DNA of 64,000 nucleotides, taken from Hysterangium stoloniferum (lineage: Eukaryota; Basidiomycota; Agaricomycetes; Hysterangiales; Hysterangiaceae). Positions within the stretch are counted from its first letter, which is position 1; every line of letters starts with the position of its first letter. Below the pieces are notes generated by a model, which had not been told where the DNA came from, ran no database searches, and worked only from the letters and a program-made list of their open reading frames with translations. Both the position numbers and the translations under genes were made by a program. The DNA lies in NCBI GenBank assembly GCA_015178975.1, contig WHVD01000034.1, forward strand, positions 682,001-746,000, given 5' to 3'. Shown in pieces: positions 1 through 64,000 of the stretch.

Positions 1-664
1 TGTGACTGCCAGTTTCCCACCTGGACCTCCAAACACCAGGCTGCCTTTGAAGCCATTAAACAATTGGTCACCAGTGTTGATTGCTTGACAGTGATTGACT
101 ATGAGGACACAACTGGGAAGATATTCCTTACTACCAATGCCAGTGACAGGCGCACAGGTGGGTGCAGTACTCAGCTTCGGCCAGGACTGGACTACTGCTT
201 GGCCCGTCGCTTACAATTCATGTCAACTAAATACAGCGGAGCGCAACTACCCCGTCCATGAAAAGGAACTATTAGCCATCATCAAGGCACTAAAGAAGTG
301 GCACACCAGTCTGCTTGGATGCCATTTTGAGGTATACACAGACCATAGGACACTCGAATATTTCCAATCACAGAAGGAAATGTCCCACCGGCAGATGCAT
401 TGGTCCATGTACCTTGCAGATTTCGACTTCAACATCAAATATATACATGGTGAGGACACTGTTGCCGGTGTCCCGCATGCCCAATTGTGAACCAGATGCC
501 AGATACACTGCCTGTGCCTTGGCATACACTCGCTCCCCACGAAAACGACTCGTGGGTGGCACCTTGAGTATAGCCACAGATCCCTCCCTGCTGGACAGCA
601 TCCGGGAGGGATATGCTCAGGACACATTCTGCATACAACTCCGAGCCGACATCATTGCTGGAAG

Positions 665-826
665 TGTTCGTTGTGTGTGGTTTGGACCCATATGTACCCA
701 CATGTACTTACCATAGCGCTATCTGCGTGTTGGCAATCTACCACCGCCGGTCATTCGAGTTTGAGTCTGAGTCTGAGTTTGGTCACTTCTGGTGACTTCT
801 GTGTCCTTCTATCTACTATTCCAACA
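665..826 (+). repeat. 5' LTR of gag-only element
   Basis: 162 bp, begins TGTTCGTTGTGTG and ends CTATTCCAACA; identical to 2036-2197. It contains a short GAGTCT-type direct repeat (about 760-780). Confidence 0.93.
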
Positions 827-840
827 GGTTATGGGCCCCG
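827..840 (+). other. Primer-binding site, half-tRNA(iMet) type
   Basis: GGTTATGGGCCCC right after the 5' LTR. It is complementary to the anticodon arm of eukaryotic initiator tRNA-Met (which reads GGGCCCATAACC), not to a tRNA 3' end. Copia, 1731 and Ty5 are known to prime from a tRNA-iMet half molecule. The same site lies inside the large Copia element at 10524-10535. Confidence 0.75.
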
Positions 841-926
841 GCTTCCACTAAATCTCCATCAATTTCACATAATTCCCTTATCAGTACTCCTATTCTGACA
901 CCTCCTGAATCCTTCCATCCAACATC

Positions 927-1895
927 ATGTCCTCTGGTCTTACCTCCATCTTCTCTAGTGCTCCTCTCCTTGTTGAGGACAACTACTATGAGTGGAAGAG
1001 AGCAATGAAGATGTGTTTCCTGGGTGCTGCCTTCACCTGGATCACTGATGATCCCAATGCTGTTGTCCCTACAGATAAGGTCACAGAGGATGGACAGGCA
1101 GCCTTCTTTATCTATTCTCGCATTTCTTTTCAACTCCAGTCAAAGGTGTATGACATCAGCTCTGGATTGGCATCCTGGAAGGCTGTTCATGCCTATTTTC
1201 AGAAGTCTACCATGGGTCGTAGGGTCAAAGCTGTAGAAGCCTTTATGGCAACTAAACAGGATCCTTCCAAACCTATTGAGGTGTATATCCAATCGATTCA
1301 GAAGTCTCGTCAAGTGCTAGAAGGTCTTGGAGTTCCATTCAGTGATGTTTTCATTGGTGACATCATTCTTGTTGGTCTCCATCCATCCTATCATACTGTT
1401 CACACTAGCATTCTTACTGCCAAGACTGAACCCTCACTTTCTGATATCATCGACATTCTCATTGGTTCCTCCACTTCAGTTATCGATATCAAAACTGAGC
1501 CGATCGAGACTTCATTTTTAGCCCGGGGTGGACGAACTACCAGAGGTGATTTACATTCTTCAGGTCAGAAATCAGAATATGGAGCTATTCCCAATCATTC
1601 TTTAGAGGATGATAAAGGGTATTGTTGGTGCAATCCTGCCAATGAAGGTCACTGTCATCGTTGTGGAAGACCCAATCATCATTCAGTCACCTCCATTTAT
1701 GATATGCCTTCTCACATCAAGGATTACATCATGTCAGGATCATCTCATCCTCCTGATCATGCCAATTCCACCCAAGTTCATTTTTCAGGTGGTGCTTACT
1801 CTGGTCTGGTTCATTCTTCACACTCTTCCCCTAGATTATCTCGAGCCCCTTCTCCTGAGAATGATTCACATCCCTTTGTTGTGCTTCGCACTTAG
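927..1895 (+). CDS. Gag-like protein of the gag-only LTR element
   Basis: 322-residue intact ORF, the only one in the 665-2197 element. The N-terminal two thirds resemble the Copia gag (UBN2-like) fold: an early NYYEWKRAMKMCF segment, then a long helical stretch with FYIYSRIS-like, VEAFMATKQ and VYIQSIQKSRQVLEGLG sections. Around residue 230 there is a Cys/His cluster (CWCNPANEGHCHRCGRPNHH) that resembles a gag zinc knuckle but lacks the standard final spacing. The C-terminus is Ser/His/Pro-rich. The start chosen is the first ATG after the primer site, in a short leader. Likely role is packaging of the element RNA into particles. Intact frame plus identical LTRs suggest it was active recently. 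Confidence 0.85.
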   Translation: MSSGLTSIFSSAPLLVEDNYYEWKRAMKMCFLGAAFTWITDDPNAVVPTDKVTEDGQAAFFIYSRISFQLQSKVYDISSGLASWKAVHAYFQKSTMGRRVKAVEAFMATKQDPSKPIEVYIQSIQKSRQVLEGLGVPFSDVFIGDIILVGLHPSYHTVHTSILTAKTEPSLSDIIDILIGSSTSVIDIKTEPIETSFLARGGRTTRGDLHSSGQKSEYGAIPNHSLEDDKGYCWCNPANEGHCHRCGRPNHHSVTSIYDMPSHIKDYIMSGSSHPPDHANSTQVHFSGGAYSGLVHSSHSSPRLSRAPSPENDSHPFVVLRT

Positions 1896-2035
1896 TTTTT
1901 ACATTTGGTGGGAGCTTCCAAGCTATTTTCTTTTTGTTCACTGTTTATATTTGGTGGAAGCTTCCTTTTATCTTTCTCATATTTCTTTGATTCGGTGGGA
2001 GTTTTACATATTCTTGGATCCTCACCAGGTGGGAG

Positions 2036-2197
2036 TGTTCGTTGTGTGTGGTTTGGACCCATATGTACCCACATGTACTTACCATAGCGCTATCTGCGTG
2101 TTGGCAATCTACCACCGCCGGTCATTCGAGTTTGAGTCTGAGTCTGAGTTTGGTCACTTCTGGTGACTTCTGTGTCCTTCTATCTACTATTCCAACA
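2036..2197 (+). repeat. 3' LTR of gag-only element
   Basis: 162 bp, identical to the 5' LTR, followed by the GGAAG target duplication (2198-2202). Several purine boxes of the form GGTGGGAG or GGTGGAAG lie upstream between about 1905 and 2035, the last being the probable polypurine tract. Confidence 0.93.
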
Positions 2198-2882
2198 GGA
2201 AGTCTTGAGGGTGCACGAGAAGACTCAGGCCTCCTCTACATTGGCCAGAGGCTTGTCATCCCCAGGGATGCTGTCATCCAAGAATCACTTTACCACCTTG
2301 CGCATGACACACTGGGTCATTTTGGGTTCGACAAAAGCTACGAATCCCTCCCCACTACGTATTACTGGCCCAACATGCGATGAGATCTGGAAACAGCCTA
2401 CATACCCTCATGTGCAGAATGCCAGAGGAACAAAGACTGAACTAGCCAGCCTGTTGGCCCATTACACCCCCTCCCAGTCCCTGATGATCGATTTGACACT
2501 GTCGCTATCGATTTCATTGGCCCACTCCCAGAAGAACAGGGAAGGATACCATTATGATGATGACAGACACTTTGGGTGCCGACATCCGCCTAGCTCCTAT
2601 TCACTCTTCATATACTGCTGCACAAATTGCAGTGGTACTTTTCGATGAATGGTATTGTGGGAATGGTCTAATGTTACACATTGTCTCTGACCGTGATCCA
2701 CTTTTCACATCTGACCTCTGGATGGCATTGCATAAACTCTCTGGTGTCAAACTAAAGATGTCCACTGCCTACCATCCGCAAAGTGGTGGCGCCAGCGAGT
2801 GAACCAATAAAACAATCAACCAGCTGATTCGGTACCATGGTAACAAAGTATGCTCAGTCGACACGTAAGATTGGTTCAACTA

Positions 2883-4486
2883 TAGTGAGGGACAAAACCC
2901 TTCCAATGATTTCTAGTTGTGCAAATATTCTTGAATAACTCAAGAACCACTGTAGCTACAGACCTAAGATTTGGGGAGTGGTTAGGTCTATATGTTGTCT
3001 GTTTACCCTTAAAGTATTATTACATAAGCATCAGTATTTTCCACACTATAAATAAAATACTAATTAAACTGCATTGGAAGGGTTTTGTCCCTGTCACATG
3101 ATTAACATATAACCATATTGTTTATATGCAAATAAGTGCAAATAAAAATCATCTGACCTGTCAAAATTATATATATATACATCTGTTTACTTTCCAATCC
3201 AAAAACATCCCCATAGCTCAACATTCTACACCATGAAAGCTCTTACTCCTCCTCAGCTTAGCCATATTCTCACTTTTCTCAATAAGGGCAAGTCTGCTCC
3301 TCAGATCTCTGAAATCACTGGCCAGGATCTGTCCACTATATCCAGAATTCATTCTACCCATTGCTCATCACTTGCCAACTCATCTGGTGGCTGTTTATGC
3401 AAGCTTTCCTCCTCAGATATTTATTATTCTATTCAACAAATCACTTCTCAAAAGGCTGAAAATGCCACTGAGGTCACCAAACCATTAAAGATATGACTGG
3501 AGAGTCTATTTCAGTTATAACTGTTCATAGGGCATTCAAGAAGGCTGAAATGAGGTCTATGGTGAAGAGAAAAAGGCCTTTACTCAATAAGAGGTATAGG
3601 AAGGCAAGGATGGACTTTACTCTGGCACACAAGGACTGGACTGTAGATGATTGGAAGAGGGTTGTCTGGTCAGATGAGACAAAAATCAATTGTTTGGGCT
3701 CATATGGGAGGAATTAGATGTGGAAAAGGGCAGGAGAGGGGCTCAGTGGTAGGCTGGTCAAGGGCACAGTCAGGTTTGGGGGAGGAAATCTGATGTTGTG
3801 GAGCTGTATGTTGTGGGAAGGCCCAGGATATTCCATCAAGATTAATGGGAGAATGGATGCTGACCTCTATGGTAGCATTTTGGAAGATGAACTTCAAGCA
3901 ACTGTGGAGTATTATAGCAAGAACACAGAAGATGTGGTCTTTCAGCAGGACAATGATACCAAACACAAGAGCACAAAGGCCATTAATTGGTTCAAAGACA
4001 ATGGATTTATAATCATGGTATGGCCACCTCAGTCTGCTGACCTTTATCCAATTGAACACCTCTGGTATTACCTCAAAAGGAGGTTGGGAGAGTATGAAGT
4101 GGCACCCAAGAGTATTCATGAGTTGTGGGAGAGGGTTCAGACAGAGTGGGAGAATATCCCTGCCTCTACTTGTCAGAAATTGATAGAGAGTATTCCTAGA
4201 AGGGTTGAGGCTGTTTTGAAGGCCAAGAGAGGCTATACCAAGTACTATATTGTTTGATTTGTGTTCTTTTTATACCAGGGACAAAACCCTTCCAATGTGA
4301 TTTTATTAGTGTTTTGTTTATAGTGTGGGAAATACTAATGCTTACGTCATAATATTTTAAGGGCATATAGATAACATATAGACCTAACCAACCCCCAAAT
4401 TTCAGGTCTGTATCTACAGTGGTTCTTGAGTTATTCAAGGATCTTTGCACAACTAAAAATCATTGGAAGGGTTTTGTCCCTCACTG
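2883..4486 (+). mobile_element. Tc1/mariner element A (1604 bp)
   Basis: Inserted at a TA in the Copia LTR (TA at 2881-2882 and 4487-4488; the uninterrupted LTR at 10536-10892 shows the empty site). The terminal inverted repeats are long, about 211 bp (2883-3093 and 4275-4486). Each carries the same 20-base box, GGACAAAACCCTTCCAATG-like, at both its outer and inner edge, i.e. an IR/DR arrangement known from Tc3-like and Sleeping Beauty elements. It encodes one decayed DD34E transposase. It inserted after the Copia copy. Confidence 0.93.
3233..4257 (+). pseudogene. Tc1/mariner DD34E transposase, decayed
   Basis: DDE transposase of element A. The N-terminal helix-turn-helix part (from 3233, MKALTPPQLSHILTFLNKG) is followed by HRAFKKAEMRSMVKRKRPLL, the first catalytic Asp in WSDETKIN, the second in QQDND, and the Glu in PIEHLW with 34 residues between the last two. 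The C-terminus ends in GYTKYY as in related copies. It is inactive as read: a one-base shift near 3480-3490 separates the N-terminal part, and a TAG at 3715-3717 replaces a residue just after the first Asp. The catalytic triad itself is still encoded. Confidence 0.92.
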
Positions 4487-4794
4487 TATATTTGTTACCT
4501 GTAACAAAGTATGCTATGACATATTTTAGTGAGTCGACTGTAACTGAAACTATAGGAATATTAACGTACCTCAGTCGACATGTAAGATTGGTTCAACTGA
4601 GGTATGGTGCTGCTACTGTGCTAGCTAAACAGGTTTTGGATATGCAGCCGAAAAGAATTACAATAGTGGTATACATGTCCACACGTATCCAAGGCACGTA
4701 ACTCCATGGGTATGGTCGTGTTGACTTGACATAGAGTAAGGCGATACTACTTAGCGTTGTCGTATTTACTTGACTTAGACTTGGGCGCTCGAGT

Positions 4795-5370
4795 CTATTT
4801 CAACACTCCCCCTGGCTCAATGCGCTCTCCCAAAAGTCGTAATGCAACGCAGTGTCTGTTGAAAAGCACCCTTGCCAGCGGTTTCATGAACATATCAGCA
4901 AGATTTTCGTTAGAGGGTATGTGATGTACTTCTATATCCCCTTCTTCGACGTGTTCCGGTATATAGTGATATCGTATGTCGATGTGTTTGACATGTGTAT
5001 TGTGTTTCGTATTTTTGGTCAAGAGAACCGCCCCAGAGTTATCGTTGTACAAGATGGCCGGCTTCTGTTGTGGGAACCCAACTTCGTCCATGGCTGCATA
5101 CATCCATAGCATTTGTTTCATACCTCGTGTGAGTGCCATGTATTCTGACTCTGTCGTGGACAAAGCAACTGTGGGTTGATACTTTGAACCCCAAGCGGTA
5201 GGACCTCCTGCCTGGACAAAAACGTATCCTGAACAGGATCGGCACGTGTCAATGTCTCCAGCGTAGTCAGCGTCGATGTATCCCACTGGGGTGAGGTTTC
5301 TGTGTGAGCCACCATATGTGATACTATAATTGAGGGTCCCCTTGATGTAGTGGAGAACGTGAGTCAACAC
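4795..5370 (-). pseudogene. Copia RNase H region
   Basis: Part of the broken Copia pol. It shows the Copia RNase H signature series: VGYIDADYAGD, then ALSTTESEYMALT, then NDNSGAVLLTKN, ending near the LTR with HIDIRYHYIPE and ENLADMFMKPL. Confidence 0.9.
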
Positions 5371-5383
5371 ATTCCCATGTGCC

Positions 5384-6680
5384 TGTGATGTATCAGCATC
5401 ATCTCATAATATTCTCTTAATTTTCTTTGAATTATTTAATATTTTCTCGAATTTTTATTGTATTTTTATTATGTTTATTGTGAAAAATAGGCCTTATTCC
5501 TTTTAACTTCGCATAAATAATAGCATATATGGACTCATATTATGCTATTATTACTTAATTAATTTATTCTAATTTTTAACTAATTATTTATATTTTATTT
5601 ACTTAGTTATTACCTTTCGGCACCTTGCTGCAGCCTAGTTTGCGCATTTTTGGAGTCATGTGACCTATTAGATAAGCCTCCGGTGTCGGGATGTCACACA
5701 AGTCACGGATGTGACTACCCGAGTCACACAAGTCACGGACGTGACTACCCGAGTCATTATTAGATTCCGCCGACTCATCGTTTGCTTCCGTCCCGGGACC
5801 GCGGCCTTGAACCTTCATGTTCAAGCAAGAGGTTACAACCCTTGTCTCAGAGAAGGGAATCACATGATAGACAAAGGGTAAATAATGAGTAGAATATGAG
5901 GTCATTATGATCTAACTAATGACCTCATAAACTAAATAGTTAGCTAATCATTGAGTTATCAAAATGTATATAAGGAGGGCCAAGTTTCCAATAAAATCAA
6001 TCTATCTCACACATATTTTACAGTACAGCACAGAAGCTTACCTCATCATCCTAAGGACAATAATAGCCTTAGTCTGATACACTCACTGCAAGCACCTACA
6101 CTTGCAGCATCTTGAATCTTTGTCAGCAACTCTTGGACTTAGCTAATCATCTAAGTTCCCCCAGCCTCACAGCTACCCTTTAGGCTTATTAATTAGATAA
6201 TAAACCTAATAAGTATCTAAGTATCCTTACTGAAATCCCTGCCAATACTAGATTACTCAAGGCCCAGCCCTAAGTTTATTGAATTAATCAAGTACAAGCA
6301 CTCAGATAATCCAATACATATTATTTTCTCTATTAATAAATTATTTAACACCTTGTTAAATAACTATTAATAGTTACAAATAAGCATACAAGAATCCGAA
6401 GCTTTTATATCAAGTCTCTGCCAAGTTACTGTGCATATATTCAGCTTCCAGCCCCTATTCTCAAGGAATAGTTCTTTTATTGCTAAAAGAGTCATACACA
6501 GTTCTATTGAACCTTTCAATAATCAAAATAAGCATTGATTTGAGTTGTTTAAGCTCAATAGTGCAGCTCATTAATCTATCAGTATTTAAATTACTGAACC
6601 TTTGCTTGTTTTATTGTTGAAGCTCTGTGACACTATAGCATATATTGAGCTATCTAAGAGAATCCCCTGAATACATTACA
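5384..6680 (+). mobile_element. Solo LTR, 1.3-kb family, copy 1
   Basis: 1297-bp solo LTR, TGTGATGTATCAGC..ATACATTACA, with 5-bp target duplication GTGCC (5379-5383 and 6681-6685), inside the Copia pol. It contains an AT-rich 5' third, palindromic GTCAC..GTGAC repeats (about 5694-5760), a TATA-like TATATAAGG near 5971, and long AT-rich tracts after it. Five copies or pieces of this family occur in the window. No internal region remains. Confidence 0.9.
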
Positions 6681-7764
6681 GTGCCCGTCCTGGGTTCGAG
6701 GCAAATTTGCTAAGTGTTGAGGTGGCATAGGAAATATCTGATCGTGTCGCTATTTGCGCATACATAATCGACCCTAGTAACTCACAGTAAGGTTTGTCTG
6801 AAATGAAAATGCGGTCCTCGGTCGTTTGGGGTGCCTGTTCCTTGGTCAGTGTTATACCGGGTGGTAATGGTGTTGTGTGCGAGTTTGATTTGAGCATTCC
6901 AAAACACTCGAGGATGCATTCGAGATACCCACGCTGCGAAATTCTAATGGTGCCCTGTTCCCTGTCTCGATCGATCCGTATCCCCAGTACGAGGTTCACA
7001 TCTCCTAGGTCTTTGGTTTGGTAGGTCCAACCTAATTCTTCCTTCACCCGCTCGGCCTCTTCTCTTGAGGACGATATGCCAGTTGTGTCATCGGTGTATG
7101 TGCTTGTGATGGTGGTGTTGCCATTCGAGTGCCGAGAACGCACTGATGGGTCAGCCTTTGAGCGGTAGTACCCTAACTCACTCATTTCCTTATCCAAGGT
7201 CCCCCACCAATTGTTTGCCCCATCCATTGTTCCATATAGTGTCTTTTCTAACCATCTGACCTTCCCTTCCTCCTTTGCTCCATCAGGTAGTTCAATGTAT
7301 GTAGTAGCTTGTGGAATGGAATTGAGATACGCTGCGACATAATCGATCTGCCATGCTTCCATATTGGTTGCAGCCACAATGGCTAAGTTCATTCGCAGTG
7401 ATTCGTACCTTATGACTGAGGCATATGTTTCGAAGAAGTCAACGCCAGGGATTTGCGTAAAGCCTTTGGCGACAAGATGTGCTTTGCGCATGATGAGTTC
7501 TCCATTTCCATTATACTTGTTTGTGAAAGTCCACTGCGTTTTTATCAATCTGACATTCTTGGGACAATCCACTACTGTCCAGACCCCATGCTTCTTCATT
7601 ACCTCTAGTTCTTTACCTATTGGCCCCCCCCATATATCAGGATGTGTCATCGCCTCGTGGTATGTGTTGGGAAGCCAGACATTTGTCGGTTCTGGGATCA
7701 TTTTGGTATCTGTATGGAAGGCTCTGGTTTGGTCACTGTCAGTGACGCGTGTTTCGTCGTCCAC
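6676..7764 (-). pseudogene. Copia reverse transcriptase region
   Basis: Part of the broken Copia pol. It shows RVT_2 signatures: LVAKGFTQIPGVDF, a DYVAAYLNS segment, a TYTDDTTG segment at the polymerase active-site position, and KDLGDVNLVLGIRI. The downstream boundary abuts the nested solo LTR. Confidence 0.9.
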
Positions 7765-8277
7765 CCATGCCTCTCCGGCGGCTTTAGCGTCTCATATATT
7801 TTTTTTGGAATTTATCGAGTCCTGAAGTGCCTTTGTTGGTACAGGAACACGTCAGGAGTGACGTGGTGCGAGTTCGATAGCGGTTGGTTTAGGTGTGGAC
7901 AGAGAGGTATTGGTTGGGGGTATGTGGTCGTGTGCTGGTGCTAGTCCCCTGTGAGTCTCGTCTGACTTCTCATTTGTGTCGAGTGTGATGTGGCCAGTAC
8001 TAATCGCCTCCCCCTCACTCGATACATCAGTTAGCATTCCATGGCTACGGGTTTCTTCGAAGATGACATCGTGAGAGCAGAAGACGCATCGGGTTTCTGG
8101 GTCATAAATTCGGTAAGCATCACGTCCAAAATATCCTACGTGAATCCCTTTAATGGAGCGTGGGTCCAGTTTACTTAGCCCGCCTCCTGCTTCGACTGGG
8201 ATCTTCGTGTAGGCAGTACATCCGAGCAGTCGTAAGTGAGAGATGTCGGGTTTTCGTCCATACCACAGCTCAAAAGG

Positions 8278-9888
8278 TCACATCAGGGTGTCTGGAGGTG
8301 GGAATGAAGTCCATTGTGTATGCAATTGCCACCGCGATTTCACACCATAGTGATGGTGGAAGATTGTTCTCATACAGGCAAATGCGGACCCTTTCGATGA
8401 TGGTGTGTGGTGACACCGTTCGACAACGCTGTTGGACGAGGAGGAATAGGTGGTGGTGGACTCATGGATAATACCTTGTTCACTGAGGTATGCGGTCCAC
8501 AGGGAGTTGATGAATTTGGTTCCTTCATCTGTACGTATGGTGCACACTTTCATTCCTGTCTGGCACTCAGTTAGTGCCGTGTAATTTTTAAAAGCAGACA
8601 ACGTCGCCTCGGCTTCCTTGGTGGACAGAAAAAAAACTTCATGATGATTACTGTACCCGTCGACGCAGGGCATCATGTAGCTTCTGCCACCGGTAGATTG
8701 CACTTGGGACGGCCCCCACAGGTCGATATATGTGCGCTCCCCAATCGCTGTCTCCCACTCATCATTCATGTAAAAAGGGTGACCGGTGTGTTTCCCCATG
8801 ATACACCCTTCCCACATTCCTGGCTGAGTCGCTAGGGTGGTTATTTCCATCCCGTGAACAATATCGCATTTGGACATGCATTGGACGGTGTCGTAACTGA
8901 TGTGACCAAGACATCGGTGCCAGGTGTCGATATCAGTGGGCCGGTCGTGGGATTTTGTGGCAAGTGCACTTGCGAGTGTGTCGTTCACGGTTGTCAGGTG
9001 TGTCGCCATGTCGGGGGGCATTGTGGTGTTTGGGAGAGGCCCAGTTGGCGGAAATATCTCAATTCGGTACATTGTCCCCTCTCCCTTCCCATACATAAAT
9101 GGGTGGCCAGTTGGGTTGGTAAAGGTGACCCCTCCTCCCCCAAAGATTGCGTAGCAGCCATTGTTATCGAGCCTTCCAATGGACACGAGATTATGGGATA
9201 GAGTTGGGCAGTGGAGTGCGTCTCTGAAGGAGAGGTTGATAATACATCCATTGTACATACAGTGTTTATTGACCACTCCCTTTCCAAGTATTGGGAAAGT
9301 GCTACCACTGGTTGCTGTTGACCCGTTCTTTCCCATGTATGGCTCGTACAACACAAAATCGTTTACGTTGGTAAAGAAGTGGTCACTCGCTGCGGAATTG
9401 GCATAGGTGACAATGGTTGATATTGTCGGGTCTGCCTGTGTCATGAGTGTGCAAAATTCCCCAGATCCAGAAGTGAAGGAGGTAGATGGCACCACCGCCA
9501 CGCTCGCTGTTGGTTTCGGGGGTGTGCTACTTGGTGGTGTTTGTTGTGAGGTCTGGTTTCCACTGTTTGCCACCCCCTTTTTCCTCCACCAGTCTGGGTA
9601 CTGGCCTTCCATTCCCCCCCCGGGTTTGAAACACTTGTCGACCGTGTGTCCTACGTGTTTACAATTTGGATTGGAGCAGACGTCGGTCGATTTGTTGTGT
9701 CTGGTCGTTGCAAGAGCTTGTGATGATTGTGGCATTGGTTTTCTGTGTCGAGCGAGTGTTGTGTTGTATAAGGTGAGGTTTGCGATTACTTCATGTGATG
9801 TTTTCAATGGGAAAAGTGTTGCGATGACTAGGTCCCACTCCTTGGGCATTGAAGCAATTACAATTATACGAAAAGTCGAGTCGTCCAT
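8278..9888 (-). pseudogene. Copia gag C-terminus, protease and integrase region
   Basis: Part of the broken Copia gag-pol. In order: a zinc-knuckle-like CSNPNCKHVGHTVDKC, a protease-type NSAASDHFF, a pre-integrase HRCLGHISYDTV, and an integrase core with YIDLWGPSQV, RTDEGTKFINS and NSVVERCHH. Confidence 0.9.
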
Positions 9889-9930
9889 CTTTCCCCCTTA
9901 TGCATTCACCTTTGCCCATCCTTCCCGCAG

Positions 9931-10365
9931 TCACGCAAAATGGCTTAAGATATCCGCACCATCTGTATGTTTAATTGCACGAAGTTCATTATCAGCGTTT
10001 AACAAACCTATGTCAGATGTCATACTATGGATTTTTTTTAGTGCGGACCATGCTTCGTGTGCAGTGTCTGTGAGTTGAATACCGTGACTGATGGGGTTTT
10101 TCACATTTAGGTCGATCATTGCCTTCACATACGCATTGCGTTGTTCCCATTCCTCAGGTGAGGGGGTCTTGGATCCCCAGTAGCTTGTCGGTGTGGGCAC
10201 AATATTAGAGTTAATGGGGGAAGGAGTCTGTATGGTACCATCCAGGTATCCTTGGACACCTCGTGCGCCTGCAGCAGACCAAATGGTGTTGTGCCAGGTG
10301 AGCCAGCTGCTTCCATCAAAACGATCTTCCGATGGTAACATGAATAGTGTGGGTTGTGTAGACAT
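9931..10365 (-). pseudogene. Copia gag N-terminus
   Basis: Gag-like start (MSTQPTLFMLPSEDRFDG), with SWLTWHNTIWSAAG and DLNVKNPISHGIQ as in the UBN2 gag family. It lies just inside the primer site and belongs to the broken 2838-10892 element. Confidence 0.85.
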
Positions 10366-10523
10366 TTTGGTACGAGTAGGGGCTAGTTTGGGGTTTGGGT
10401 TCAGTCAGGTCTTATCAGGGGTTCTGAGTTGATCAATGGTTTTGGGTTTTGGGGTTCGGGGTTCGGTGTCAGTCAGGTGTTTATAGTTAATTCTCGAGTA
10501 TGTTTAATTAGCAGCTTTGTTCG

Positions 10524-10535
10524 GGGCCCATAACC
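10524..10535 (-). other. Copia primer-binding site, half-tRNA(iMet) type
   Basis: GGGGCCCATAAC on the plus strand, the reverse complement of the site at 827-840; complementary to the tRNA-iMet anticodon arm. Confidence 0.75.
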
Positions 10536-10892
10536 TGTAACAAAGTATGCTCAGTTGACACGTAAGATTGGTTCGACTATATTTGTTACCTGTAACAAAG
10601 TATGCTACGACATATTTTAGTGAGTCAACTGTAACTGAAACTATAGGAATATTAATGTACCTCAGTCGACACGTAAGATTGGTTCGACTGAGGTATGGTG
10701 CTGCTACTGTGCTAGCTAAATAGGTTTTGGATATGCAGCCGAAAAGAATTACAATAGTGGTATACGTGTCCACATGTATCCAAGGCATGTAACTCCATGG
10801 TATGGTCGTGTTGACTTGACATAGAGTAAGGCGATACTTAGCGTTGTTGTATTTACTTGACTTAGACTTGGGCGCTCGAGTCTATTTCAACA
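10536..10892 (-). repeat. Copia LTR (upstream copy), 357 bp
   Basis: TGTAACAAAGTATGC..TTTCAACA, next to the half-tRNA(iMet) primer site (10524-10535). A short segment (TGTAACAAAGTATGC) occurs twice, at 10536 and about 10590. The right flank is the middle of a gene-array unit. Confidence 0.9.
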
Positions 10893-12186
10893 AGTTACCC
10901 ATGCTTTCTATCTTGTTTACCTCAATACATTTTTGGGGCCGCGAGATCGCAAGCTATCATGATGATCGATGGGAGACAGCAAAAATGCAGGGAACCCATC
11001 ACCCATGCACATTTGATTGGGGTGCGAAGTGTCACTGTCACATACTTATCAATAAATAAAGAATCCTATCTTGAGCTGTTTTCCTGGAGCTAAGTATACA
11101 TAATGAGCTATATCTTATAAGAGAAAACAATATATCCACGTACTCTCAGCGTTAATAAAATCGCTGAGAAACTTTTCCTACTAGACCGCGCGTATATAAT
11201 AGTACATTTAGGAGGAGATTTACATCAAAAGAAAACATATTGTGTCATTTCGAGACATTTTGTTCGCGCGCTAAGTTCTTCTATTCCTAATACAAGGTGT
11301 CATCCTACACCACTTTCGCACCGAAGATTCCAAATTGGATCAGGCAGGTACATAAGCCTCACACATCATCAATACTTTTCCTTTCCTATGCCACCCTCCA
11401 GTCTTGCAGCTCACTGTGCCAATTTTATTTTGTTCATTAAATCTTTAATCAGCCTGATAGTGAATATTTCTTGGACACAGACATGCACATGCATACACGG
11501 CCAAGACGAAGATTCACCAACGTTTTCTCACATGCCAAGTCACAAAATCCAACACTGTCCTCGGGAAAATCCAGTGGACTGGGTTGTCCCACAAACATCA
11601 AGTGGCTCTTTGACAAGAGACACGGCGGAGGGGTTAGTGCGGAGGTAAGGGACTACGCGGAGTTGTTGACATGTGCATTTTTCATTCCGCCGCAACAAAT
11701 CGAGAGGCTTTTTTTTAGCGAGAGTGAGTGATGTAGCTATTAATGGTGGTCTATAGTTGCATAAATTCAAGTTTTCTGAAGTACAGGCCTCTGATTAAGA
11801 TAAGACATTCAGGTATCATACACGACACACGAAATCCTGTAACTGCATATCATTGCGTGCAGGCGGATCAACAACATACCAATGGTTTCGAAGAGGTTCA
11901 CAATTCTCTGTGGTCTTGTCCACTATAGCTCAAAAGTTCTGTTCTCCCTCATCTGCAAGGATGTTACACTTCCAGCGTGTCCGCGGTGCCGTGTCCATCG
12001 TCAGGGTGGGGTGGGCTGGAGTAGGGAGGGGCATAATCGGTTGATTAAGAGGCTTTGTATAGGAAGAAAGCTGCGTTCCCATGGCACTGACACCATGGAG
12101 AAACGGAGCAGCGGGCTATAGACTGTTCCTTGCAAGCCGGCACTTGGAGTATACTGAACTAGGAAAACATGCTTCTCACTCTTAGG
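10893..12186 (+). other. 3' remnant of a lost array unit plus spacer
   Basis: Matches the 3' untranslated part and spacer found after other units (TACCCATGCTTTCT, the GCGAGATCGCAAGC block, an AATAAA near 11055). The gene body that should precede it is absent and is replaced by the Copia LTR. No coding content is visible here apart from shadows. Confidence 0.8.
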
Positions 12187-12196
12187 TATATAAAAG
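12187..12196 (+). promoter_or_regulatory. TATA box upstream of U1
   Basis: TATATAAAAG, conserved at the same place in U5 (24813) and U7 (30408) and as TATTTAAAAG in U3 (18935). It lies about 0.5 kb before the proposed U1 start, which implies a long leader, perhaps with leader introns. Confidence 0.6.
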
Positions 12197-12702
12197 CCCA
12201 TATGGAGATCCTGAGTTATACTTTACCTTGCAACCGTATGCCAGCGGATAGACGGTTTGCTCCGAACGGGGCTAGATGAAGAAATAAAACCTTGAGGTTA
12301 TTTCTCCATCGTTATCGAATGAGAAATAAACGAAGAAAAAATATACAAACTGTAGTCATATGTCTCTCTATACAGCAGCCTCGCATGTCCTGTTGATAAA
12401 AGGGATGAGGAATACATGAGGCTTCCTTTTGGGCTAGGAACAAGGGGAAGATTTCTCACGGCAATTCTTCTCGGGCGCCCCTTGTCCTAATCCTCGTGCC
12501 CAGCTTCTTCCGTAGTGGTTCTGTTCAACGGAATGTTGAAATAGACGACATGATTGTAGTTTTATTACAGCCGGTTCTATTCCATCGGTTGATAAATGAA
12601 TTGTTAGAAGCTTAGGGTCTAATAAATTATTGTTCATTTCTGTTTTTCGAAAAACGAGTACATAGACCAGCTCACTCTTTCTCTCCAAACAATTTCTTCC
12701 CC

Positions 12703-14446
12703 ATGACCGCAACCACCCCACCCACATCATCATTGTGAGTTGCTGATACGCCTCGATTCATGAAAGCGAGTAGTACTAATTTGTTGTCACCGCAGGCGGA
12801 GGATCGAAGCTGGTGACCCACCTAAACTAAAAAAATGGCGGTGCATGTAAGATATCTCAGTCTTTCCGTCTTCGTACTGACCATATGATGGCAATGTAGA
12901 CCGCTACCCGACATCCCCTGCGACATTGCCGCCCCCGAATGTAACTCCTTAGAGAGGTTAGTTCGTGAAGGTGACCTGACCTTGATCACACTGTTAATTA
13001 TCAAGTAGTTGTGACCATTTTTATCACCGCAATTTCTGGGAGTACATCCCGAAACTTCGAACGTCCCGTTCAATGTAAGATCACATCCTCCGAGTGTGAG
13101 TAACCATACTAAGTATATGACAACGACAATGTCTAGATCACTACCCCCACTTCCCCTGGATAGTGACGGGATTGGTCGTAAGACCCCGGCGAATGTGTAA
13201 GCATCTCACATCGAGGCGATAACAACTGACTAACTATCAAAACAATATACTCCCTTTACGGCATATTCCACATTCTTTATTTTCATCTTTTTTCATCTTT
13301 TAGTCCCTCGGTGGCTGAAAACGGGTCCCGAGTGGGCACCTCCCCAGAGGCCCAGCCGTCCCGCAATCAACAGGACAGGTATGTCATTTATTGCATGAAG
13401 TCTTGTGATACATTGAAGTATCTCCGAGTTTCTGTCTTCGTACTAACCATATGATGCAATATAGACCGGTACACGACATCCCACCGTCGTCATCAGGGTG
13501 AGTTGCTGATACGCATCAATGCATGGAAGCGAGTAGTACTAAGTTGTTGTCACCGCAGGCGGAGGATCGAACCTGGTGACCCACCAGAACTCAAGAAATG
13601 GCGGTGCATGTAAGGTATCGGGGTGTTTCTGTCTTCGTACTAACCATATGATGCAATGTAGACCGCTACCCCATATCCCCTGTGACAGTCGCACAGTCCT
13701 TGATTGCAACTGTTTGGAGAGGTTAGTTCCGGAAGGTGACCTGCTCTTGACCACACTGTTAATTATCAAGTAGCTGTGGTCATTGTCATCACCCGAATTT
13801 TTGGGATTACATCCCGAAGCTTAGAACGTCGGGTTCCATGTAAGATCAACTCTAACACTATTTGTGTTGATGCCAATTTTCTCTTTTCAATCCCCAGACC
13901 GCTACCCCCACTTCCCCTGGATAGCGAAGGGAATGGTCCGAAGACACCGGTGGATGTGTAAGCATCTCACACTAAGGCGATAACAACAGACTAACTATCA
14001 ATCAATATACTCCCTTTACCGCATATTCCACATTCTTTATTTTCATCCTTTTTCATCTTTTAGTCTCTCGGTGGCTGCAAACGGTTCCCAAGCAAATAGA
14101 TCAGAAGCCCACATTCGAAGGGTCAGGTATGTCACTTATTGCATGAAGTCTTGTGATACATTGATGATCAACAAAACTTTCTTTCTTGATACATTGACAG
14201 GTTTGCTTCAGACTCGTCTCGGGTAACCGAACAATTATGTCCACACGTGGTCAGCGGTGCATCGATGTAAGAATTAAACGAACAAATTGTTTATTGAACT
14301 ACTTATACTGATACATAAACAGAAGCGTCACCACCGACCAAAACATTACCATCCATGGTTCCGACAATGCCGGGGGATACAATAGTCACCCCCAGCATAA
14401 CTGGGACACTCGGCAAAGGACTGGCAGGCGGAGAAGCGTCCCCTAA
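12703..14446 (+). CDS. Array gene U1: 14-exon phase-2 gene, type A, duplicated module
   Basis: Predicted 287-residue protein of unknown family. Exons: 12703-12734, 12796-12846, 12900-12956, 13009-13074, 13137-13196, 13304-13378, 13465-13497, 13559-13609, 13662-13721, 13774-13839, 13898-13957, 14064-14126, 14201-14266, 14323-14446. All 13 introns are GT-AG, 52-107 bases, most with a CTAAC/CTGAC-type branch site, and all are phase 2; all internal exons are multiples of three and open. The protein begins MTATTPPTSS, then module 1 (RRIEAGDPP, IPLPDIPCD, CDHFYHRNFWEYIPKL, ISLPPLPLDSDGIG), a short junction exon, module 2 (same order, CGHCHHPNFWDYIPKL), and a tail ending TGRRRSVP. No membrane span. 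The start is uncertain, since the frame stays open a little upstream. An antisense reading is much less coherent. Confidence 0.8.
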
Positions 14447-14692
14447 TGTTTTTTCATCCTAGTTCCCCTCTCCCTCCTCCCAGTGGGCTCTCACACACAC
14501 TGCCTCCATAAATATATGAGTCTGGACACAAGTAGCTACCCATGCTTTCTGTCTTGTTTACCTCAATACAGTCATTTTTGGGGGCGCGAGATCGCAAGCT
14601 ATCATGATGATCGATGGGAGACAGCAAAAACGCAGGTCACCATGCATATTCGATTGGGGTGCGAAGCGTCACTGTCACGTCACTTATCCATA

Positions 14693-14698
14693 AATAAA
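14693..14698 (+). terminator. Poly(A) signal of U1
   Basis: AATAAA about 250 bases after the U1 stop, in a block conserved at 18159 (U2), 21224 (U3) and 32933 (U7). Confidence 0.55.
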
Positions 14699-15469
14699 GA
14701 ATCCTATGTTTTCCTGGAGCTAAGTATACATAATGAGTTATATCATATAATATAACCACGTACTCTCAGCGTTGATAAAATCGCTGAGAGAGTTTTCCTA
14801 CTAGACCGCGCGTATGTAATAGTACATTTAGGAGGATATTTACATCAAAAGAAAACATATTGTGTTATTTCGAGACATTTTGGTCGCGCGCTAAGTTCTT
14901 CTATTCCTAATTACAAGGTGTCATCCTACACCACTTTCGCACCGAAGATTCCAAATTGGGTCAGAAGGCTGACATACACCACGCAGGCACATAAGCCTCA
15001 CACATTATCAATACTTTTCCTTTCCTATGCCACCCTCCAGTCTTGCAGCTCACTGTGCCAATTTTATTTTGTTCATTAAATCTTTAAGAAGCCTGATGGT
15101 GAATATTTCTTGGACACAGACATACACATGCATGCACGGCCAAGATGAAGATTCACCAACATTTTCTCACATGCCAAGTGACCAAATCTAACACTGTCCT
15201 CAGGAAAATCCAGTGGACTGGGTTGTCCCACAAACATGAAGTAGGTCTTTGAGAAGAGACACGGCGGAGGGGTTAATGCGGAGGTAAGGGACTGTGCGGA
15301 GTTGTTGACATGTCTAATTTTTCATTCCACAGCAACAAATCGAGAGGCTTTTTTAGCAAGAGTGAGTGACGTAGCTATTACTGGTGGTCTATAGTTGCAT
15401 AATTCAAGTTTTCTGAAGTATGCATGTCTAATTAAGATAACACATTCAGGTATCACACCGGACACACAA

Positions 15470-15732
15470 CATTAAAAATAGTATGAGTTGACTTATTGTA
15501 ATACACAATCTACAAGGGGTTAATAGACTTGTAAAAACAGTACTTTTTTGTCACTCAATGTGTCAGTTAGTTAATAATGACATGAGAGGTTTGGTACTAG
15601 TTTAGGTGTACACTGGTTCTGGCATGCATTAACCTCAGAATCCATGGTCCATAATTAGCATCTTCAGATGAAAAAGTGAAGAAATGGATGAACCGGCCCT
15701 AGGTAAAGGGTGCTTTCATCACCAATTCTAAC
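15470..15732. repeat. 265-bp dispersed repeat, copy in U2 spacer
   Basis: Starts CATTAAAAATAGTATGAG and ends CACCAATTCTAA. The same insertion is at the matching site before U4 (21988-22250) but not before U6. A related copy at 39680-39947 has a clean GAGTT target duplication. It has no coding content. Confidence 0.75.
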
Positions 15733-15973
15733 ACAAGAAATCCTGCAACTGCATATCATTGCATTTCTATATGGACCATGCTTGCAGGCGGGTCAACAAC
15801 ATACCCACTGTTTCGAAGAGATTCACAATGCTCTATGATATTGTGCACTATAGCTCAAAATTTCTCCTCTCCCTCATCTGCAAGGATGTTACGATTCCAG
15901 CATATCCACTGCGGCGTGTCTATCGTCAGGGTGGGGTGGGTTGGAGTAGATAGGGACACAATCAGTTGATTAC

Positions 15974-16345
15974 TGTAAGGCTGAGGGATCAGCCTCACTC
16001 AGTCAGTAACAGACAGGACAAAAGTATCGTGTTGTGAGTGGTTTTCGCTAGCTTTACAGATGTATGGTGTATGTAATTTATAGGAGTCAGAACCATTGAA
16101 TGTTTGTGATGACAGAATTAAAAAAGGGGAAACCAGGGTTTTATAATGTGGTGGTCAAGGAGATGAGAAGGGATTCGAGATCCTGATCCGGTTCCACCAG
16201 GCATATGTATCACTAGGGCAATGGCTGTTGATCGAGCCCAATAGCGGGTTGGGACTCGGTGACACGGGCAATTGGTAAGTCGGCCAGGGGTGGCCAGTGG
16301 TCAATGATGCAGCTCTGCATGTGTGGTAAGACGGCCAGGATTATA
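15974..16345. mobile_element. Small solo LTR, 372 bp
   Basis: TGTAAGGCTGAGGG..CCAGGATTATA with target duplication ATTAC (15969-15973 and 16346-16350), in the U2 5' spacer. Confidence 0.7.
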
Positions 16346-16996
16346 ATTACGAGGCTTTGTATAGAAGAAAAGCTGCATTCCCATGGCACTGACGCCACGG
16401 AGAACATGGAGGGGGCACTTAACTATAGAGTCAAAGGCAGTGAATCGTCGAATGGAAACAAGGTGAACAGGAGCTAGTTATAAGGCCAGTAGAAGGTGGC
16501 CACAGGGTCGCCGGGGAATGCTGTCGAACTCGCTGACGATGTTGGGTGGCCAAGGCATAGTTGCGGTAGTTGACACTTTCACATTTCAAGGACAATGTTC
16601 CCACAGGGTTTCAAATTTATTATCGAATGAGAAACGGAAGAAGATATCTCACGGCAATTCTTCTAGGGCGCCACTTATCCTGATCCTCGTGCCCAGCTTC
16701 TTCTGTAGTGGTTCTGTTCAAAGGAATGTTTTGAAATAGGCGAGGTGGCTATCGGGAAAATCTGTGGTTTTATGACAGCCGGTTCTATTCCATCAGGTGA
16801 GTTAGAAGCTTAGGGTCTAATAAATTATTGGTCATTTCTGTTTGTCGAAAAACGAGTACATAGACCAGCTCACTCTTTCTCTCCAAACAGCTTCTTCCCC
16901 ATTACCGCAACCACCCCCATACCCACATCATCATTCTGAGTTGCTGATACGCCTCGATTCATGTAAGCGAGTAGTACTAACTTGTTATCACCGCAG

Positions 16997-17835
16997 ACGG
17001 AGGATCGGAGCTGGTGACCCACCCAAACTTAAAAAATGGCAGTGCATGTAAGATATCTCAGAGTTTCTGTCTTCGTACTGACCATATGATTGGAATGGAG
17101 ACCGCCACCCGACATCCCCTGCGACATACCTGCTCTCGAATGCAACTCTTTAGAGAGGTTAGTTCGTGACGGTGACCTGTCCTTGATCACACTGTTAATT
17201 TCCAAGTAGTTGTGGTCATTGTCATCACCAAAATTTCTGGGAGTACATCCCGAAACTTAGAACATCCCGTTCAATGTAAGATCAATCCTCCGAGTGTGAG
17301 TAACCATACTAAATATATGACAACGACAATGTCTAGACCACTACCCCCACTTCCCCTGGATAGTGACGGGATTGGTCGCCAGACCACGGCGAAAGTGTAA
17401 GCATCTCACATTGAGGGGAGAACAACTGACTAACTATCAAATCAACATACTACCTTTACGGCATATTCCACATTCTTTATTTTCATCTTTTTTCATCTTT
17501 TAGTCTCTCGTTGGCTGCAAACGGTTCCCAAGCGGACACCTCCCCAGAAGCCCAACCGTCCCGCAATCAACAAGCAAGGTATGTCAATTATTGCATAAAG
17601 TCTTGTGATACATTGATGATCAACAAAACTGTCTTTCTTGATACACTGACAGGTTTGCTTCAGGCTCGTCTCGGGTAACCGAACAATTATGTCCACACGT
17701 GGCCAGCGGTGCATCGATGTAAGAATTAAACGAACAAGTTGTTTATTGAACTAATGCTGATAGATAAACGGAAGCGTCACCACCGACCAAACCATTCCCT
17801 CTAGTGGTTCCGATAATGCCGGGGGGAAACAATAG
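16997..17835 (+). CDS. Array gene U2: type B copy, altered 3' end
   Basis: Exons visible at 16997-17047, 17101-17157, 17210-17275, 17337-17396, 17504-17578, 17653-17718 and a last one from about 17770. All are phase 2 and open, with a single module (no duplication): IGAGDPPKLKKWQC, IPPPDIPCDIPALECN, CGHCHHQNFWEYIPKL, IPLPPLPLDSDGIG. Oddities: the exon-1 donor is CTGAG instead of GTGAG, so exon 1 is not readable as in type A and the frame instead runs open through that intron; the last acceptor reads ACGG where others have ACAG; an extra G in a G run brings a TAG at 17833-17835, about 20 residues early. It may be a live variant or an early pseudogene. Confidence 0.6.
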
Positions 17836-18158
17836 TCACCCCCCACCCTAACTCGGACACTTGGCAACGGACTGGCAGGCGGAGAAACGTCCGCCAATGT
17901 TCTTTGATCTTAGTTCCTCCTTCCCTCCTCCCAGTGGGCTATCACGCCCCCTGCCTCCTTGAATATACGAATGTGGACACAAGTAGTTACCCATGCTTTC
18001 TGTCTTGTTTACCTCCATACAGTCATTTTTTGCGGCGCGAGATCGCAAGCTATCATGATGATTGATGGGAGACAGCAAAACGCAGAAAACGCAGGGAACC
18101 CATCACCATGCACATTCGATTGGGGTGTGAAGCATCACTGTCACGTCACTTGTCCATA

Positions 18159-18164
18159 AATAAA
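18159..18164 (+). terminator. Poly(A) signal after U2
   Basis: AATAAA in the conserved block TCCATAAATAAAGAATCC downstream of the gene. Confidence 0.5.
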
Positions 18165-18201
18165 GAATCCTATCTCTGTTTTCCAGAAGCAAAGTAACAA
18201 A

Positions 18202-18447
18202 ATGGAAGTCCCATTGAAACCAGCGAGGCTTAAGCACTCTTCGCATTACGCGGTCAAGTGCTACCGGTATTTCTTTGAAAGTATCTCATTATCGACGAAA
18301 GGAATGCTCCCATCCAAAAAATTATACACCTTTCCTGATAGATATATGCTAAATCATTGTGGAATAAATGATTATGACTGCGCTCCGATAACTTCAAATC
18401 AAAAGCGCACTTTCACTTTAGACTATCTTCTGCTGTTCTATATATAG
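18202..18447 (+). CDS. Candidate small gene after B units, copy 1
   Basis: 81-codon ORF (MEVPLKPARLKHSSHYAVKC..) in the B-to-A spacer. A second copy at 24250-24522 is 90 codons and differs by a three-base indel that keeps the frame; a third at 29389-29577 loses frame late. It is hydrophobic near the end (LLLFYI) and has no recognised family. Low-copy frame conservation could be chance in such recent duplicates. Confidence 0.3.
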   Translation: MEVPLKPARLKHSSHYAVKCYRYFFESISLSTKGMLPSKKLYTFPDRYMLNHCGINDYDCAPITSNQKRTFTLDYLLLFYI

Positions 18448-18699
18448 TTGGGCATCTGGTCGGGATTGTGATCTGTTGACCTTCTCAATGATTTGGCCTC
18501 CTCGCAAGTATATAAATTGAATCAAGGTGAGGATAGAGGGAGGAATATATGATATCTAGGTCCGTCGCTTTGCCTCAAATAATAGAAGGATGCCATGATC
18601 GGTCAAGATATTCAATTAGTAAGTGTACTAGAGAAGCACCTAGAATATCAGTATTACTCAGTGTAGTGTAAATAACATAAACAAGTGAAACAGAGCAGC

Positions 18700-18872
18700 T
18701 GACACCAGGTGAACCTGAGTGCGCAAAGGTCAGGAACGAAGCACTCTAGTTGATGGTTCTAAAGATCGTATTGTTAGAGAAAATTTTTCGGTTACTACGT
18801 TACATAAGCAGTGCAACTGCACGTTGTGACAAGAACGATCCGTAAACGGATGAAGTCCATCATATTTCGTCA
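18700..18872. mobile_element. Very small solo LTR, 173 bp
   Basis: TGACACCAGGTGAACC..ATATTTCGTCA with target duplication GCAGC (18695-18699 and 18873-18877), about 60 bp before the U3 TATA box. Related units without it (U5) show the empty site. Confidence 0.75.
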
Positions 18873-18934
18873 GCAGCGGGCTATAGCGGCACTTGGGTAC
18901 ACTGAACTAGGAAGACATGCTTCTCACTCTTAGG

Positions 18935-18944
18935 TATTTAAAAG
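18935..18944 (+). promoter_or_regulatory. TATA-like box upstream of U3
   Basis: TATTTAAAAG at the place of TATATAAAAG in the other type A units. Confidence 0.5.
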
Positions 18945-19423
18945 CCCATATGGAGACCCTGAATTGTACTTTACCTCGTTGCAAGTGTATGCCAGCGGAT
19001 AGGCGGTTTGTTCCCGAACGGGGCTAGATGAAGAAATAAAACCTTGAGGTTATTTCGCCATTGTGATCGAATGAGAAATGGACGAAGAAAAAAATTACAA
19101 ACTGTAGTCATATGTCTCTCTACAGCAGGCTCGCATGTCCTGTTGTAAAAAGGGATGAGGAATGCTTCCCTTTTTCTCACGGCAATTCTTCTCGGGCGCC
19201 CCTTGTCCTGATCCTCGTGCCCAGCTTCTTCCGTAGTGGTTCTGTTCAACGGAATGTTGAAATAGGCGACATGATTGTAGTTTTATTACAGCCGGTTCTA
19301 TTCCATCGGTTGATAAATGAATTGTTAGAAGCTTAGGGTCTAATAAATTATTGTTCATTTCTGCTTTTCGAAAAACGAGTACATAGACCAGCTCACTCTT
19401 TCTCTCCAAACAACTTCTTCCCC

Positions 19424-20970
19424 ATGACCGCAACCACCCCCCCACCCACATCATCCTTGTGAGTTGCTGATACGCCTCGATTCATGAAAGCGAGTAGTAC
19501 TAATTTGTTGTCACCGCAGGCGGAGGATCGAAGCTGGCGACCCGCCCAAACTAAAAAAATGGCGGTCCATGTAAGATATCTCAGTCTTTCCGTCTTCGTA
19601 CTGACCATATGATGGTAATGTAGACCGCTACCCGACATCTCCTGCGACATTGCCGCCCCCGAATGTAACTCCTTAGAGAGGTTAGTTCGTGAAGGTGACC
19701 TGACCTTAATCACACTGTTAATTATCAAGTAGTTGTGGCCATTGTTATCACCAAAATTTCTGGGAGTACATCCCGAAACTTCGAACGTCCCGTTCAATGT
19801 AAGATCACATCCTCCGAGTGTGAGTAACCATACTAAGTATACGACAACGACAATGTCTAGACCATTACCCCCACTTCCCCTGGATAGTGACGGGATTGGT
19901 TGCAAGACCACGGCGAATGTGTAAGCATCTCACATCGAGGCGATAACAACTGACTAACTATCAAAACAATATACTCCCTTTACGGCATATTCCACATTCT
20001 TTATTTTCATCTTTTTTCATCTTTTAGTCCCTCCGTGGCTGCAAACAATACCCAAGCGGACACCTCCCCAGAAGCCCAGCCGTCCCGCAATCAACAGAAC
20101 AGGTATGTCATTTATTGCATGAAGTCTTGTGATACATTGAAGTATCTCCGAGTTTCTGTCTTCGTACTAACCATATGATGCAATGTAGACCGCTACCCCA
20201 TATCCCCGACAGTGAGAGAGTCCTTGATTGCAACTCTTTAGAGAGGTTAGTTCCGGAAGGTGACCTGCTCTTGACCACACTGTTAATTATCAAGTAGCTG
20301 TGGTCATTGTTATCACCCGAATTTTTGGGATTACATCCCGAAGCTTAGAACGTCGGGTTCCATGTAAGATCAAATCTAACACTATTTGTGTTGATGCCAA
20401 TTTTCTCTTTTCAATCCCCAGACCGCTACCCCCACTTCCCCTGGATAGCGAAGGGAATGGTCCGAAGACACCGGTGGATGTGTAAGCATCTCACACTGAG
20501 GCGATAACAACAGACTAACTATCAATCAATATACTCCCTTTACCGCATATTCCACATTCTTTATTTTCATCCTTTTTCATCTTTTAGTCTCTCGGTGGCT
20601 GCAAAGGGTTCCCAAGCAAATAGATCAGAAGCCCACACTCGAAGGGTAAGGTATGTCACTTATTGCATGAAGTCTTGTGATACATTGATGATCAACAAAA
20701 CTTTCTTTCTTGATACATTGACAGGTTTGCTTCAGACTCGTCTCGGGTAACCGAACAATTATGTCCACACGTGGTCAGCGGTGCATCGATGTAAGAATTA
20801 AACGAACAAATTGTTTATTGAACTAATTATACTGATACATAAACAGAAGCGTCACCACCGACCAAAACATTCCCAACCATGGTTCCGATAATGCCGGGGG
20901 ATACGATAATCACCCCCAGCATAACTGGGACACTCGGCAACGGACTGGCAGGCGGAGAAGCGTCCCCTAA
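19424..20970 (+). CDS. Array gene U3: 12-exon type A copy, two exons fewer
   Basis: Predicted 259-residue protein. Exons: 19424-19458, 19520-19570, 19624-19680, 19733-19798, 19861-19920, 20028-20102, 20189-20245, 20298-20363, 20422-20481, 20588-20650, 20725-20790, 20847-20970. All 11 introns are phase 2 and every exon is open. Compared with U1 and U7 it lacks the 33-base junction exon and the second copy of the 51-base exon: its intron 6 starts like U1 intron 6 and ends like U1 intron 8, as expected from recombination between homologous intron segments. The frame is kept. Motifs: CGHCYHQNFWEYIPKL, CGHCYHPNFWDYIPKL, IPLPPLPLDS twice, C-terminal TGRRRSVP. Function unknown. Confidence 0.8.
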
Positions 20971-21223
20971 TGTTCTTTCATCCTAGTTCCCCTCTCCCTC
21001 CTCCCAGTGGGCTCTCACGCACACTGCCTCCATAAATATATGAGTCTGGACACAAGTAGCTACCCATGCTTTCTGTCTTGTTTACCTCAATACAGTCATT
21101 TTTGGGGGCGCGAGATCGCAAGCTATCATGATGATCGATGGGAGACAGGAAAAATGCAGGGAACCCATCACTATGCATGTTCGATTGGGGTGCGAAGCGT
21201 CACTGTCACGTCACTTATCCATA

Positions 21224-21229
21224 AATAAA
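21224..21229 (+). terminator. Poly(A) signal of U3
   Basis: AATAAA in the same conserved block as in U1, about 250 bases after the stop. Confidence 0.55.
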
Positions 21230-21987
21230 GAATCCTATCTTGGGCTGTTTTCCTGGAGCTAAGTATACATAATGAGTTATATCATATAATATAACCACGT
21301 ACTCTTAGCGTTAATAAAATCGCTGAGAGAGTTTTCCTATTAGACCGCGCGTATGTAATAGTACATTTAGGAGGAGATTTACATCAAAAGAAAACATATT
21401 GTGTTATTTCGAGATATTTTGTTCGCGCGCCAAGTTCTTCTATTCCTAATACAAGGTGTCATCCTACACCACTTTCGCACCGAAGATTCCAAATTGGATC
21501 AGGCAGGTACATAAGCCTCACACATCATCAATACTTTTCCTTTCCTATGCCACCCTCCAGTCTTGCAGCTCACTGTGCCGATTTTATTTTGTTCATTAGA
21601 TCTTTAATAAGCCTGATGGTGAATATTTCTTGGACACAGACATACACATGCATGCACGGCCAAGATGAAGATTCACCAACATTTTTTCACATGCCAAGTG
21701 ACAAAATCTAACACTGTCCTCAGGAAAATCCAGTGGACTGGGTTTTCCCACAAACATGAAGTAGGTCTTTGAGAAGAGACACGGCGGAGGGGTTAATGCG
21801 GAGGTAAGGGACTGTGCGGAGTTGTTGACATGTCTAATTTTTCATTCCACCGCAACAAATCGAGGCTTTTTTAGCGAGAGTGAGTGATGTAGCTATTAAT
21901 GGTGGTCTATAGTTGCATAATTCAAGTTTTCTGAAGTACACACGTCTAATTAAGATAACACATTCAGGTATCACACTGGACACACAA

Positions 21988-22250
21988 CATTAAAAATAGT
22001 ATGAGTTGACTTATTGTAATACACAATCTACAAGGGGGTAATAGACTTGTAAAAATAGTACTTGTTTGTCACTCAATGTGTCAGTTAGTTAATAATGACA
22101 TGAGAGGTTTGGTACTAGTTTAGGTGTACACTGGTTCTGGCATGCATTAACCTCAGAATCCATGGTCCACAATTAGCATCTTCAGATGAAAAAGTGAAGA
22201 AATGGATGAATCGGCCCTAGGTAAAGGGTGCTTTCATCACCAATTCTAAC
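21988..22250. repeat. 265-bp dispersed repeat, copy in U4 spacer
   Basis: Matches 15470-15732 at the same unit position with the same flanks, so it was copied along with the unit rather than inserted twice. Confidence 0.75.
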
Positions 22251-23136
22251 ACAAGAAATCCTGCAACTGCATATCATTGCATTTCTATATGGACCATGCT
22301 TGCAGGCGGGTCAACAACATACCCACTGTTTCGAAGAGATTCACAATGCTCTATGATATTGTGCACTATAGCTCGAAATTTCTCCTCTCCCTCATCTGCA
22401 AGGATGTTATTATTCCAGCATATCCGCCGCGGCGTGTCCAACGTCAGGGTGGGGTGGGTTGGAGTAGAGAGGGACACAATCGGTTGATTAAGAGGCTTTG
22501 TATAGAAGAAAAGCTGCATTCCCATGGCACTGACGCCACGGAGAACATGGAGGGGTCACTTAACGATAGAGTCAAAGGCAGTGAATCGTCCAGTGGAAAC
22601 AAGGTGAACAGGAGCTAGTGATAAGGCCCGTAGAAGGTGGCCTCAGGGTCGCCGGGGAATGCTGTCGAACTCGCTGACGATGTTGGGTGGCCAAGGCATA
22701 GTTGCGGTACTTGACACCTTCACATTTCAAGGACAAGGTTCCCACAAGGTTTCAAATTTATTATCGAATGAGAAACGGAAGAAGATATCTCACGGCAGTT
22801 CTTCTCGGGCGCCTCTTTTCCTGATCCTCGTGCCCAGCTTCTTCCGTAGGGTTCTGTTCAAAGGAATGTTGTGAAATAGGCGAGATGGCTATCGGGAAAA
22901 TCTGTGGTTTTAATGACAGCCGGTTCTATTCCATCAGGTGAGTTAGAAGATTAGGGTCTAATAAATTATTGGTCATTTCTGTTTGTCGTAAAACGAGTGC
23001 AAAGGCCAGCTACTCTTTCTCTTCAAACAACTTCTTCCCCATTACCGCAAACACCCCCATACCCACATCATCATTCTGAGTTGCTGATACGCCTCGATTC
23101 ATGTAAGCGAGTAGTACTAACTTGTTGTCACCGCAG

Positions 23137-24038
23137 ACGGAGGATCGGAGCTGGTGACCCACCCAAACTTAAAAAATGGCGGTGCATGAAAGATATCTCA
23201 GAGTTTCTGTCTTCGTACTGACCATATGATTGGAATGGAGACCGCCACCCGACATCCCCTGCGACATACCTGCTCTCGAATGCAACTCTTTAGAGAGGTT
23301 AGTTCGTGACGGTGACCTGTCCTTGATCACAATGTTAATTTTTAAGTAGTTGTGGTCATTGTCATCACCAAAATTTCTGGGAGTACATCCCGAAACTTAG
23401 AACATCCCGTTCAATGTAAGATCAATCCTCCGAGTGTGAGTAACCATACTAAATATATGACAACGACAATGTCTAGACCACTACACCCACTTCCCCTGGA
23501 TAGTGACGGGATTGGTCGCCAGACCACGGCGAATGTGTAAGCATCTCACATTGAGGCGAGAACAACTGGCTAACTATCAAATCAATATACTCCCTTTACG
23601 GCATATTCCACATTCTTTATTTTCATCTTTTTTCATCTTTTAGTCTCTCGTTGGCTGCAAACGGTTCCCAAGCGGACACCTCCCCAGAAGCCCAACCATC
23701 CCGCAATCAACAAGCAAGGTATGTCAATTATTGCATAAAGTCTTGTGATACATTGGTGATCAACAAAACTGTCTTTCTTGATACACTGACAGGTTTGCTT
23801 CAGACTCGTCTCGGGTAACCGAGCAATTATGTCCACACGTGGTCAACGGTGCATCGATGTAAGAATTAAACGAACAAATTGTTTATTGAACTACTTATGC
23901 TGATACATAAACAGAAGCGTCACCACCGACCAAAACATTCCCAACCATGGTTCCGACAATGCCGGGGGATACAATAATCACCCCCAGCATAACTGGGACA
24001 CTCGGAAACGGACTGGCAGGCGGAGAAGCGTCCCCTAA
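23137..24038 (+). pseudogene. Array gene U4: type B copy with lost splice donor
   Basis: Exons aligned to the family: 23137-23187, 23241-23297, 23350-23415, 23477-23536, 23644-23718, 23793-23858, 23915-24038, ending at the family stop TAA. The frames within exons are open and phase 2. The donor after the first of these reads GAAAG instead of GTAAG, and exon 1 has the same CTGAG donor as U2, so normal splicing is unlikely. The last exon is type A-like rather than type B-like, a sign of gene conversion or unequal exchange. Probably a young pseudogene. Confidence 0.65.
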
Positions 24039-24249
24039 TGTTCTTTCATCCTAGTCCCCCTCTCCCTCCTCCCAGTGGGCTCTCACGCACACTGCCTCCA
24101 TAAATATATGAGTCTGGACACAAGTAGCTACCCATGCTTTCTGTCTCAGGTCACCATGCATATTCGATTGGGGTGTGAAGCATCACTGTCACGTCACTTG
24201 TCCATAAATAAAGAATCCTATCTCTGTTTTCCAGAAGCAAAGTACCGAA

Positions 24250-24522
24250 ATGGAAGTCCCATTGAAACCAGCGAGGCTTAAGCACTCTTCGCATTACGCG
24301 GTCAAGTGCTGCCCGTATTTCTTTGAAAGTAATATGTCATTATCGACGAAAGGAATGCTCCCATCCAAAAAATTATACACCTTTCCTGATAGATATATGC
24401 TAAATCATTGTGGAATAAATGATTATGACTGCGCTCCGATAACTTCAAATCAAAAGCGCACTTTCACTTTAGACTATCTTCTGCTGTTCTATATATGCTT
24501 GGGCATCTGGTCGGGATTGTGA
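24250..24522 (+). CDS. Candidate small gene after B units, copy 2
   Basis: 90-codon ORF, same as 18202-18447 with an in-frame three-base insertion and an extended end (CLGIWSGL). No family recognised. Confidence 0.3.
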   Translation: MEVPLKPARLKHSSHYAVKCCPYFFESNMSLSTKGMLPSKKLYTFPDRYMLNHCGINDYDCAPITSNQKRTFTLDYLLLFYICLGIWSGL

Positions 24523-24812
24523 TCGGTTGACCTTCTCAATGATTTGGGCTCCTCGCAAGTATATAAATTGAATCAAGGTGAGGATAGAGGGAGGAATATA
24601 TGATATCTAGGTCCGTCGCTTTGCCTCAAGTAATAGAAGGATGCCATGATCGGTTAAGATATTCAATTAGTAGTGTACTAGAGAAGTACCTAGAATATCA
24701 GTATTACTCAGTGTAGTGTAATTAACATAAACAAGTGAAACGGAGCAGCGGGCTATAGACTGTTCCTTGCGAGCCGGCACTTGGTTACACAGACATGCTT
24801 CTCACTCTTAGG

Positions 24813-24822
24813 TATATAAAAG
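24813..24822 (+). promoter_or_regulatory. TATA box upstream of U5
   Basis: TATATAAAAG, conserved in type A units. Confidence 0.55.
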
Positions 24823-25427
24823 CCCATATGGAGACCCTGAGTTATACTTTACCTCGTTGCAACTGTATGCCAGCGGATAGGCGGTTTGTTCCCGAACGGG
24901 GCTAGATGAAGAAATAAAACCTTGAGGTTATTTCGCCATCGTTATCGAATGAGAACTGGACGAAGAAAAATTTACAAACTGTAGTCATATGTCTCTACAG
25001 CAGGCTCGCATGTCCTGTTGTAAAAAGGGATAAGGAATATGAGGCTTCCTTTTGGGGCTAGGAACAAAGGGAATATTTTCTCACGGCAATTTTTCTCGGG
25101 CGCCCCTTATCCTGATCCTCGTGCCCAGCTTCTTCCGTAGTGGTTCTGTTCAAAGGAATGTTGAAATAGGCGAGATGGTTGTTGTTTTATGACAGCCGGT
25201 TCTATTCGATCGGTTGATAAATGAATTGTTAGAAGCTTAGGGTCTAGTAAATTATTGATTGTTCATTTCTGTTTTTCGAAACACGAGTACATAGACCACC
25301 TCACTCTTACTCTCCAAACAACTTCTTCCCCGTGACCGCAACCACTCCCCCACCCACATCATCATTGTGAGTTGCTGATACGCCTCGATTCATGGGAGCG
25401 AGTAGTACTAAGTTGTCGTCCTCGCAG

Positions 25428-26327
25428 GCGGAGGATCGAAGCTGGTGACCCACCCAAACTAAAAAAATGGCGGTGCATGTAAGATATCCCAGTCTTTCCG
25501 TCTTCGTACTGACCATATGATGGCAATGTAGACCGCTATCCGACATCCCCTGCGACATTGCCGCCCCCGAATATAACTCCTTAGAGAGGTTAGTTCGTGA
25601 AGGTGACCTGACCTTAATCACACTGTTAATAATCAAGTAGTTGTGGCCATTGTTATCACCCCAATTTCTGGGAGTACATCCCGGAACTTCGAACGTCCCG
25701 TTCAATGTAAGATCACATCCTCCGAGTGTGAGTAACCATGGTAAGTATACGACAACGACAATGTCTAGACCACTACCCCCACTTCCCCTGGATAGTGACG
25801 GGATTGGTCGCAAGACCACGGCGAATGTGTAAGCATCTCACATCGAGGCGATAACAACTGACTAACTATCAAAACAATATACTCCCTTTACGGCATATTC
25901 CACATTCTTTATTTTCATCTTTTTTCATCTTTTAGTCTCTCGGTGGCTGCAAACGGTTCCCAAGGGGACACGTCAGCCGCCCAACCACATCACACTCGAA
26001 GGGTCAGGTATGTCACTTATTGCATGAAGTCGAGTGATACATTGATGATCAACAAAACTTTCTTTCTTGATACATTGACAGGTTTGCTTCAGACTCGTCT
26101 CGGGTAACCGAACAATTAGGTCCACACGTGGTCAACGGTGCATTGATGTAAGAATTAAACGAACACATTGTTTATTGAACTACTTATACTGATACATGAA
26201 CAGAAGCGTCACCACCGACCAAACAATTCCCATTACTGGTTCTGATAACGCCGGGGGATACAATAGTCACCCCCAGCATAACTGGGACACTCGGAAACGG
26301 ACTGGCAGGCGGAGAAGCGTCCCCTAA
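25428..26327 (+). CDS. Array gene U5: single-module type A copy with hybrid exon
   Basis: Exons 25428-25478, 25532-25588, 25641-25706, 25769-25828, 25936-26007, 26082-26147, 26204-26327; all phase 2, all open, ending at the family stop. An upstream exon ending at 25366 aligns with exon 1, but its ATG reads GTG (25332), so the true start must be elsewhere or the copy is dead. The 72-base exon at 25936 is a hybrid: it begins like the module-1 exon and ends like the module-2 exon (HTRRV), i.e. the duplicated block has collapsed to one. Two Cys found in the relatives are replaced (ECN to EYN, QLCPH to QLGPH). Confidence 0.65.
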
Positions 26328-28234
26328 TGTTTTTTCATCCTAGTTCCCCTCTTCCTCCTCCCAGTGGGCTATCACGCACACTACCTCCATAAGTATATGA
26401 GTCTGGACACAAGTAGCTACCCATGCTTTCTGTCTTGTTTACCTCAATACAGTCATTTTTTGGGGCGCGATCGCAAGCTATCATGATGATCGATGGGAGA
26501 CAGCAAAAATGCAGGGAACCCATCAACCATGCATATTCGATTGGGATGCGAAGCGTCACTGTCACGTCACTTATCCATAAATAATCCTATCTTGGGCTGT
26601 GTTCCTGGAGCTAAGTATACATAATGAGTTATATCTTGAAATAAGAGAAAACAATATAACCACGTACTCTCAGCGTTAATAAAATCGCTGAGACTTTTCC
26701 TACTAGACCGCGCGTATATAATAGTACATTTAGGAGGAGATTTACATCGAAATAAAACATATTGTGTCATTTCGACACATTGTCTCATGTTTGTTTGCGC
26801 GCCAAGTTCTTCTATTGTACCTGTCATCTTGCACTACTTTTGCACCGAAGATTCCAAATTGGATCAGAAGGCTGACATACACCATGCAGGTACATACGCC
26901 TCACATTATCAATACTTTTCCTTTGCTATGCCACTCCAGTCTTGCAGCTCACTGTTCCAATTTTATTTTGTTCGTTAGATCTTTAATAAGCCTGATAGTG
27001 AATATTTCTTGGACACAGACATGCACATGCATGCACGACCAAGACGAAGATTCACCTACGTTTTCTAACGTGCCGAGTCACACTGTCCTCAGGAAAATCC
27101 AGTGGACTGGGTTGTCCCACAAACACCAAGTGGGTCTTTGACAAGAGACACGGCGGAGGGGTTAATGCGGAGGTAAGGGACTACGGGGAGTTGTTGACAT
27201 GTCTAATTTTTCATTCCGCCGCAACAAATCGAGAGGCTTTTTTAGCGGGATTGAGTGATGTGGCTATTAATGGTGGTCTATAGTTGCATAATTCAAGTTT
27301 TCTGAAGTACACACGTCTGATTAAGATAGCACATTCAGGGATCATACGGGACACACGAAATCTTGCAACTGCATATCATTCCGTTTCTATATGGACCATG
27401 CATGCAGGCGGGTCAACAACATACCAATTGTTTCCAAGAGACTCACAATGCTCTATGATCTTGTCCACTATAGCTCGAAATTTCTCCTCTCCCTCATCTG
27501 CAAGGATGTTCCAATTCCAGCGTGTCCGCCGCGGCGTGTCCATCCTCAGGGTGGGGTGGGTTGGAGTAGGGAGGGACACAATTGGTTGATTACGAGGCTT
27601 TGTATAGAAGAGAAGCTGCGTTCCCATGGCACTGACGCCACAGAGAACATGTAGCACTTAATTATAGAGTCAAAAGCAGTGAATCGTCGAGTGGAAACAA
27701 GGTGAACAGGAGCTAGTTATAAGGTCCGTAGAAGGTGTCCTCATGGTTGCCGGGGAATGCTGTCGAACTCGCTGACGATGTTGGGTGGCCAAGGCATAGT
27801 TGCGGCAGTTGACACCTTCAGATTTCAAGGACAAGGTTCCCACAGCGTTTCAAATTTATTATCGAATGAGAAATGGAAGAAGATATCTCACGGCAATTCC
27901 TCTCGGGCGCCTCTTATCCTCATCCTCGTGCCCAGCTTCTTCTGTAGTTCTGTTCAAAGGAATGTTGAAATAGGGGAAATGGCTATCGGGAAAATCTGTG
28001 GTTTTATGACAGCCGGTTCTATTACATTGGTTGACAAATGAATTGTTAGAAGCTTAGGGTCTAATAAATTATTGTTCATTTCTGTTTGTCGAAAAACGAG
28101 TGCAAAGGCCAGCTCACTCCTTCTCTTCAAACAACTTCTTCCCATGACGCAACCACCCTCCTACCCACATCATTGTGAGTGCTGATATGGCTCGATTCAT
28201 GGAAGCGAGTAGTATTAATTTGTTGTCACCGCAG
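26328..28234 (+). other. Spacer U5-U6
   Basis: 3' part of U5 (the AATAAA of its relatives is altered here), A-to-B spacer, and the B-type 5' region with an open frame at 27757-28041 (MLSNSLTM.., APLILILVPSFF, ending LVDK). No insertion comparable to the U2/U4 265-bp repeat. Confidence 0.6.
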
Positions 28235-29060
28235 ACGGAGGGACGGAGCTGGTGACCCACCCAAACTAAAAAAATGACGGTGCATATAAGATATCTCATA
28301 GTTTCTGTCTTCGTACTGACCGTATGATGGCAATGTAGACCGCTACCCGACATCCCCTACGACATACCTGCTCTCGAATGCAACTCTTTAGAGAGGTTAG
28401 TTCGTGACGGTGACCTGTCCTTGATCACACTGTTAATTTCAAGTGGTTGTGGTCATTGTCATCGCCCTAATTTCTGGGAGTACATCCCGAAACTTAGAAC
28501 GTCCCGGGAAATGTAAGATCACATCCTCCGAGTTGAGTAACCATACTAAGTATATGACAACGACAATGTCTAGACACTACCCCCACTTCCCCTGGATAGT
28601 GACGGGATTGGTCGCAAGGCCACGGCGAATGTGTAAGCATCTCACATTGAGGCGATAACAACTGACTAACTATCAAAACAATATACTCCCTTTACGGCAT
28701 ATTCCACATTCTTTATTTTCATCTTTTTTCATCTTTTAATCTTTCCTTGGCTGCAAACGGTTCCCAAGCGGACACCTCCCCAGAAGCCCAACGGTCCCGC
28801 AATTAACAAGCAAAACATGTCATTTATTGCATGAGGTCTTGTGATACATTGATGATCAACAAAACTGTCTTTCTTGATACACTGACAGTTTTGCTTCAGA
28901 CTCGTCTCGGGTAACGGAGCAATTATGTCCACACGTGGTCAACGGTGCATCGATGTAAGAATTAAACGTCACCACCGACCAAACCTTTACCTATTCTGGT
29001 TCCGATAATGCCGGTGGATACAGTAATCCCCAGCATAACTGGGACACTTGGCAACAGACT
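28235..29060 (+). pseudogene. Array gene U6: type B pseudogene
   Basis: Aligned exon remnants begin at 28235 and 28339 and run to about 29060. There is an in-frame TGA in the first of these (AAA AAA TGA, near 28275), its donor reads ATAAG, the acceptor before the CGHCHH exon reads AAGTGG instead of AAGTAG, and the last intron has lost its 3' half. It cannot be spliced as the family is. U8 shares the first three of these defects, so U6 and U8 descend from the same defective copy. Confidence 0.75.
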
Positions 29061-29388
29061 GGCAGGCGGAGAAACGTCCGCTAATGTTCTTTGATCCTAG
29101 TTCCTCTTTCCCTCCTCCCAGTGGGGTATCACGTCCACTGCCTCCTTGAATATACGAGTGTGGACACAAGTAGTTACCCAGGGTTTCTGTCTTGTTTATC
29201 TCCATACAGTCATTTTTTGCGGTGCGAGATCGCAAGCTATCATGATGATTGATGGGAGACAGCAAAACGCAGAAAACGCAGGGAACCCATCACCATGCAC
29301 ATTCGATTGGGGTGTGAAGCATCACTGTCACGTCACTTGTCCATAAATTCAGAATCCTATCTCTGTTTTCCAGAAGCAAAGTACCGAA

Positions 29389-29577
29389 ATGGAAGTCCCA
29401 TTGAAACTAGCGAGGCATAAGCACTCTTCCCATTACGCGGTCAAGTGCTGCCCGTATTTCTTTAATATCTCATTATCAATGAAAGGAATGCTCCCATCAA
29501 AAGAATTATACACCTTTGCTGATAGATATATGCTCAATCATTGTGGAATAAATGATTATGACTGCGCTCACCGATAA
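29389..29577 (+). pseudogene. Candidate small gene after B units, copy 3 (frame lost late)
   Basis: 62 codons matching 18202-18447 and 24250-24522, then a small insertion near 29568 changes frame. Confidence 0.3.
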
Positions 29578-29848
29578 CTTCAAATCGAAAGAGCACTCTC
29601 ACTTTAGACTCTCTTCTGCTGTTCTATATATGGTTGGGAATCTGGTCGGGATTGTGATCTGTTGACCTTCTCAATGATTTGGGCCTCCTCGCAAGTATAT
29701 AAATTGAATCAAGGTGAGGATAAAGGCAAGAATATATGATATCTAGGTCCGTCGCTTTGCCTCAGGTAATAGAAGGATTGCATGATTGGTCAAGATATTC
29801 AACTTAGTAGTGTACTAGAGCACCTAGAATATCACTAATGCTGTGTTG

Positions 29849-30054
29849 TGTTGACCTTTCTGGGATTTCGGGTTAGCGACGGATTGCGAGCATTAGGGCT
29901 CGGGTCGCAGCATTGGGGATTCACCGCGTACTATGGGTTACATAAGGTCTATTTGTACTTATTTAGTCCTTATCCGTTTACAACGAGTACTGCCACCTCA
30001 CTCAGACAAACGGAAAGTTATACGGTCTAGGAACAGCACCACGAAAACTTAACA
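29849..30054. mobile_element. Small solo LTR, 206 bp
   Basis: TGTTGACCTTTCTGGG..AAAACTTAACA with target duplication TGTTG (29844-29848 and 30055-30059), in the spacer before U7. Confidence 0.7.
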
Positions 30055-30157
30055 TGTTGGTCAGTGTAGTATAAATAACATAAACAAGTGAAACGGAGGA
30101 GCGGGCTATAGACTGTTCCTTGCAAGCCGGCACTTGGAGTATACTGAACTAGGAAGA

Positions 30158-30383
30158 TGTAATCCTGGTGCCCCCAGTCTTACGCACGGACCCTGTAGTT
30201 TTACATTCTCGTTTCAATCAACACGTGATTACATAATCACCGTGTTGCACCCCGGGAAGTTTTCAGGACCTTAGATCTTACCGTACGCTGCACTTGCCTG
30301 TATCTTGTTCTGCTCTGGACAATACACCGTGGTCCTGTCAACTTGTGTGACCGCCAGTGATCCCAATTGACGACGGGATTACA
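30158..30383. mobile_element. Small solo LTR, 226 bp
   Basis: TGTAATCCTGGTGCCCC..GACGGGATTACA (8-bp inverted ends) with target duplication GAAGA (30153-30157 and 30384-30388), just before the U7 TATA box. Its reverse complement shares GGACCACGGTGTATTG and a TACGGTAAG block with 55932-56162. Confidence 0.8.
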
Positions 30384-30407
30384 GAAGACATGCTTCTCAC
30401 TCTTAGG

Positions 30408-30417
30408 TATATAAAAG
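30408..30417 (+). promoter_or_regulatory. TATA box upstream of U7
   Basis: TATATAAAAG, 25 bases downstream of a solo LTR insertion; about 0.5 kb before the proposed start. Confidence 0.55.
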
Positions 30418-30924
30418 CCCATATGGAGACCCTGAGTTATACTTTACCTCGTTGCAACTATATGCCAGCGGATAGGCGGTTTGTTCCCGAACGGGGCTAG
30501 ACGAAGAAATAAAACCTTGAGGTTATTTCTCCATCGTTATCGAATGAGGACTGGACGAAGAAAAATTTACAAACTGTGCTCATATGTCTCTTTACAGCAG
30601 GCTCGCATGTCCTGTTGTAAAAAGGGATGAGGAATATATGACGCTTCCTGTTGGGCCAGGAACAAAGGGAAGATATCTCACGGCAATTCTTCTCGGGCGC
30701 CCCTTGTCCTGATCCTCGTGCCCAGCTTCTTCCGTAGTGGTTCTGTTCAACGGAATGTTGAAATAAGCGACATGATTGTAGTTTTATTACAGCCGGTTCT
30801 ATTCCATCGGTTTATAAATTAATTGTTAGAAGCTTAGGGTCTAATAAATTATTGTTCATGTCTGTTTGTCGAAAAACGAGTACATAGACCAGCTCACTCT
30901 TTCTCTCCAAACAGCTTCTTCCCC

Positions 30925-32670
30925 ATGACCGCAACCACCCCCCCACCCACATCATCCTTGTGAGTTGCTGATAGCCTCGATTCATGGAAGCGAGTAGTAC
31001 TAAGTTCTTGTCATCGCAGGCGGAGGATCGAAGCTGGTGACCCACCTAAACTAAAAAAATGGCGGTGCATGTAAGATATCTCAGTCTTTCCGTCTTCGTA
31101 CTGACCATATGATGGTAATGTAGACCGCTACCCGACATCCCCTGCGACATTGCCGCCCCCGAATGTAACTCCTTAGAGAGGTTAGTTCGTGAAGGTGGCC
31201 TGACCTTAATCACACTGTTAATTATCAAGTAGTTGTGGCCATTGTTATCACCAAAATTTCTGGGAGTACATCCCGGAACTTCGAACGTCCCGTTCAATGT
31301 AAGATCACATTCTCCGAATGTGAGTAACCATGCTAAGTATACGACAACGACAACGTCTAGACCATTACCCCCACTTCCTCTGGATAGTGACGGGATTGGT
31401 CGCAAGACCACGGCGAATGTGTAAGCATCTCACATCGAGGCGATAACAACTGACTAACTATCAAAACAATATACTCCCTTTACGGCATATTCCACATTCT
31501 TTATTCTCATCTTTTTTCATCTTTTAGTCCCTCCGTGGCTGCAAACAATACCCAAGCGGACACCTCCCCAGAAGCCCAGCCGTCCCGCAATCAACAGGAC
31601 AGGTATGTCATTTATTGCATGAAGTCTTGTGATACATTGAAGTATCTCCGAGTTTCTGTCTTCGTACTAACCATATGATGCAATATAGATCGATACACGA
31701 CATCCCACCGTCGTCATCAGGGTGAGTTGCTGATACGCCTCAATGCATGGAAGCGAGTAGTACTAAGTTGTTGTCACCGCAGGCGGAGGATCGAACCTGG
31801 TGACCCACCAGAACTCAAGAAATGGCGGTGCATGTAAGGTATCGGGGTGTTTCTGTCTTCGTACTAACCATATGATGCAATGTAGACCGCTACCCCATAT
31901 CCCCTGTGACAGTCGCACAGTCCTTGATTGCAACTGTTTGGAGAGGTTAGTTCCGGAAGGTGACCTGCTCTTGACCACACTGTTAATTATCAAGTAGCTG
32001 TGGTCATTGTCATCACCCGAATTTTTGGGATTACGTCCCGAAGCTTAGAACGTCGGGTTCCATGTAAGATCAAATGTGACAGTATTTGTGTTGATGCCAA
32101 TTTTCTCTTTTCAATCCCCAGACCGCTACCCCCACTTCCCCTGGATAGCGACGAGAATGGTCCGAAGACACCGGTGGAAGTGTAAGCATGTCACACTGAG
32201 GCGATAACAACAGACTAACTATCAATCAATATACTCCCTTTACCGCATATTCCACATTCTTTATTTTCATCCTTTTTCATCTTTTAGTCTCTCGGTGGCT
32301 GCAAACGGTTCCCAAGCAAATAGATCAGAAGCCCACACTCGAAGGGTCAGGTATGTCACTTATTGCATGAAGTCTTGTGATACATTGATGATCAACAAAA
32401 CTTTCTTTCTTGATACATTGACAGGTTTGCTTCAGACTCGTCTCGGGTAACCGAACAATTATGTCCACACGTGGTCAACGGTGCATCGATGTAAGAATTA
32501 AACGAACAAATTGTTTATTGAACTACTTATACTGATACATGAATAGAAGCGTCACCACCGACCAAACAATTCCCAATATTGGTTCCGATAACGCCGGGGG
32601 ATACAATAGTCACCCTCAGCATAACTGGGACACTCGGCAACGGACTGGCAGGCGGAGAAGCGTCCCCTAA
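30925..32670 (+). CDS. Array gene U7: 14-exon type A copy, duplicated module
   Basis: Predicted 288-residue protein, the best-preserved copy with U1. Exons: 30925-30959, 31020-31070, 31124-31180, 31233-31298, 31361-31420, 31528-31602, 31689-31721, 31783-31833, 31886-31945, 31998-32063, 32122-32181, 32288-32350, 32425-32490, 32547-32670. Every intron is GT-AG and phase 2; I read every codon open to the TAA. Module 1: RRIEAGDPPKLKKWRC, IPLPDIPCDIAAPECN, CGHCYHQNFWEYIPEL, IPLPPLPLDSDGIG. Junction exon: SIHDIPPSSSG. Module 2: RRIEPGDPPELKKWRC, IPLPHIPCDSRTVLDCN, CGHCHHPNFWDYVPKL, IPLPPLPLDSDENG. Tail: QLCPHVVNGAS, then TGRRRSVP. No recognised domain; metal binding by the Cys/His motif is only a guess. 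Confidence 0.82.
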
Positions 32671-32932
32671 TATTCTTTCATCCTAGTTCCCCTCTTCCTC
32701 CTCCCAGTGGGCTCTCACGCACACTACCTCCATAAGTATATGAGTCTGGACACAAGTAGCCACCCATGCTTTCTGTCTTGTTTACCTCAATACAGTCATT
32801 CTTTGCGGCGCGAGATCGCAAGCTATCATGATGATCGATGGGAGACAGCAAAAATGCAGGGAACCCATCACACGCATATTCGATTGGGGTGCGAAGCGTC
32901 ACTGTCACGTCACTTATCCATAAATAAAGAAT

Positions 32933-32938
32933 CCTATC
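32933..32938 (+). terminator. Poly(A) signal of U7
   Basis: AATAAA in the conserved downstream block, about 260 bases after the stop. Confidence 0.55.
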
Positions 32939-32960
32939 TTGGGCTGTGTTCCTGGAGCTA

Positions 32961-33185
32961 ATGCGGATTTGTGCACGGCGGTCGCGGCGGTGGCGGTGGC
33001 GGAGGGGGTGGGAGTGGCGGCGGCGGCGACGGTGGTCCGTGGTTCGTGGTTCGTGGTTCGTGGTTCGTGGTTCGTGGTTCGTGGTTCGTGGGGTGGGGTG
33101 AGGTGGGGTGGCGGCGCGGGGAGGGTGGGGCCGGGGGTGGTCCGGGAGCCCGGCCCCCCTTTTCCCCACGCCCCACGCCGCGGTA
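32961..33185. repeat. G-rich low-complexity block with heptamer repeat
   Basis: The array ends abruptly in a very G-rich strand: GGCGGTGGC-type triplet runs (about 32975-33035), about seven copies of the heptamer TTCGTGG (about 33041-33090), then GGGGTGGGG runs. It is not a TTAGGG telomere repeat. Antisense Pro/Thr-rich ORFs here are low-complexity shadows. Confidence 0.85.
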
Positions 33186-34311
33186 AATTGATAATTTAGT
33201 GGTGAGTTCCCTTTTGATAGATTCTTTTTCCTAAGGCAAAATTTATCCACGGTATCCATTTGTAGCCATTCTTAATGGATAACTAATGGGGACATATACA
33301 TAGCTCTCGTATATTGTATGACCATAGTAGTCGGACATTCATATATCGTGCTTTCACAGCGTTGTGACTCAAATTCTTAATCTCAGAATATGTTGTATAA
33401 AACGTCTTGAAATTGCCCAATTTTTGAAAATGCGTAAAAAAGTTTATGCTACAAAGAACCCCGGAGTGTGGAAGGTGCATATATAGTTCAGCCCGGAAAA
33501 ATACCGGTGAATTCTTTAGAATACATATAATTTCCTCCAAATTTCGAACATTCGTTATATTTGGTATTGATTTAGTCAGCGATATGTTTGTTCGAATTCA
33601 AGGTTCAGGCCCAGGATTCCAAATTCATAATTGCCATGATCTATTGAAATGAAAGACTTACATGTATTCCTTTTTCTGAAGACTGTAGTGGTAAGCCATT
33701 TTTGGTATTTGATCGGGACGGCTCCCAGAGGAAGTCGCATTCCGAGAAGCTCCTGGAACTCCCAGGTTACGGGTACTTCTTCTCATCGCTTAAAAATATT
33801 TTACTAGTACTGCATACACATTACACGTGTCTAGACTCGGATGAGCTCTGAGCGGATTATGATATTATCTAAAGTTTCTACGTTATTACCATGATTGTCC
33901 TTTGGATATAAATGTCTGATGTGGATAGTATGGTATTGTTGTTTTCTTTTCAAAATAAGGTGTATTAACAGGCACGATAATATTGGTGTGGCGCAACAAA
34001 CCTTACACATGTCACACCATCTCGCAAACTTAAGCCATCGAATTACAGTCTTCTCCAGCCATTGCACCCTGACTTCATGTGACTCTCATTTGCTGATGAT
34101 GCCAACTTCACATTGCGGTTCAGGCTTACCCGTCGTTCTAGCTGTCAACTATAGCGCCACTTGGAAAGAAGATGGTACGGTGCTTCTATCTTTTTGCCAT
34201 TAAAATTCCCCTCCTAAAATACGATATAGCTAATGATCACTATAATACGCAGCGTTTGCCTCCTTTTGCGTTCTGTCATCTGGTCTGTGATTACCCCTAC
34301 GGTCAAAACAG
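33186..34311. other. Region with no recognised gene
   Basis: AT-rich, non-repetitive within the window. No ORF with a family match. The last few hundred bases would contain the promoter of the transporter gene. Confidence 0.5.
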
Positions 34312-36666
34312 ATGCCTTCTCCAGCTTCAGTAACAGTCCTAGAGGACCGTGGCGACTCCCCGACCACGACCACGCCTGCGTCCATACAGAAGGAGAGGTC
34401 CTTCGTCAAGAGCATCGAGATCGGAGGGAAGACAGACCTTGCTCCTTTGACGAAGGGGGTGCCAAGATTTATCGATGTGTTATTTAGAAGGCACGAGCTT
34501 AATCCGGTGGATCTGGACGCCATTGCTACGGAGGTATACAAACCTGCAACATGCATGGATAGTTCCACTTATAGGATTTATTTCAGGAGTCAGTATATGA
34601 CGATCCTGTACTCGCTCCTCATTTCCAGCCGTCCCCTAAGTACGAAAATCTACATCGATTTGACCCGTCGGCCAGATGGACATACCGTGAAGAGCGGGTG
34701 AGCTTTTAGAATACCTTCCTTCGATCTGCAACTAACTTATCAAAAGGCGCTCGTACGCAAGATAGACTGGCGCATAATGCTCTGGGCTGCGATTTCATAT
34801 TCTGCTCTGAACCTTGACCGGGGAAACATTTCTAACGCAAATAGCGATGGCATTCTGAAGGATTTGAATCTTTCCACCAACGACTTTAATCTTGGAAACA
34901 CTGTATTTCGCCTGGCTTTCTTGTGTGCAGAGTTGCCGTCTCAGCTCGTCTCTAAACGTCTTGGACCGGATCGCTGGATTCCTATTCAAATGTGCTTATG
35001 GTCCATCGTCAATTCCACTCAGTTTTGGTTAAGCGGACGGACCACCTTTTTAGTTTGTCGTGCATTGCTCGGGCTTATCCAGGGTGGATATACTCCCGAT
35101 CTCATTTTATATCTCAGTTGTGAGTCTCTCAAAATACTTATTTTGACCAATACCTACGTATACGCGACAGATTTCTACAAAAGAAATGAACTTCCTCTTC
35201 GACTGGCATGTCTCTCGGGGTCGGGAAATGTCTGCACTGTGATAGGATTATTCCTTGCCTTTGGAATTCTACGGATGAGAGGGATAAACGGGAAAGAGGG
35301 ATGGCGGTACGTGATCTCATTCCGTGGAACGTGTGTATAAATGGTTTCGTCTGATATGCCTGGTCTCTAGCTGGCTTTTCCTGATAGAGTAGCTCTTCTA
35401 ACTACGCTCCAACCTTTTCATTCTGATGTCCCACTCTTCAGAGGGTTTATTACCTTTTCCATCGGTGTCGCCACCTTCTTCCAGATGCCTCCCTCACCCA
35501 CGCAGAGTAAGGCCTGGTTCAGACCCAAAGGTTGGTTTACAGAACGAGAGGAAGTGATGATGGTGAACAGAGTTTTGCGGGACGATCCCACCAAAGTCAG
35601 TTTTCTGCTCATCTTATTTTTTCCTCGACTGATTCTTTTGAAACAAGTCCGATATGCATAATCGACAGGGGCTCAATCTGAAGGATCTCTGGAAAGGGGC
35701 ACTTAATTTTGATCTCTACCCCCATCTACATACTTGGATTGATGTTCGGGTTACCTTCTGGTCCGCCTAGCCAGTATCTAGCCCTTAGTCTGAAGAACCT
35801 CGGGTAGATATTCCTCTATTTTCTAATGATCGTCATTAAGCGATTGTTTTTCGATAGATTTTCCACATTGAACATCAATCTTCTTATGATTCCATCAACT
35901 ATTGTCGGATTGTTCCCTCTCATAGGTATCACGCTTCTTTCCGAACTCTTGGACAGTCGGGCATTGGTAGCGGCGATGCAAGATGTTTGGGTGCTCCCTT
36001 GCCTTATAGCGTTATACATGTTACCTGCACATCCAAATCCGTGGATATTTTACGTGAGTCTTTTTGATACCTAAATTATACATGCTTATGTCGACCTTTC
36101 AACCCAGACGGTTGCTTCTTCCTGTTACATGCATTCCACTGACGTGTATAATAGACACTCGCTATTCGTAAGTCTTTGAAGTCTCTTTGACCCCCTTATC
36201 AACGACCAGCATTCCACTATCATCCAGAGGCTGCATGGGCCTCCCGAAACGCCGGCGGTGTCGCCAACCGAACTATAAACGCCTCTCTGTACAATATGTT
36301 TTACCAGGCATCAGTCATTGTCTATACCAATATCTACAGAGAAGATGACGCTCCCAGATGTCTGTAACTTCTTCATTTACAGTCAAATATTACTTACAAA
36401 TTACAAATCCAGATGTTCGTGGCAATCGCAACTTGATAATCATATGCGCGGTGAACATCTTTGTTTTGTTTCCTGGTACAAGGTTTTATTACATGTGGCG
36501 GAATGCGCAAAGAGAAAAAAAGTGGAGTGCTATGAGCGAAGAGGTAACAGTGGATCAAGTTATGATGGATCTCACGAACTGATACCTGTTTTAGGAGAAG
36601 TCCGATTATCTTTCTACGACAAAGGATGAAGGGAATCAAAGGTTGAACTTCAGATTTGCTTATTGA
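34312..36666 (+). pseudogene. Dal5-like MFS transporter gene (ACS family), one apparent frameshift
   Basis: Relative of fungal allantoate/anion permeases (MFS, anion:cation symporter family), expected in the plasma membrane. Exons read: 34312-34533, 34587-34697, 34747-35119, 35171-35306, 35371-35388 (18 bases), 35442-35595, 35648-35803, 35858-36053, an unclear one from 36108 to 36359, 36413-36543, 36595-36666. Signatures: KIDWRIMLW, LNLDRGNISNA, LCAELPSQLVSKRLGPDRWIP, RALLGLIQGGY, YFYKRNELPLRLA, GWFTEREE, VNRVLRDDPTKSDMHNRQ, LTL-like SLKNLG, and the tail WSAMSEE then LNFRFAY. Oddities: a run of five Cs at 35719-35723 puts LYPIYILGLMFGLPSG out of frame, and the exon around 36108-36170 is poorly conserved. 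Either a recent pseudogene or a base error in the C run. It is the only single-copy host gene I recognise. Confidence 0.85.
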
Positions 36667-37519
36667 TTTAAAGCGTATATCAAGATATGATTGGCAGGAA
36701 GTTGTCGCATTTTAATTCAAGAAATGTGCACAGTAGAATGTAACATGTAACATGTATTCATCAATTGAAATCTATGACATGCACATGAGATTTCTCAGTT
36801 TGTCACAATAAAGTATGAGAGCACCGTGACCATACATCCGGAGTTGTACTGCCCATGCAGCAGCAAGTCTTACGACGTTGATTATTGGGGATATACACGT
36901 TGGATGGTGGTACGATCAGTCCGTTCGCTCGAGCTAATACATATCCTCGCGGGCCACTCGGCCCAACACCCAGATAGCTATTAGCCCTACATGCGTAAAA
37001 ACATATGAAACGGATTCCTACCAACTGCTATGAAAATAGCATTGTACCCCAACCATTCTCGTAGGGAAAAATGTGTTTGCGGAGCAATGATCTTGTGACT
37101 CTTGGAGGGCTCTTCTTTCTGAAAGAGTGCGTGTTCCGCAAATGGCCATGCTAACTGCGTCCACTTACGGAAAGGAAACTGGGTACTTCTGTCGGGACGG
37201 GCTGATATAATGACATATCGGGCATCCTGCCGTCAAATACATCCTTTCTGCGGGCACCTGTCCTTCGTTCCAAGTGATCCAAGTGATGCACCTATATATT
37301 CCCTGTTCGCGGCTCTAGGGTTCGAGACTGTGATTCTCTCCGAGGCGATCGCAAGCGTGAGGCCTATTGGCAGGTGGGCTGTCAGGATGATGTATTCGTG
37401 CAGAATGCGCAGAGAAACAATGAATGGATCGAAGACATAAAGAGGGAAGAAAATACCATTTATAGGGAAACTGGTGACTCAGACTCGAATGCTTCAGGGG
37501 TGGGGGGGTGGGGGGTTCA
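36667..37519. other. Intergenic region with unassigned coding-like traces
   Basis: No ORF I can assign. Two short coding-like stretches are visible: minus strand around 36803-37024 (GPRGYVLARANGLIVPP) and plus strand around 37290-37495 (FETVILSEAIASVRP; another frame reads VFVQNAQRNNEWIEDIKREE). They may be remnants of one decayed gene. A G-only tract lies at 37497-37518. Confidence 0.35.
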
Positions 37520-37806
37520 GGAGTAGCAGGTTGGAAGTCTTGCAGTATATCAAATGGGCAAACATATACATTCATCATCATTATTGTGGACTGATTCTCG
37601 AAACAAGGAATTTTCATACCCACTCATGATACAATCACATCCTTGCAATTAGTGGAATTATTTGTCATCCATGTATTTTCCAAACATGGTGTTCCCTCAC
37701 ATGTTACTTCCAATTGAGGTTTTGAGGTTCTGAGTTTGTCTCTCACTTCTTCAAGTCCCTCAGGAAAGCTCTTGACATGAAGTCACACTTCACTTCCATA
37801 TACCAC

Positions 37807-38295
37807 TGTTAAGTTCTCATGTCAGAAGGCTTATTACAGAAACTATTGGAAAATAACCAGGGATCTCAGATACTTTCAGATAGGGGTAAGGACTTGGCCT
37901 CAGCTTATGTGCTGCACCCTTTTGCAAATGCTCAGATGCCCTTATTTCCAGGGCTTGATGTATGCTGGAAGAATGGAGGATATCTGGAGTTCCAAAGAGT
38001 TCCAAATATCAAGTGTACAGAAAGAGATGAGGAATAAGCTGACTAAGTCAATATCAGATCTGAGTTGTCCATACAAGTTTGCAGAACTAATATAGGTTGT
38101 CCTGTAATTGTACTATTAACTAAGATCACAATAAGATGGATTCAGACAGGGATGTTGAATTGGGAACATAATAAGTAAATGAATGAATACTTGTCAACAG
38201 ACAAGTTGCCAAATACAGAACAAAGGTTGTGGTGTAGAATGTCTGGGAACTATGTATATCACAAGATTGAAATATCCAGAGAATGGATTGTAACA
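37807..38295 (+). mobile_element. Solo LTR, TGTTAAG family, 489 bp
   Basis: TGTTAAGTTCTCATG..GATTGTAACA. Flanks ACCAC (37802-37806) and GTCAC (38296-38300) are an imperfect 5-bp duplication, so it is probably the older of the two. It contains the shared box at about 37893 in the form GGACTTGGCCTCAGCTTATG. Confidence 0.65.
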
Positions 38296-38310
38296 GTCAC
38301 CTGGAAGGTG

Positions 38311-39143
38311 TGTTAAGAACAGAAACTGATGGATGTCAGTAGACTGACAGGGACTGAATGGAAGGACTTGGCTTCAGCTTATGTGCTGTGCCCTTGCAAG
38401 TTACCATTGGGTGTCCTTAAATTTTGGGCAGGTGGAAACTAGTCCTGTTGAGTAAACTTCTCGGTAAACTACCGATCGGAAACTGAAGGATAAGTCAAGG
38501 GTTGGGTCAGAGAGTCAGAGACTGAGAGTTGGAGACTGAGAGTTGGAGACTGAGAGTTGGAGACTGAGAGTCGGAGATTACAGGTTGAAGTCGTAAATGT
38601 AGGTTAAATTGTAAATCAGATGGAGTTGGAATGTGGTGGTCGTGAATAGATAATGGAGTCGGAGATTAGAGGGGTATCTAAGTTCATATTCTGATTGTCT
38701 AGTAACTACATTTACAGTGGGTTTATATACGAGTTGTCGGTGTCTAGAAACTACTAACTAAGGGAAGAGTGGAAACACGATTGACAAATAAACTTGACTA
38801 GGAACTGGTAGGTTATGATAATATCAGAAGCTGTGATTTAGCCAAGAGTGGGATTATGAGAAAAGGGAATAATCCACGGGCTACAATTATATATGGGCAT
38901 ATGTGAAACATAGAGTAAAACAGATCATCATAATGAAAGGGGACATATCAAAGCATAACCAGATGGTACGAGTATATTGTGACGGGGGCATAAATGGGGT
39001 TTGATTGCCATGAAGGTATACGTCAGTATCAGTGTTCTGACAGTTGCTGAAACGATGACTTGATCAATAACTTGGAACATTGATAGACAGTAGTATCCTC
39101 GGGGACTGTTGGGTTGTGACATGGTTATGACATGGTCATAACA
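38311..39143 (+). mobile_element. Solo LTR, TGTTAAG family, 833 bp
   Basis: TGTTAAGAACAGAAACTG..ATGGTCATAACA with a perfect AGGTG duplication (38306-38310 and 39144-39148). It carries the shared box GGACTTGGCTTCAGCTTATG near 38366 and a 15-base minisatellite (38512-38580). Confidence 0.85.
38512..38580. repeat. 15-bp minisatellite inside a solo LTR
   Basis: About 4.5 copies of GAGACTGAGAGTTG(G). Confidence 0.85.
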
Positions 39144-39540
39144 AGGTGGCAGACAAATGGAATGCATCAATCAGACATTGGAACAATACATCTGCATTTA
39201 TTACAATTATCAACAGGACAATTGGTATTTCCTTCTTCTGCTTGCAGAATTCACAATTCACATACAACAACTCCCTGAATGCCACCACCAGCATTTCACC
39301 CATTTTGCCAACAAAGGCTACAACCCTAATCTCACAATCCACCCTGAACAAGATCTTGCATCCACTCATGCTCAAGAATCTGCCACCAATCTCAATGAGT
39401 TACATCAAAAACTTCAGAAAGCTATTTCTTCTGTTCAGGAACTTTATCAACATTCTGTGGATAAACACAGAATGCCACCTAATTTCAAGATTGGAGACTA
39501 CACTTTTGTGAAAGCCCAATTCTTCTGAACTACTGTACCT

Positions 39541-40440
39541 GACCTTCTAACAAACTCAGGGAACCTATCACCATGCATATTTGATTGGGGTGTGAAGTGT
39601 CACTGTCACGTCACTTATCCATAAATAAAGATTCCTATCTTGGGGCTATTTTTCTTGAGCTAAGTATTCATAATGAGTTTATTAAAAATAGTATGAGTTG
39701 GCTTATTGTAATGCACAATCTACAAGTGGGTAATAGACTTGTAATAATAGTACTTGTTTATCAATCAATGTGTCAGTTAGTGAATCACCTTCTGACATGA
39801 TAGGTAAGATGCTAGTTTAGGTGTACACTGGTTCTGGCATGCATTAACCTCAGAAAGCATGGTCCACAATTAGAATCCTCCTATGAAAAAGTGAGGAAAT
39901 GGGTGAACTGCCCAAGGAAAAGGGTGGTTTCATCACCAATTCCAACAGAGTTATATCTTGAAATAAGAGAAAACAATGTACCCATGTACTCTCAGCATTA
40001 ATAAAATTGCTGAGAGACTTTTGCTACTAGACCATGCATATATTTTAGGCAGAGATTTACATCGAACATATTATGTCATTTCAAGACACAGTGTCTCATG
40101 TTTGTTTCTGCACTAAGGTCTTCTATTCCTAATACAAGTACCCATCATCTTGCACTACTTTTGCACTGAAGATTCCAAATTGGATCAGAAGGCTGACATA
40201 CACCATGCAGGTACATAAGCCTCACATACTTTTCCTTTCCTATACCACCCTCCAGTCTTGCAGCTCACTGTGCCAATTTTATTTTGTTCATTAGATCTTT
40301 AATCAGCCTGATAGTGAATATTTCTTGGACACAGACATGCACATGCATGGACAGCCAAGACAAAGATTCACCAACATTTTCTCACATGCCAAGTCACAAA
40401 ATCCAACACTGTCCTCAGGAAGATCCAGTGGATGAGATTT
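39541..40440 (+). repeat. Detached array-spacer sequence
   Basis: Diverged copy of the spacer that follows type A array genes (CATATTTGATTGGGGTG, the CCATAAATAAAG block, GCTGAGAGACTTTTG, TCCAGTCTTGCAGCTC). It is interrupted by a 265-bp repeat at 39680-39947 with GAGTT duplications. No gene body is attached. Its right part is repeated in inverse orientation at 51683-52262. Confidence 0.85.
39680..39947. repeat. 265-bp dispersed repeat, copy 3
   Basis: TATTAAAAATAGTATGAG..AATTCCAACA with target duplication GAGTT (39675-39679 and 39948-39952). Confidence 0.8.
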
Positions 40441-40480
40441 ATGCCACGCGACGGGTAAATCTGGACAAATATAGTGACTT
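39899..40480 (+). repeat. Left arm of an 11-kb-spaced inverted repeat
   Basis: About 580 bp repeated as reverse complement at 51683-52262 with few mismatches. It ends within a half-copy of the MITE seen in full at 51498-51730. Confidence 0.85.
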
Positions 40481-40498
40481 ACTTCACCAGATTTACTG

Positions 40499-40601
40499 TG
40501 GTGGGGGGTGCACCGGGTGGTCGGGTGGTCAGGTGGTGATGCAAGTCGGCTCGAGTCATGTGGCCGGCTGCCTTACCCGACCACCCAGTGCACCCCACCA
40601 C
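40499..40601. repeat. Palindromic hairpin patch
   Basis: GTGGTGGGGGGTGCACCGGG (from 40499) pairs with the complement at about 40577-40601 (CCGACCACCCAGTGCACCCC). Probably a foldback element fragment. Confidence 0.6.
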
Positions 40602-42615
40602 GGCCCACGCCGCACGCGTGACCTGGTTTCAAAACGAACGGGCATCACCCCGTTCCCCTACACACACCGCCCTCCATCCTGTCCGTCCTGTCTTGTTCTT
40701 GGGGCCAGCCTGCTAGACCCAATGTGAACGGCCTCATCCCCTCGTTCCCCACCACACACACCACCCTCCATCTCTCGCGGCTCTCTCTCTCTCTCCCTCT
40801 CCCTCTCCCTCTCCTTGGGGCCTTCAGGTGCAGGTGAGCCAGACATCCTCCAACATTATGACACGAACTCATATTGACTTTCACCCAAGCCAGCTTACTC
40901 TTCACCACCACAGAAAATGAAACTGGTCAAGTGTAAAAACCCCATTCTCCAACCACCTGTCTCGTCTCATTTGAACCTCTTTTTATCTGCGATCTTTGCC
41001 ATATTGTCGACGCTCCTCATGCAAAGGTCACATCACTCCTCTTCTCGCACAGAACAACTCTCTCGTTTAAGCAACTTGAACACATAATTGCACCATGTCT
41101 GCTACACAAATGTCCATGAGCAGCCAAGGTTCTCCCCAATTCTGTTACATTCACTCTCTGCCTCAGCCCCAAATGCGGCGGAGCTAATCACAGATGGCTG
41201 AAGACTTTCCACACATTCTCTCGTTCACATTGTTAGTGCATACTTTCTCGTTTAAGCAACCATGCACACTCCACACGGTCTCCTTTTCTACAGGCTGTAC
41301 TTGACTACTTGAGCCACACCCCATCTTCAACTCGCCTGGTTTCTTTGGTCCTATTTGTTGATGAGAAATGTGTTTGCTTTTGCCAGCCAGTGATGAGTGA
41401 TTATCTGCTGATTATTATGCCAATTACTGATCTCTCTCCCTTTTTTCTTCCTCCTGGTGTTTTTGGGTTTCCACTTCCGCTCCCCTCCCACTCACTCCCC
41501 CTTGCCGCTACTGCGCCCTCCTCTCCAATCCAACCCCACCTTCAACCTGCCTTAGTGAGTGCACCCCCCCCTTTCCCCTCAACCAAACTTTTATCGTCGT
41601 GGTACATAATCAATTGTTTTGTCTGTATATTAAAATAGTATAAATAAATTCGGATTGAAACGGCTTGTGTTTGTGACTGGGTGTATAAAATTGACACTGA
41701 GACTGAAATGACTTAGTGTAATAAATAAATATTGAGTCTTACAGTGTGTATCGAATGGAGATTGAAATGATGGGTGGCATTGTTGCGTATATCATGTCAT
41801 GAATTTTATTTTTATTTTTATTTTTATTTTTGATTTGACCTTTATGGCTTTTTTGCGACTTGATGACCTCCCTGTCCTTCAGATCGTCCGTGATTGCTTT
41901 GAGCAATTTCTTGGGACCTTCATGGGCGGCCAGCCATTTGGTAAGAAATACAGCATCGTCTTGCTGGCATCTGCGCAATGGTGAATGTGGTGAATTGAGA
42001 AAATCAAGCAAGGAATGGCACTGAGTGAGATACTGTAGATAGATAGAGATAAACTGTGAGACCTGACTCGCCTTTCAATATATTCCATCGCGACAAGCTT
42101 TCTTAGGCGGTACTTTACGCCGAATGTCATTCAATTTTCTCCTCTCAACCACTCAGGATCCCAATCCTTGAGTGGGACATAACGGCCACAGGATGGATCG
42201 GCACTTTCTGTGAGGAGTATGCTTTTACCACAGTATCATTGTGGTAAAACACTCCTTTTATTTCATTTATATTTTACATATTTTATTCATATTTTTCTAT
42301 CTTTCATATTCTTCGAATCTTGCATATTTCATTAGTTCGAAGCATTGTGTATACTTGTGGGTGCACTCAGCACCAATTAGAACTCAGACACACTTTAACC
42401 CAAGAACCACCACTCGTAAGACACAAACTAGGTCTACTACAAGCGGTGATCAGGGTAACGTGTCAGCTACTACATAAGTAGCAATATCTGAACTACTAAA
42501 CACTTCTGGCCTCGAACTGTAATAGTCGAGGCCTCCACTCGAACCATCGCACTCGTAGACTCCTTCGTCATCTCGTGCTCTTTCTCTCACTTTCTCTTAT
42601 ATTGCACCGAATAGG
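40602..42615. other. Region with no recognised gene
   Basis: No ORF matches a family. It contains a degenerate doublet of a CCCTCCATC..TTGGGGCC block (about 40645-40825), a CT-rich microsatellite (about 40783-40814), a TTTTTA microsatellite (about 41807-41832), and a perfect 10-base stem TTTTACCACA/TGTGGTAAAA (42223-42249). Confidence 0.5.
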
Positions 42616-45112
42616 TCAATATCCTTCCTTTCTACTCATTTCTTCGTATATAGAACGGTCTGAACTTCTACCACTCTTCACACTTTCCCAATCGTGAATT
42701 ATCTGTTTCCAGCGCAAATGGAGTGGGCCTTTCCGTGTGATTGAGGGGATACACAGCCTGTGGTTTTCTGGAAAGGTGAGCATGGCAGGGTTTTTTGTGT
42801 TTGCATTTGCATTGATCTCATTTGGTGTCATTTGGGATGTTCGAGAGTGTGGGCCAGGATTGTCCCCTGCTGCTGTGTGGCCGGTATTTGTGTCACCTGA
42901 AGCAGCAAAGACGATGGGGGCAGCAGTTAAAGAAGTGAGGATTTTTTCTTCCAGTGCTTTTGCCTGTGCCACCATCATCTCACATAGCTCAGATTTGGAA
43001 GGTGGCCGTGACTCGACATGTTCACTGAGAAAGGACTTATCGGCTTCATGAGAGATTGGCTGGAGTGCATCACCGTGTGATTCTTCATAATGGTATAGTT
43101 CATCCAAAAGGTACTGAATCAGGGTGTCCCACTGTGATTATTGTGGGGTTAGGGGTTGGGTTAGGGGGTTTAGTTAGAGGTTGGTTAGATATCTGTTCCA
43201 AAACATTAAAAAAATAAAGCCTACATACATGTTCTCCTTCAGCCCACCCTCCCCACCATTGAATGATTGCCAGACTCCATCACTTCCCAAAGTGTGCGTA
43301 CATAAAACAATACTGTGCTCCACCTTGGCGAAAACAGTGTGTGGTCAGCTGGCCTTGACCTAAATTGATCTCACATGCCTCAACAAACTCGTCGAGCCAT
43401 TTTTGAATGGTATCGTGGGGAATGGGAGTCTCGATCTGGGCAATTCCATTCGAGCCTATGGCAGGGAAAATATAGTCGTCCACTTCCAGCGGACGGTGGT
43501 AGATAAATTGGTTGGAAAATTGGAGCCATTGAAGAAAGTGGAAGTGCATGTCAATATTTGGATTCTCCGGCTGCTCGTATATATGATATTTGTGCCCTTT
43601 TTTTGTAATTCATTTCCAAATTAAAATATATACATCAGAGTGGGTCATTCAAAGAGAGAGTGAACTAACCGTGTATCACTCGAGGCATCCCAAAATTTTT
43701 GGAGTTGGAGAACCTTCTGAAAATCTTAATATTTGGCCAAATGTTTTAAGAATTCCTTGAAATGACAAATTGTTTGAAAATTTTGAGTTTTAATAAGATT
43801 TTCCAAAGTGGAAAATCATATCTGAAAACTTTAAATATTTATAACAGGAAATCTAAGGAAACATCAATTAGTCAGAGTTTCCTGATGGGAATATTTAAAG
43901 TTTTCAGATATGATTCTCCACTTTGGAAAATCTTATTAAAACTTAAAATTTTCAAACAATTTATCATTTCAAAGAATTCTTAGAAAATTTGGCCAAATAT
44001 TAGGATTTTCAGAAGGTTTTCAAACTCCAAAAACTTTGGGGTGCCTCCAGTGTATAATTTCATCCCTGGTTTGATGGTGAGCCCAGTTCTTCCTATCGAG
44101 TAAAGGGACCTTGAAGTAGGTGTATTTGTAATAATCATTTGTCTTGAGGTCTAGGGTGATATGTATGTTTATACTGTAGCTTGGCGAGTTCGAAATTTCT
44201 GAAATAAATTAAATAGTTCAAATTTGTGGGCACTTCACTTCTATTCATATGTAGCTACAAAGACCACCGGGTCCATAGGGTGAATCCGCTTGTAGCAAAT
44301 GCATGCATCATAAAGTGCTTCACTACAAAGGGAAGTTGCTTCCAGTATTCTCCCTGGGATAGCTTCCCCAGTTCTTCTAGCATCGAATCTGGACAGAGTT
44401 GATTTGACCATTGAATTATTTTGTCCATATCCTGTTTCATCATTGCCATGGAGTGTGAATGGCTTCCCTCATTTCCGTCATGCCATTTGATGGCGTCAAT
44501 GATGCATTCAACGTCTTGAGAATTGGCTGGATTGCCACAGCCAGTCCCTTTCTCGTGATCCCACCACCAGGGGCCAGACCATCTTCCGTTAGGGTCCCTA
44601 ATTATATATATATGTACCATACAACATCAGTAGAAGAATACATGAGTAGTTTTATTTTTACATACACAGTTTCCCACACCTGTTTGAATGCTGCATGTAT
44701 CTTCCATGCTGTTGTCACATTAGTCTTCTGGGTGAAGCACTTGTATGCAATGAATAATCCAAGAATCCAAGGTGAAGCCCAAGTTGGTATATTGTTGAAA
44801 GTGCCTTCTAGCTCTCCTGGTGTCCAGTCAAAAACTGCCTAGGTGGCAACCTAGTTCATTAGCCCCTGGAGGAATAGTCGGGGATTGTTCGGTTTCCACC
44901 AGCTCCTTCAACCACATTCTTGCCTCACGAAGCTGTTGGTTATATTTAATGTTTGTAGTTTTGGCAAATCCATGCTCTTTCATTGAGACATCTTTGACCG
45001 TTTTTAACTCAGCAACGGACAGTCTTGCCGGCTTTGGCTTATTTTTTGTCATAGAACGGCCACATTTCTTCGTTGAAGTAGTTGTATGCATGTGCTTCAA
45101 CTTTGGCGACAT
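42616..45112 (-). mobile_element. Crypton (tyrosine-recombinase) element, decayed
   Basis: Minus-strand pieces in order: N-terminal part 44828-45112 (KPARLSVAELKTVKDV, QLREARMWLKELV); a segment at about 44640-44820 (WTPGELEGTFNNIPTWASPW, then LFIAYKCFTQ); a core segment 44255-44620; a region with DYYKYTYFKVPLLDRKNWAH (about 44050-44200); a recombinase box at 43280-43549 (LTTHCFRQGGAQYCFMYA, matching the H-x-x-R signature); and a C-terminal part 42616-43107 with KGPLHLRWKQIIHDWE, the GCR1_C-like domain known from fungal Cryptons. Several frames are used and a foldback MITE lies inside (43677-44052), so it is inactive. Ends are not defined; Cryptons lack long inverted repeats. Confidence 0.75.
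43677..44052. mobile_element. Foldback MITE, about 376 bp
   Basis: Nearly full-length palindrome: CACTCGAGGCATCCC at the left end, mirrored by GGGGTGCCTCCAGTG at the right, then matching arms (CTTCTGAAAATC, TTTGGCCAAAT, TTTCAGATATGATT). Flanked by TA/TAT. The CAGTG ends and TA flank suggest Tc1/mariner mobilisation. It has no coding capacity. Confidence 0.85.
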
Positions 45113-45169
45113 CCCTTTGACAAACCTTGAGAAGGTGGAGGCAAACTTTGCCCTTGTTACTCAATAAAT

Positions 45170-46294
45170 CAATCTGAGACAATACATGAATACAGTGACT
45201 TTTTCAAAGTGATCATTCACATAGATTGGTTTAAAATACATCCAATGTGGCGATATTTAACTACATACACAAAAAAAATACCGTGATTTGGTTCTACCCC
45301 TTCTTTTCCCCATCAATCCCACCCTGCCCCAGGATCAAGTCCAGCTCTTATCTATCGCCACCTCATTGATGATGCAGAAGGAAAAGGGGTGGGAGCTCCT
45401 CTTCGACTTCACCACCCATACCATATCACATTTGTTATAGTGATGGTAGTGATGGTAGTGGTGGGTTGGTAAGGTGTTACGTTGTCAGACATTGTTTCTC
45501 ATGCAAATGCTTTGCCACTAAAATGATTATATTATATGGGTCAGTAATCATCAAAAGAAACCGTATTTGGAGGAAATGTACCATGTATGTCCTGCATACA
45601 TGCTGTTTAACTCAGGCTCTTAAGACCATTGTTTTGCCACCATGTAAGATGAAAAACAGGACATCACCAATAAGCAAACATGATTTGTTGACGATCAGCA
45701 TTTTGACTAGTGAGATAGTAGTTCAAGTAGTTGCATGCACCATGTGTTTCACCCACATTCCTTGTCAATACCCAAGCGCTTGCAGATGTGCTTCCTAGGC
45801 CTGATCTTTTTGCTGCTGATGGTGATAGTTTGGTGGTGGGTGGCATTGGTTTTGGCATCGGAAGAGGACATCATCCTGAAGCGGGCAAAAGAGGACGATG
45901 ATGATGCTGGGACAGAGGAATCCTCAGGAGCAGTATCTGTAGCTTTCTGGGATGGGGGCAGGCTGATGGAACAGAAGATGCAGTAGTAGGGTTGGTAGAC
46001 ATGTCCATAATGCTTGGAACCTAATAAAATACCATTAGAATCCAGTCACATTTCCAAAACAGGGTCAAGAAACTCACAACTACATTGTGGCAGTCTCACC
46101 CACAGCAAGAGAGAGAGCAAGGCAATTCATGGTAACAACCTGACCTGGTGTTGCCCCCAGTGGGTCATATCTTCCATTTCGGATGCACTCCAGTTTTCCG
46201 TGATGAAGGCATATCATGTCCAGTCGTCAGTTAGACCATGAATGCAGAGGTAGCCCACATAGGAATGAGGAGCTAAAAGTCCACATCCTATGTA
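45170..46294. other. Region with no recognised gene
   Basis: Short ORFs only, none with a recognisable family. It may include the upstream end of the Crypton relic. Confidence 0.45.
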
Positions 46295-47891
46295 CAGTAG
46301 GCAACAAAACCCTTACAATGTTTTGCACTTTTTGAAAGACATGGCTATTCCTCCAGAAATAAATTCTGTAAAATGCTGAAAATATTATGTAATATACTTC
46401 AACATCATACCTTCCAGAAATGCACAGCCACAAGGCACCACATCCTTATTTGGTAAGTCCACATCACACACAAACCAATAGCTCATTGTAAGGGTTTTGT
46501 TGCACACTATTTTGAGACTATTATTACAAGAAATTAGTATTTAGTATGGCCCCCCTTTGCTCTAATCACTGCTGCAAGTCTTCTAGGCATACTCTCAATA
46601 AGCTTCTGACACTCCTCCTTTGGAATCTCTTCCCACACCTTCTGCACCCTCTCCCACAGTTCATGAACACTATTTGCAGGCTGTTCATACTCCCCCAGCT
46701 TCTTTTGGACATGATTCCACAGATGTTCAATAGGATTCATGTCAGGAGATTGTGCAGGCCACTTGAGGACTGTAACATCATGGTCAGTGAACCATTTCTG
46801 GGCCTTTTTGCTGGTGTGTTTGGGGTCATTGTCTTGTTGAAACACAATGTCAGCCACTGTTTTGTTGTAATATTTGAGGGTTTGCTGGAGTTCATCATCC
46901 AGGATCTCCACATAAAGCTCAGCCTCCATCCTCCCATCAATTTTGGTTGCAAACCCAACCCCATCCCAGCCCATGCATCCCTACATCATCAGGTTTCCTC
47001 CTCCAAACTTCACTGTTCCCTCTACTAACCTATCATTTAACCCCTTACCCACATTTTTCCACACATATTTCCTTCCATCTGATCCCAGCCTATTAATCTT
47101 AGTCTCATCAGACCATATGACCCTCTTCCAGTCCTACAGGGTCCATTCCAAATGCCTTTCTGCAAACTCCAATTGAGATTTCCAATGATGAGGTTTGAGA
47201 AGTGGCCTTTTTCTCTTTACCACAGCCCTCATGCCTATGGTTTTGAGGTGGCGACACACTGTTTGTGAAGTAATAGGAGTGTTGATGATGTCTATAAGTT
47301 TCTTGGTTGCCTGTGTGGCATTATCAACCTTCCCCATGCAAATTATTCTTCTAGCATAGGCAATATTGGCTGTGGTAAGCTTTGTAGGATGGCCACCAGA
47401 GCATTTGGGGAGGGCAATGCTCAGAGTGAATACAACTGATGGTGGCACTGCTGAGATGAGTTTGGTAACATATTTGAGCTCCAGAAATGCCAGAGTCAAG
47501 TAGAGTAAGAACATGTTGGATTTGGCTGGAGGAGAGCTTTTTCATTGTGAGTAGGGTGATTGTGGGATTCCAACTGGTTGCTTTCATCTTATATACATTG
47601 AGGAAGAGTGGTCACATGACTTTGTTGAACTTTATAAACAAAGTCATGTGACTAGGACCCATTTTGAACTTTAAAAATGTGTGCAACAAAACCCTTACAA
47701 TGAGCTATTGGTTTGTGTGTGATGTGGACTTACCAAATAAGGATGTGGTGCCTTGTGGCTGTGCATTTCTGGAAGGTATGATGTTGAAGTATATTACATA
47801 ATATTTTCAGCATTTTACAGAATTTATTTCTGGAGGAATAGCCATGTCTTTCAAAAAGTACAAAACATTGTAAGGGTTTTGTTGCCTACTG
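46295..47891 (-). mobile_element. Tc1/mariner element B (1597 bp)
   Basis: Ends CAGTAGGCAACAAAACCC, flanked by TA (46293-46294 and 47892-47893). Inverted repeats are about 212 bp (46295-46507 and 47680-47891), each with the GCAACAAAACCCTTACAATG box at outer and inner edge (IR/DR). It encodes a decayed transposase on the minus strand. Confidence 0.93.
46534..47587 (-). pseudogene. Tc1/mariner DD34E transposase, decayed
   Basis: N-terminus at 47587 (MKATSWNPTITLL, then LSSSQIQHVLTLLDSG), a middle part with GHPTKLTTANIAYARR and MRAVVKRKRPLL, first Asp in WSDETKI, second in QQDNDPKH, Glu in NPIEHLW, C-terminus AVIRAKGGHTKY. The triad and 34-residue spacing are encoded. A frameshift near 47390 separates the N-terminal part, and two stops fall in the middle: one just before DWKRVIWSDET and one in the LMM..GCM segment. 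Inactive as read. Confidence 0.92.
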
Positions 47892-47893
47892 TA

Positions 47894-48178
47894 AGTAAAA
47901 CCAAGCATTAGTGTAAATAGAATGTTGACATATATACATAGCATGATAAGAAATGACAAGCATTCAGAGGCAGTCGTCGTGGTTCAACTTCAACTGCTTT
48001 TTGTAGAAGTGGAGAATATGCACCACAATGGTGACAGACACCTCATAGCTGCTCCTCCCACTCTCTTGTGTGCCACCAAATGTGGCGCTGGGATATAGGC
48101 AGTCCTGACTGTAGGACAGCGTGGCTTGGCGGGGTTGATGGCGGTGTAAACTGGGACTCTTTGTCTTGGTGGTGCAGC
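47894..48178. other. Short region without gene
   Basis: Nothing recognised; it flanks the minisatellite on the right. Confidence 0.4.
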
Positions 48179-48790
48179 GGGATGGAGATGGACGATACGA
48201 GTACCGAGACAGGTGAGAATGCCGGAAGAGGGGGAGAGAGAGAAAGAGAGACATGGGGTGCGGTAGGGCATCGGTGCGTCCACCCCCACGTCCTCAATCA
48301 CGATGTGATGTCTTTCTTGGAGTGGAGATGGGCGATACGGGGGTACCGTGACTGGCGAGAATGCTGGAAGAGGGGGAGATGAGAGAGATATGGGGTGGGG
48401 CTGGTGGGCTGGCTGGGGGGTGTGGTAGGATGCTGGTGCATCCACTGCCACATCCTCGATCACGACATGGTGTCTGTCTTGGAGTGGAGATGGGCAATAT
48501 GGGGGTACTGTGACAGGCGAGAATGCCGGAAGAGGGAGAGAGAGAGAGAGAGATGGGCGAGATGGGCGATGTGAGTACCATGACAGGCGGGCGGGAGAGA
48601 TGGGGTGGGGCTGGGGGAGTGTGGTAGGGCATCGGCATCGGTGCGACTTATTTCTGTAGGTAGTGACTTACTCGGTAGGTTTCAGGTTTTGTTATTGTAT
48701 CCACCACCGCATCCTCGATCACGATGTGGTGTCTCTCTTGGAGTGGAGATGAGCGATACAGGGGTACTGTGACTGGCGAGAATCGAGAAT
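48179..48790. repeat. Minisatellite, units of about 140-160 bp
   Basis: Four degenerate units, each with TGGAGATGGGCGATACG, TGGCGAGAATGCCGGAAGAG, a GAGAGA run and a CCTCGATCACGATGTGG block. Anchors recur at 48179, 48319, 48479 and 48739. A 50-base unrelated stretch (about 48648-48700) interrupts the last. Open frames across it are low-complexity. Confidence 0.85.
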
Positions 48791-49378
48791 GCCACATTCT
48801 GAACTGTACCGCCAGACCAGAGAAGCCGCATTACATGGAATGAAGATGGATGTGTGAAGACATGCTGAGTCAATTGGGTGCTTCAAAGTGGTCGAGGTTG
48901 TGGGAGGGTGGTTTGAACCATTACATAAGCAATTTGACCGCTGAGAGTGACACGACGAGGAGCAACTGCCTGTGCAAACTTGCACTAGATTAATCAATTT
49001 TTTGTATAGAAATATATATATATATATGTTGGTTATAAATTATAATTTTTTTGAAGAACCATTTGGAAGTGTGCCACCCGGATGTGTAAATCTACGGTAA
49101 ATCCACAGTAAATCCACCTGTAAATCTCGCTAAGCGCTCACTTACCTCCTATCTTACCTGCTCTTACCACCGTAAATCTAGCCAAAATGAAAACAGATGG
49201 CTATATAAAAAATTGAGGAACATGCCGTGGTCTCCCAGAGATGGGACTCATGTAATTTATATTGGTAATTTGAATATGGCAGGGTCTATACATCTCATAA
49301 ATGATATAACAAAACTCATCACCCCCCTACCCAATGAAAAAGAACTTGCTAGAAAAAATAGTTTTTTGGTGGTGCAAA

Positions 49379-50323
49379 TTGTTAAGTTCCCGAACAAAGC
49401 TCCACGGATAGTCCCGCGGAGGTTTCCGGTAACTATTCCGAACACACACTTGCTTCCGGGAATAGTCCCACGGAGGTTTCCGGTAACTATTCCGAACACA
49501 CACTTGCTTCTGGGAATAGTCCCATGGAGTCCCCAGGCAATAGGTCCTGGAAAAGTTCCAGGGATTATTAGTACAAGGAACGGTGATATCAGAATAATTA
49601 CCAGAAAGTATGGTGAACGACTGAGATGGACTTGGCTTCAGCTTATAGGCTGCGCCCTCGTACACTCATTCGGGTGTCCATATTTCGAGCTGACAGAATG
49701 CATACAGGAAGATATAGATTCCAGAGTTCCCATGGGAGTTCTGGGAATTGAGTGTGCAGACAGACAAGAGGACTAGAGACTGTTCAAGGATCAAACTTGT
49801 TCGGGGGAAAACTAGTTCGAGATTGAAACTGGATTCTAAGTACATGAATATAGCAGACTTATATAGACTGTGAAATGTAATAATACCAAATCCGGTATTA
49901 ATGAGAGGCAGAACTATTAAACATAAAATGAACCAAGTAAATACTAAACTGGGAATTAGGGACAGAACGGAACGGGAGCAGAGAATGAATCATGACAGAT
50001 CATTTAACCATAACTGGAGTGGGGCTCAGTTAGAGGGGTTCCGGAAGTCCGGTCGGAGTCCAGTGACTTGGTGCACAAGATAGTGTTGGGTATAGACAGG
50101 CTTGATGTGCAGGAGGTGGAGTCCGGTGGGTTTTCCAATGACTGGTGTGTGAGACGCAGAGACAGATAACAGGAGCGGGGTTCTATGCTCTGTTAGAGGG
50201 GTTCCAGGAGTCCGGTCGGAGTCCGGTGACTGGTACATAAGACACAGAGTGTCGGGTGTACATAGAGTGGAGTCCGGAGTCCGGTGGAGTCTGAGGACTG
50301 GTGTATGAGACACAGAGGGTTAG
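49379..50323. repeat. Diverged LTR-like region, TGTTA family
   Basis: Starts TGTTAAGTTCCCG; carries the shared box GGACTTGGCTTCAGCTTATA at about 49627, then sequence that in reverse complement resembles the 57098-57895 LTR (GTACAT..GCAGA, ACCAAATCCGGTA, AGTCCGGTCGGAGTC). Right boundary uncertain. A 54-bp tandem repeat lies at 49408-49530. Confidence 0.5.
49408..49530. repeat. 54-bp tandem repeat, about 2.3 copies
   Basis: ATAGTCCCGCGGAGG-type starts at 49408, 49462 and 49516, exactly 54 bases apart. The length keeps frame in an overlapping ORF (49213-49776), but that ORF has no other support. Confidence 0.9.
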
Positions 50324-51045
50324 TGTTAAGAACTGAAAACTGACTAATGTCGGTGGCCGACAGGGACCAATTGGAAGGACTTGGCTTCAGCTTATGTGCT
50401 GCGCCCTTGCAAATATCCGTAGGGTGTCCTTAGATTTTGGGTGGGCGAAGACTAACCTAAAGAGCTCTTTTCGGCGAGATACCGATCGGAACTGAAGGAC
50501 AAGTCGAGCGTCGGGCCAAGGGGTCGGGGCCGGGAGTGGGCGAGCGCACGCGGAGGCGGATGGGGGGATTCTTAGTATGAGACTATTACAGGTGTATGAG
50601 GGTGTTCTGAGTCAATATTCTGATTGCCTAGTAACTACAACTACAGTGGGTTCATATACAAGGAACAGGCGTCTAGAAAATACTAATGGGGAGAAGGGCG
50701 GAAAACGGCATTAACAATAAGCTTGACTAGGAACGGGAAGTTTATGATTAGTTCGGAGGCCGATGATAACTGAGAGCGTAATTACGATAAAAGGAAATAG
50801 TTCAAGGACTACAAATATAGATAGACATATGTGAAACATAAGGTTGAACGGATCAACATAATAAAGGGGACGTATCAAAAGTTTGACCAGACAATACGAG
50901 TTATTTTGACGTGGGCGTAAACGGAGTTTGATCTTCGCGAAAACATACATCAGCTTCGGGGCTGATGGTTTCCAAGATGGCGACTTGAAACATTGATAAG
51001 TGGCGATAACCTCGGGACCGATAGGGTTGCGACATGGTCATAACA
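50324..51045 (+). mobile_element. Solo LTR, TGTTAAG family, 722 bp
   Basis: TGTTAAGAACTGAAAACTG..ATGGTCATAACA with target duplication GTTAG (50319-50323 and 51046-51050). Shared box GGACTTGGCTTCAGCTTATG near 50379. Partner of the partial copy at 63463. Confidence 0.88.
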
Positions 51046-51050
51046 GTTAG

Positions 51051-51497
51051 GTGCAGACAGGTGGGGTGTGTACAGAGAGTCAGGCATAAACAGGTTGGCA
51101 TGCGGGCTCCCGTGGGAACTCCGGTTGTTACTATACAATATAGAGGGTCGGGAGCATGTAGGATGGGGTCCGGGGGCCCGGAGGCCAGCGGGTTTTCCAG
51201 TTCCTGACACAAATGGAAATAATTATTTATTTATTTATATATATAAAATAAAATAAATCGCGCTGCGACTTTGTTGGTGGTGCTATCTTACTACAACAAA
51301 AGAAAGAGAGAGGAGAGAGAGTGTGTGTGTGCGAGCGTGGAACCTACGTGAGTGGTGGTGTAGAAGTGAGTGAGTTGCCAAAAAAAAAAGTGCATGTGGC
51401 CACCTACGGCAGGTCCCCTGGAACCGGGTCCCTGGACATCGCTGCCGTGTGGCGGGGTGCGGTGGTCGTGCCGGCGTGATGCCACGATTTACGGGGG
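51051..51497. other. Region without recognised gene
   Basis: GC-rich left part, then AT-rich and AG/GT microsatellite sequence (about 51225-51330). It may belong to the diverged LTR on the left. Confidence 0.4.
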
Positions 51498-51730
51498 TCG
51501 ACGAGATTTTTGCCACACGACGGGTAAATCTGGACAAATATAGTGACTTCCTTATTCACCCTTTGGCCATAAGGTATTTTCCTTACACTCCCCTTGACTG
51601 GAAGGTATTTCCTTATGGTGGCACAGATCCACTTAGCAGTAGGAACACTCCTTATATCCATGTCTATTTCCTTGGGGTAAGTCACTATATTTGTCCAGAT
51701 TTACCCATCGCATGGCGTAAATCTCGTCCA
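51498..51730. mobile_element. MITE with about 53-bp inverted repeats, 233 bp
   Basis: TCGACGAGATTTTTGCC.. and ..GGCGTAAATCTCGTCCA are inverted ends that continue inward through GGGTAAATCTGGACAAATAT to GTGACTT. A half-copy lies at about 40430-40480. It has no coding content. Confidence 0.75.
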
Positions 51731-52262
51731 CTGGATCTTCCTGAGGACAGTGTTGGATTTTGTGACTTGGCATGTGAGAAAATGTTGGTGAATCTTCGTC
51801 TTGGCTGTCCATGCATGTGCATGTCTGTGTCCAAGAAATATTCACTATCAGGCTGATTAAAGATCTAATGAACAAAATAAAATTGGCACAGTGAGCTGCA
51901 AGTCTGGAGGGTGGTATAGGAAAGGAAAAGTATGTGAGGCTTATGTACCTGCATGGTGTATGTCAGCCTTCTGATCCAATTTGGAATCTTCAGTGCAAAA
52001 GTAGTGCAAGATGATGGGTACTTGTATTAGGAATAGAAGACCTTAGTGCGGAAACAAACATGAGACACTGTGTCTTGAAATGACATAATATGTTCGATGT
52101 AAATCTCCACCTAAAATATATGCATGGTCTAGTAGCAAAAGTCTCTCAGCAATTTTATTCATGCTGAGAGTACATGGGTACATTGTTTTCTCTTATTTCA
52201 AGATATAACTCTGTTGGAATTGGTGATGAAACCACCCTTTTCCTAGGGCAGTTCACCCATTT
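51683..52262 (-). repeat. Right arm of the 11-kb-spaced inverted repeat
   Basis: Reverse complement of 39899-40480. Immediately right of it the forward-oriented U8 unit begins, so array spacer and gene face opposite ways here. Confidence 0.85.
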
Positions 52263-53051
52263 CCTCTCTATGATCTTATGCCATATAGCTCGAAATTTCT
52301 CCTCTCCCTCATCTGCAAGGATGTTCCAATTCCAGCGTGTCCGCCGTGGCGTGTCCATCATCAGGGTGGGGTGGGTTGGAGTAGAGAGGGACACAATTGG
52401 TTGATTACGAGGCTTTGTATAGAAGACAAGCTGCGTTCCCATGGCACTGACGCCGAGAACATGGAGCACTTAACTATAGAGTCAAAGGCAGTGAATCGTC
52501 GAGTGGAAACAAGGTGAACAGGAGCTAGTTATAAGGTCCATAGAAGGTGTCCTCATGGTCGCCGGGGAATGCTGTCGAACTCGCTGACGATGTTGGGTGG
52601 CCAAGGCATAGTTGCGGCAGTTGACACCTTCAGATTTCAAGGACAAGGTTCCCACAGTGTTTCAAATTTATTGTCGAATGAGAAATGGAAGAAGATATCT
52701 CATGGCAATTCCTCTCAGGCGCTTCTTATCCTCATCCTCGTGCCCAGCTTCTTCTGTAGTTCTGTTCAAAGGAATGTTGAAATAGGGGAAATGGCTATCG
52801 GGAAAATCTGTGGTTTTATGACAGCTGGTTCTATTCCATTGGTTGACAAATGAATTGTTAGAAGCTTAGGGTCTAATAAATTATTGTTCATTTCTGTTTG
52901 TCGAAAAGTGAGTGCAAAGGCCAGCTCACTCCTTCTCTTCAAACATCTTCTTCCCATGACCGCAACCCCCCCCCCTACCCACATCATCATTGTGAGTGCT
53001 GATATGGCTCGATTCATGGAAGCGAGGAGTACTAATTTGTTGTCACCGCAG
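52263..53051 (+). other. 5' region of U8 (type B)
   Basis: Very similar to the U6 5' region (27450-28230), including the open frame MLSNSLTM.. at 52569-52853. The start of the unit is cut by the inverted spacer arm. Confidence 0.7.
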
Positions 53052-54148
53052 ACGGAGGATCAGAGCTGGTGACCCACCCAAACTAAAAGAATGACCGTGC
53101 ATATAAGATATCTCAGAGTTTCTGTCTTCGTACTGACCATATGATGGCAATGTAGACCGCTACCCGACATCCCCTGCGACATACCTGCTCTCGAATGCAA
53201 CTCTTTAGAGAGGTTAGTTCGTGACGGCAACCTGTCCTTGATCACACTGTTAATTTCAAGTGGTTGTGGTCATTGTCATCACCAAAATTTCTGGGCGTAC
53301 ATCCCGAAACTTAGAACGTCCCGGGCAATGTAAGATCACATCCTCCGAGTGTGAGTAACCATACTAAGTATATGACAACGACAATGTCTAGACCATTACC
53401 CCCATTTCCCCTGGATAGTGACGGGATTGGTCGCAAGACCACGGTGAATGTGTAAGCATCTCACATCGAGGCGATCACAACTGACTAACTATCAAAACAA
53501 TATACTCCCTTTACGGCATATTCCACATTCTTTATTCTCATCTTTTTTCATCTTTTAGTCCCTCTGTGGCTGCAGACAATACCCAAGCCGACACCTCCCC
53601 AAAAGCCCAGCCGTCCCTCAATCAACAGGACAGGGATGTCATTTATTGCATGAAGTCTTGTGATACATTGAAGTATCTCCGAGTTTCTGTCTTCGTACTA
53701 ACCATATGATGCAATATAGATCGATACACGACATCCCACCGTCGTCATCAGGGTGAGTTGCTGATACGCCTCAATACATGGAAGCGAGTAGTACTAAGTT
53801 GTTGTCACCGCAGGCGGAGGATCGAACATGGTGACCCACCAGAACTCAAGAAATGGCGGTGCATGTAAGGTATCGGGGTGTTTCTGTCTTCGTACTAACC
53901 ATATGATGCAATGTAGACCGCTACCCCATATCCCCTGTGACAGTGAGACAGTTCTTGATTGCAACCCATTTGAGAGGTTAGTTCTGGGAGGTGACCTGCT
54001 CTTGGCCACACTGTTAATTATCAAGTAGTTGTGGTCATTGTCATCACCCGAATTTTTGGGATTACATCCCGAAGCTTAGAACATCGTGCTCCATGTAAGA
54101 TCAAATCTAACAGTATTTGTGCTGATGTCAATTTTCTCTTTTCAATCC

Positions 54149-55435
54149 TGTGAGGTATCAGCTTTATCTCATAATTTTCTCTTAATTTTCTTTGAATTTA
54201 TTAATATTTTCTCGAATTTATTGTATTTTTATTATATTTTTATTGTGAAATATAGGCTCTATTCCTTTTAACTTCGCATAATAATAGCATATATGAACTC
54301 ATATTATGCTATTATATCTTAGTTAATTTATTATAATTTATATCTAATTATTTATATTTTATTTACTTAGTTGTTACCTTTCGGCACCTTGCTGCAGCCT
54401 AGTTTGTGCATTTTGGAGTCATGTGACCTATTAGATAAGCCTCCGGTGTCGGGATGTCACAAAGGTCACGAATGTGACTACCCGAGTCACACAAGTCACG
54501 AACGTGACTACCCGAGTCATTATTAGGTTCCGCCGACTCATCGTTTGCTTCCGTCCCGGGACCGTGGCCTTGAACCTTCATGTTCAAGCAAGAGGTTACA
54601 ACCCTTGTCTCAGAGAAGAGAATCACATGATAGACAAAGGGTAAATATTGAGTAGAATATGAGGTCATTATGATCTCACTAATGACCTCATAAACTAAAT
54701 AGTTAGCTAATCATTGAGTTATCAAAATGTATATAAGGAGGGCCAAATTTCCAATAAAACCAATCTATCTCTCACATATTTTACAGTACAGCACAGAAGC
54801 TTACCTCATCATCCTAAGGACAATAATAGCCTTAGTCTGATACACTCACTGCAAGCACCTACACTTGCAGCATCTTGAATCTTTGTCAGCAACTCTTGAA
54901 CTTAGCTAATCATCTAAGTTCCCCCAGCCTCACAGCTACCCTTTAGGCTTATTAATTAGATAATAAACCGAATAAGTATCCTTACTGAAATCCCTGCCAA
55001 TACTAGATTACTCAAGGCCCAGCCCTAAGTTTATTGAATTAATCAAGTACAAGCACTCAGATAATCCAATACATATTATTTTCTCTATTAATAAATTATT
55101 TAACACCTTGTTAAATAACTATTAATAGTTACAAATAAGCATACAAGAATCCGAAACTCTTATATCAAGTCTCTGCCAAGTTACTGCACATATATTCAGC
55201 TTCCAGCCCCTATTCTCAAGGAATAGTTCTTTTATTTGCTAAAAGAGTCATATATTGTTCTTTTGAACCTTTCAATAATCAAAATAAGCATTGATTTGAG
55301 TGTTTAAGCTTAATAGCACAGCTCATTAATCTATCAGTATTTAAATTACTGGACCTTTGCTTGTTTTATTGTTGAAGCTCTGTGACACTATAGCATATAT
55401 TGAGCTATCTAAGAGAATCCCCTGAATACAATACA
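54149..55435 (+). mobile_element. Solo LTR, 1.3-kb family, copy 2
   Basis: 1287 bp, TGTGAGGTATCAGC..CTGAATACAATACA, target duplication AATCC (54144-54148 and 55436-55440), inside an intron of U8. Same palindrome-repeat block and TATA-like site as copy 1. Confidence 0.92.
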
Positions 55436-55538
55436 AATCCCCAGACCGCTACCCCCACTTCCCCTGAACAGCGACGGGAATGGTCCGAAGACCCCAGTGG
55501 ATGTGTAAGCATATCACATTGAGGCGATAACAACAGGC

Positions 55539-55792
55539 TGTTGAAATAAAATCTGGAAGCTCACAACAATCAGAAGCAAAGACAAGTGTGATTTCCGTTT
55601 GACCCTCTGTGTCTCGTATGAGGCAAACGGATAGTGTAAGTACAAGAAATCTATACTAGTTATATATGCCTTGAGAACAATAGATGTATGACAACAAAGG
55701 GTTAAGCCAAACTCAAAAGAACAATAGGGTGGCAAATTGCCGGTGTGGCACCTTGTGCATGTTCCCACAGCCCAATGCCCTATATTCTAACA
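55539..55792. mobile_element. Small solo LTR, 254 bp
   Basis: TGTTGAAATAAAATCTGG..CCTATATTCTAACA with target duplication CAGGC (55534-55538 and 55793-55797), in an intron of U8. Confidence 0.85.
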
Positions 55793-55931
55793 CAGGCTAA
55801 CTATCAAATTAATATACTCCCTTTCCCGCATATTCCACATTCTTTATTTTCCTCTTTTTCATCTTTTAGTCTCTCGGTGGCTCCAAACGGTTCCCAAGCG
55901 GACACATCAGAAGCCCAACCACACTCGAAGG

Positions 55932-56162
55932 TGTTGGAAGCCTACTGGGTCCGGGTCACATGGTTGATAGGACCACGGTGTATTGCTCCATGAACTAGCA
56001 AACAGTCTACATGGTGGGCAGCATACGGTAAGGAAAGAGAAGGCAAACTACCTAAGCTATATATGCTGTGATCACGTGCCAAGAACAACAAAAGGGATGG
56101 AACAATAAGAGTGGAACAAAAGAGACTTAGAGAATGTGTAAGACTGGGGCGCCAGGCTTACA
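55932..56162. mobile_element. Small solo LTR, 231 bp, no target duplication
   Basis: TGTTGGAAGCCTACTGGG..GGCGCCAGGCTTACA in an exon of U8. Flanks do not match and about six bases of the target are missing, so it inserted with, or later gained, a deletion. Related to 30158-30383 in reverse. Confidence 0.7.
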
Positions 56163-56480
56163 TATGTCACTTATTGCATGAAGTCTTGTGATACATTGAT
56201 GATCAACAAAACTTTCTTTCTTGACACATTGACAGGTTTGCTTCAGACTCGTCTCGGGTAACCGAACAATTATGTCCACACATGGTCAACGGTGCATCAA
56301 TTAAGAATTAAATGAACAAATTGTTTATTGAACTACTTATACTGATACATAAACAGAAGCGTCACCACTGACCAAAACATTCCCTATATTGGTTCCGATA
56401 ATGCTGGGGAATACAATAGTCACCCCCAGCATAACTGGGACGCTCGGCAACGGACTGGCAGGCAGAGAAGCGTCCCCTAA

Positions 56481-57097
56481 TGTTCTTTCATCCTAGTTCC
56501 CCTTTCACTCCTCCCAGGCCCACTCCCACCTAATGGACCCACCATACCTTACCTAAGTAGCATGGACTGACACCCCAGCCGACCTGCCTAACTGGGTATG
56601 TCTGACAGTGAGAGACATATACCACAAATAATACTACGAATACCTCTGGCCTTACCTGAAAAAAAATACCTCACCCTCACCATCCTCCCGGTTACACCCA
56701 TGCACTGGCTTTGTGACCATGGTCCAACATGACCGTCAGCCACCGTGTCACTCACCTCCCAAACCCCAGCGCTCATCATTGCGCATTGTTGTGTCATTGC
56801 ATGTCGTCATTGTCGCTGACGGCAATGGCAAGCCGCACTTCCTAAATGTCTGCAAAAAATTCCATTGTTTTTTCCTACCATCATGTAAACATATTTCTAG
56901 TAAGTACTATTAGACATTTATAATACACATGTGTTAATGGGTAAACCTAGGGATTTTTTTTATTTTTTGAGAGTGATTATTTTTTAACAACTACTGATCA
57001 TTCAAAGTCCGGACTTTATTCAAAGTATATTTTCCCACCCCTTCACACATCATTTTTTTTTACTACTATCATCATTATCCTCACTATCTTCCCCCTC
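56481..57097. other. 3' end of U8 and region without recognised gene
   Basis: About 35 bases of U8 downstream sequence, then unrelated sequence with no supported ORF. Confidence 0.45.
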
Positions 57098-57895
57098 TGT
57101 TACGACCGGACGGGCACTAACCTGTACACCACCACACCCTACATGCACCAATTGTCTGTTTATAGGATTTCCCGCCCAGACTCCGTTACGTCAAGACTTG
57201 TTACGTTCAACCTCATTACGACACATATCAGTCACCAGACTTCCCCTGGACTCCGTCTCTGTCTATGTCCGTCTTCATCCCACGCATCAGTCACCGGACC
57301 CCACTCAGAATCCCGTCACCACTCTAATTGAGCCCCATTCCCTTTTTAGTCAAATGACCTGTCACGATTTGTACTCCGCTCCCACTCCATTTCCCATTAT
57401 GGGTTATGCTTTGTCATGATTCAGACTCTGCTCCGTTCTGTCCCGTTCCTAACACCAATTTGGTGTTTACTATTCCCATTTTATGTTTTGCTTGTTTCGT
57501 TTCATTATTACTGGATTCAGTATGACATTTACTCCATGGTCTATTTAAACTGGCAGATGTTGTACATACAATCCAGTCAGAAAATTAGCTTAGATTCCCC
57601 CCAGTAATCTAATACATTTTCCGCTCTAAAACCCTACTTGATTCACACCGCTCACACTAGTCAGAGCCCACAGGCTCCGGCGTATCTATCTATCTCACCA
57701 GTCTCAACTCACAACCCACGACCTCCGACTTACGACTCACAACCCACGACACCCTCCCAGACTCCCCGGGATTCCCATCTGCCTGTCTGAAATTGGACAA
57801 CACGATCTAGCGAGGGCGCAGCCTATAAGCTGAAGCCAAGTCCTACCGGATATTCTGCGGGTTTCTCCGGAGACCCACCTGTACATCTCCTAACA
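57098..57895 (-). mobile_element. Solo LTR, TGTTA family (reverse), 798 bp
   Basis: TGTTACGACCGGACGGGC..TACATCTCCTAACA with target duplication CCCTC (57093-57097 and 57896-57900). The shared box appears in reverse (AAGCTGAAGCCAAGTCC, about 57820). Confidence 0.9.
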
Positions 57896-57900
57896 CCCTC

Positions 57901-58297
57901 CCACTTTTGAGTCTATCATCAATCTCCTGTCCAGAACACATGAACTTAAATCCAGTGAATGCTAATAATGATGTCAATATATAAGGACAGAGAGGGTATG
58001 AGATATGCACCAATCCCAAAGTCGTAGATCTACTTGTTTCACTTACCTATATCAGTGCAAATAAAAGGCAATTGTCAGATGGTCTGGTAGCTTGCATTTC
58101 CATTGCACTGAAATGCACAGGGTATGACACATATTAAATAAAAATAGTATTATGCATTACTTACCAACTCATCAACCCAAAACTCTACATGGTTTACAGA
58201 CAGTGGCATGTGCAAGTCATCATGGGGTCCCCAGTAACATACATTGTGCCTGGTTTCATTACAACTCCATTGTTTTTGAAGTTTTGCCTGAATAATA
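57901..58297. other. Flank with a degenerate coding trace
   Basis: Minus-strand trace WGPHDDLHMPLSVNHVEFW (about 58160-58230) is partly repeated at about 62290-62350 on the other side of the Tc1 element. Family not recognised. Confidence 0.4.
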
Positions 58298-58729
58298 CAG
58301 TAGGCAACAAAACCGTTCGGATGTTTCTTTGTTTTGGAAAGACCCTTTAGCATTAGCCCAAAGTAAATTCTAGAAATTCTGAATAAATTATGATAAATGC
58401 TCTAATATCACAAAATGTTGATTACATAACCATGATGTCATATATACATTTATGGCAATGTAATAATAGGATTAATGAAGCTTGTACACCCGAATGGTTT
58501 TGTTGCCTGTATTTTATAAACCCTATATACTAAACTAGTATTTGGTATACCCTCCCTTGGCCTTAATTACAGCTTCAACTCTTCTAGGCATACTTTTTAT
58601 CAAGTTCTGACATACCTCTTTTGGTATCTTCTCCCATTCCACTTGACAGTGTTCCCAAAGCTCCTCCACTCCACTAGGTAGTGTGTTGTACTCAGTTAGC
58701 CTCCTTTTCAAGGGTTTAGATCTGGAGAC

Positions 58730-60842
58730 TGTAATGTATTCAGGGGATTCTCTTAGATAGCTCAATATATGCTATAGTGTCACAGAGCTTCAACAATAAA
58801 ACAAGCAAAGGTCCAGTAATTTAAATACTGATAGATTAATGAGCTGCGCTATGAAGCTTAAACAACTCAAATCAATGCTTATTTTGATTATTGAAAGGTT
58901 CAATAGAACTGTGTATGACTCTTTTAGCAAATAAAAGAACTATTCCTTGAGAATAGGGGCTGGTGTTACAACCGGACAATCCCGCCGGACTCCGGGCACT
59001 AACCCATACGCCCCCACGCGCTACAAGCACCAATCGTCTGTTTATAGGATTTCCTGCCCAGACTCCGTTACGTCAAGACTCATTACATTCGACCTCATTT
59101 CGACCTCATTACGACACATATCAGTCACCGGACCTCCCCCAGACTCTGTCTCTGTCTATGTCCGTCTTCGTCCCATGCACCAGTCACCAGACCCCGCTTA
59201 GAATCCCGTCACCGCTCTAATCGAGCCCCGTTCCCATTTTAGTCAAATGACCTGTCACGATTTAGGACTCCGCTCCCGCTCCGTTTCCCGTTATGGGTTA
59301 TGCTTTGTCACGATCGGACTCCGCTCCATTCCATTCCGTTCCTAACACCAATTTGGTGTTTACTATTCCCGTTTCATGTTTTGTTAGTTTCATTTCGCCA
59401 TTACTGGATTTGGTATGTCATTCACTCCATGGTCTATATAAACTGGCAGATGTTGTACATACAATCCAGTCAGAAAATTAGCTTAGATTCCCCCCAGTAA
59501 TCTAATAATATTTTCCACTCTAAAACCTTACTCGATTCACATTGCTCGCACTAGTCGGAGCCCACAGGCTCCGGCGCATCTACCTCTCTCAACCAACTCG
59601 ACTCACGACCCACGACCCCCGACTTACGACCCATGACCTCTGACCTTACGACCTACGACCTACGAACCCCGCCCGGACTCCCCGGGATCCCCATCCGTCC
59701 GTTTGAAATTGGACAACACGATCTAGCGAGGGCGCAGCCTATAAGCTGAAGCCAAGTCCTACTGGATATCCTGCAGGTTTCTCCAGAAACCTGGCCTGTG
59801 TGTGTATCCTAACAGCTGGAAGCTGAATATATGCGCAGTAACTTGGCAGAGACTTGATATAAAAGCTTCGGATTTTTGTATGCTTATTTGTAACTATTAA
59901 TAGTTACATATTTAACAAGGTGTTAAATAATTTATTAATAGAGAAAATAATATGTATTGGATTATCTGAGTGCTTATACTTGATTAATTCAATAAACTTA
60001 GGGCTGGGCCTTGAGTAATCTAGTATTGGTAGGGATTTCAGTAAGGATACTTAGATACTTATTAGGTTTATTATCTAATTAATAAGCCTAAAGGGTAGCT
60101 GTGAGGCTGGGAACTTAGATGATTAGCTAAGTCCAAGAGTTGCTGACAAAGATTCAAGATGCTGCAAGTGTAGGTGCTTGCAGTTAGTGTATCAGACTAA
60201 GGCTATTATTGTCCTTAGGATGATGAGGTAAGCTTCTGTGCTGTACTGTAAAATATGTGTGTGATAGATGATTTTATTGGAAACTTAGCCCTCCTTATAT
60301 ACATTTTGATAACTCAATGATTAGCGAACTATTTAGTTTATGAGGTCATTAGTTAGATCATAATGACCTCATATTCTACTCATTATTTACCCTTTGTTTA
60401 TCATGTGATTCCCTTCTCTGAGACAAGGGTTCTAACCTCTTGCTTGAACATGAAGGTTCAAGGCCGCGGTCCCGGGACGGAAGCAAACGATGAGTCGGCG
60501 GAATCTAATAATGACTCGGGTAGTCACATTCGTGACTTTTGTGACATCCCGACACCGGAGGCTTATCTAATAAGTCACATGACTCCAAAATGTGCAAACT
60601 AGGCTGCAGCAAGGTAATAACTAAGTAAATAACATATAAATAATTAGTTAAAAATTATAATTAATTAATTAAGATATAATAGCATAATATGAGTTCATAT
60701 ATGCTATTATTATGTGAAGTTAAAAGGAATAGAGCCTATATTTCACAATAAAAATATAATAAAAATACAATAAATTCGAGAAAATATTAATAAATTCAAA
60801 GAAAATTAAGAGAAAATTATGAGATAATGTTGATACCTCACA
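58730..60842 (-). mobile_element. Solo LTR, 1.3-kb family, copy 3 (reverse), with nested LTR
   Basis: TGTAATGTATTCAGGGG..TTGATACCTCACA with target duplication GAGAC (58725-58729 and 60843-60847), inserted in Tc1 element C. An 851-bp LTR (58964-59814) is nested inside; without it the copy is about 1257 bp. Confidence 0.92.
58964..59814 (-). mobile_element. Solo LTR, TGTTA family (reverse), 851 bp
   Basis: TGTTACAACCGGACAATCC..GTGTATCCTAACA with target duplication GCTGG (58959-58963 and 59815-59819). Shared box in reverse near 59735. Third level of nesting. Confidence 0.92.
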
Positions 60843-61169
60843 GAGACTGTGCTGGTCATTGCATAGCAGTATAGCCATGGTCATCAAACCACTTTTGAGC
60901 AGTTTTCTGGTATGCTTTGGCCCATTATCCTGCTGGTATCAGATGGAGTTTCTTTGTAAAACTCAAGGGATTGCTGAAGTTCATCCTCCAAGATGGAGCA
61001 GTAAAGCTGTGAATCCATCTTCCCTTCAATACTAGTGACATATCCAATGCCTTCCCAATGCATGCAACCCCACATCATCACACTACCACCATCAAACTTC
61101 AATGTTCCCTCCACCTCACAGGAGGGAGAGGCTACAGTGGGCAGAGTGACATCAGGAGTACACTCTGGA

Positions 61170-61744
61170 GGTCTGGAAGAGTGTTGTATTCTCTGATGAG
61201 ACCAAAATCAATTGTCTTGGGTCAGATGGAAGGAAGTGGTTGTAGAAAAAGGTGGGGGAGGGGTTCACCGATAGGCAGGTGGAGGGATCATTGAGGTTTG
61301 GTGGTGGTAGTGTGATGATGTGTGGTTGCATGCATTGGGAAGGCATTGGATATGCCATTAGGATTGAAGGGAAGATGGATCCACAGCTTTACTGCTCCAT
61401 CTTGGAGGATGAACTCCAGCAATCCCTTGAGTTTTACAAAGAAACTCCATCTGATACCATCTTCCAGGATAATGGGCCAAAGCATACCAGAAAACTGCTC
61501 AAAAGTGGTTTGATGACCATGGCTATACTGTTATGCAATGACCAGCACAGTCTCCAGATCTAAACCCTTGAAAAGGAGGCTAACTGACTACAACACACTA
61601 CCTAGTGGAGTGGAGGAGCTTTGGAAGCACTGTCAAGTGGAATGGGAGAAGATACCAAAAGCGGTGTGTCAGAACTTGGTAAAAAGTATGCCTAGAAGAG
61701 TTGAAGCTGTAATTAAGGCCAAGGGAGGGTATACCAAGTACTAG
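61170..61744 (+). pseudogene. Tc1 transposase remnant, right half of element C
   Basis: Contains VVFSDETKINCLGSDGRK (first Asp), EGSLRFGGGSVMM, HWEGIGYAIRIEGKMD, a DNGPKHTRK second-Asp region, then RRLTDYNTLPSGVEEL and AVIKAKGGYTKY. A stop follows the DGRKWL segment, frames shift around the DNGPKH region, and the PIEHLW segment is missing. Confidence 0.88.
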
Positions 61745-61983
61745 TTTAGTATATAGGGTTTATAAAATACAGGCAACAAAACTGTTCGGATGTACAAGCT
61801 TCATTAATCCTATTATTACATTGCCATAAATGGACATATGACATCATGGTTATGTAATCAAGATTTTGTGATATTAGAGCATCTATCATAATGTATTCAG
61901 AATTTTTAGAATTTATTTTGGGCTAATGCTAAAGGGTCTTTTCAAAACAAAGAAACATCTGAACAGTTTTGTTGCCTACTGTA

Positions 61984-62434
61984 GCATGATGGATGAATCA
62001 ATGTCTCATCCTGGTAGTGGGTATGACATGATTGCAGTATAAATGAGAGAACCAAGCATCATGGTGACCATAAGGCTTGTGAATATATATCCTAGGGGGA
62101 GAGGGTGTGATGTTGGAGAGACTTCCTGTAGTGACAGCACCCATAGAAAGATGAACAGGTACATGGACCCTTCAAAACAAGTTTGGGTAAACACAATGAC
62201 CAAGAGAGACAGATCTGCAGGTGTTATAGCACTGGCTACAGATTACATGATAATGGCATTGTATTTTACTCACAAGCTTGAACTCATCTGGGACCTCTAC
62301 ATGGTTTGCAGACAGTACATATGTCTGGTTGTCATCGAGGGCCCAATAACTTGAAGGTGGTAGCTCCTCAACATCTTCTCAGAGGCTGGATGTGGTGTTA
62401 GTGCACCTCTCCAGCATCTTGATGGCAGTAGGTG
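61984..62434. other. Region with a degenerate coding trace
   Basis: Right flank of element C. About 62290-62350 resembles 58170-58230. Otherwise nothing recognised. Confidence 0.4.
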
Positions 62435-62911
62435 TGTGAGGTATCAACATTATCTCATAATGTTCTCTTAATTTTCTTTGAATTACTTAATATTTTCTTG
62501 AATTTTTATTGTATTTTTACTATGTTTATTGTGAAAAATAGGCCTTATTCCTTTTAACTTCGCATAAATAATAGCATATATGGACTCATATTATGCTATT
62601 ATTACTTAATTAAATGATTATAATTTTTAACTAATTATTTATATCTTATTTACTTAGTTATTACCTTTCAGCACAGCCTAGTTTGCGCATTTTTGGAGTC
62701 ATGTGACATATTAGATAAGCCTCCGGTGTCGGGATCTCACACAAGTCATGGATGTGACTACCCAAGTCACGGATGTGACTACCCGAGTCACACAAGTCAC
62801 GAATGTGACTACCTGAGTCATTATTAGATTCCGCCGACTCATTGTTTGCTTCCGTCCCGGGACCGCGGCCTTGAACCTTCATGTTCAAGCAAGAGGTTAG
62901 AACCCTTGTCT
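62435..62911 (+). mobile_element. LTR fragment, 1.3-kb family, copy 4
   Basis: TGTGAGGTATCAACATTATC.. up to CCCTTGTCT, where a hAT end starts. It has three copies of the GTCAC..GTGAC repeat (about 62733-62825), against two in copies 1 and 2 and one in copy 3. Confidence 0.88.
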
Positions 62912-63462
62912 TAGTGATTGGCAAGGCCCGGCCCAGCCTAAAGCCCCCGGCTTGGGCTCAGCTTTCATGGCCTGGGCCTACCAATATCTCAGGCCGGGCT
63001 TTGAGAGAGGGCCTGGGCCCGGCTTGGGCCCCAGGCCATGGTATAACAGATTTTTAAACTTGTAGTCTACTAATAAAATCAAATAAACTTCTCAAAAATA
63101 TTATCAATTTATATTACACATAAATTTCGTCTTCATCAGAGGATAGCTCAACTTCAAGCAATGCAGCCTCTGAATCCCCGCTCTGTAAACTTGTTTCGAT
63201 TTCTTCGTCACTCTCAATATCCATCTCAAATGAAGAGGAAGGCATTGGAGGATGGATGAGGAGGTCCTTTTGAATTGCACATTTGACAACTTGAGGTGCT
63301 TCAACAATGTCATTTTTTAAATGGTTTCGATGGCATGTGAGTGTAATGCCACCCGCCGAAAATGCCCTCTCACTAGATATGGAGGAAGCCATAATGGGAA
63401 GATAATCCAGGGCTAAGGATGCCCATACTGGATATCTATCACAATTAGCCTGTTTTAAAAAT
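62912..63462 (-). mobile_element. hAT transposon 3' end
   Basis: Starts TAGTGATTGGCAAGGCCCGG, a hAT-type terminus, and is rich in GGCCCGGCCC motifs (62921-63045). A minus-strand ORF follows. The other end is cut by an LTR at 63463. Confidence 0.8.
63114..63440 (-). pseudogene. hAT transposase C-terminal dimerisation region, partial
   Basis: About 100 residues: LDYLPIMASSISSERAFSAG, the hAT dimerisation signature, then HLKNDIVEAPQVVKC and an acidic Ser-rich tail. The rest of the transposase is missing because the LTR at 63463 cuts the element. Confidence 0.9.
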
Positions 63463-63966
63463 TGTTAAGAACTGAAAACTGACTAATGTCGGTGGCCGAC
63501 AGGGACCGATCGGAAGGACTTGGCTTCAGCTTATGTGCTGCGCCCTTGCAAATATCCGTAGGATGTCCTTAAATTTCGGGCGGGCGAAGACTAATCCTAA
63601 TGAGTACCTTTCGGCGTGATACCGATTGGAATTGAAGGACAAGTCGAGCGTCGGGCCAAGGGGTCGGGGCCGGGAGTGGGCGAGCGCACGCGAAGGCGGA
63701 TGGGGGGATTCTTAGTATGAGACTGATACAGGTGTATGAGGGTATTCTGAGTCGATATTCTGATTGCTTGAGTGACTACAACTACAGCGGGTTCATATAC
63801 AAGTAACAGGCATCTGGAAAATACTAATGGAGAGAAGGGCGGAACATGGTATTAACAATAAGCTTGACTAGGAATGGGAAGTTTATGATTAGTTCAGAGG
63901 CCGATGGTAACCGAGAGCGGGATTACGATAAAAGGAAATAGTTCAAGGACTACAAATATAGCTAGC
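63463..63966 (+). mobile_element. LTR, TGTTAAG family, cut by another LTR
   Basis: TGTTAAGAACTGAAAACTG.., closely matching 50324-51045, with the shared box near 63517. It is interrupted at 63967. Confidence 0.85.
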
Positions 63967-64000
63967 TGTTACGACCGGACAAATCCCGCCGGACTCCGGG
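63967..64000 (-). mobile_element. Start of a TGTTA-family LTR (reverse), cut by window end
   Basis: TGTTACGACCGGACAAATCC, as at 58964 and 57098. Confidence 0.8.

Follow-up and report, generated by a model that had tools for sequence, protein, structure and literature searches.

The bicycle proteins of aphids carry an N-terminal signal peptide and the Cys-Tyr-Cys motifs for which the family is named. Nearly all internal exons of their genes are reported to be in phase 2, and genes built of many similar-sized exons in a single phase are said to be uncommon in most genomes (PMC9168663). The closest published phase-2 array that we found is a Tetrahymena family of thousands of genes, in which this ciliate is described as using uniform 90-bp LRR exons (PMC6564038). 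Schistosome micro-exon genes (MEGs) are characterized by exons of 6-36 bp, with products said to be secreted or membrane-anchored (PMC5825161). In the truffle Tuber melanosporum, the NACHT-ANK (nank) genes are described as joining codon-sized exons to an NLR that has both NACHT and ankyrin domains (PMC4986451, PMC9815663), and the SP7-like effectors of arbuscular mycorrhizal fungi are described as having a signal peptide and a conserved intron that precedes the first repeat (PMC11333574).

A preliminary description had placed a tandem gene family in the 64-kb stretch of Hysterangium stoloniferum DNA analysed here (the window). The family is real and its copies U1, U3 and U7 are intact, but the other five of the window's eight copies (U2, U4, U5, U6 and U8) are broken: the start codon is gone, splice sites are missing or the frame is no longer open. 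The features are listed here; subfamily II denotes the copies on three other contigs (C93, C520 and C30), which are treated below.

12150..12682, + strand: U1 promoter/leader, upstream of the gene; 69-70% identical to six subfamily II leaders (C93, C520, C30)
about 12187-12195, + strand: TATATAAAA box in the U1 promoter/leader, read by eye
12703..14446, + strand: U1, two-module gene with 14 exons and 13 phase-2 introns, 287 aa (gene finder; GenBank P0001)
12703..12734, + strand: U1 exon 1, with start codon
12796..12846, + strand: U1 exon 2, 51 nt
12900..12956, + strand: U1 exon 3, 57 nt
13009..13074, + strand: U1 exon 4, 66 nt
13137..13196, + strand: U1 exon 5, 60 nt
13304..13378, + strand: U1 exon 6, 75 nt
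13465..13497, + strand: U1 exon 7, 33 nt
13559..13609, + strand: U1 exon 8, 51 nt, copy of exon 2
13662..13721, + strand: U1 exon 9, 60 nt
13774..13839, + strand: U1 exon 10, 66 nt, copy of exon 4
13898..13957, + strand: U1 exon 11, 60 nt, copy of exon 5
14064..14126, + strand: U1 exon 12, 63 nt
14201..14266, + strand: U1 exon 13, 66 nt
14323..14446, + strand: U1 exon 14, with stop
16901..17897, + strand: U2, one-module copy; start site is ATT, donor 1 and last acceptor lost
19424..20970, + strand: U3, intact, without U1 exons 7-8; 12 exons and 11 phase-2 introns, 259 aa (gene finder)
20103..20188, + strand: U3 intron 6, like intron 6 plus the end of intron 8; joint of the absent exons 7-8
23041..24038, + strand: U4, one-module copy; start site is ATT, donors 1 and 2 lost; GenBank P0008
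25332..26327, + strand: U5, one-module copy; start site is GTG, exons 2-6 and 13 individually open
28144..29084, + strand: U6, one-module copy; stops within exons, splice sites lost
30925..32670, + strand: U7, two-module gene with 14 exons and 13 phase-2 introns, 288 aa (gene finder)
52956..56480, + strand: U8, two-module copy; splice sites lost, sequence inserted

Exons 10 and 11 of U8 lie 1,350 bases apart, compared with 58 in U1. The window also holds copia-type and DDE_3 matches, and the downstream flank matches a dispersed repeat. The first ~100 bases of the leader query also match contigs C67 and C334; a transposon LTR as the source of promoter and leader was rejected, as the long matches are confined to family loci.

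The gene models come from a splice-aware gene finder without phase preference. An initial, hand-set scoring gave a 276-aa U1 model in which phases 2 and 1 are mixed; a revised scoring gave the all-phase-2 U1, and was applied to the other copies unchanged except for the minimum exon length. It returned exactly the frames that had been proposed for U1, U3 and U7 (287, 259 and 288 aa, with 11-13 introns), and for U5, U6 and U8 it found short chains only, of 70, 21 and 18 aa. The remaining architectural claims also stand: the introns are 52-107 bases long and all in phase 2 (37/37), and every one of the 34 internal exons (33, 51, 57, 60, 63, 66 or 75 bases) is a multiple of three, which places the three genes among those with same-phase symmetric mini-exons. 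Splice-site scores are plausible at each junction (6.2-12.2 bits). The accompanying statement that so many introns in one phase are unlikely by chance calls for a correction. None of 300 dinucleotide shuffles of U1 reached the level of at least seven introns (the maximum was 5), but the exons are not independent phase draws, because they are homologous copies of one another. An MFS-like ORF in the window, used as a control, gave 2 introns, one in phase 1 and the other in phase 2; as a single gene it gives no background estimate. We regard the all-symmetric phase-2 mini-exon architecture of this gene family as nearly certain.

Further family loci lie on C93, C520 and C30; fragments of the family are found on C118 and C67, and relics on C93, C181 and C486. 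Apart from fragments, this one fungus has about fourteen copies. Two intron probes gave 27 and 30 matches, all at family loci or relics, and their reversed controls gave 0; they add only the C181 and C486 relics, and the idea that further intact members lie behind divergent exons thus has little support. The subfamily II copies contain a 54+30-base exon pair in 2-5 tandem copies, mostly spaced at 193 bases. In the cleanest of them, C93b and C520b, 14 of 15 internal exons each are multiples of three and 15 of 16 introns are in phase 2, as are 12 of 12 in C520a. For C93a, C93c and C30 as assembled, the gene finder gives mixed phases, and these copies fall outside the same-phase symmetric class. 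Lengths that break the multiple-of-three rule are 31, 32, 34 and 35 bases in poly-C exons, 67 bases in one exon and 73 bases in an exon of C30, and the last exons of subfamily II are read in a different frame. Exon length differences among the cleaner copies (32/35, 57/60, 51/54, 15/30, 96/99 and 60/69) are all multiples of three. Most subfamily I exons measure 51-75 bases, those of the subfamily II arrays 30 and 54 bases, and the family as a whole spans 15-99 bases. Leader and TATA box are retained across both subfamilies, and exon 1 and its ATG are similar and hydrophilic in both.

Comparison of 22 introns (13 of U1 and 9 of the 16 of C93b, with 60 shuffles per pair) gave three groups of like introns, at z 8-22 against the shuffles: 2, 6, 8 and II_i1; 5, 11 and II_i14; and 10, II_i2 and II_i13. 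Judged from these sequence likenesses, exon and intron were very probably duplicated together as units within genes. Such copying would give arrays of homologous phase-2 mini-exons, which would share a single phase because the exons, like the introns beside them, derive from one another by copying, and it therefore makes many independent phase coincidences unnecessary. Recombination between like introns could in turn bring whole-exon gain or loss in frame. Whole-exon differences without a frame shift are seen in the number of exon pairs in subfamily II (2-5), in the number of modules in subfamily I (1-2), and in U3, which lacks exons 7-8. The joint in U3 fits such recombination: its intron 6 is identical to that of U1 in 85 of 86 bases, and the sole mismatch is the intron 8 base at that place. 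This looks like the loss or gain of two exons between like introns, the direction resting on that one base. Sister copies thus suggest a route of growth in which the unit is an exon plus its intron and like introns appear to be the sites of exchange.

The preliminary description had called these genes invisible to ORF scans. This is true, but the public H. stoloniferum annotation already contains U1, U3 and C93b, as hypothetical proteins; according to the genome paper, annotation drew on transcriptome data "when available" (PMC7550596). GenBank P0004 equals our C93b model at 292/292 residues. P0001 (283 aa) departs from our U1 model only in exons 2 and 8, where its donor lies 6 bases further upstream, and P0002 (237 aa) is the U3 model minus exon 8. 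P0003 spans U2 and has a different N-terminus, drawn from sequence upstream of U2 and not from family exons; P0007 differs from our C520a model in the last exons, and the GenBank model of C93a skips a 35-base exon that ours includes. Automatic models of mini-exon genes can evidently diverge in skipped exons and in donor choice.

The motifs [I/R]PLPPLP, IPLPPIYEDES and PPPPMPFRY recur in the predicted proteins, with a short Cys/His segment alongside, and proline makes up 12-20% of eight of the ten annotated proteins and about 8% of P0003 and P0008. The earlier statement that the protein matches nothing recognisable is upheld by our searches. No Pfam family scored above threshold in the seven sequences scanned (a scan of five gave only weak matches, to DUF6296, PHD_NSD and zf_RING_Vps8, and a scan of P0001 and P0004 gave none), a PDB sequence search gave no match, and protein searches at E up to 10 gave 3, 10 and 6 matches, all in Hysterangium and none outside it, so that H. 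stoloniferum is the sole species with homologues among them; the 10-match search scored the 8000 candidates with most shared words. AlphaFold mean pLDDT is 41.1 for P0004 and 36.5 for P0001, values that do not prove disorder because they rest on 6-row alignments; the quality of both models is too low for fold comparison.

The family is probably best read as a lineage-specific, proline-rich set of motif-repeat proteins, likely disordered, whose members come to differ as exons are gained or lost in frame. Its predicted proteins would be largely disordered, with repeated short proline-rich motifs beside a Cys/His segment. More tentatively, and with somewhat less than even confidence, we suggest that these proteins act as multivalent ligands, putatively of SH3- or WW-type peptide-binding domains inside the fungus or, alternatively, at the fungal surface after unconventional release; exon number would then set the number of binding sites. 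The suggestion draws on consensus patterns of SH3 ligands, among them [RK]xxPxxP, which occurs 0-5 times per protein and is absent from three of the ten. A dedicated diversification system, in which phase-2 mini-exons with homologous introns serve as interchangeable cassettes, reshuffled by recombination and perhaps by splicing into varied multivalent motif proteins at a root-symbiosis or self/non-self interface, is an unlikely extension; if true, a fungus would have arrived independently at the bicycle/MEG design, but with no classical secretion.

H. stoloniferum is ectomycorrhizal, and the family might be one of secreted effectors with a role like that of bicycle or MEG proteins, varied for the plant host. 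In keeping with this, the bicycle genes, too, have mini-exons, encode fast-changing proteins and are restricted to one lineage, and the TATA box would allow transcription to start ~500 bases upstream of the ATG, leaving room for an upstream exon. The genome itself appeared in a paper on mycorrhizal fungi (PMC7550596). We nevertheless consider a secreted role unlikely, given the hydrophilic exon 1 and ATG that the two subfamilies share and the lack of a strongly hydrophobic start in nine of the ten annotated proteins. By hydropathy, the only measure used, these nine reach just 0.46-1.03 in their most hydrophobic 12 residues close to the start, and none of them has a signal-peptide-like start; P0003 reaches 1.75 with an N-terminus that the family exons do not encode. 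The secreted-protein link drawn in the preliminary description thus finds no backing here.

Rather improbable is a decaying, possibly non-coding tandem repeat, made of former genes that were copied with a repeat-rich region and whose open frames are mostly inherited. The five broken copies, the copia-type and DDE_3 matches in the window and the sequence inserted in U8 would all agree with it. So would the youngest copies, among which selection is near neutral: in equal-length exons omega is 0.70 for U1-U3, 0.76 for U1-U7 and 0.64 for U3-U7, with third-position p values of 0.66, 0.56 and 0.12. Between subfamilies, too, exons are not clearly more conserved than introns; U1 and C93b compare at 0.79 and 0.82 in introns 10 and 13 and at 0.53-0.63 in introns 9, 11 and 12, and at 0.54-0.68 in exons 10, 12 and 13 and 0.77 and 0.80 in exons 11 and 14. 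Older copies, however, show a third-position excess. C93b and C520b (repeated exons counted once, two exons partial, the first short exon omitted) have 11, 12 and 23 differences at the three codon positions, with omega 0.46 and p 0.014; the wrong frames give omega 1.26 and 2.40, which are no separate test because they reflect the same excess. Modules 1 and 2 of U1, in three equal-length exon pairs, give 7, 6 and 15 differences, omega 0.25 and p 0.022. Moreover, 10-15 internal mini-exons remain open in each of five copies spread over the two subfamilies, and 62 of these 64 exons are multiples of three; leader and TATA box are retained between the subfamilies. Overall, selection on the family is weak.

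Splicing-driven variation as in schistosome MEGs, with many in-frame isoforms made by mini-exon skipping, strikes us as similarly improbable. The internal exons of U1, U3 and U7 are all multiples of three, and therefore any one of them could be skipped in frame; the GenBank models do skip U3 exon 8 and the 35-base exon of C93a and use donors 6 bases apart. Those, however, are differences between gene models, and the plausible scores at all U1, U3 and U7 junctions give no sign of weak, skippable exons. That an over-permissive splice search simply joined open pieces, as the mixed-phase U1 model from the first scoring might suggest, is very hard to credit when no shuffle reached seven introns, homologous introns with these splice borders are present in copies elsewhere in the assembly, on other contigs, and GenBank models from a different pipeline agree closely.

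The analogy with bicycle genes is apt as regards architecture. Both have many small phase-2 internal exons and form fast-changing, lineage-specific families (PMC9168663). In Hysterangium the exons are clearly copied with their introns, and no signal-peptide-like start was seen, unlike in the putative secreted effectors that the insect genes encode; the two sets of proteins were compared through general searches only. With the Tetrahymena LRR family it shares tandem exons of one phase, phase 2, that are attributed there to clonal expansion (PMC6564038), but its exons vary in size, its proteins are proline-rich, and no Pfam LRR scored above threshold. Like the MEGs, it has a coding region made largely of short symmetric exons that allow in-frame skipping (PMC5825161), although exons of 6-36 bp do not form most of that region and a signal-peptide-like start is again missing. 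The preliminary remark that no fungal family like this is known needs qualification. The nank genes of Tuber, also a fungus, are a known mini-exon family, with codon-multiple exons thought to be diversifying (PMC4986451, PMC9815663), but NACHT and ankyrin matches are absent from the Hysterangium sequences scanned, and no earlier report of this or any fungal all-phase-2 family was among the top-ranked literature matches listed. The SP7-like effectors likewise form a small family of hydrophilic repeat proteins in a symbiotic fungus, with varying repeat number (PMC11333574); unlike them, the Hysterangium genes have introns in every module, and their start does not resemble a signal peptide. The same-phase mini-exon cases found occur in unrelated lineages. 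The design, described so far in ciliates and a few parasites, is present here in a new, unrelated family of a truffle-like forest fungus, which offers a compact fungal system for testing how symmetric exon arrays originate and whether their use is to produce variable symbiosis proteins.

The splice-chain finder used for the gene models gives phase no weight, and it recovered exactly the three genes of the preliminary description: U1 (12703..14446), U3 (19424..20970) and U7 (30925..32670). Its first scoring had given a different U1 model, in which the phases were mixed; the scoring was then revised, settled using U1 and applied to the remaining copies, with minimum exon length the sole thing varied. 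The predicted products are 287 aa for U1 (13 introns), 259 aa for U3 (11 introns) and 288 aa for U7 (13 introns). All 37 introns of these genes are in phase 2, and each of the 34 internal exons has a length divisible by three, just as had been claimed. The public GenBank protein models agree closely with ours; P0001 is the same as the U1 model apart from its use, in exons 2 and 8, of a donor lying 6 bases upstream, and P0002 lacks exon 8 of the U3 model. At window 12841-12850, and at the matching site of the second exon module, there is a pair of donors 6 bases apart, both in phase 2. We also note that P0001 implies the less standard upstream donor (GTGCAT) of each pair, in both modules.

Only three of the eight window copies look intact, judging by the losses of start, donor and splice sites and the stops seen in the other five. 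One module (exons 1-6 plus 13-14) makes up U2, U4, U5 and U6, and two make up U1, U7, U8 and, without exons 7 and 8 (84 bases, 28 codons), U3. At the start site, U2 and U4 read ATT and U5 reads GTG; donor 1 is also gone from U2 and U4, and U6 contains stop codons. For U5, U6 and U8 the finder yielded chains of 70, 21 and 18 aa, respectively. GenBank P0003 and P0008 cover the broken copies U2 and U4. U8 and other features of the window are as follows.

52956-56480: U8, two-module family copy that has lost splice sites and contains inserted sequence, with exons 10 and 11 separated by 1,350 bases
927-1895, plus strand: separate copia gag ORF
3718-4257: ORF matching DDE_3 transposase
6676-9888, minus strand: copia-type retrotransposon fragments (RVT_2, integrase core, gag-pre-integrase)
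49213-49776: ORF that contains an internal repeat (IVPRRFPVTIPNTHLLPG) and matches no Pfam family at E 0.01

The family leader spans about 530 bases and contains a TATA box. Between the window copies (subfamily I) and the copies elsewhere (subfamily II) its conservation is 69-70%, and its long matches are confined to family loci. Downstream of U1, the flank at 14720-15200 matches a dispersed repeat, with roughly 70-85% identity to copies on many contigs.

A single phase throughout had been considered unlikely by chance, and none of 300 dinucleotide shuffles of U1 reached 7 introns (maximum 5); the coincidences are not independent, however, since one phase can be inherited by copying. Among 22 introns compared (13 from U1 and 9 of the 16 in C93b, a subfamily II copy; z against 60 shuffles), homologous classes occur within the gene and between subfamilies at z of at least 8: introns 2, 6, 8 and II_i1; 5, 11 and II_i14; 10, II_i2 and II_i13; 1 and 7; 3 and 9; and 13 and II_i16, where the II_i introns are those of C93b. 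U1 exons 8, 10 and 11 are recurrences of exons 2, 4 and 5. Because a phase-2 exon duplicated together with its introns gives more phase-2 exons, the common phase is probably inherited and does not call for many separate coincidences.

Exchange between like introns seems to be captured in U3. Introns 6 and 8 have common 3′ halves, and U3 intron 6 differs from U1 intron 6 at just one of 86 bases, where it has the base that intron 8 carries at the corresponding place. The direction of the event depends on this one diagnostic base, which is thin, and it is possible that exons 7 and 8 were instead gained in U1 and U7.

The window is bases 682001-746000 of contig C268 in an assembly of 111 Mb and 554 contigs. 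Family-related DNA also lies on contigs C93, C520 and C30, and fragments of it occur on C118 and C67. The six copies on the first three form subfamily II, in which 54 + 30 base exon pairs are arrayed 2 to 5 per copy at a spacing of mostly 193 bases. The C93b model is identical to GenBank P0004 (292/292 residues). In C93b and C520b, 14 of 15 internal exons each are multiples of three; the exception, of 67 bases, places the last exon in a different frame from that of subfamily I. All 12 introns of C520a are in phase 2, and its final exons disagree with P0007. C93a, C93c and C30 are less clean, with poly-C exons of 31, 32, 34 and 35 bases, mixed finder phases and, in C30, a 73-base exon. Variable poly-C runs push the 30-base exon off a multiple of three at 2485-2519 of the C93 stretch (L009) and in two further family stretches (L010 and L013); these lengths may be assembly error or real frameshifts, and either homopolymer assembly errors or decay would account for the irregularities of the three less clean copies. 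Relics of another type of family member lie beside the C93 genes, at L009 5028-5360 and 9580-9760; read by eye, they include sequence resembling intron 1 and an exon that encodes SLPRIPSD. Similar relics lie on C181 (L019) and C486 (L020).

Differences between C93b and C520b number 11, 12 and 23 at codon positions 1, 2 and 3 (omega 0.46; third-position excess p 0.014), with repeated exons counted once, two exons partial and the first short exon, whose lengths differ, omitted. The wrong frames give omega 1.26 and 2.40, which restates the same excess and is no separate test; without single counting of repeats the positions are 13, 21 and 45 and omega 0.32. Modules 1 and 2 of U1, over three equal-length exon pairs, give omega 0.25 (7, 6 and 15; p 0.022), and the youngest copies 0.64 to 0.76 (third-position p 0.12 to 0.66). 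Among the cleaner copies, exon lengths change by multiples of three. Between U1 and C93b, introns are 53-82% identical (highest in introns 10, 79%, and 13, 82%) and exons 54-80%. Given these values, the exons are probably coding yet weakly constrained, changing at about the rate of introns.

The protein had been described as matching nothing recognized, and this was borne out: the seven sequences scanned gave no Pfam family above threshold, a PDB sequence search gave no match, and protein searches found no homologue outside Hysterangium stoloniferum. Proline content is 12-20% in eight of 10 proteins and about 8% in P0003 and P0008, and by hydropathy nine of the 10 lack a strongly hydrophobic start. 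Working from alignments of six rows, AlphaFold reached a mean pLDDT of 41.1 (P0004) and 36.5 (P0001). Recurring motifs include IPLPPLP, IPLPPIYEDES and PPPPMPFRY, and there are 0-5 [RK]xxPxxP motifs per protein, a kind that binds SH3 domains. The weakest step here is our inference that the product is disordered and built of repeated motifs, and that it would most likely act as a ligand of peptide-binding domains.

H. stoloniferum (Hysterangiales, Agaricomycetes) is a truffle-like, ectomycorrhizal fungus. Its genome is mentioned once in a paper on mycorrhizal fungi (PMC7550596). Comparable exons are described for aphid bicycle genes (small, phase 2; PMC9168663), Tetrahymena LRR genes (arrays of 90-bp phase-2 exons through clonal expansion; PMC6564038), schistosome MEGs (symmetric and short; PMC5825161) and Tuber melanosporum NACHT-ANK genes (mini-exons of codon size; PMC4986451, PMC9815663). 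The Hysterangium family has none of the tested domains in common with these systems; what it has in common with them, to varying degree, is architecture.
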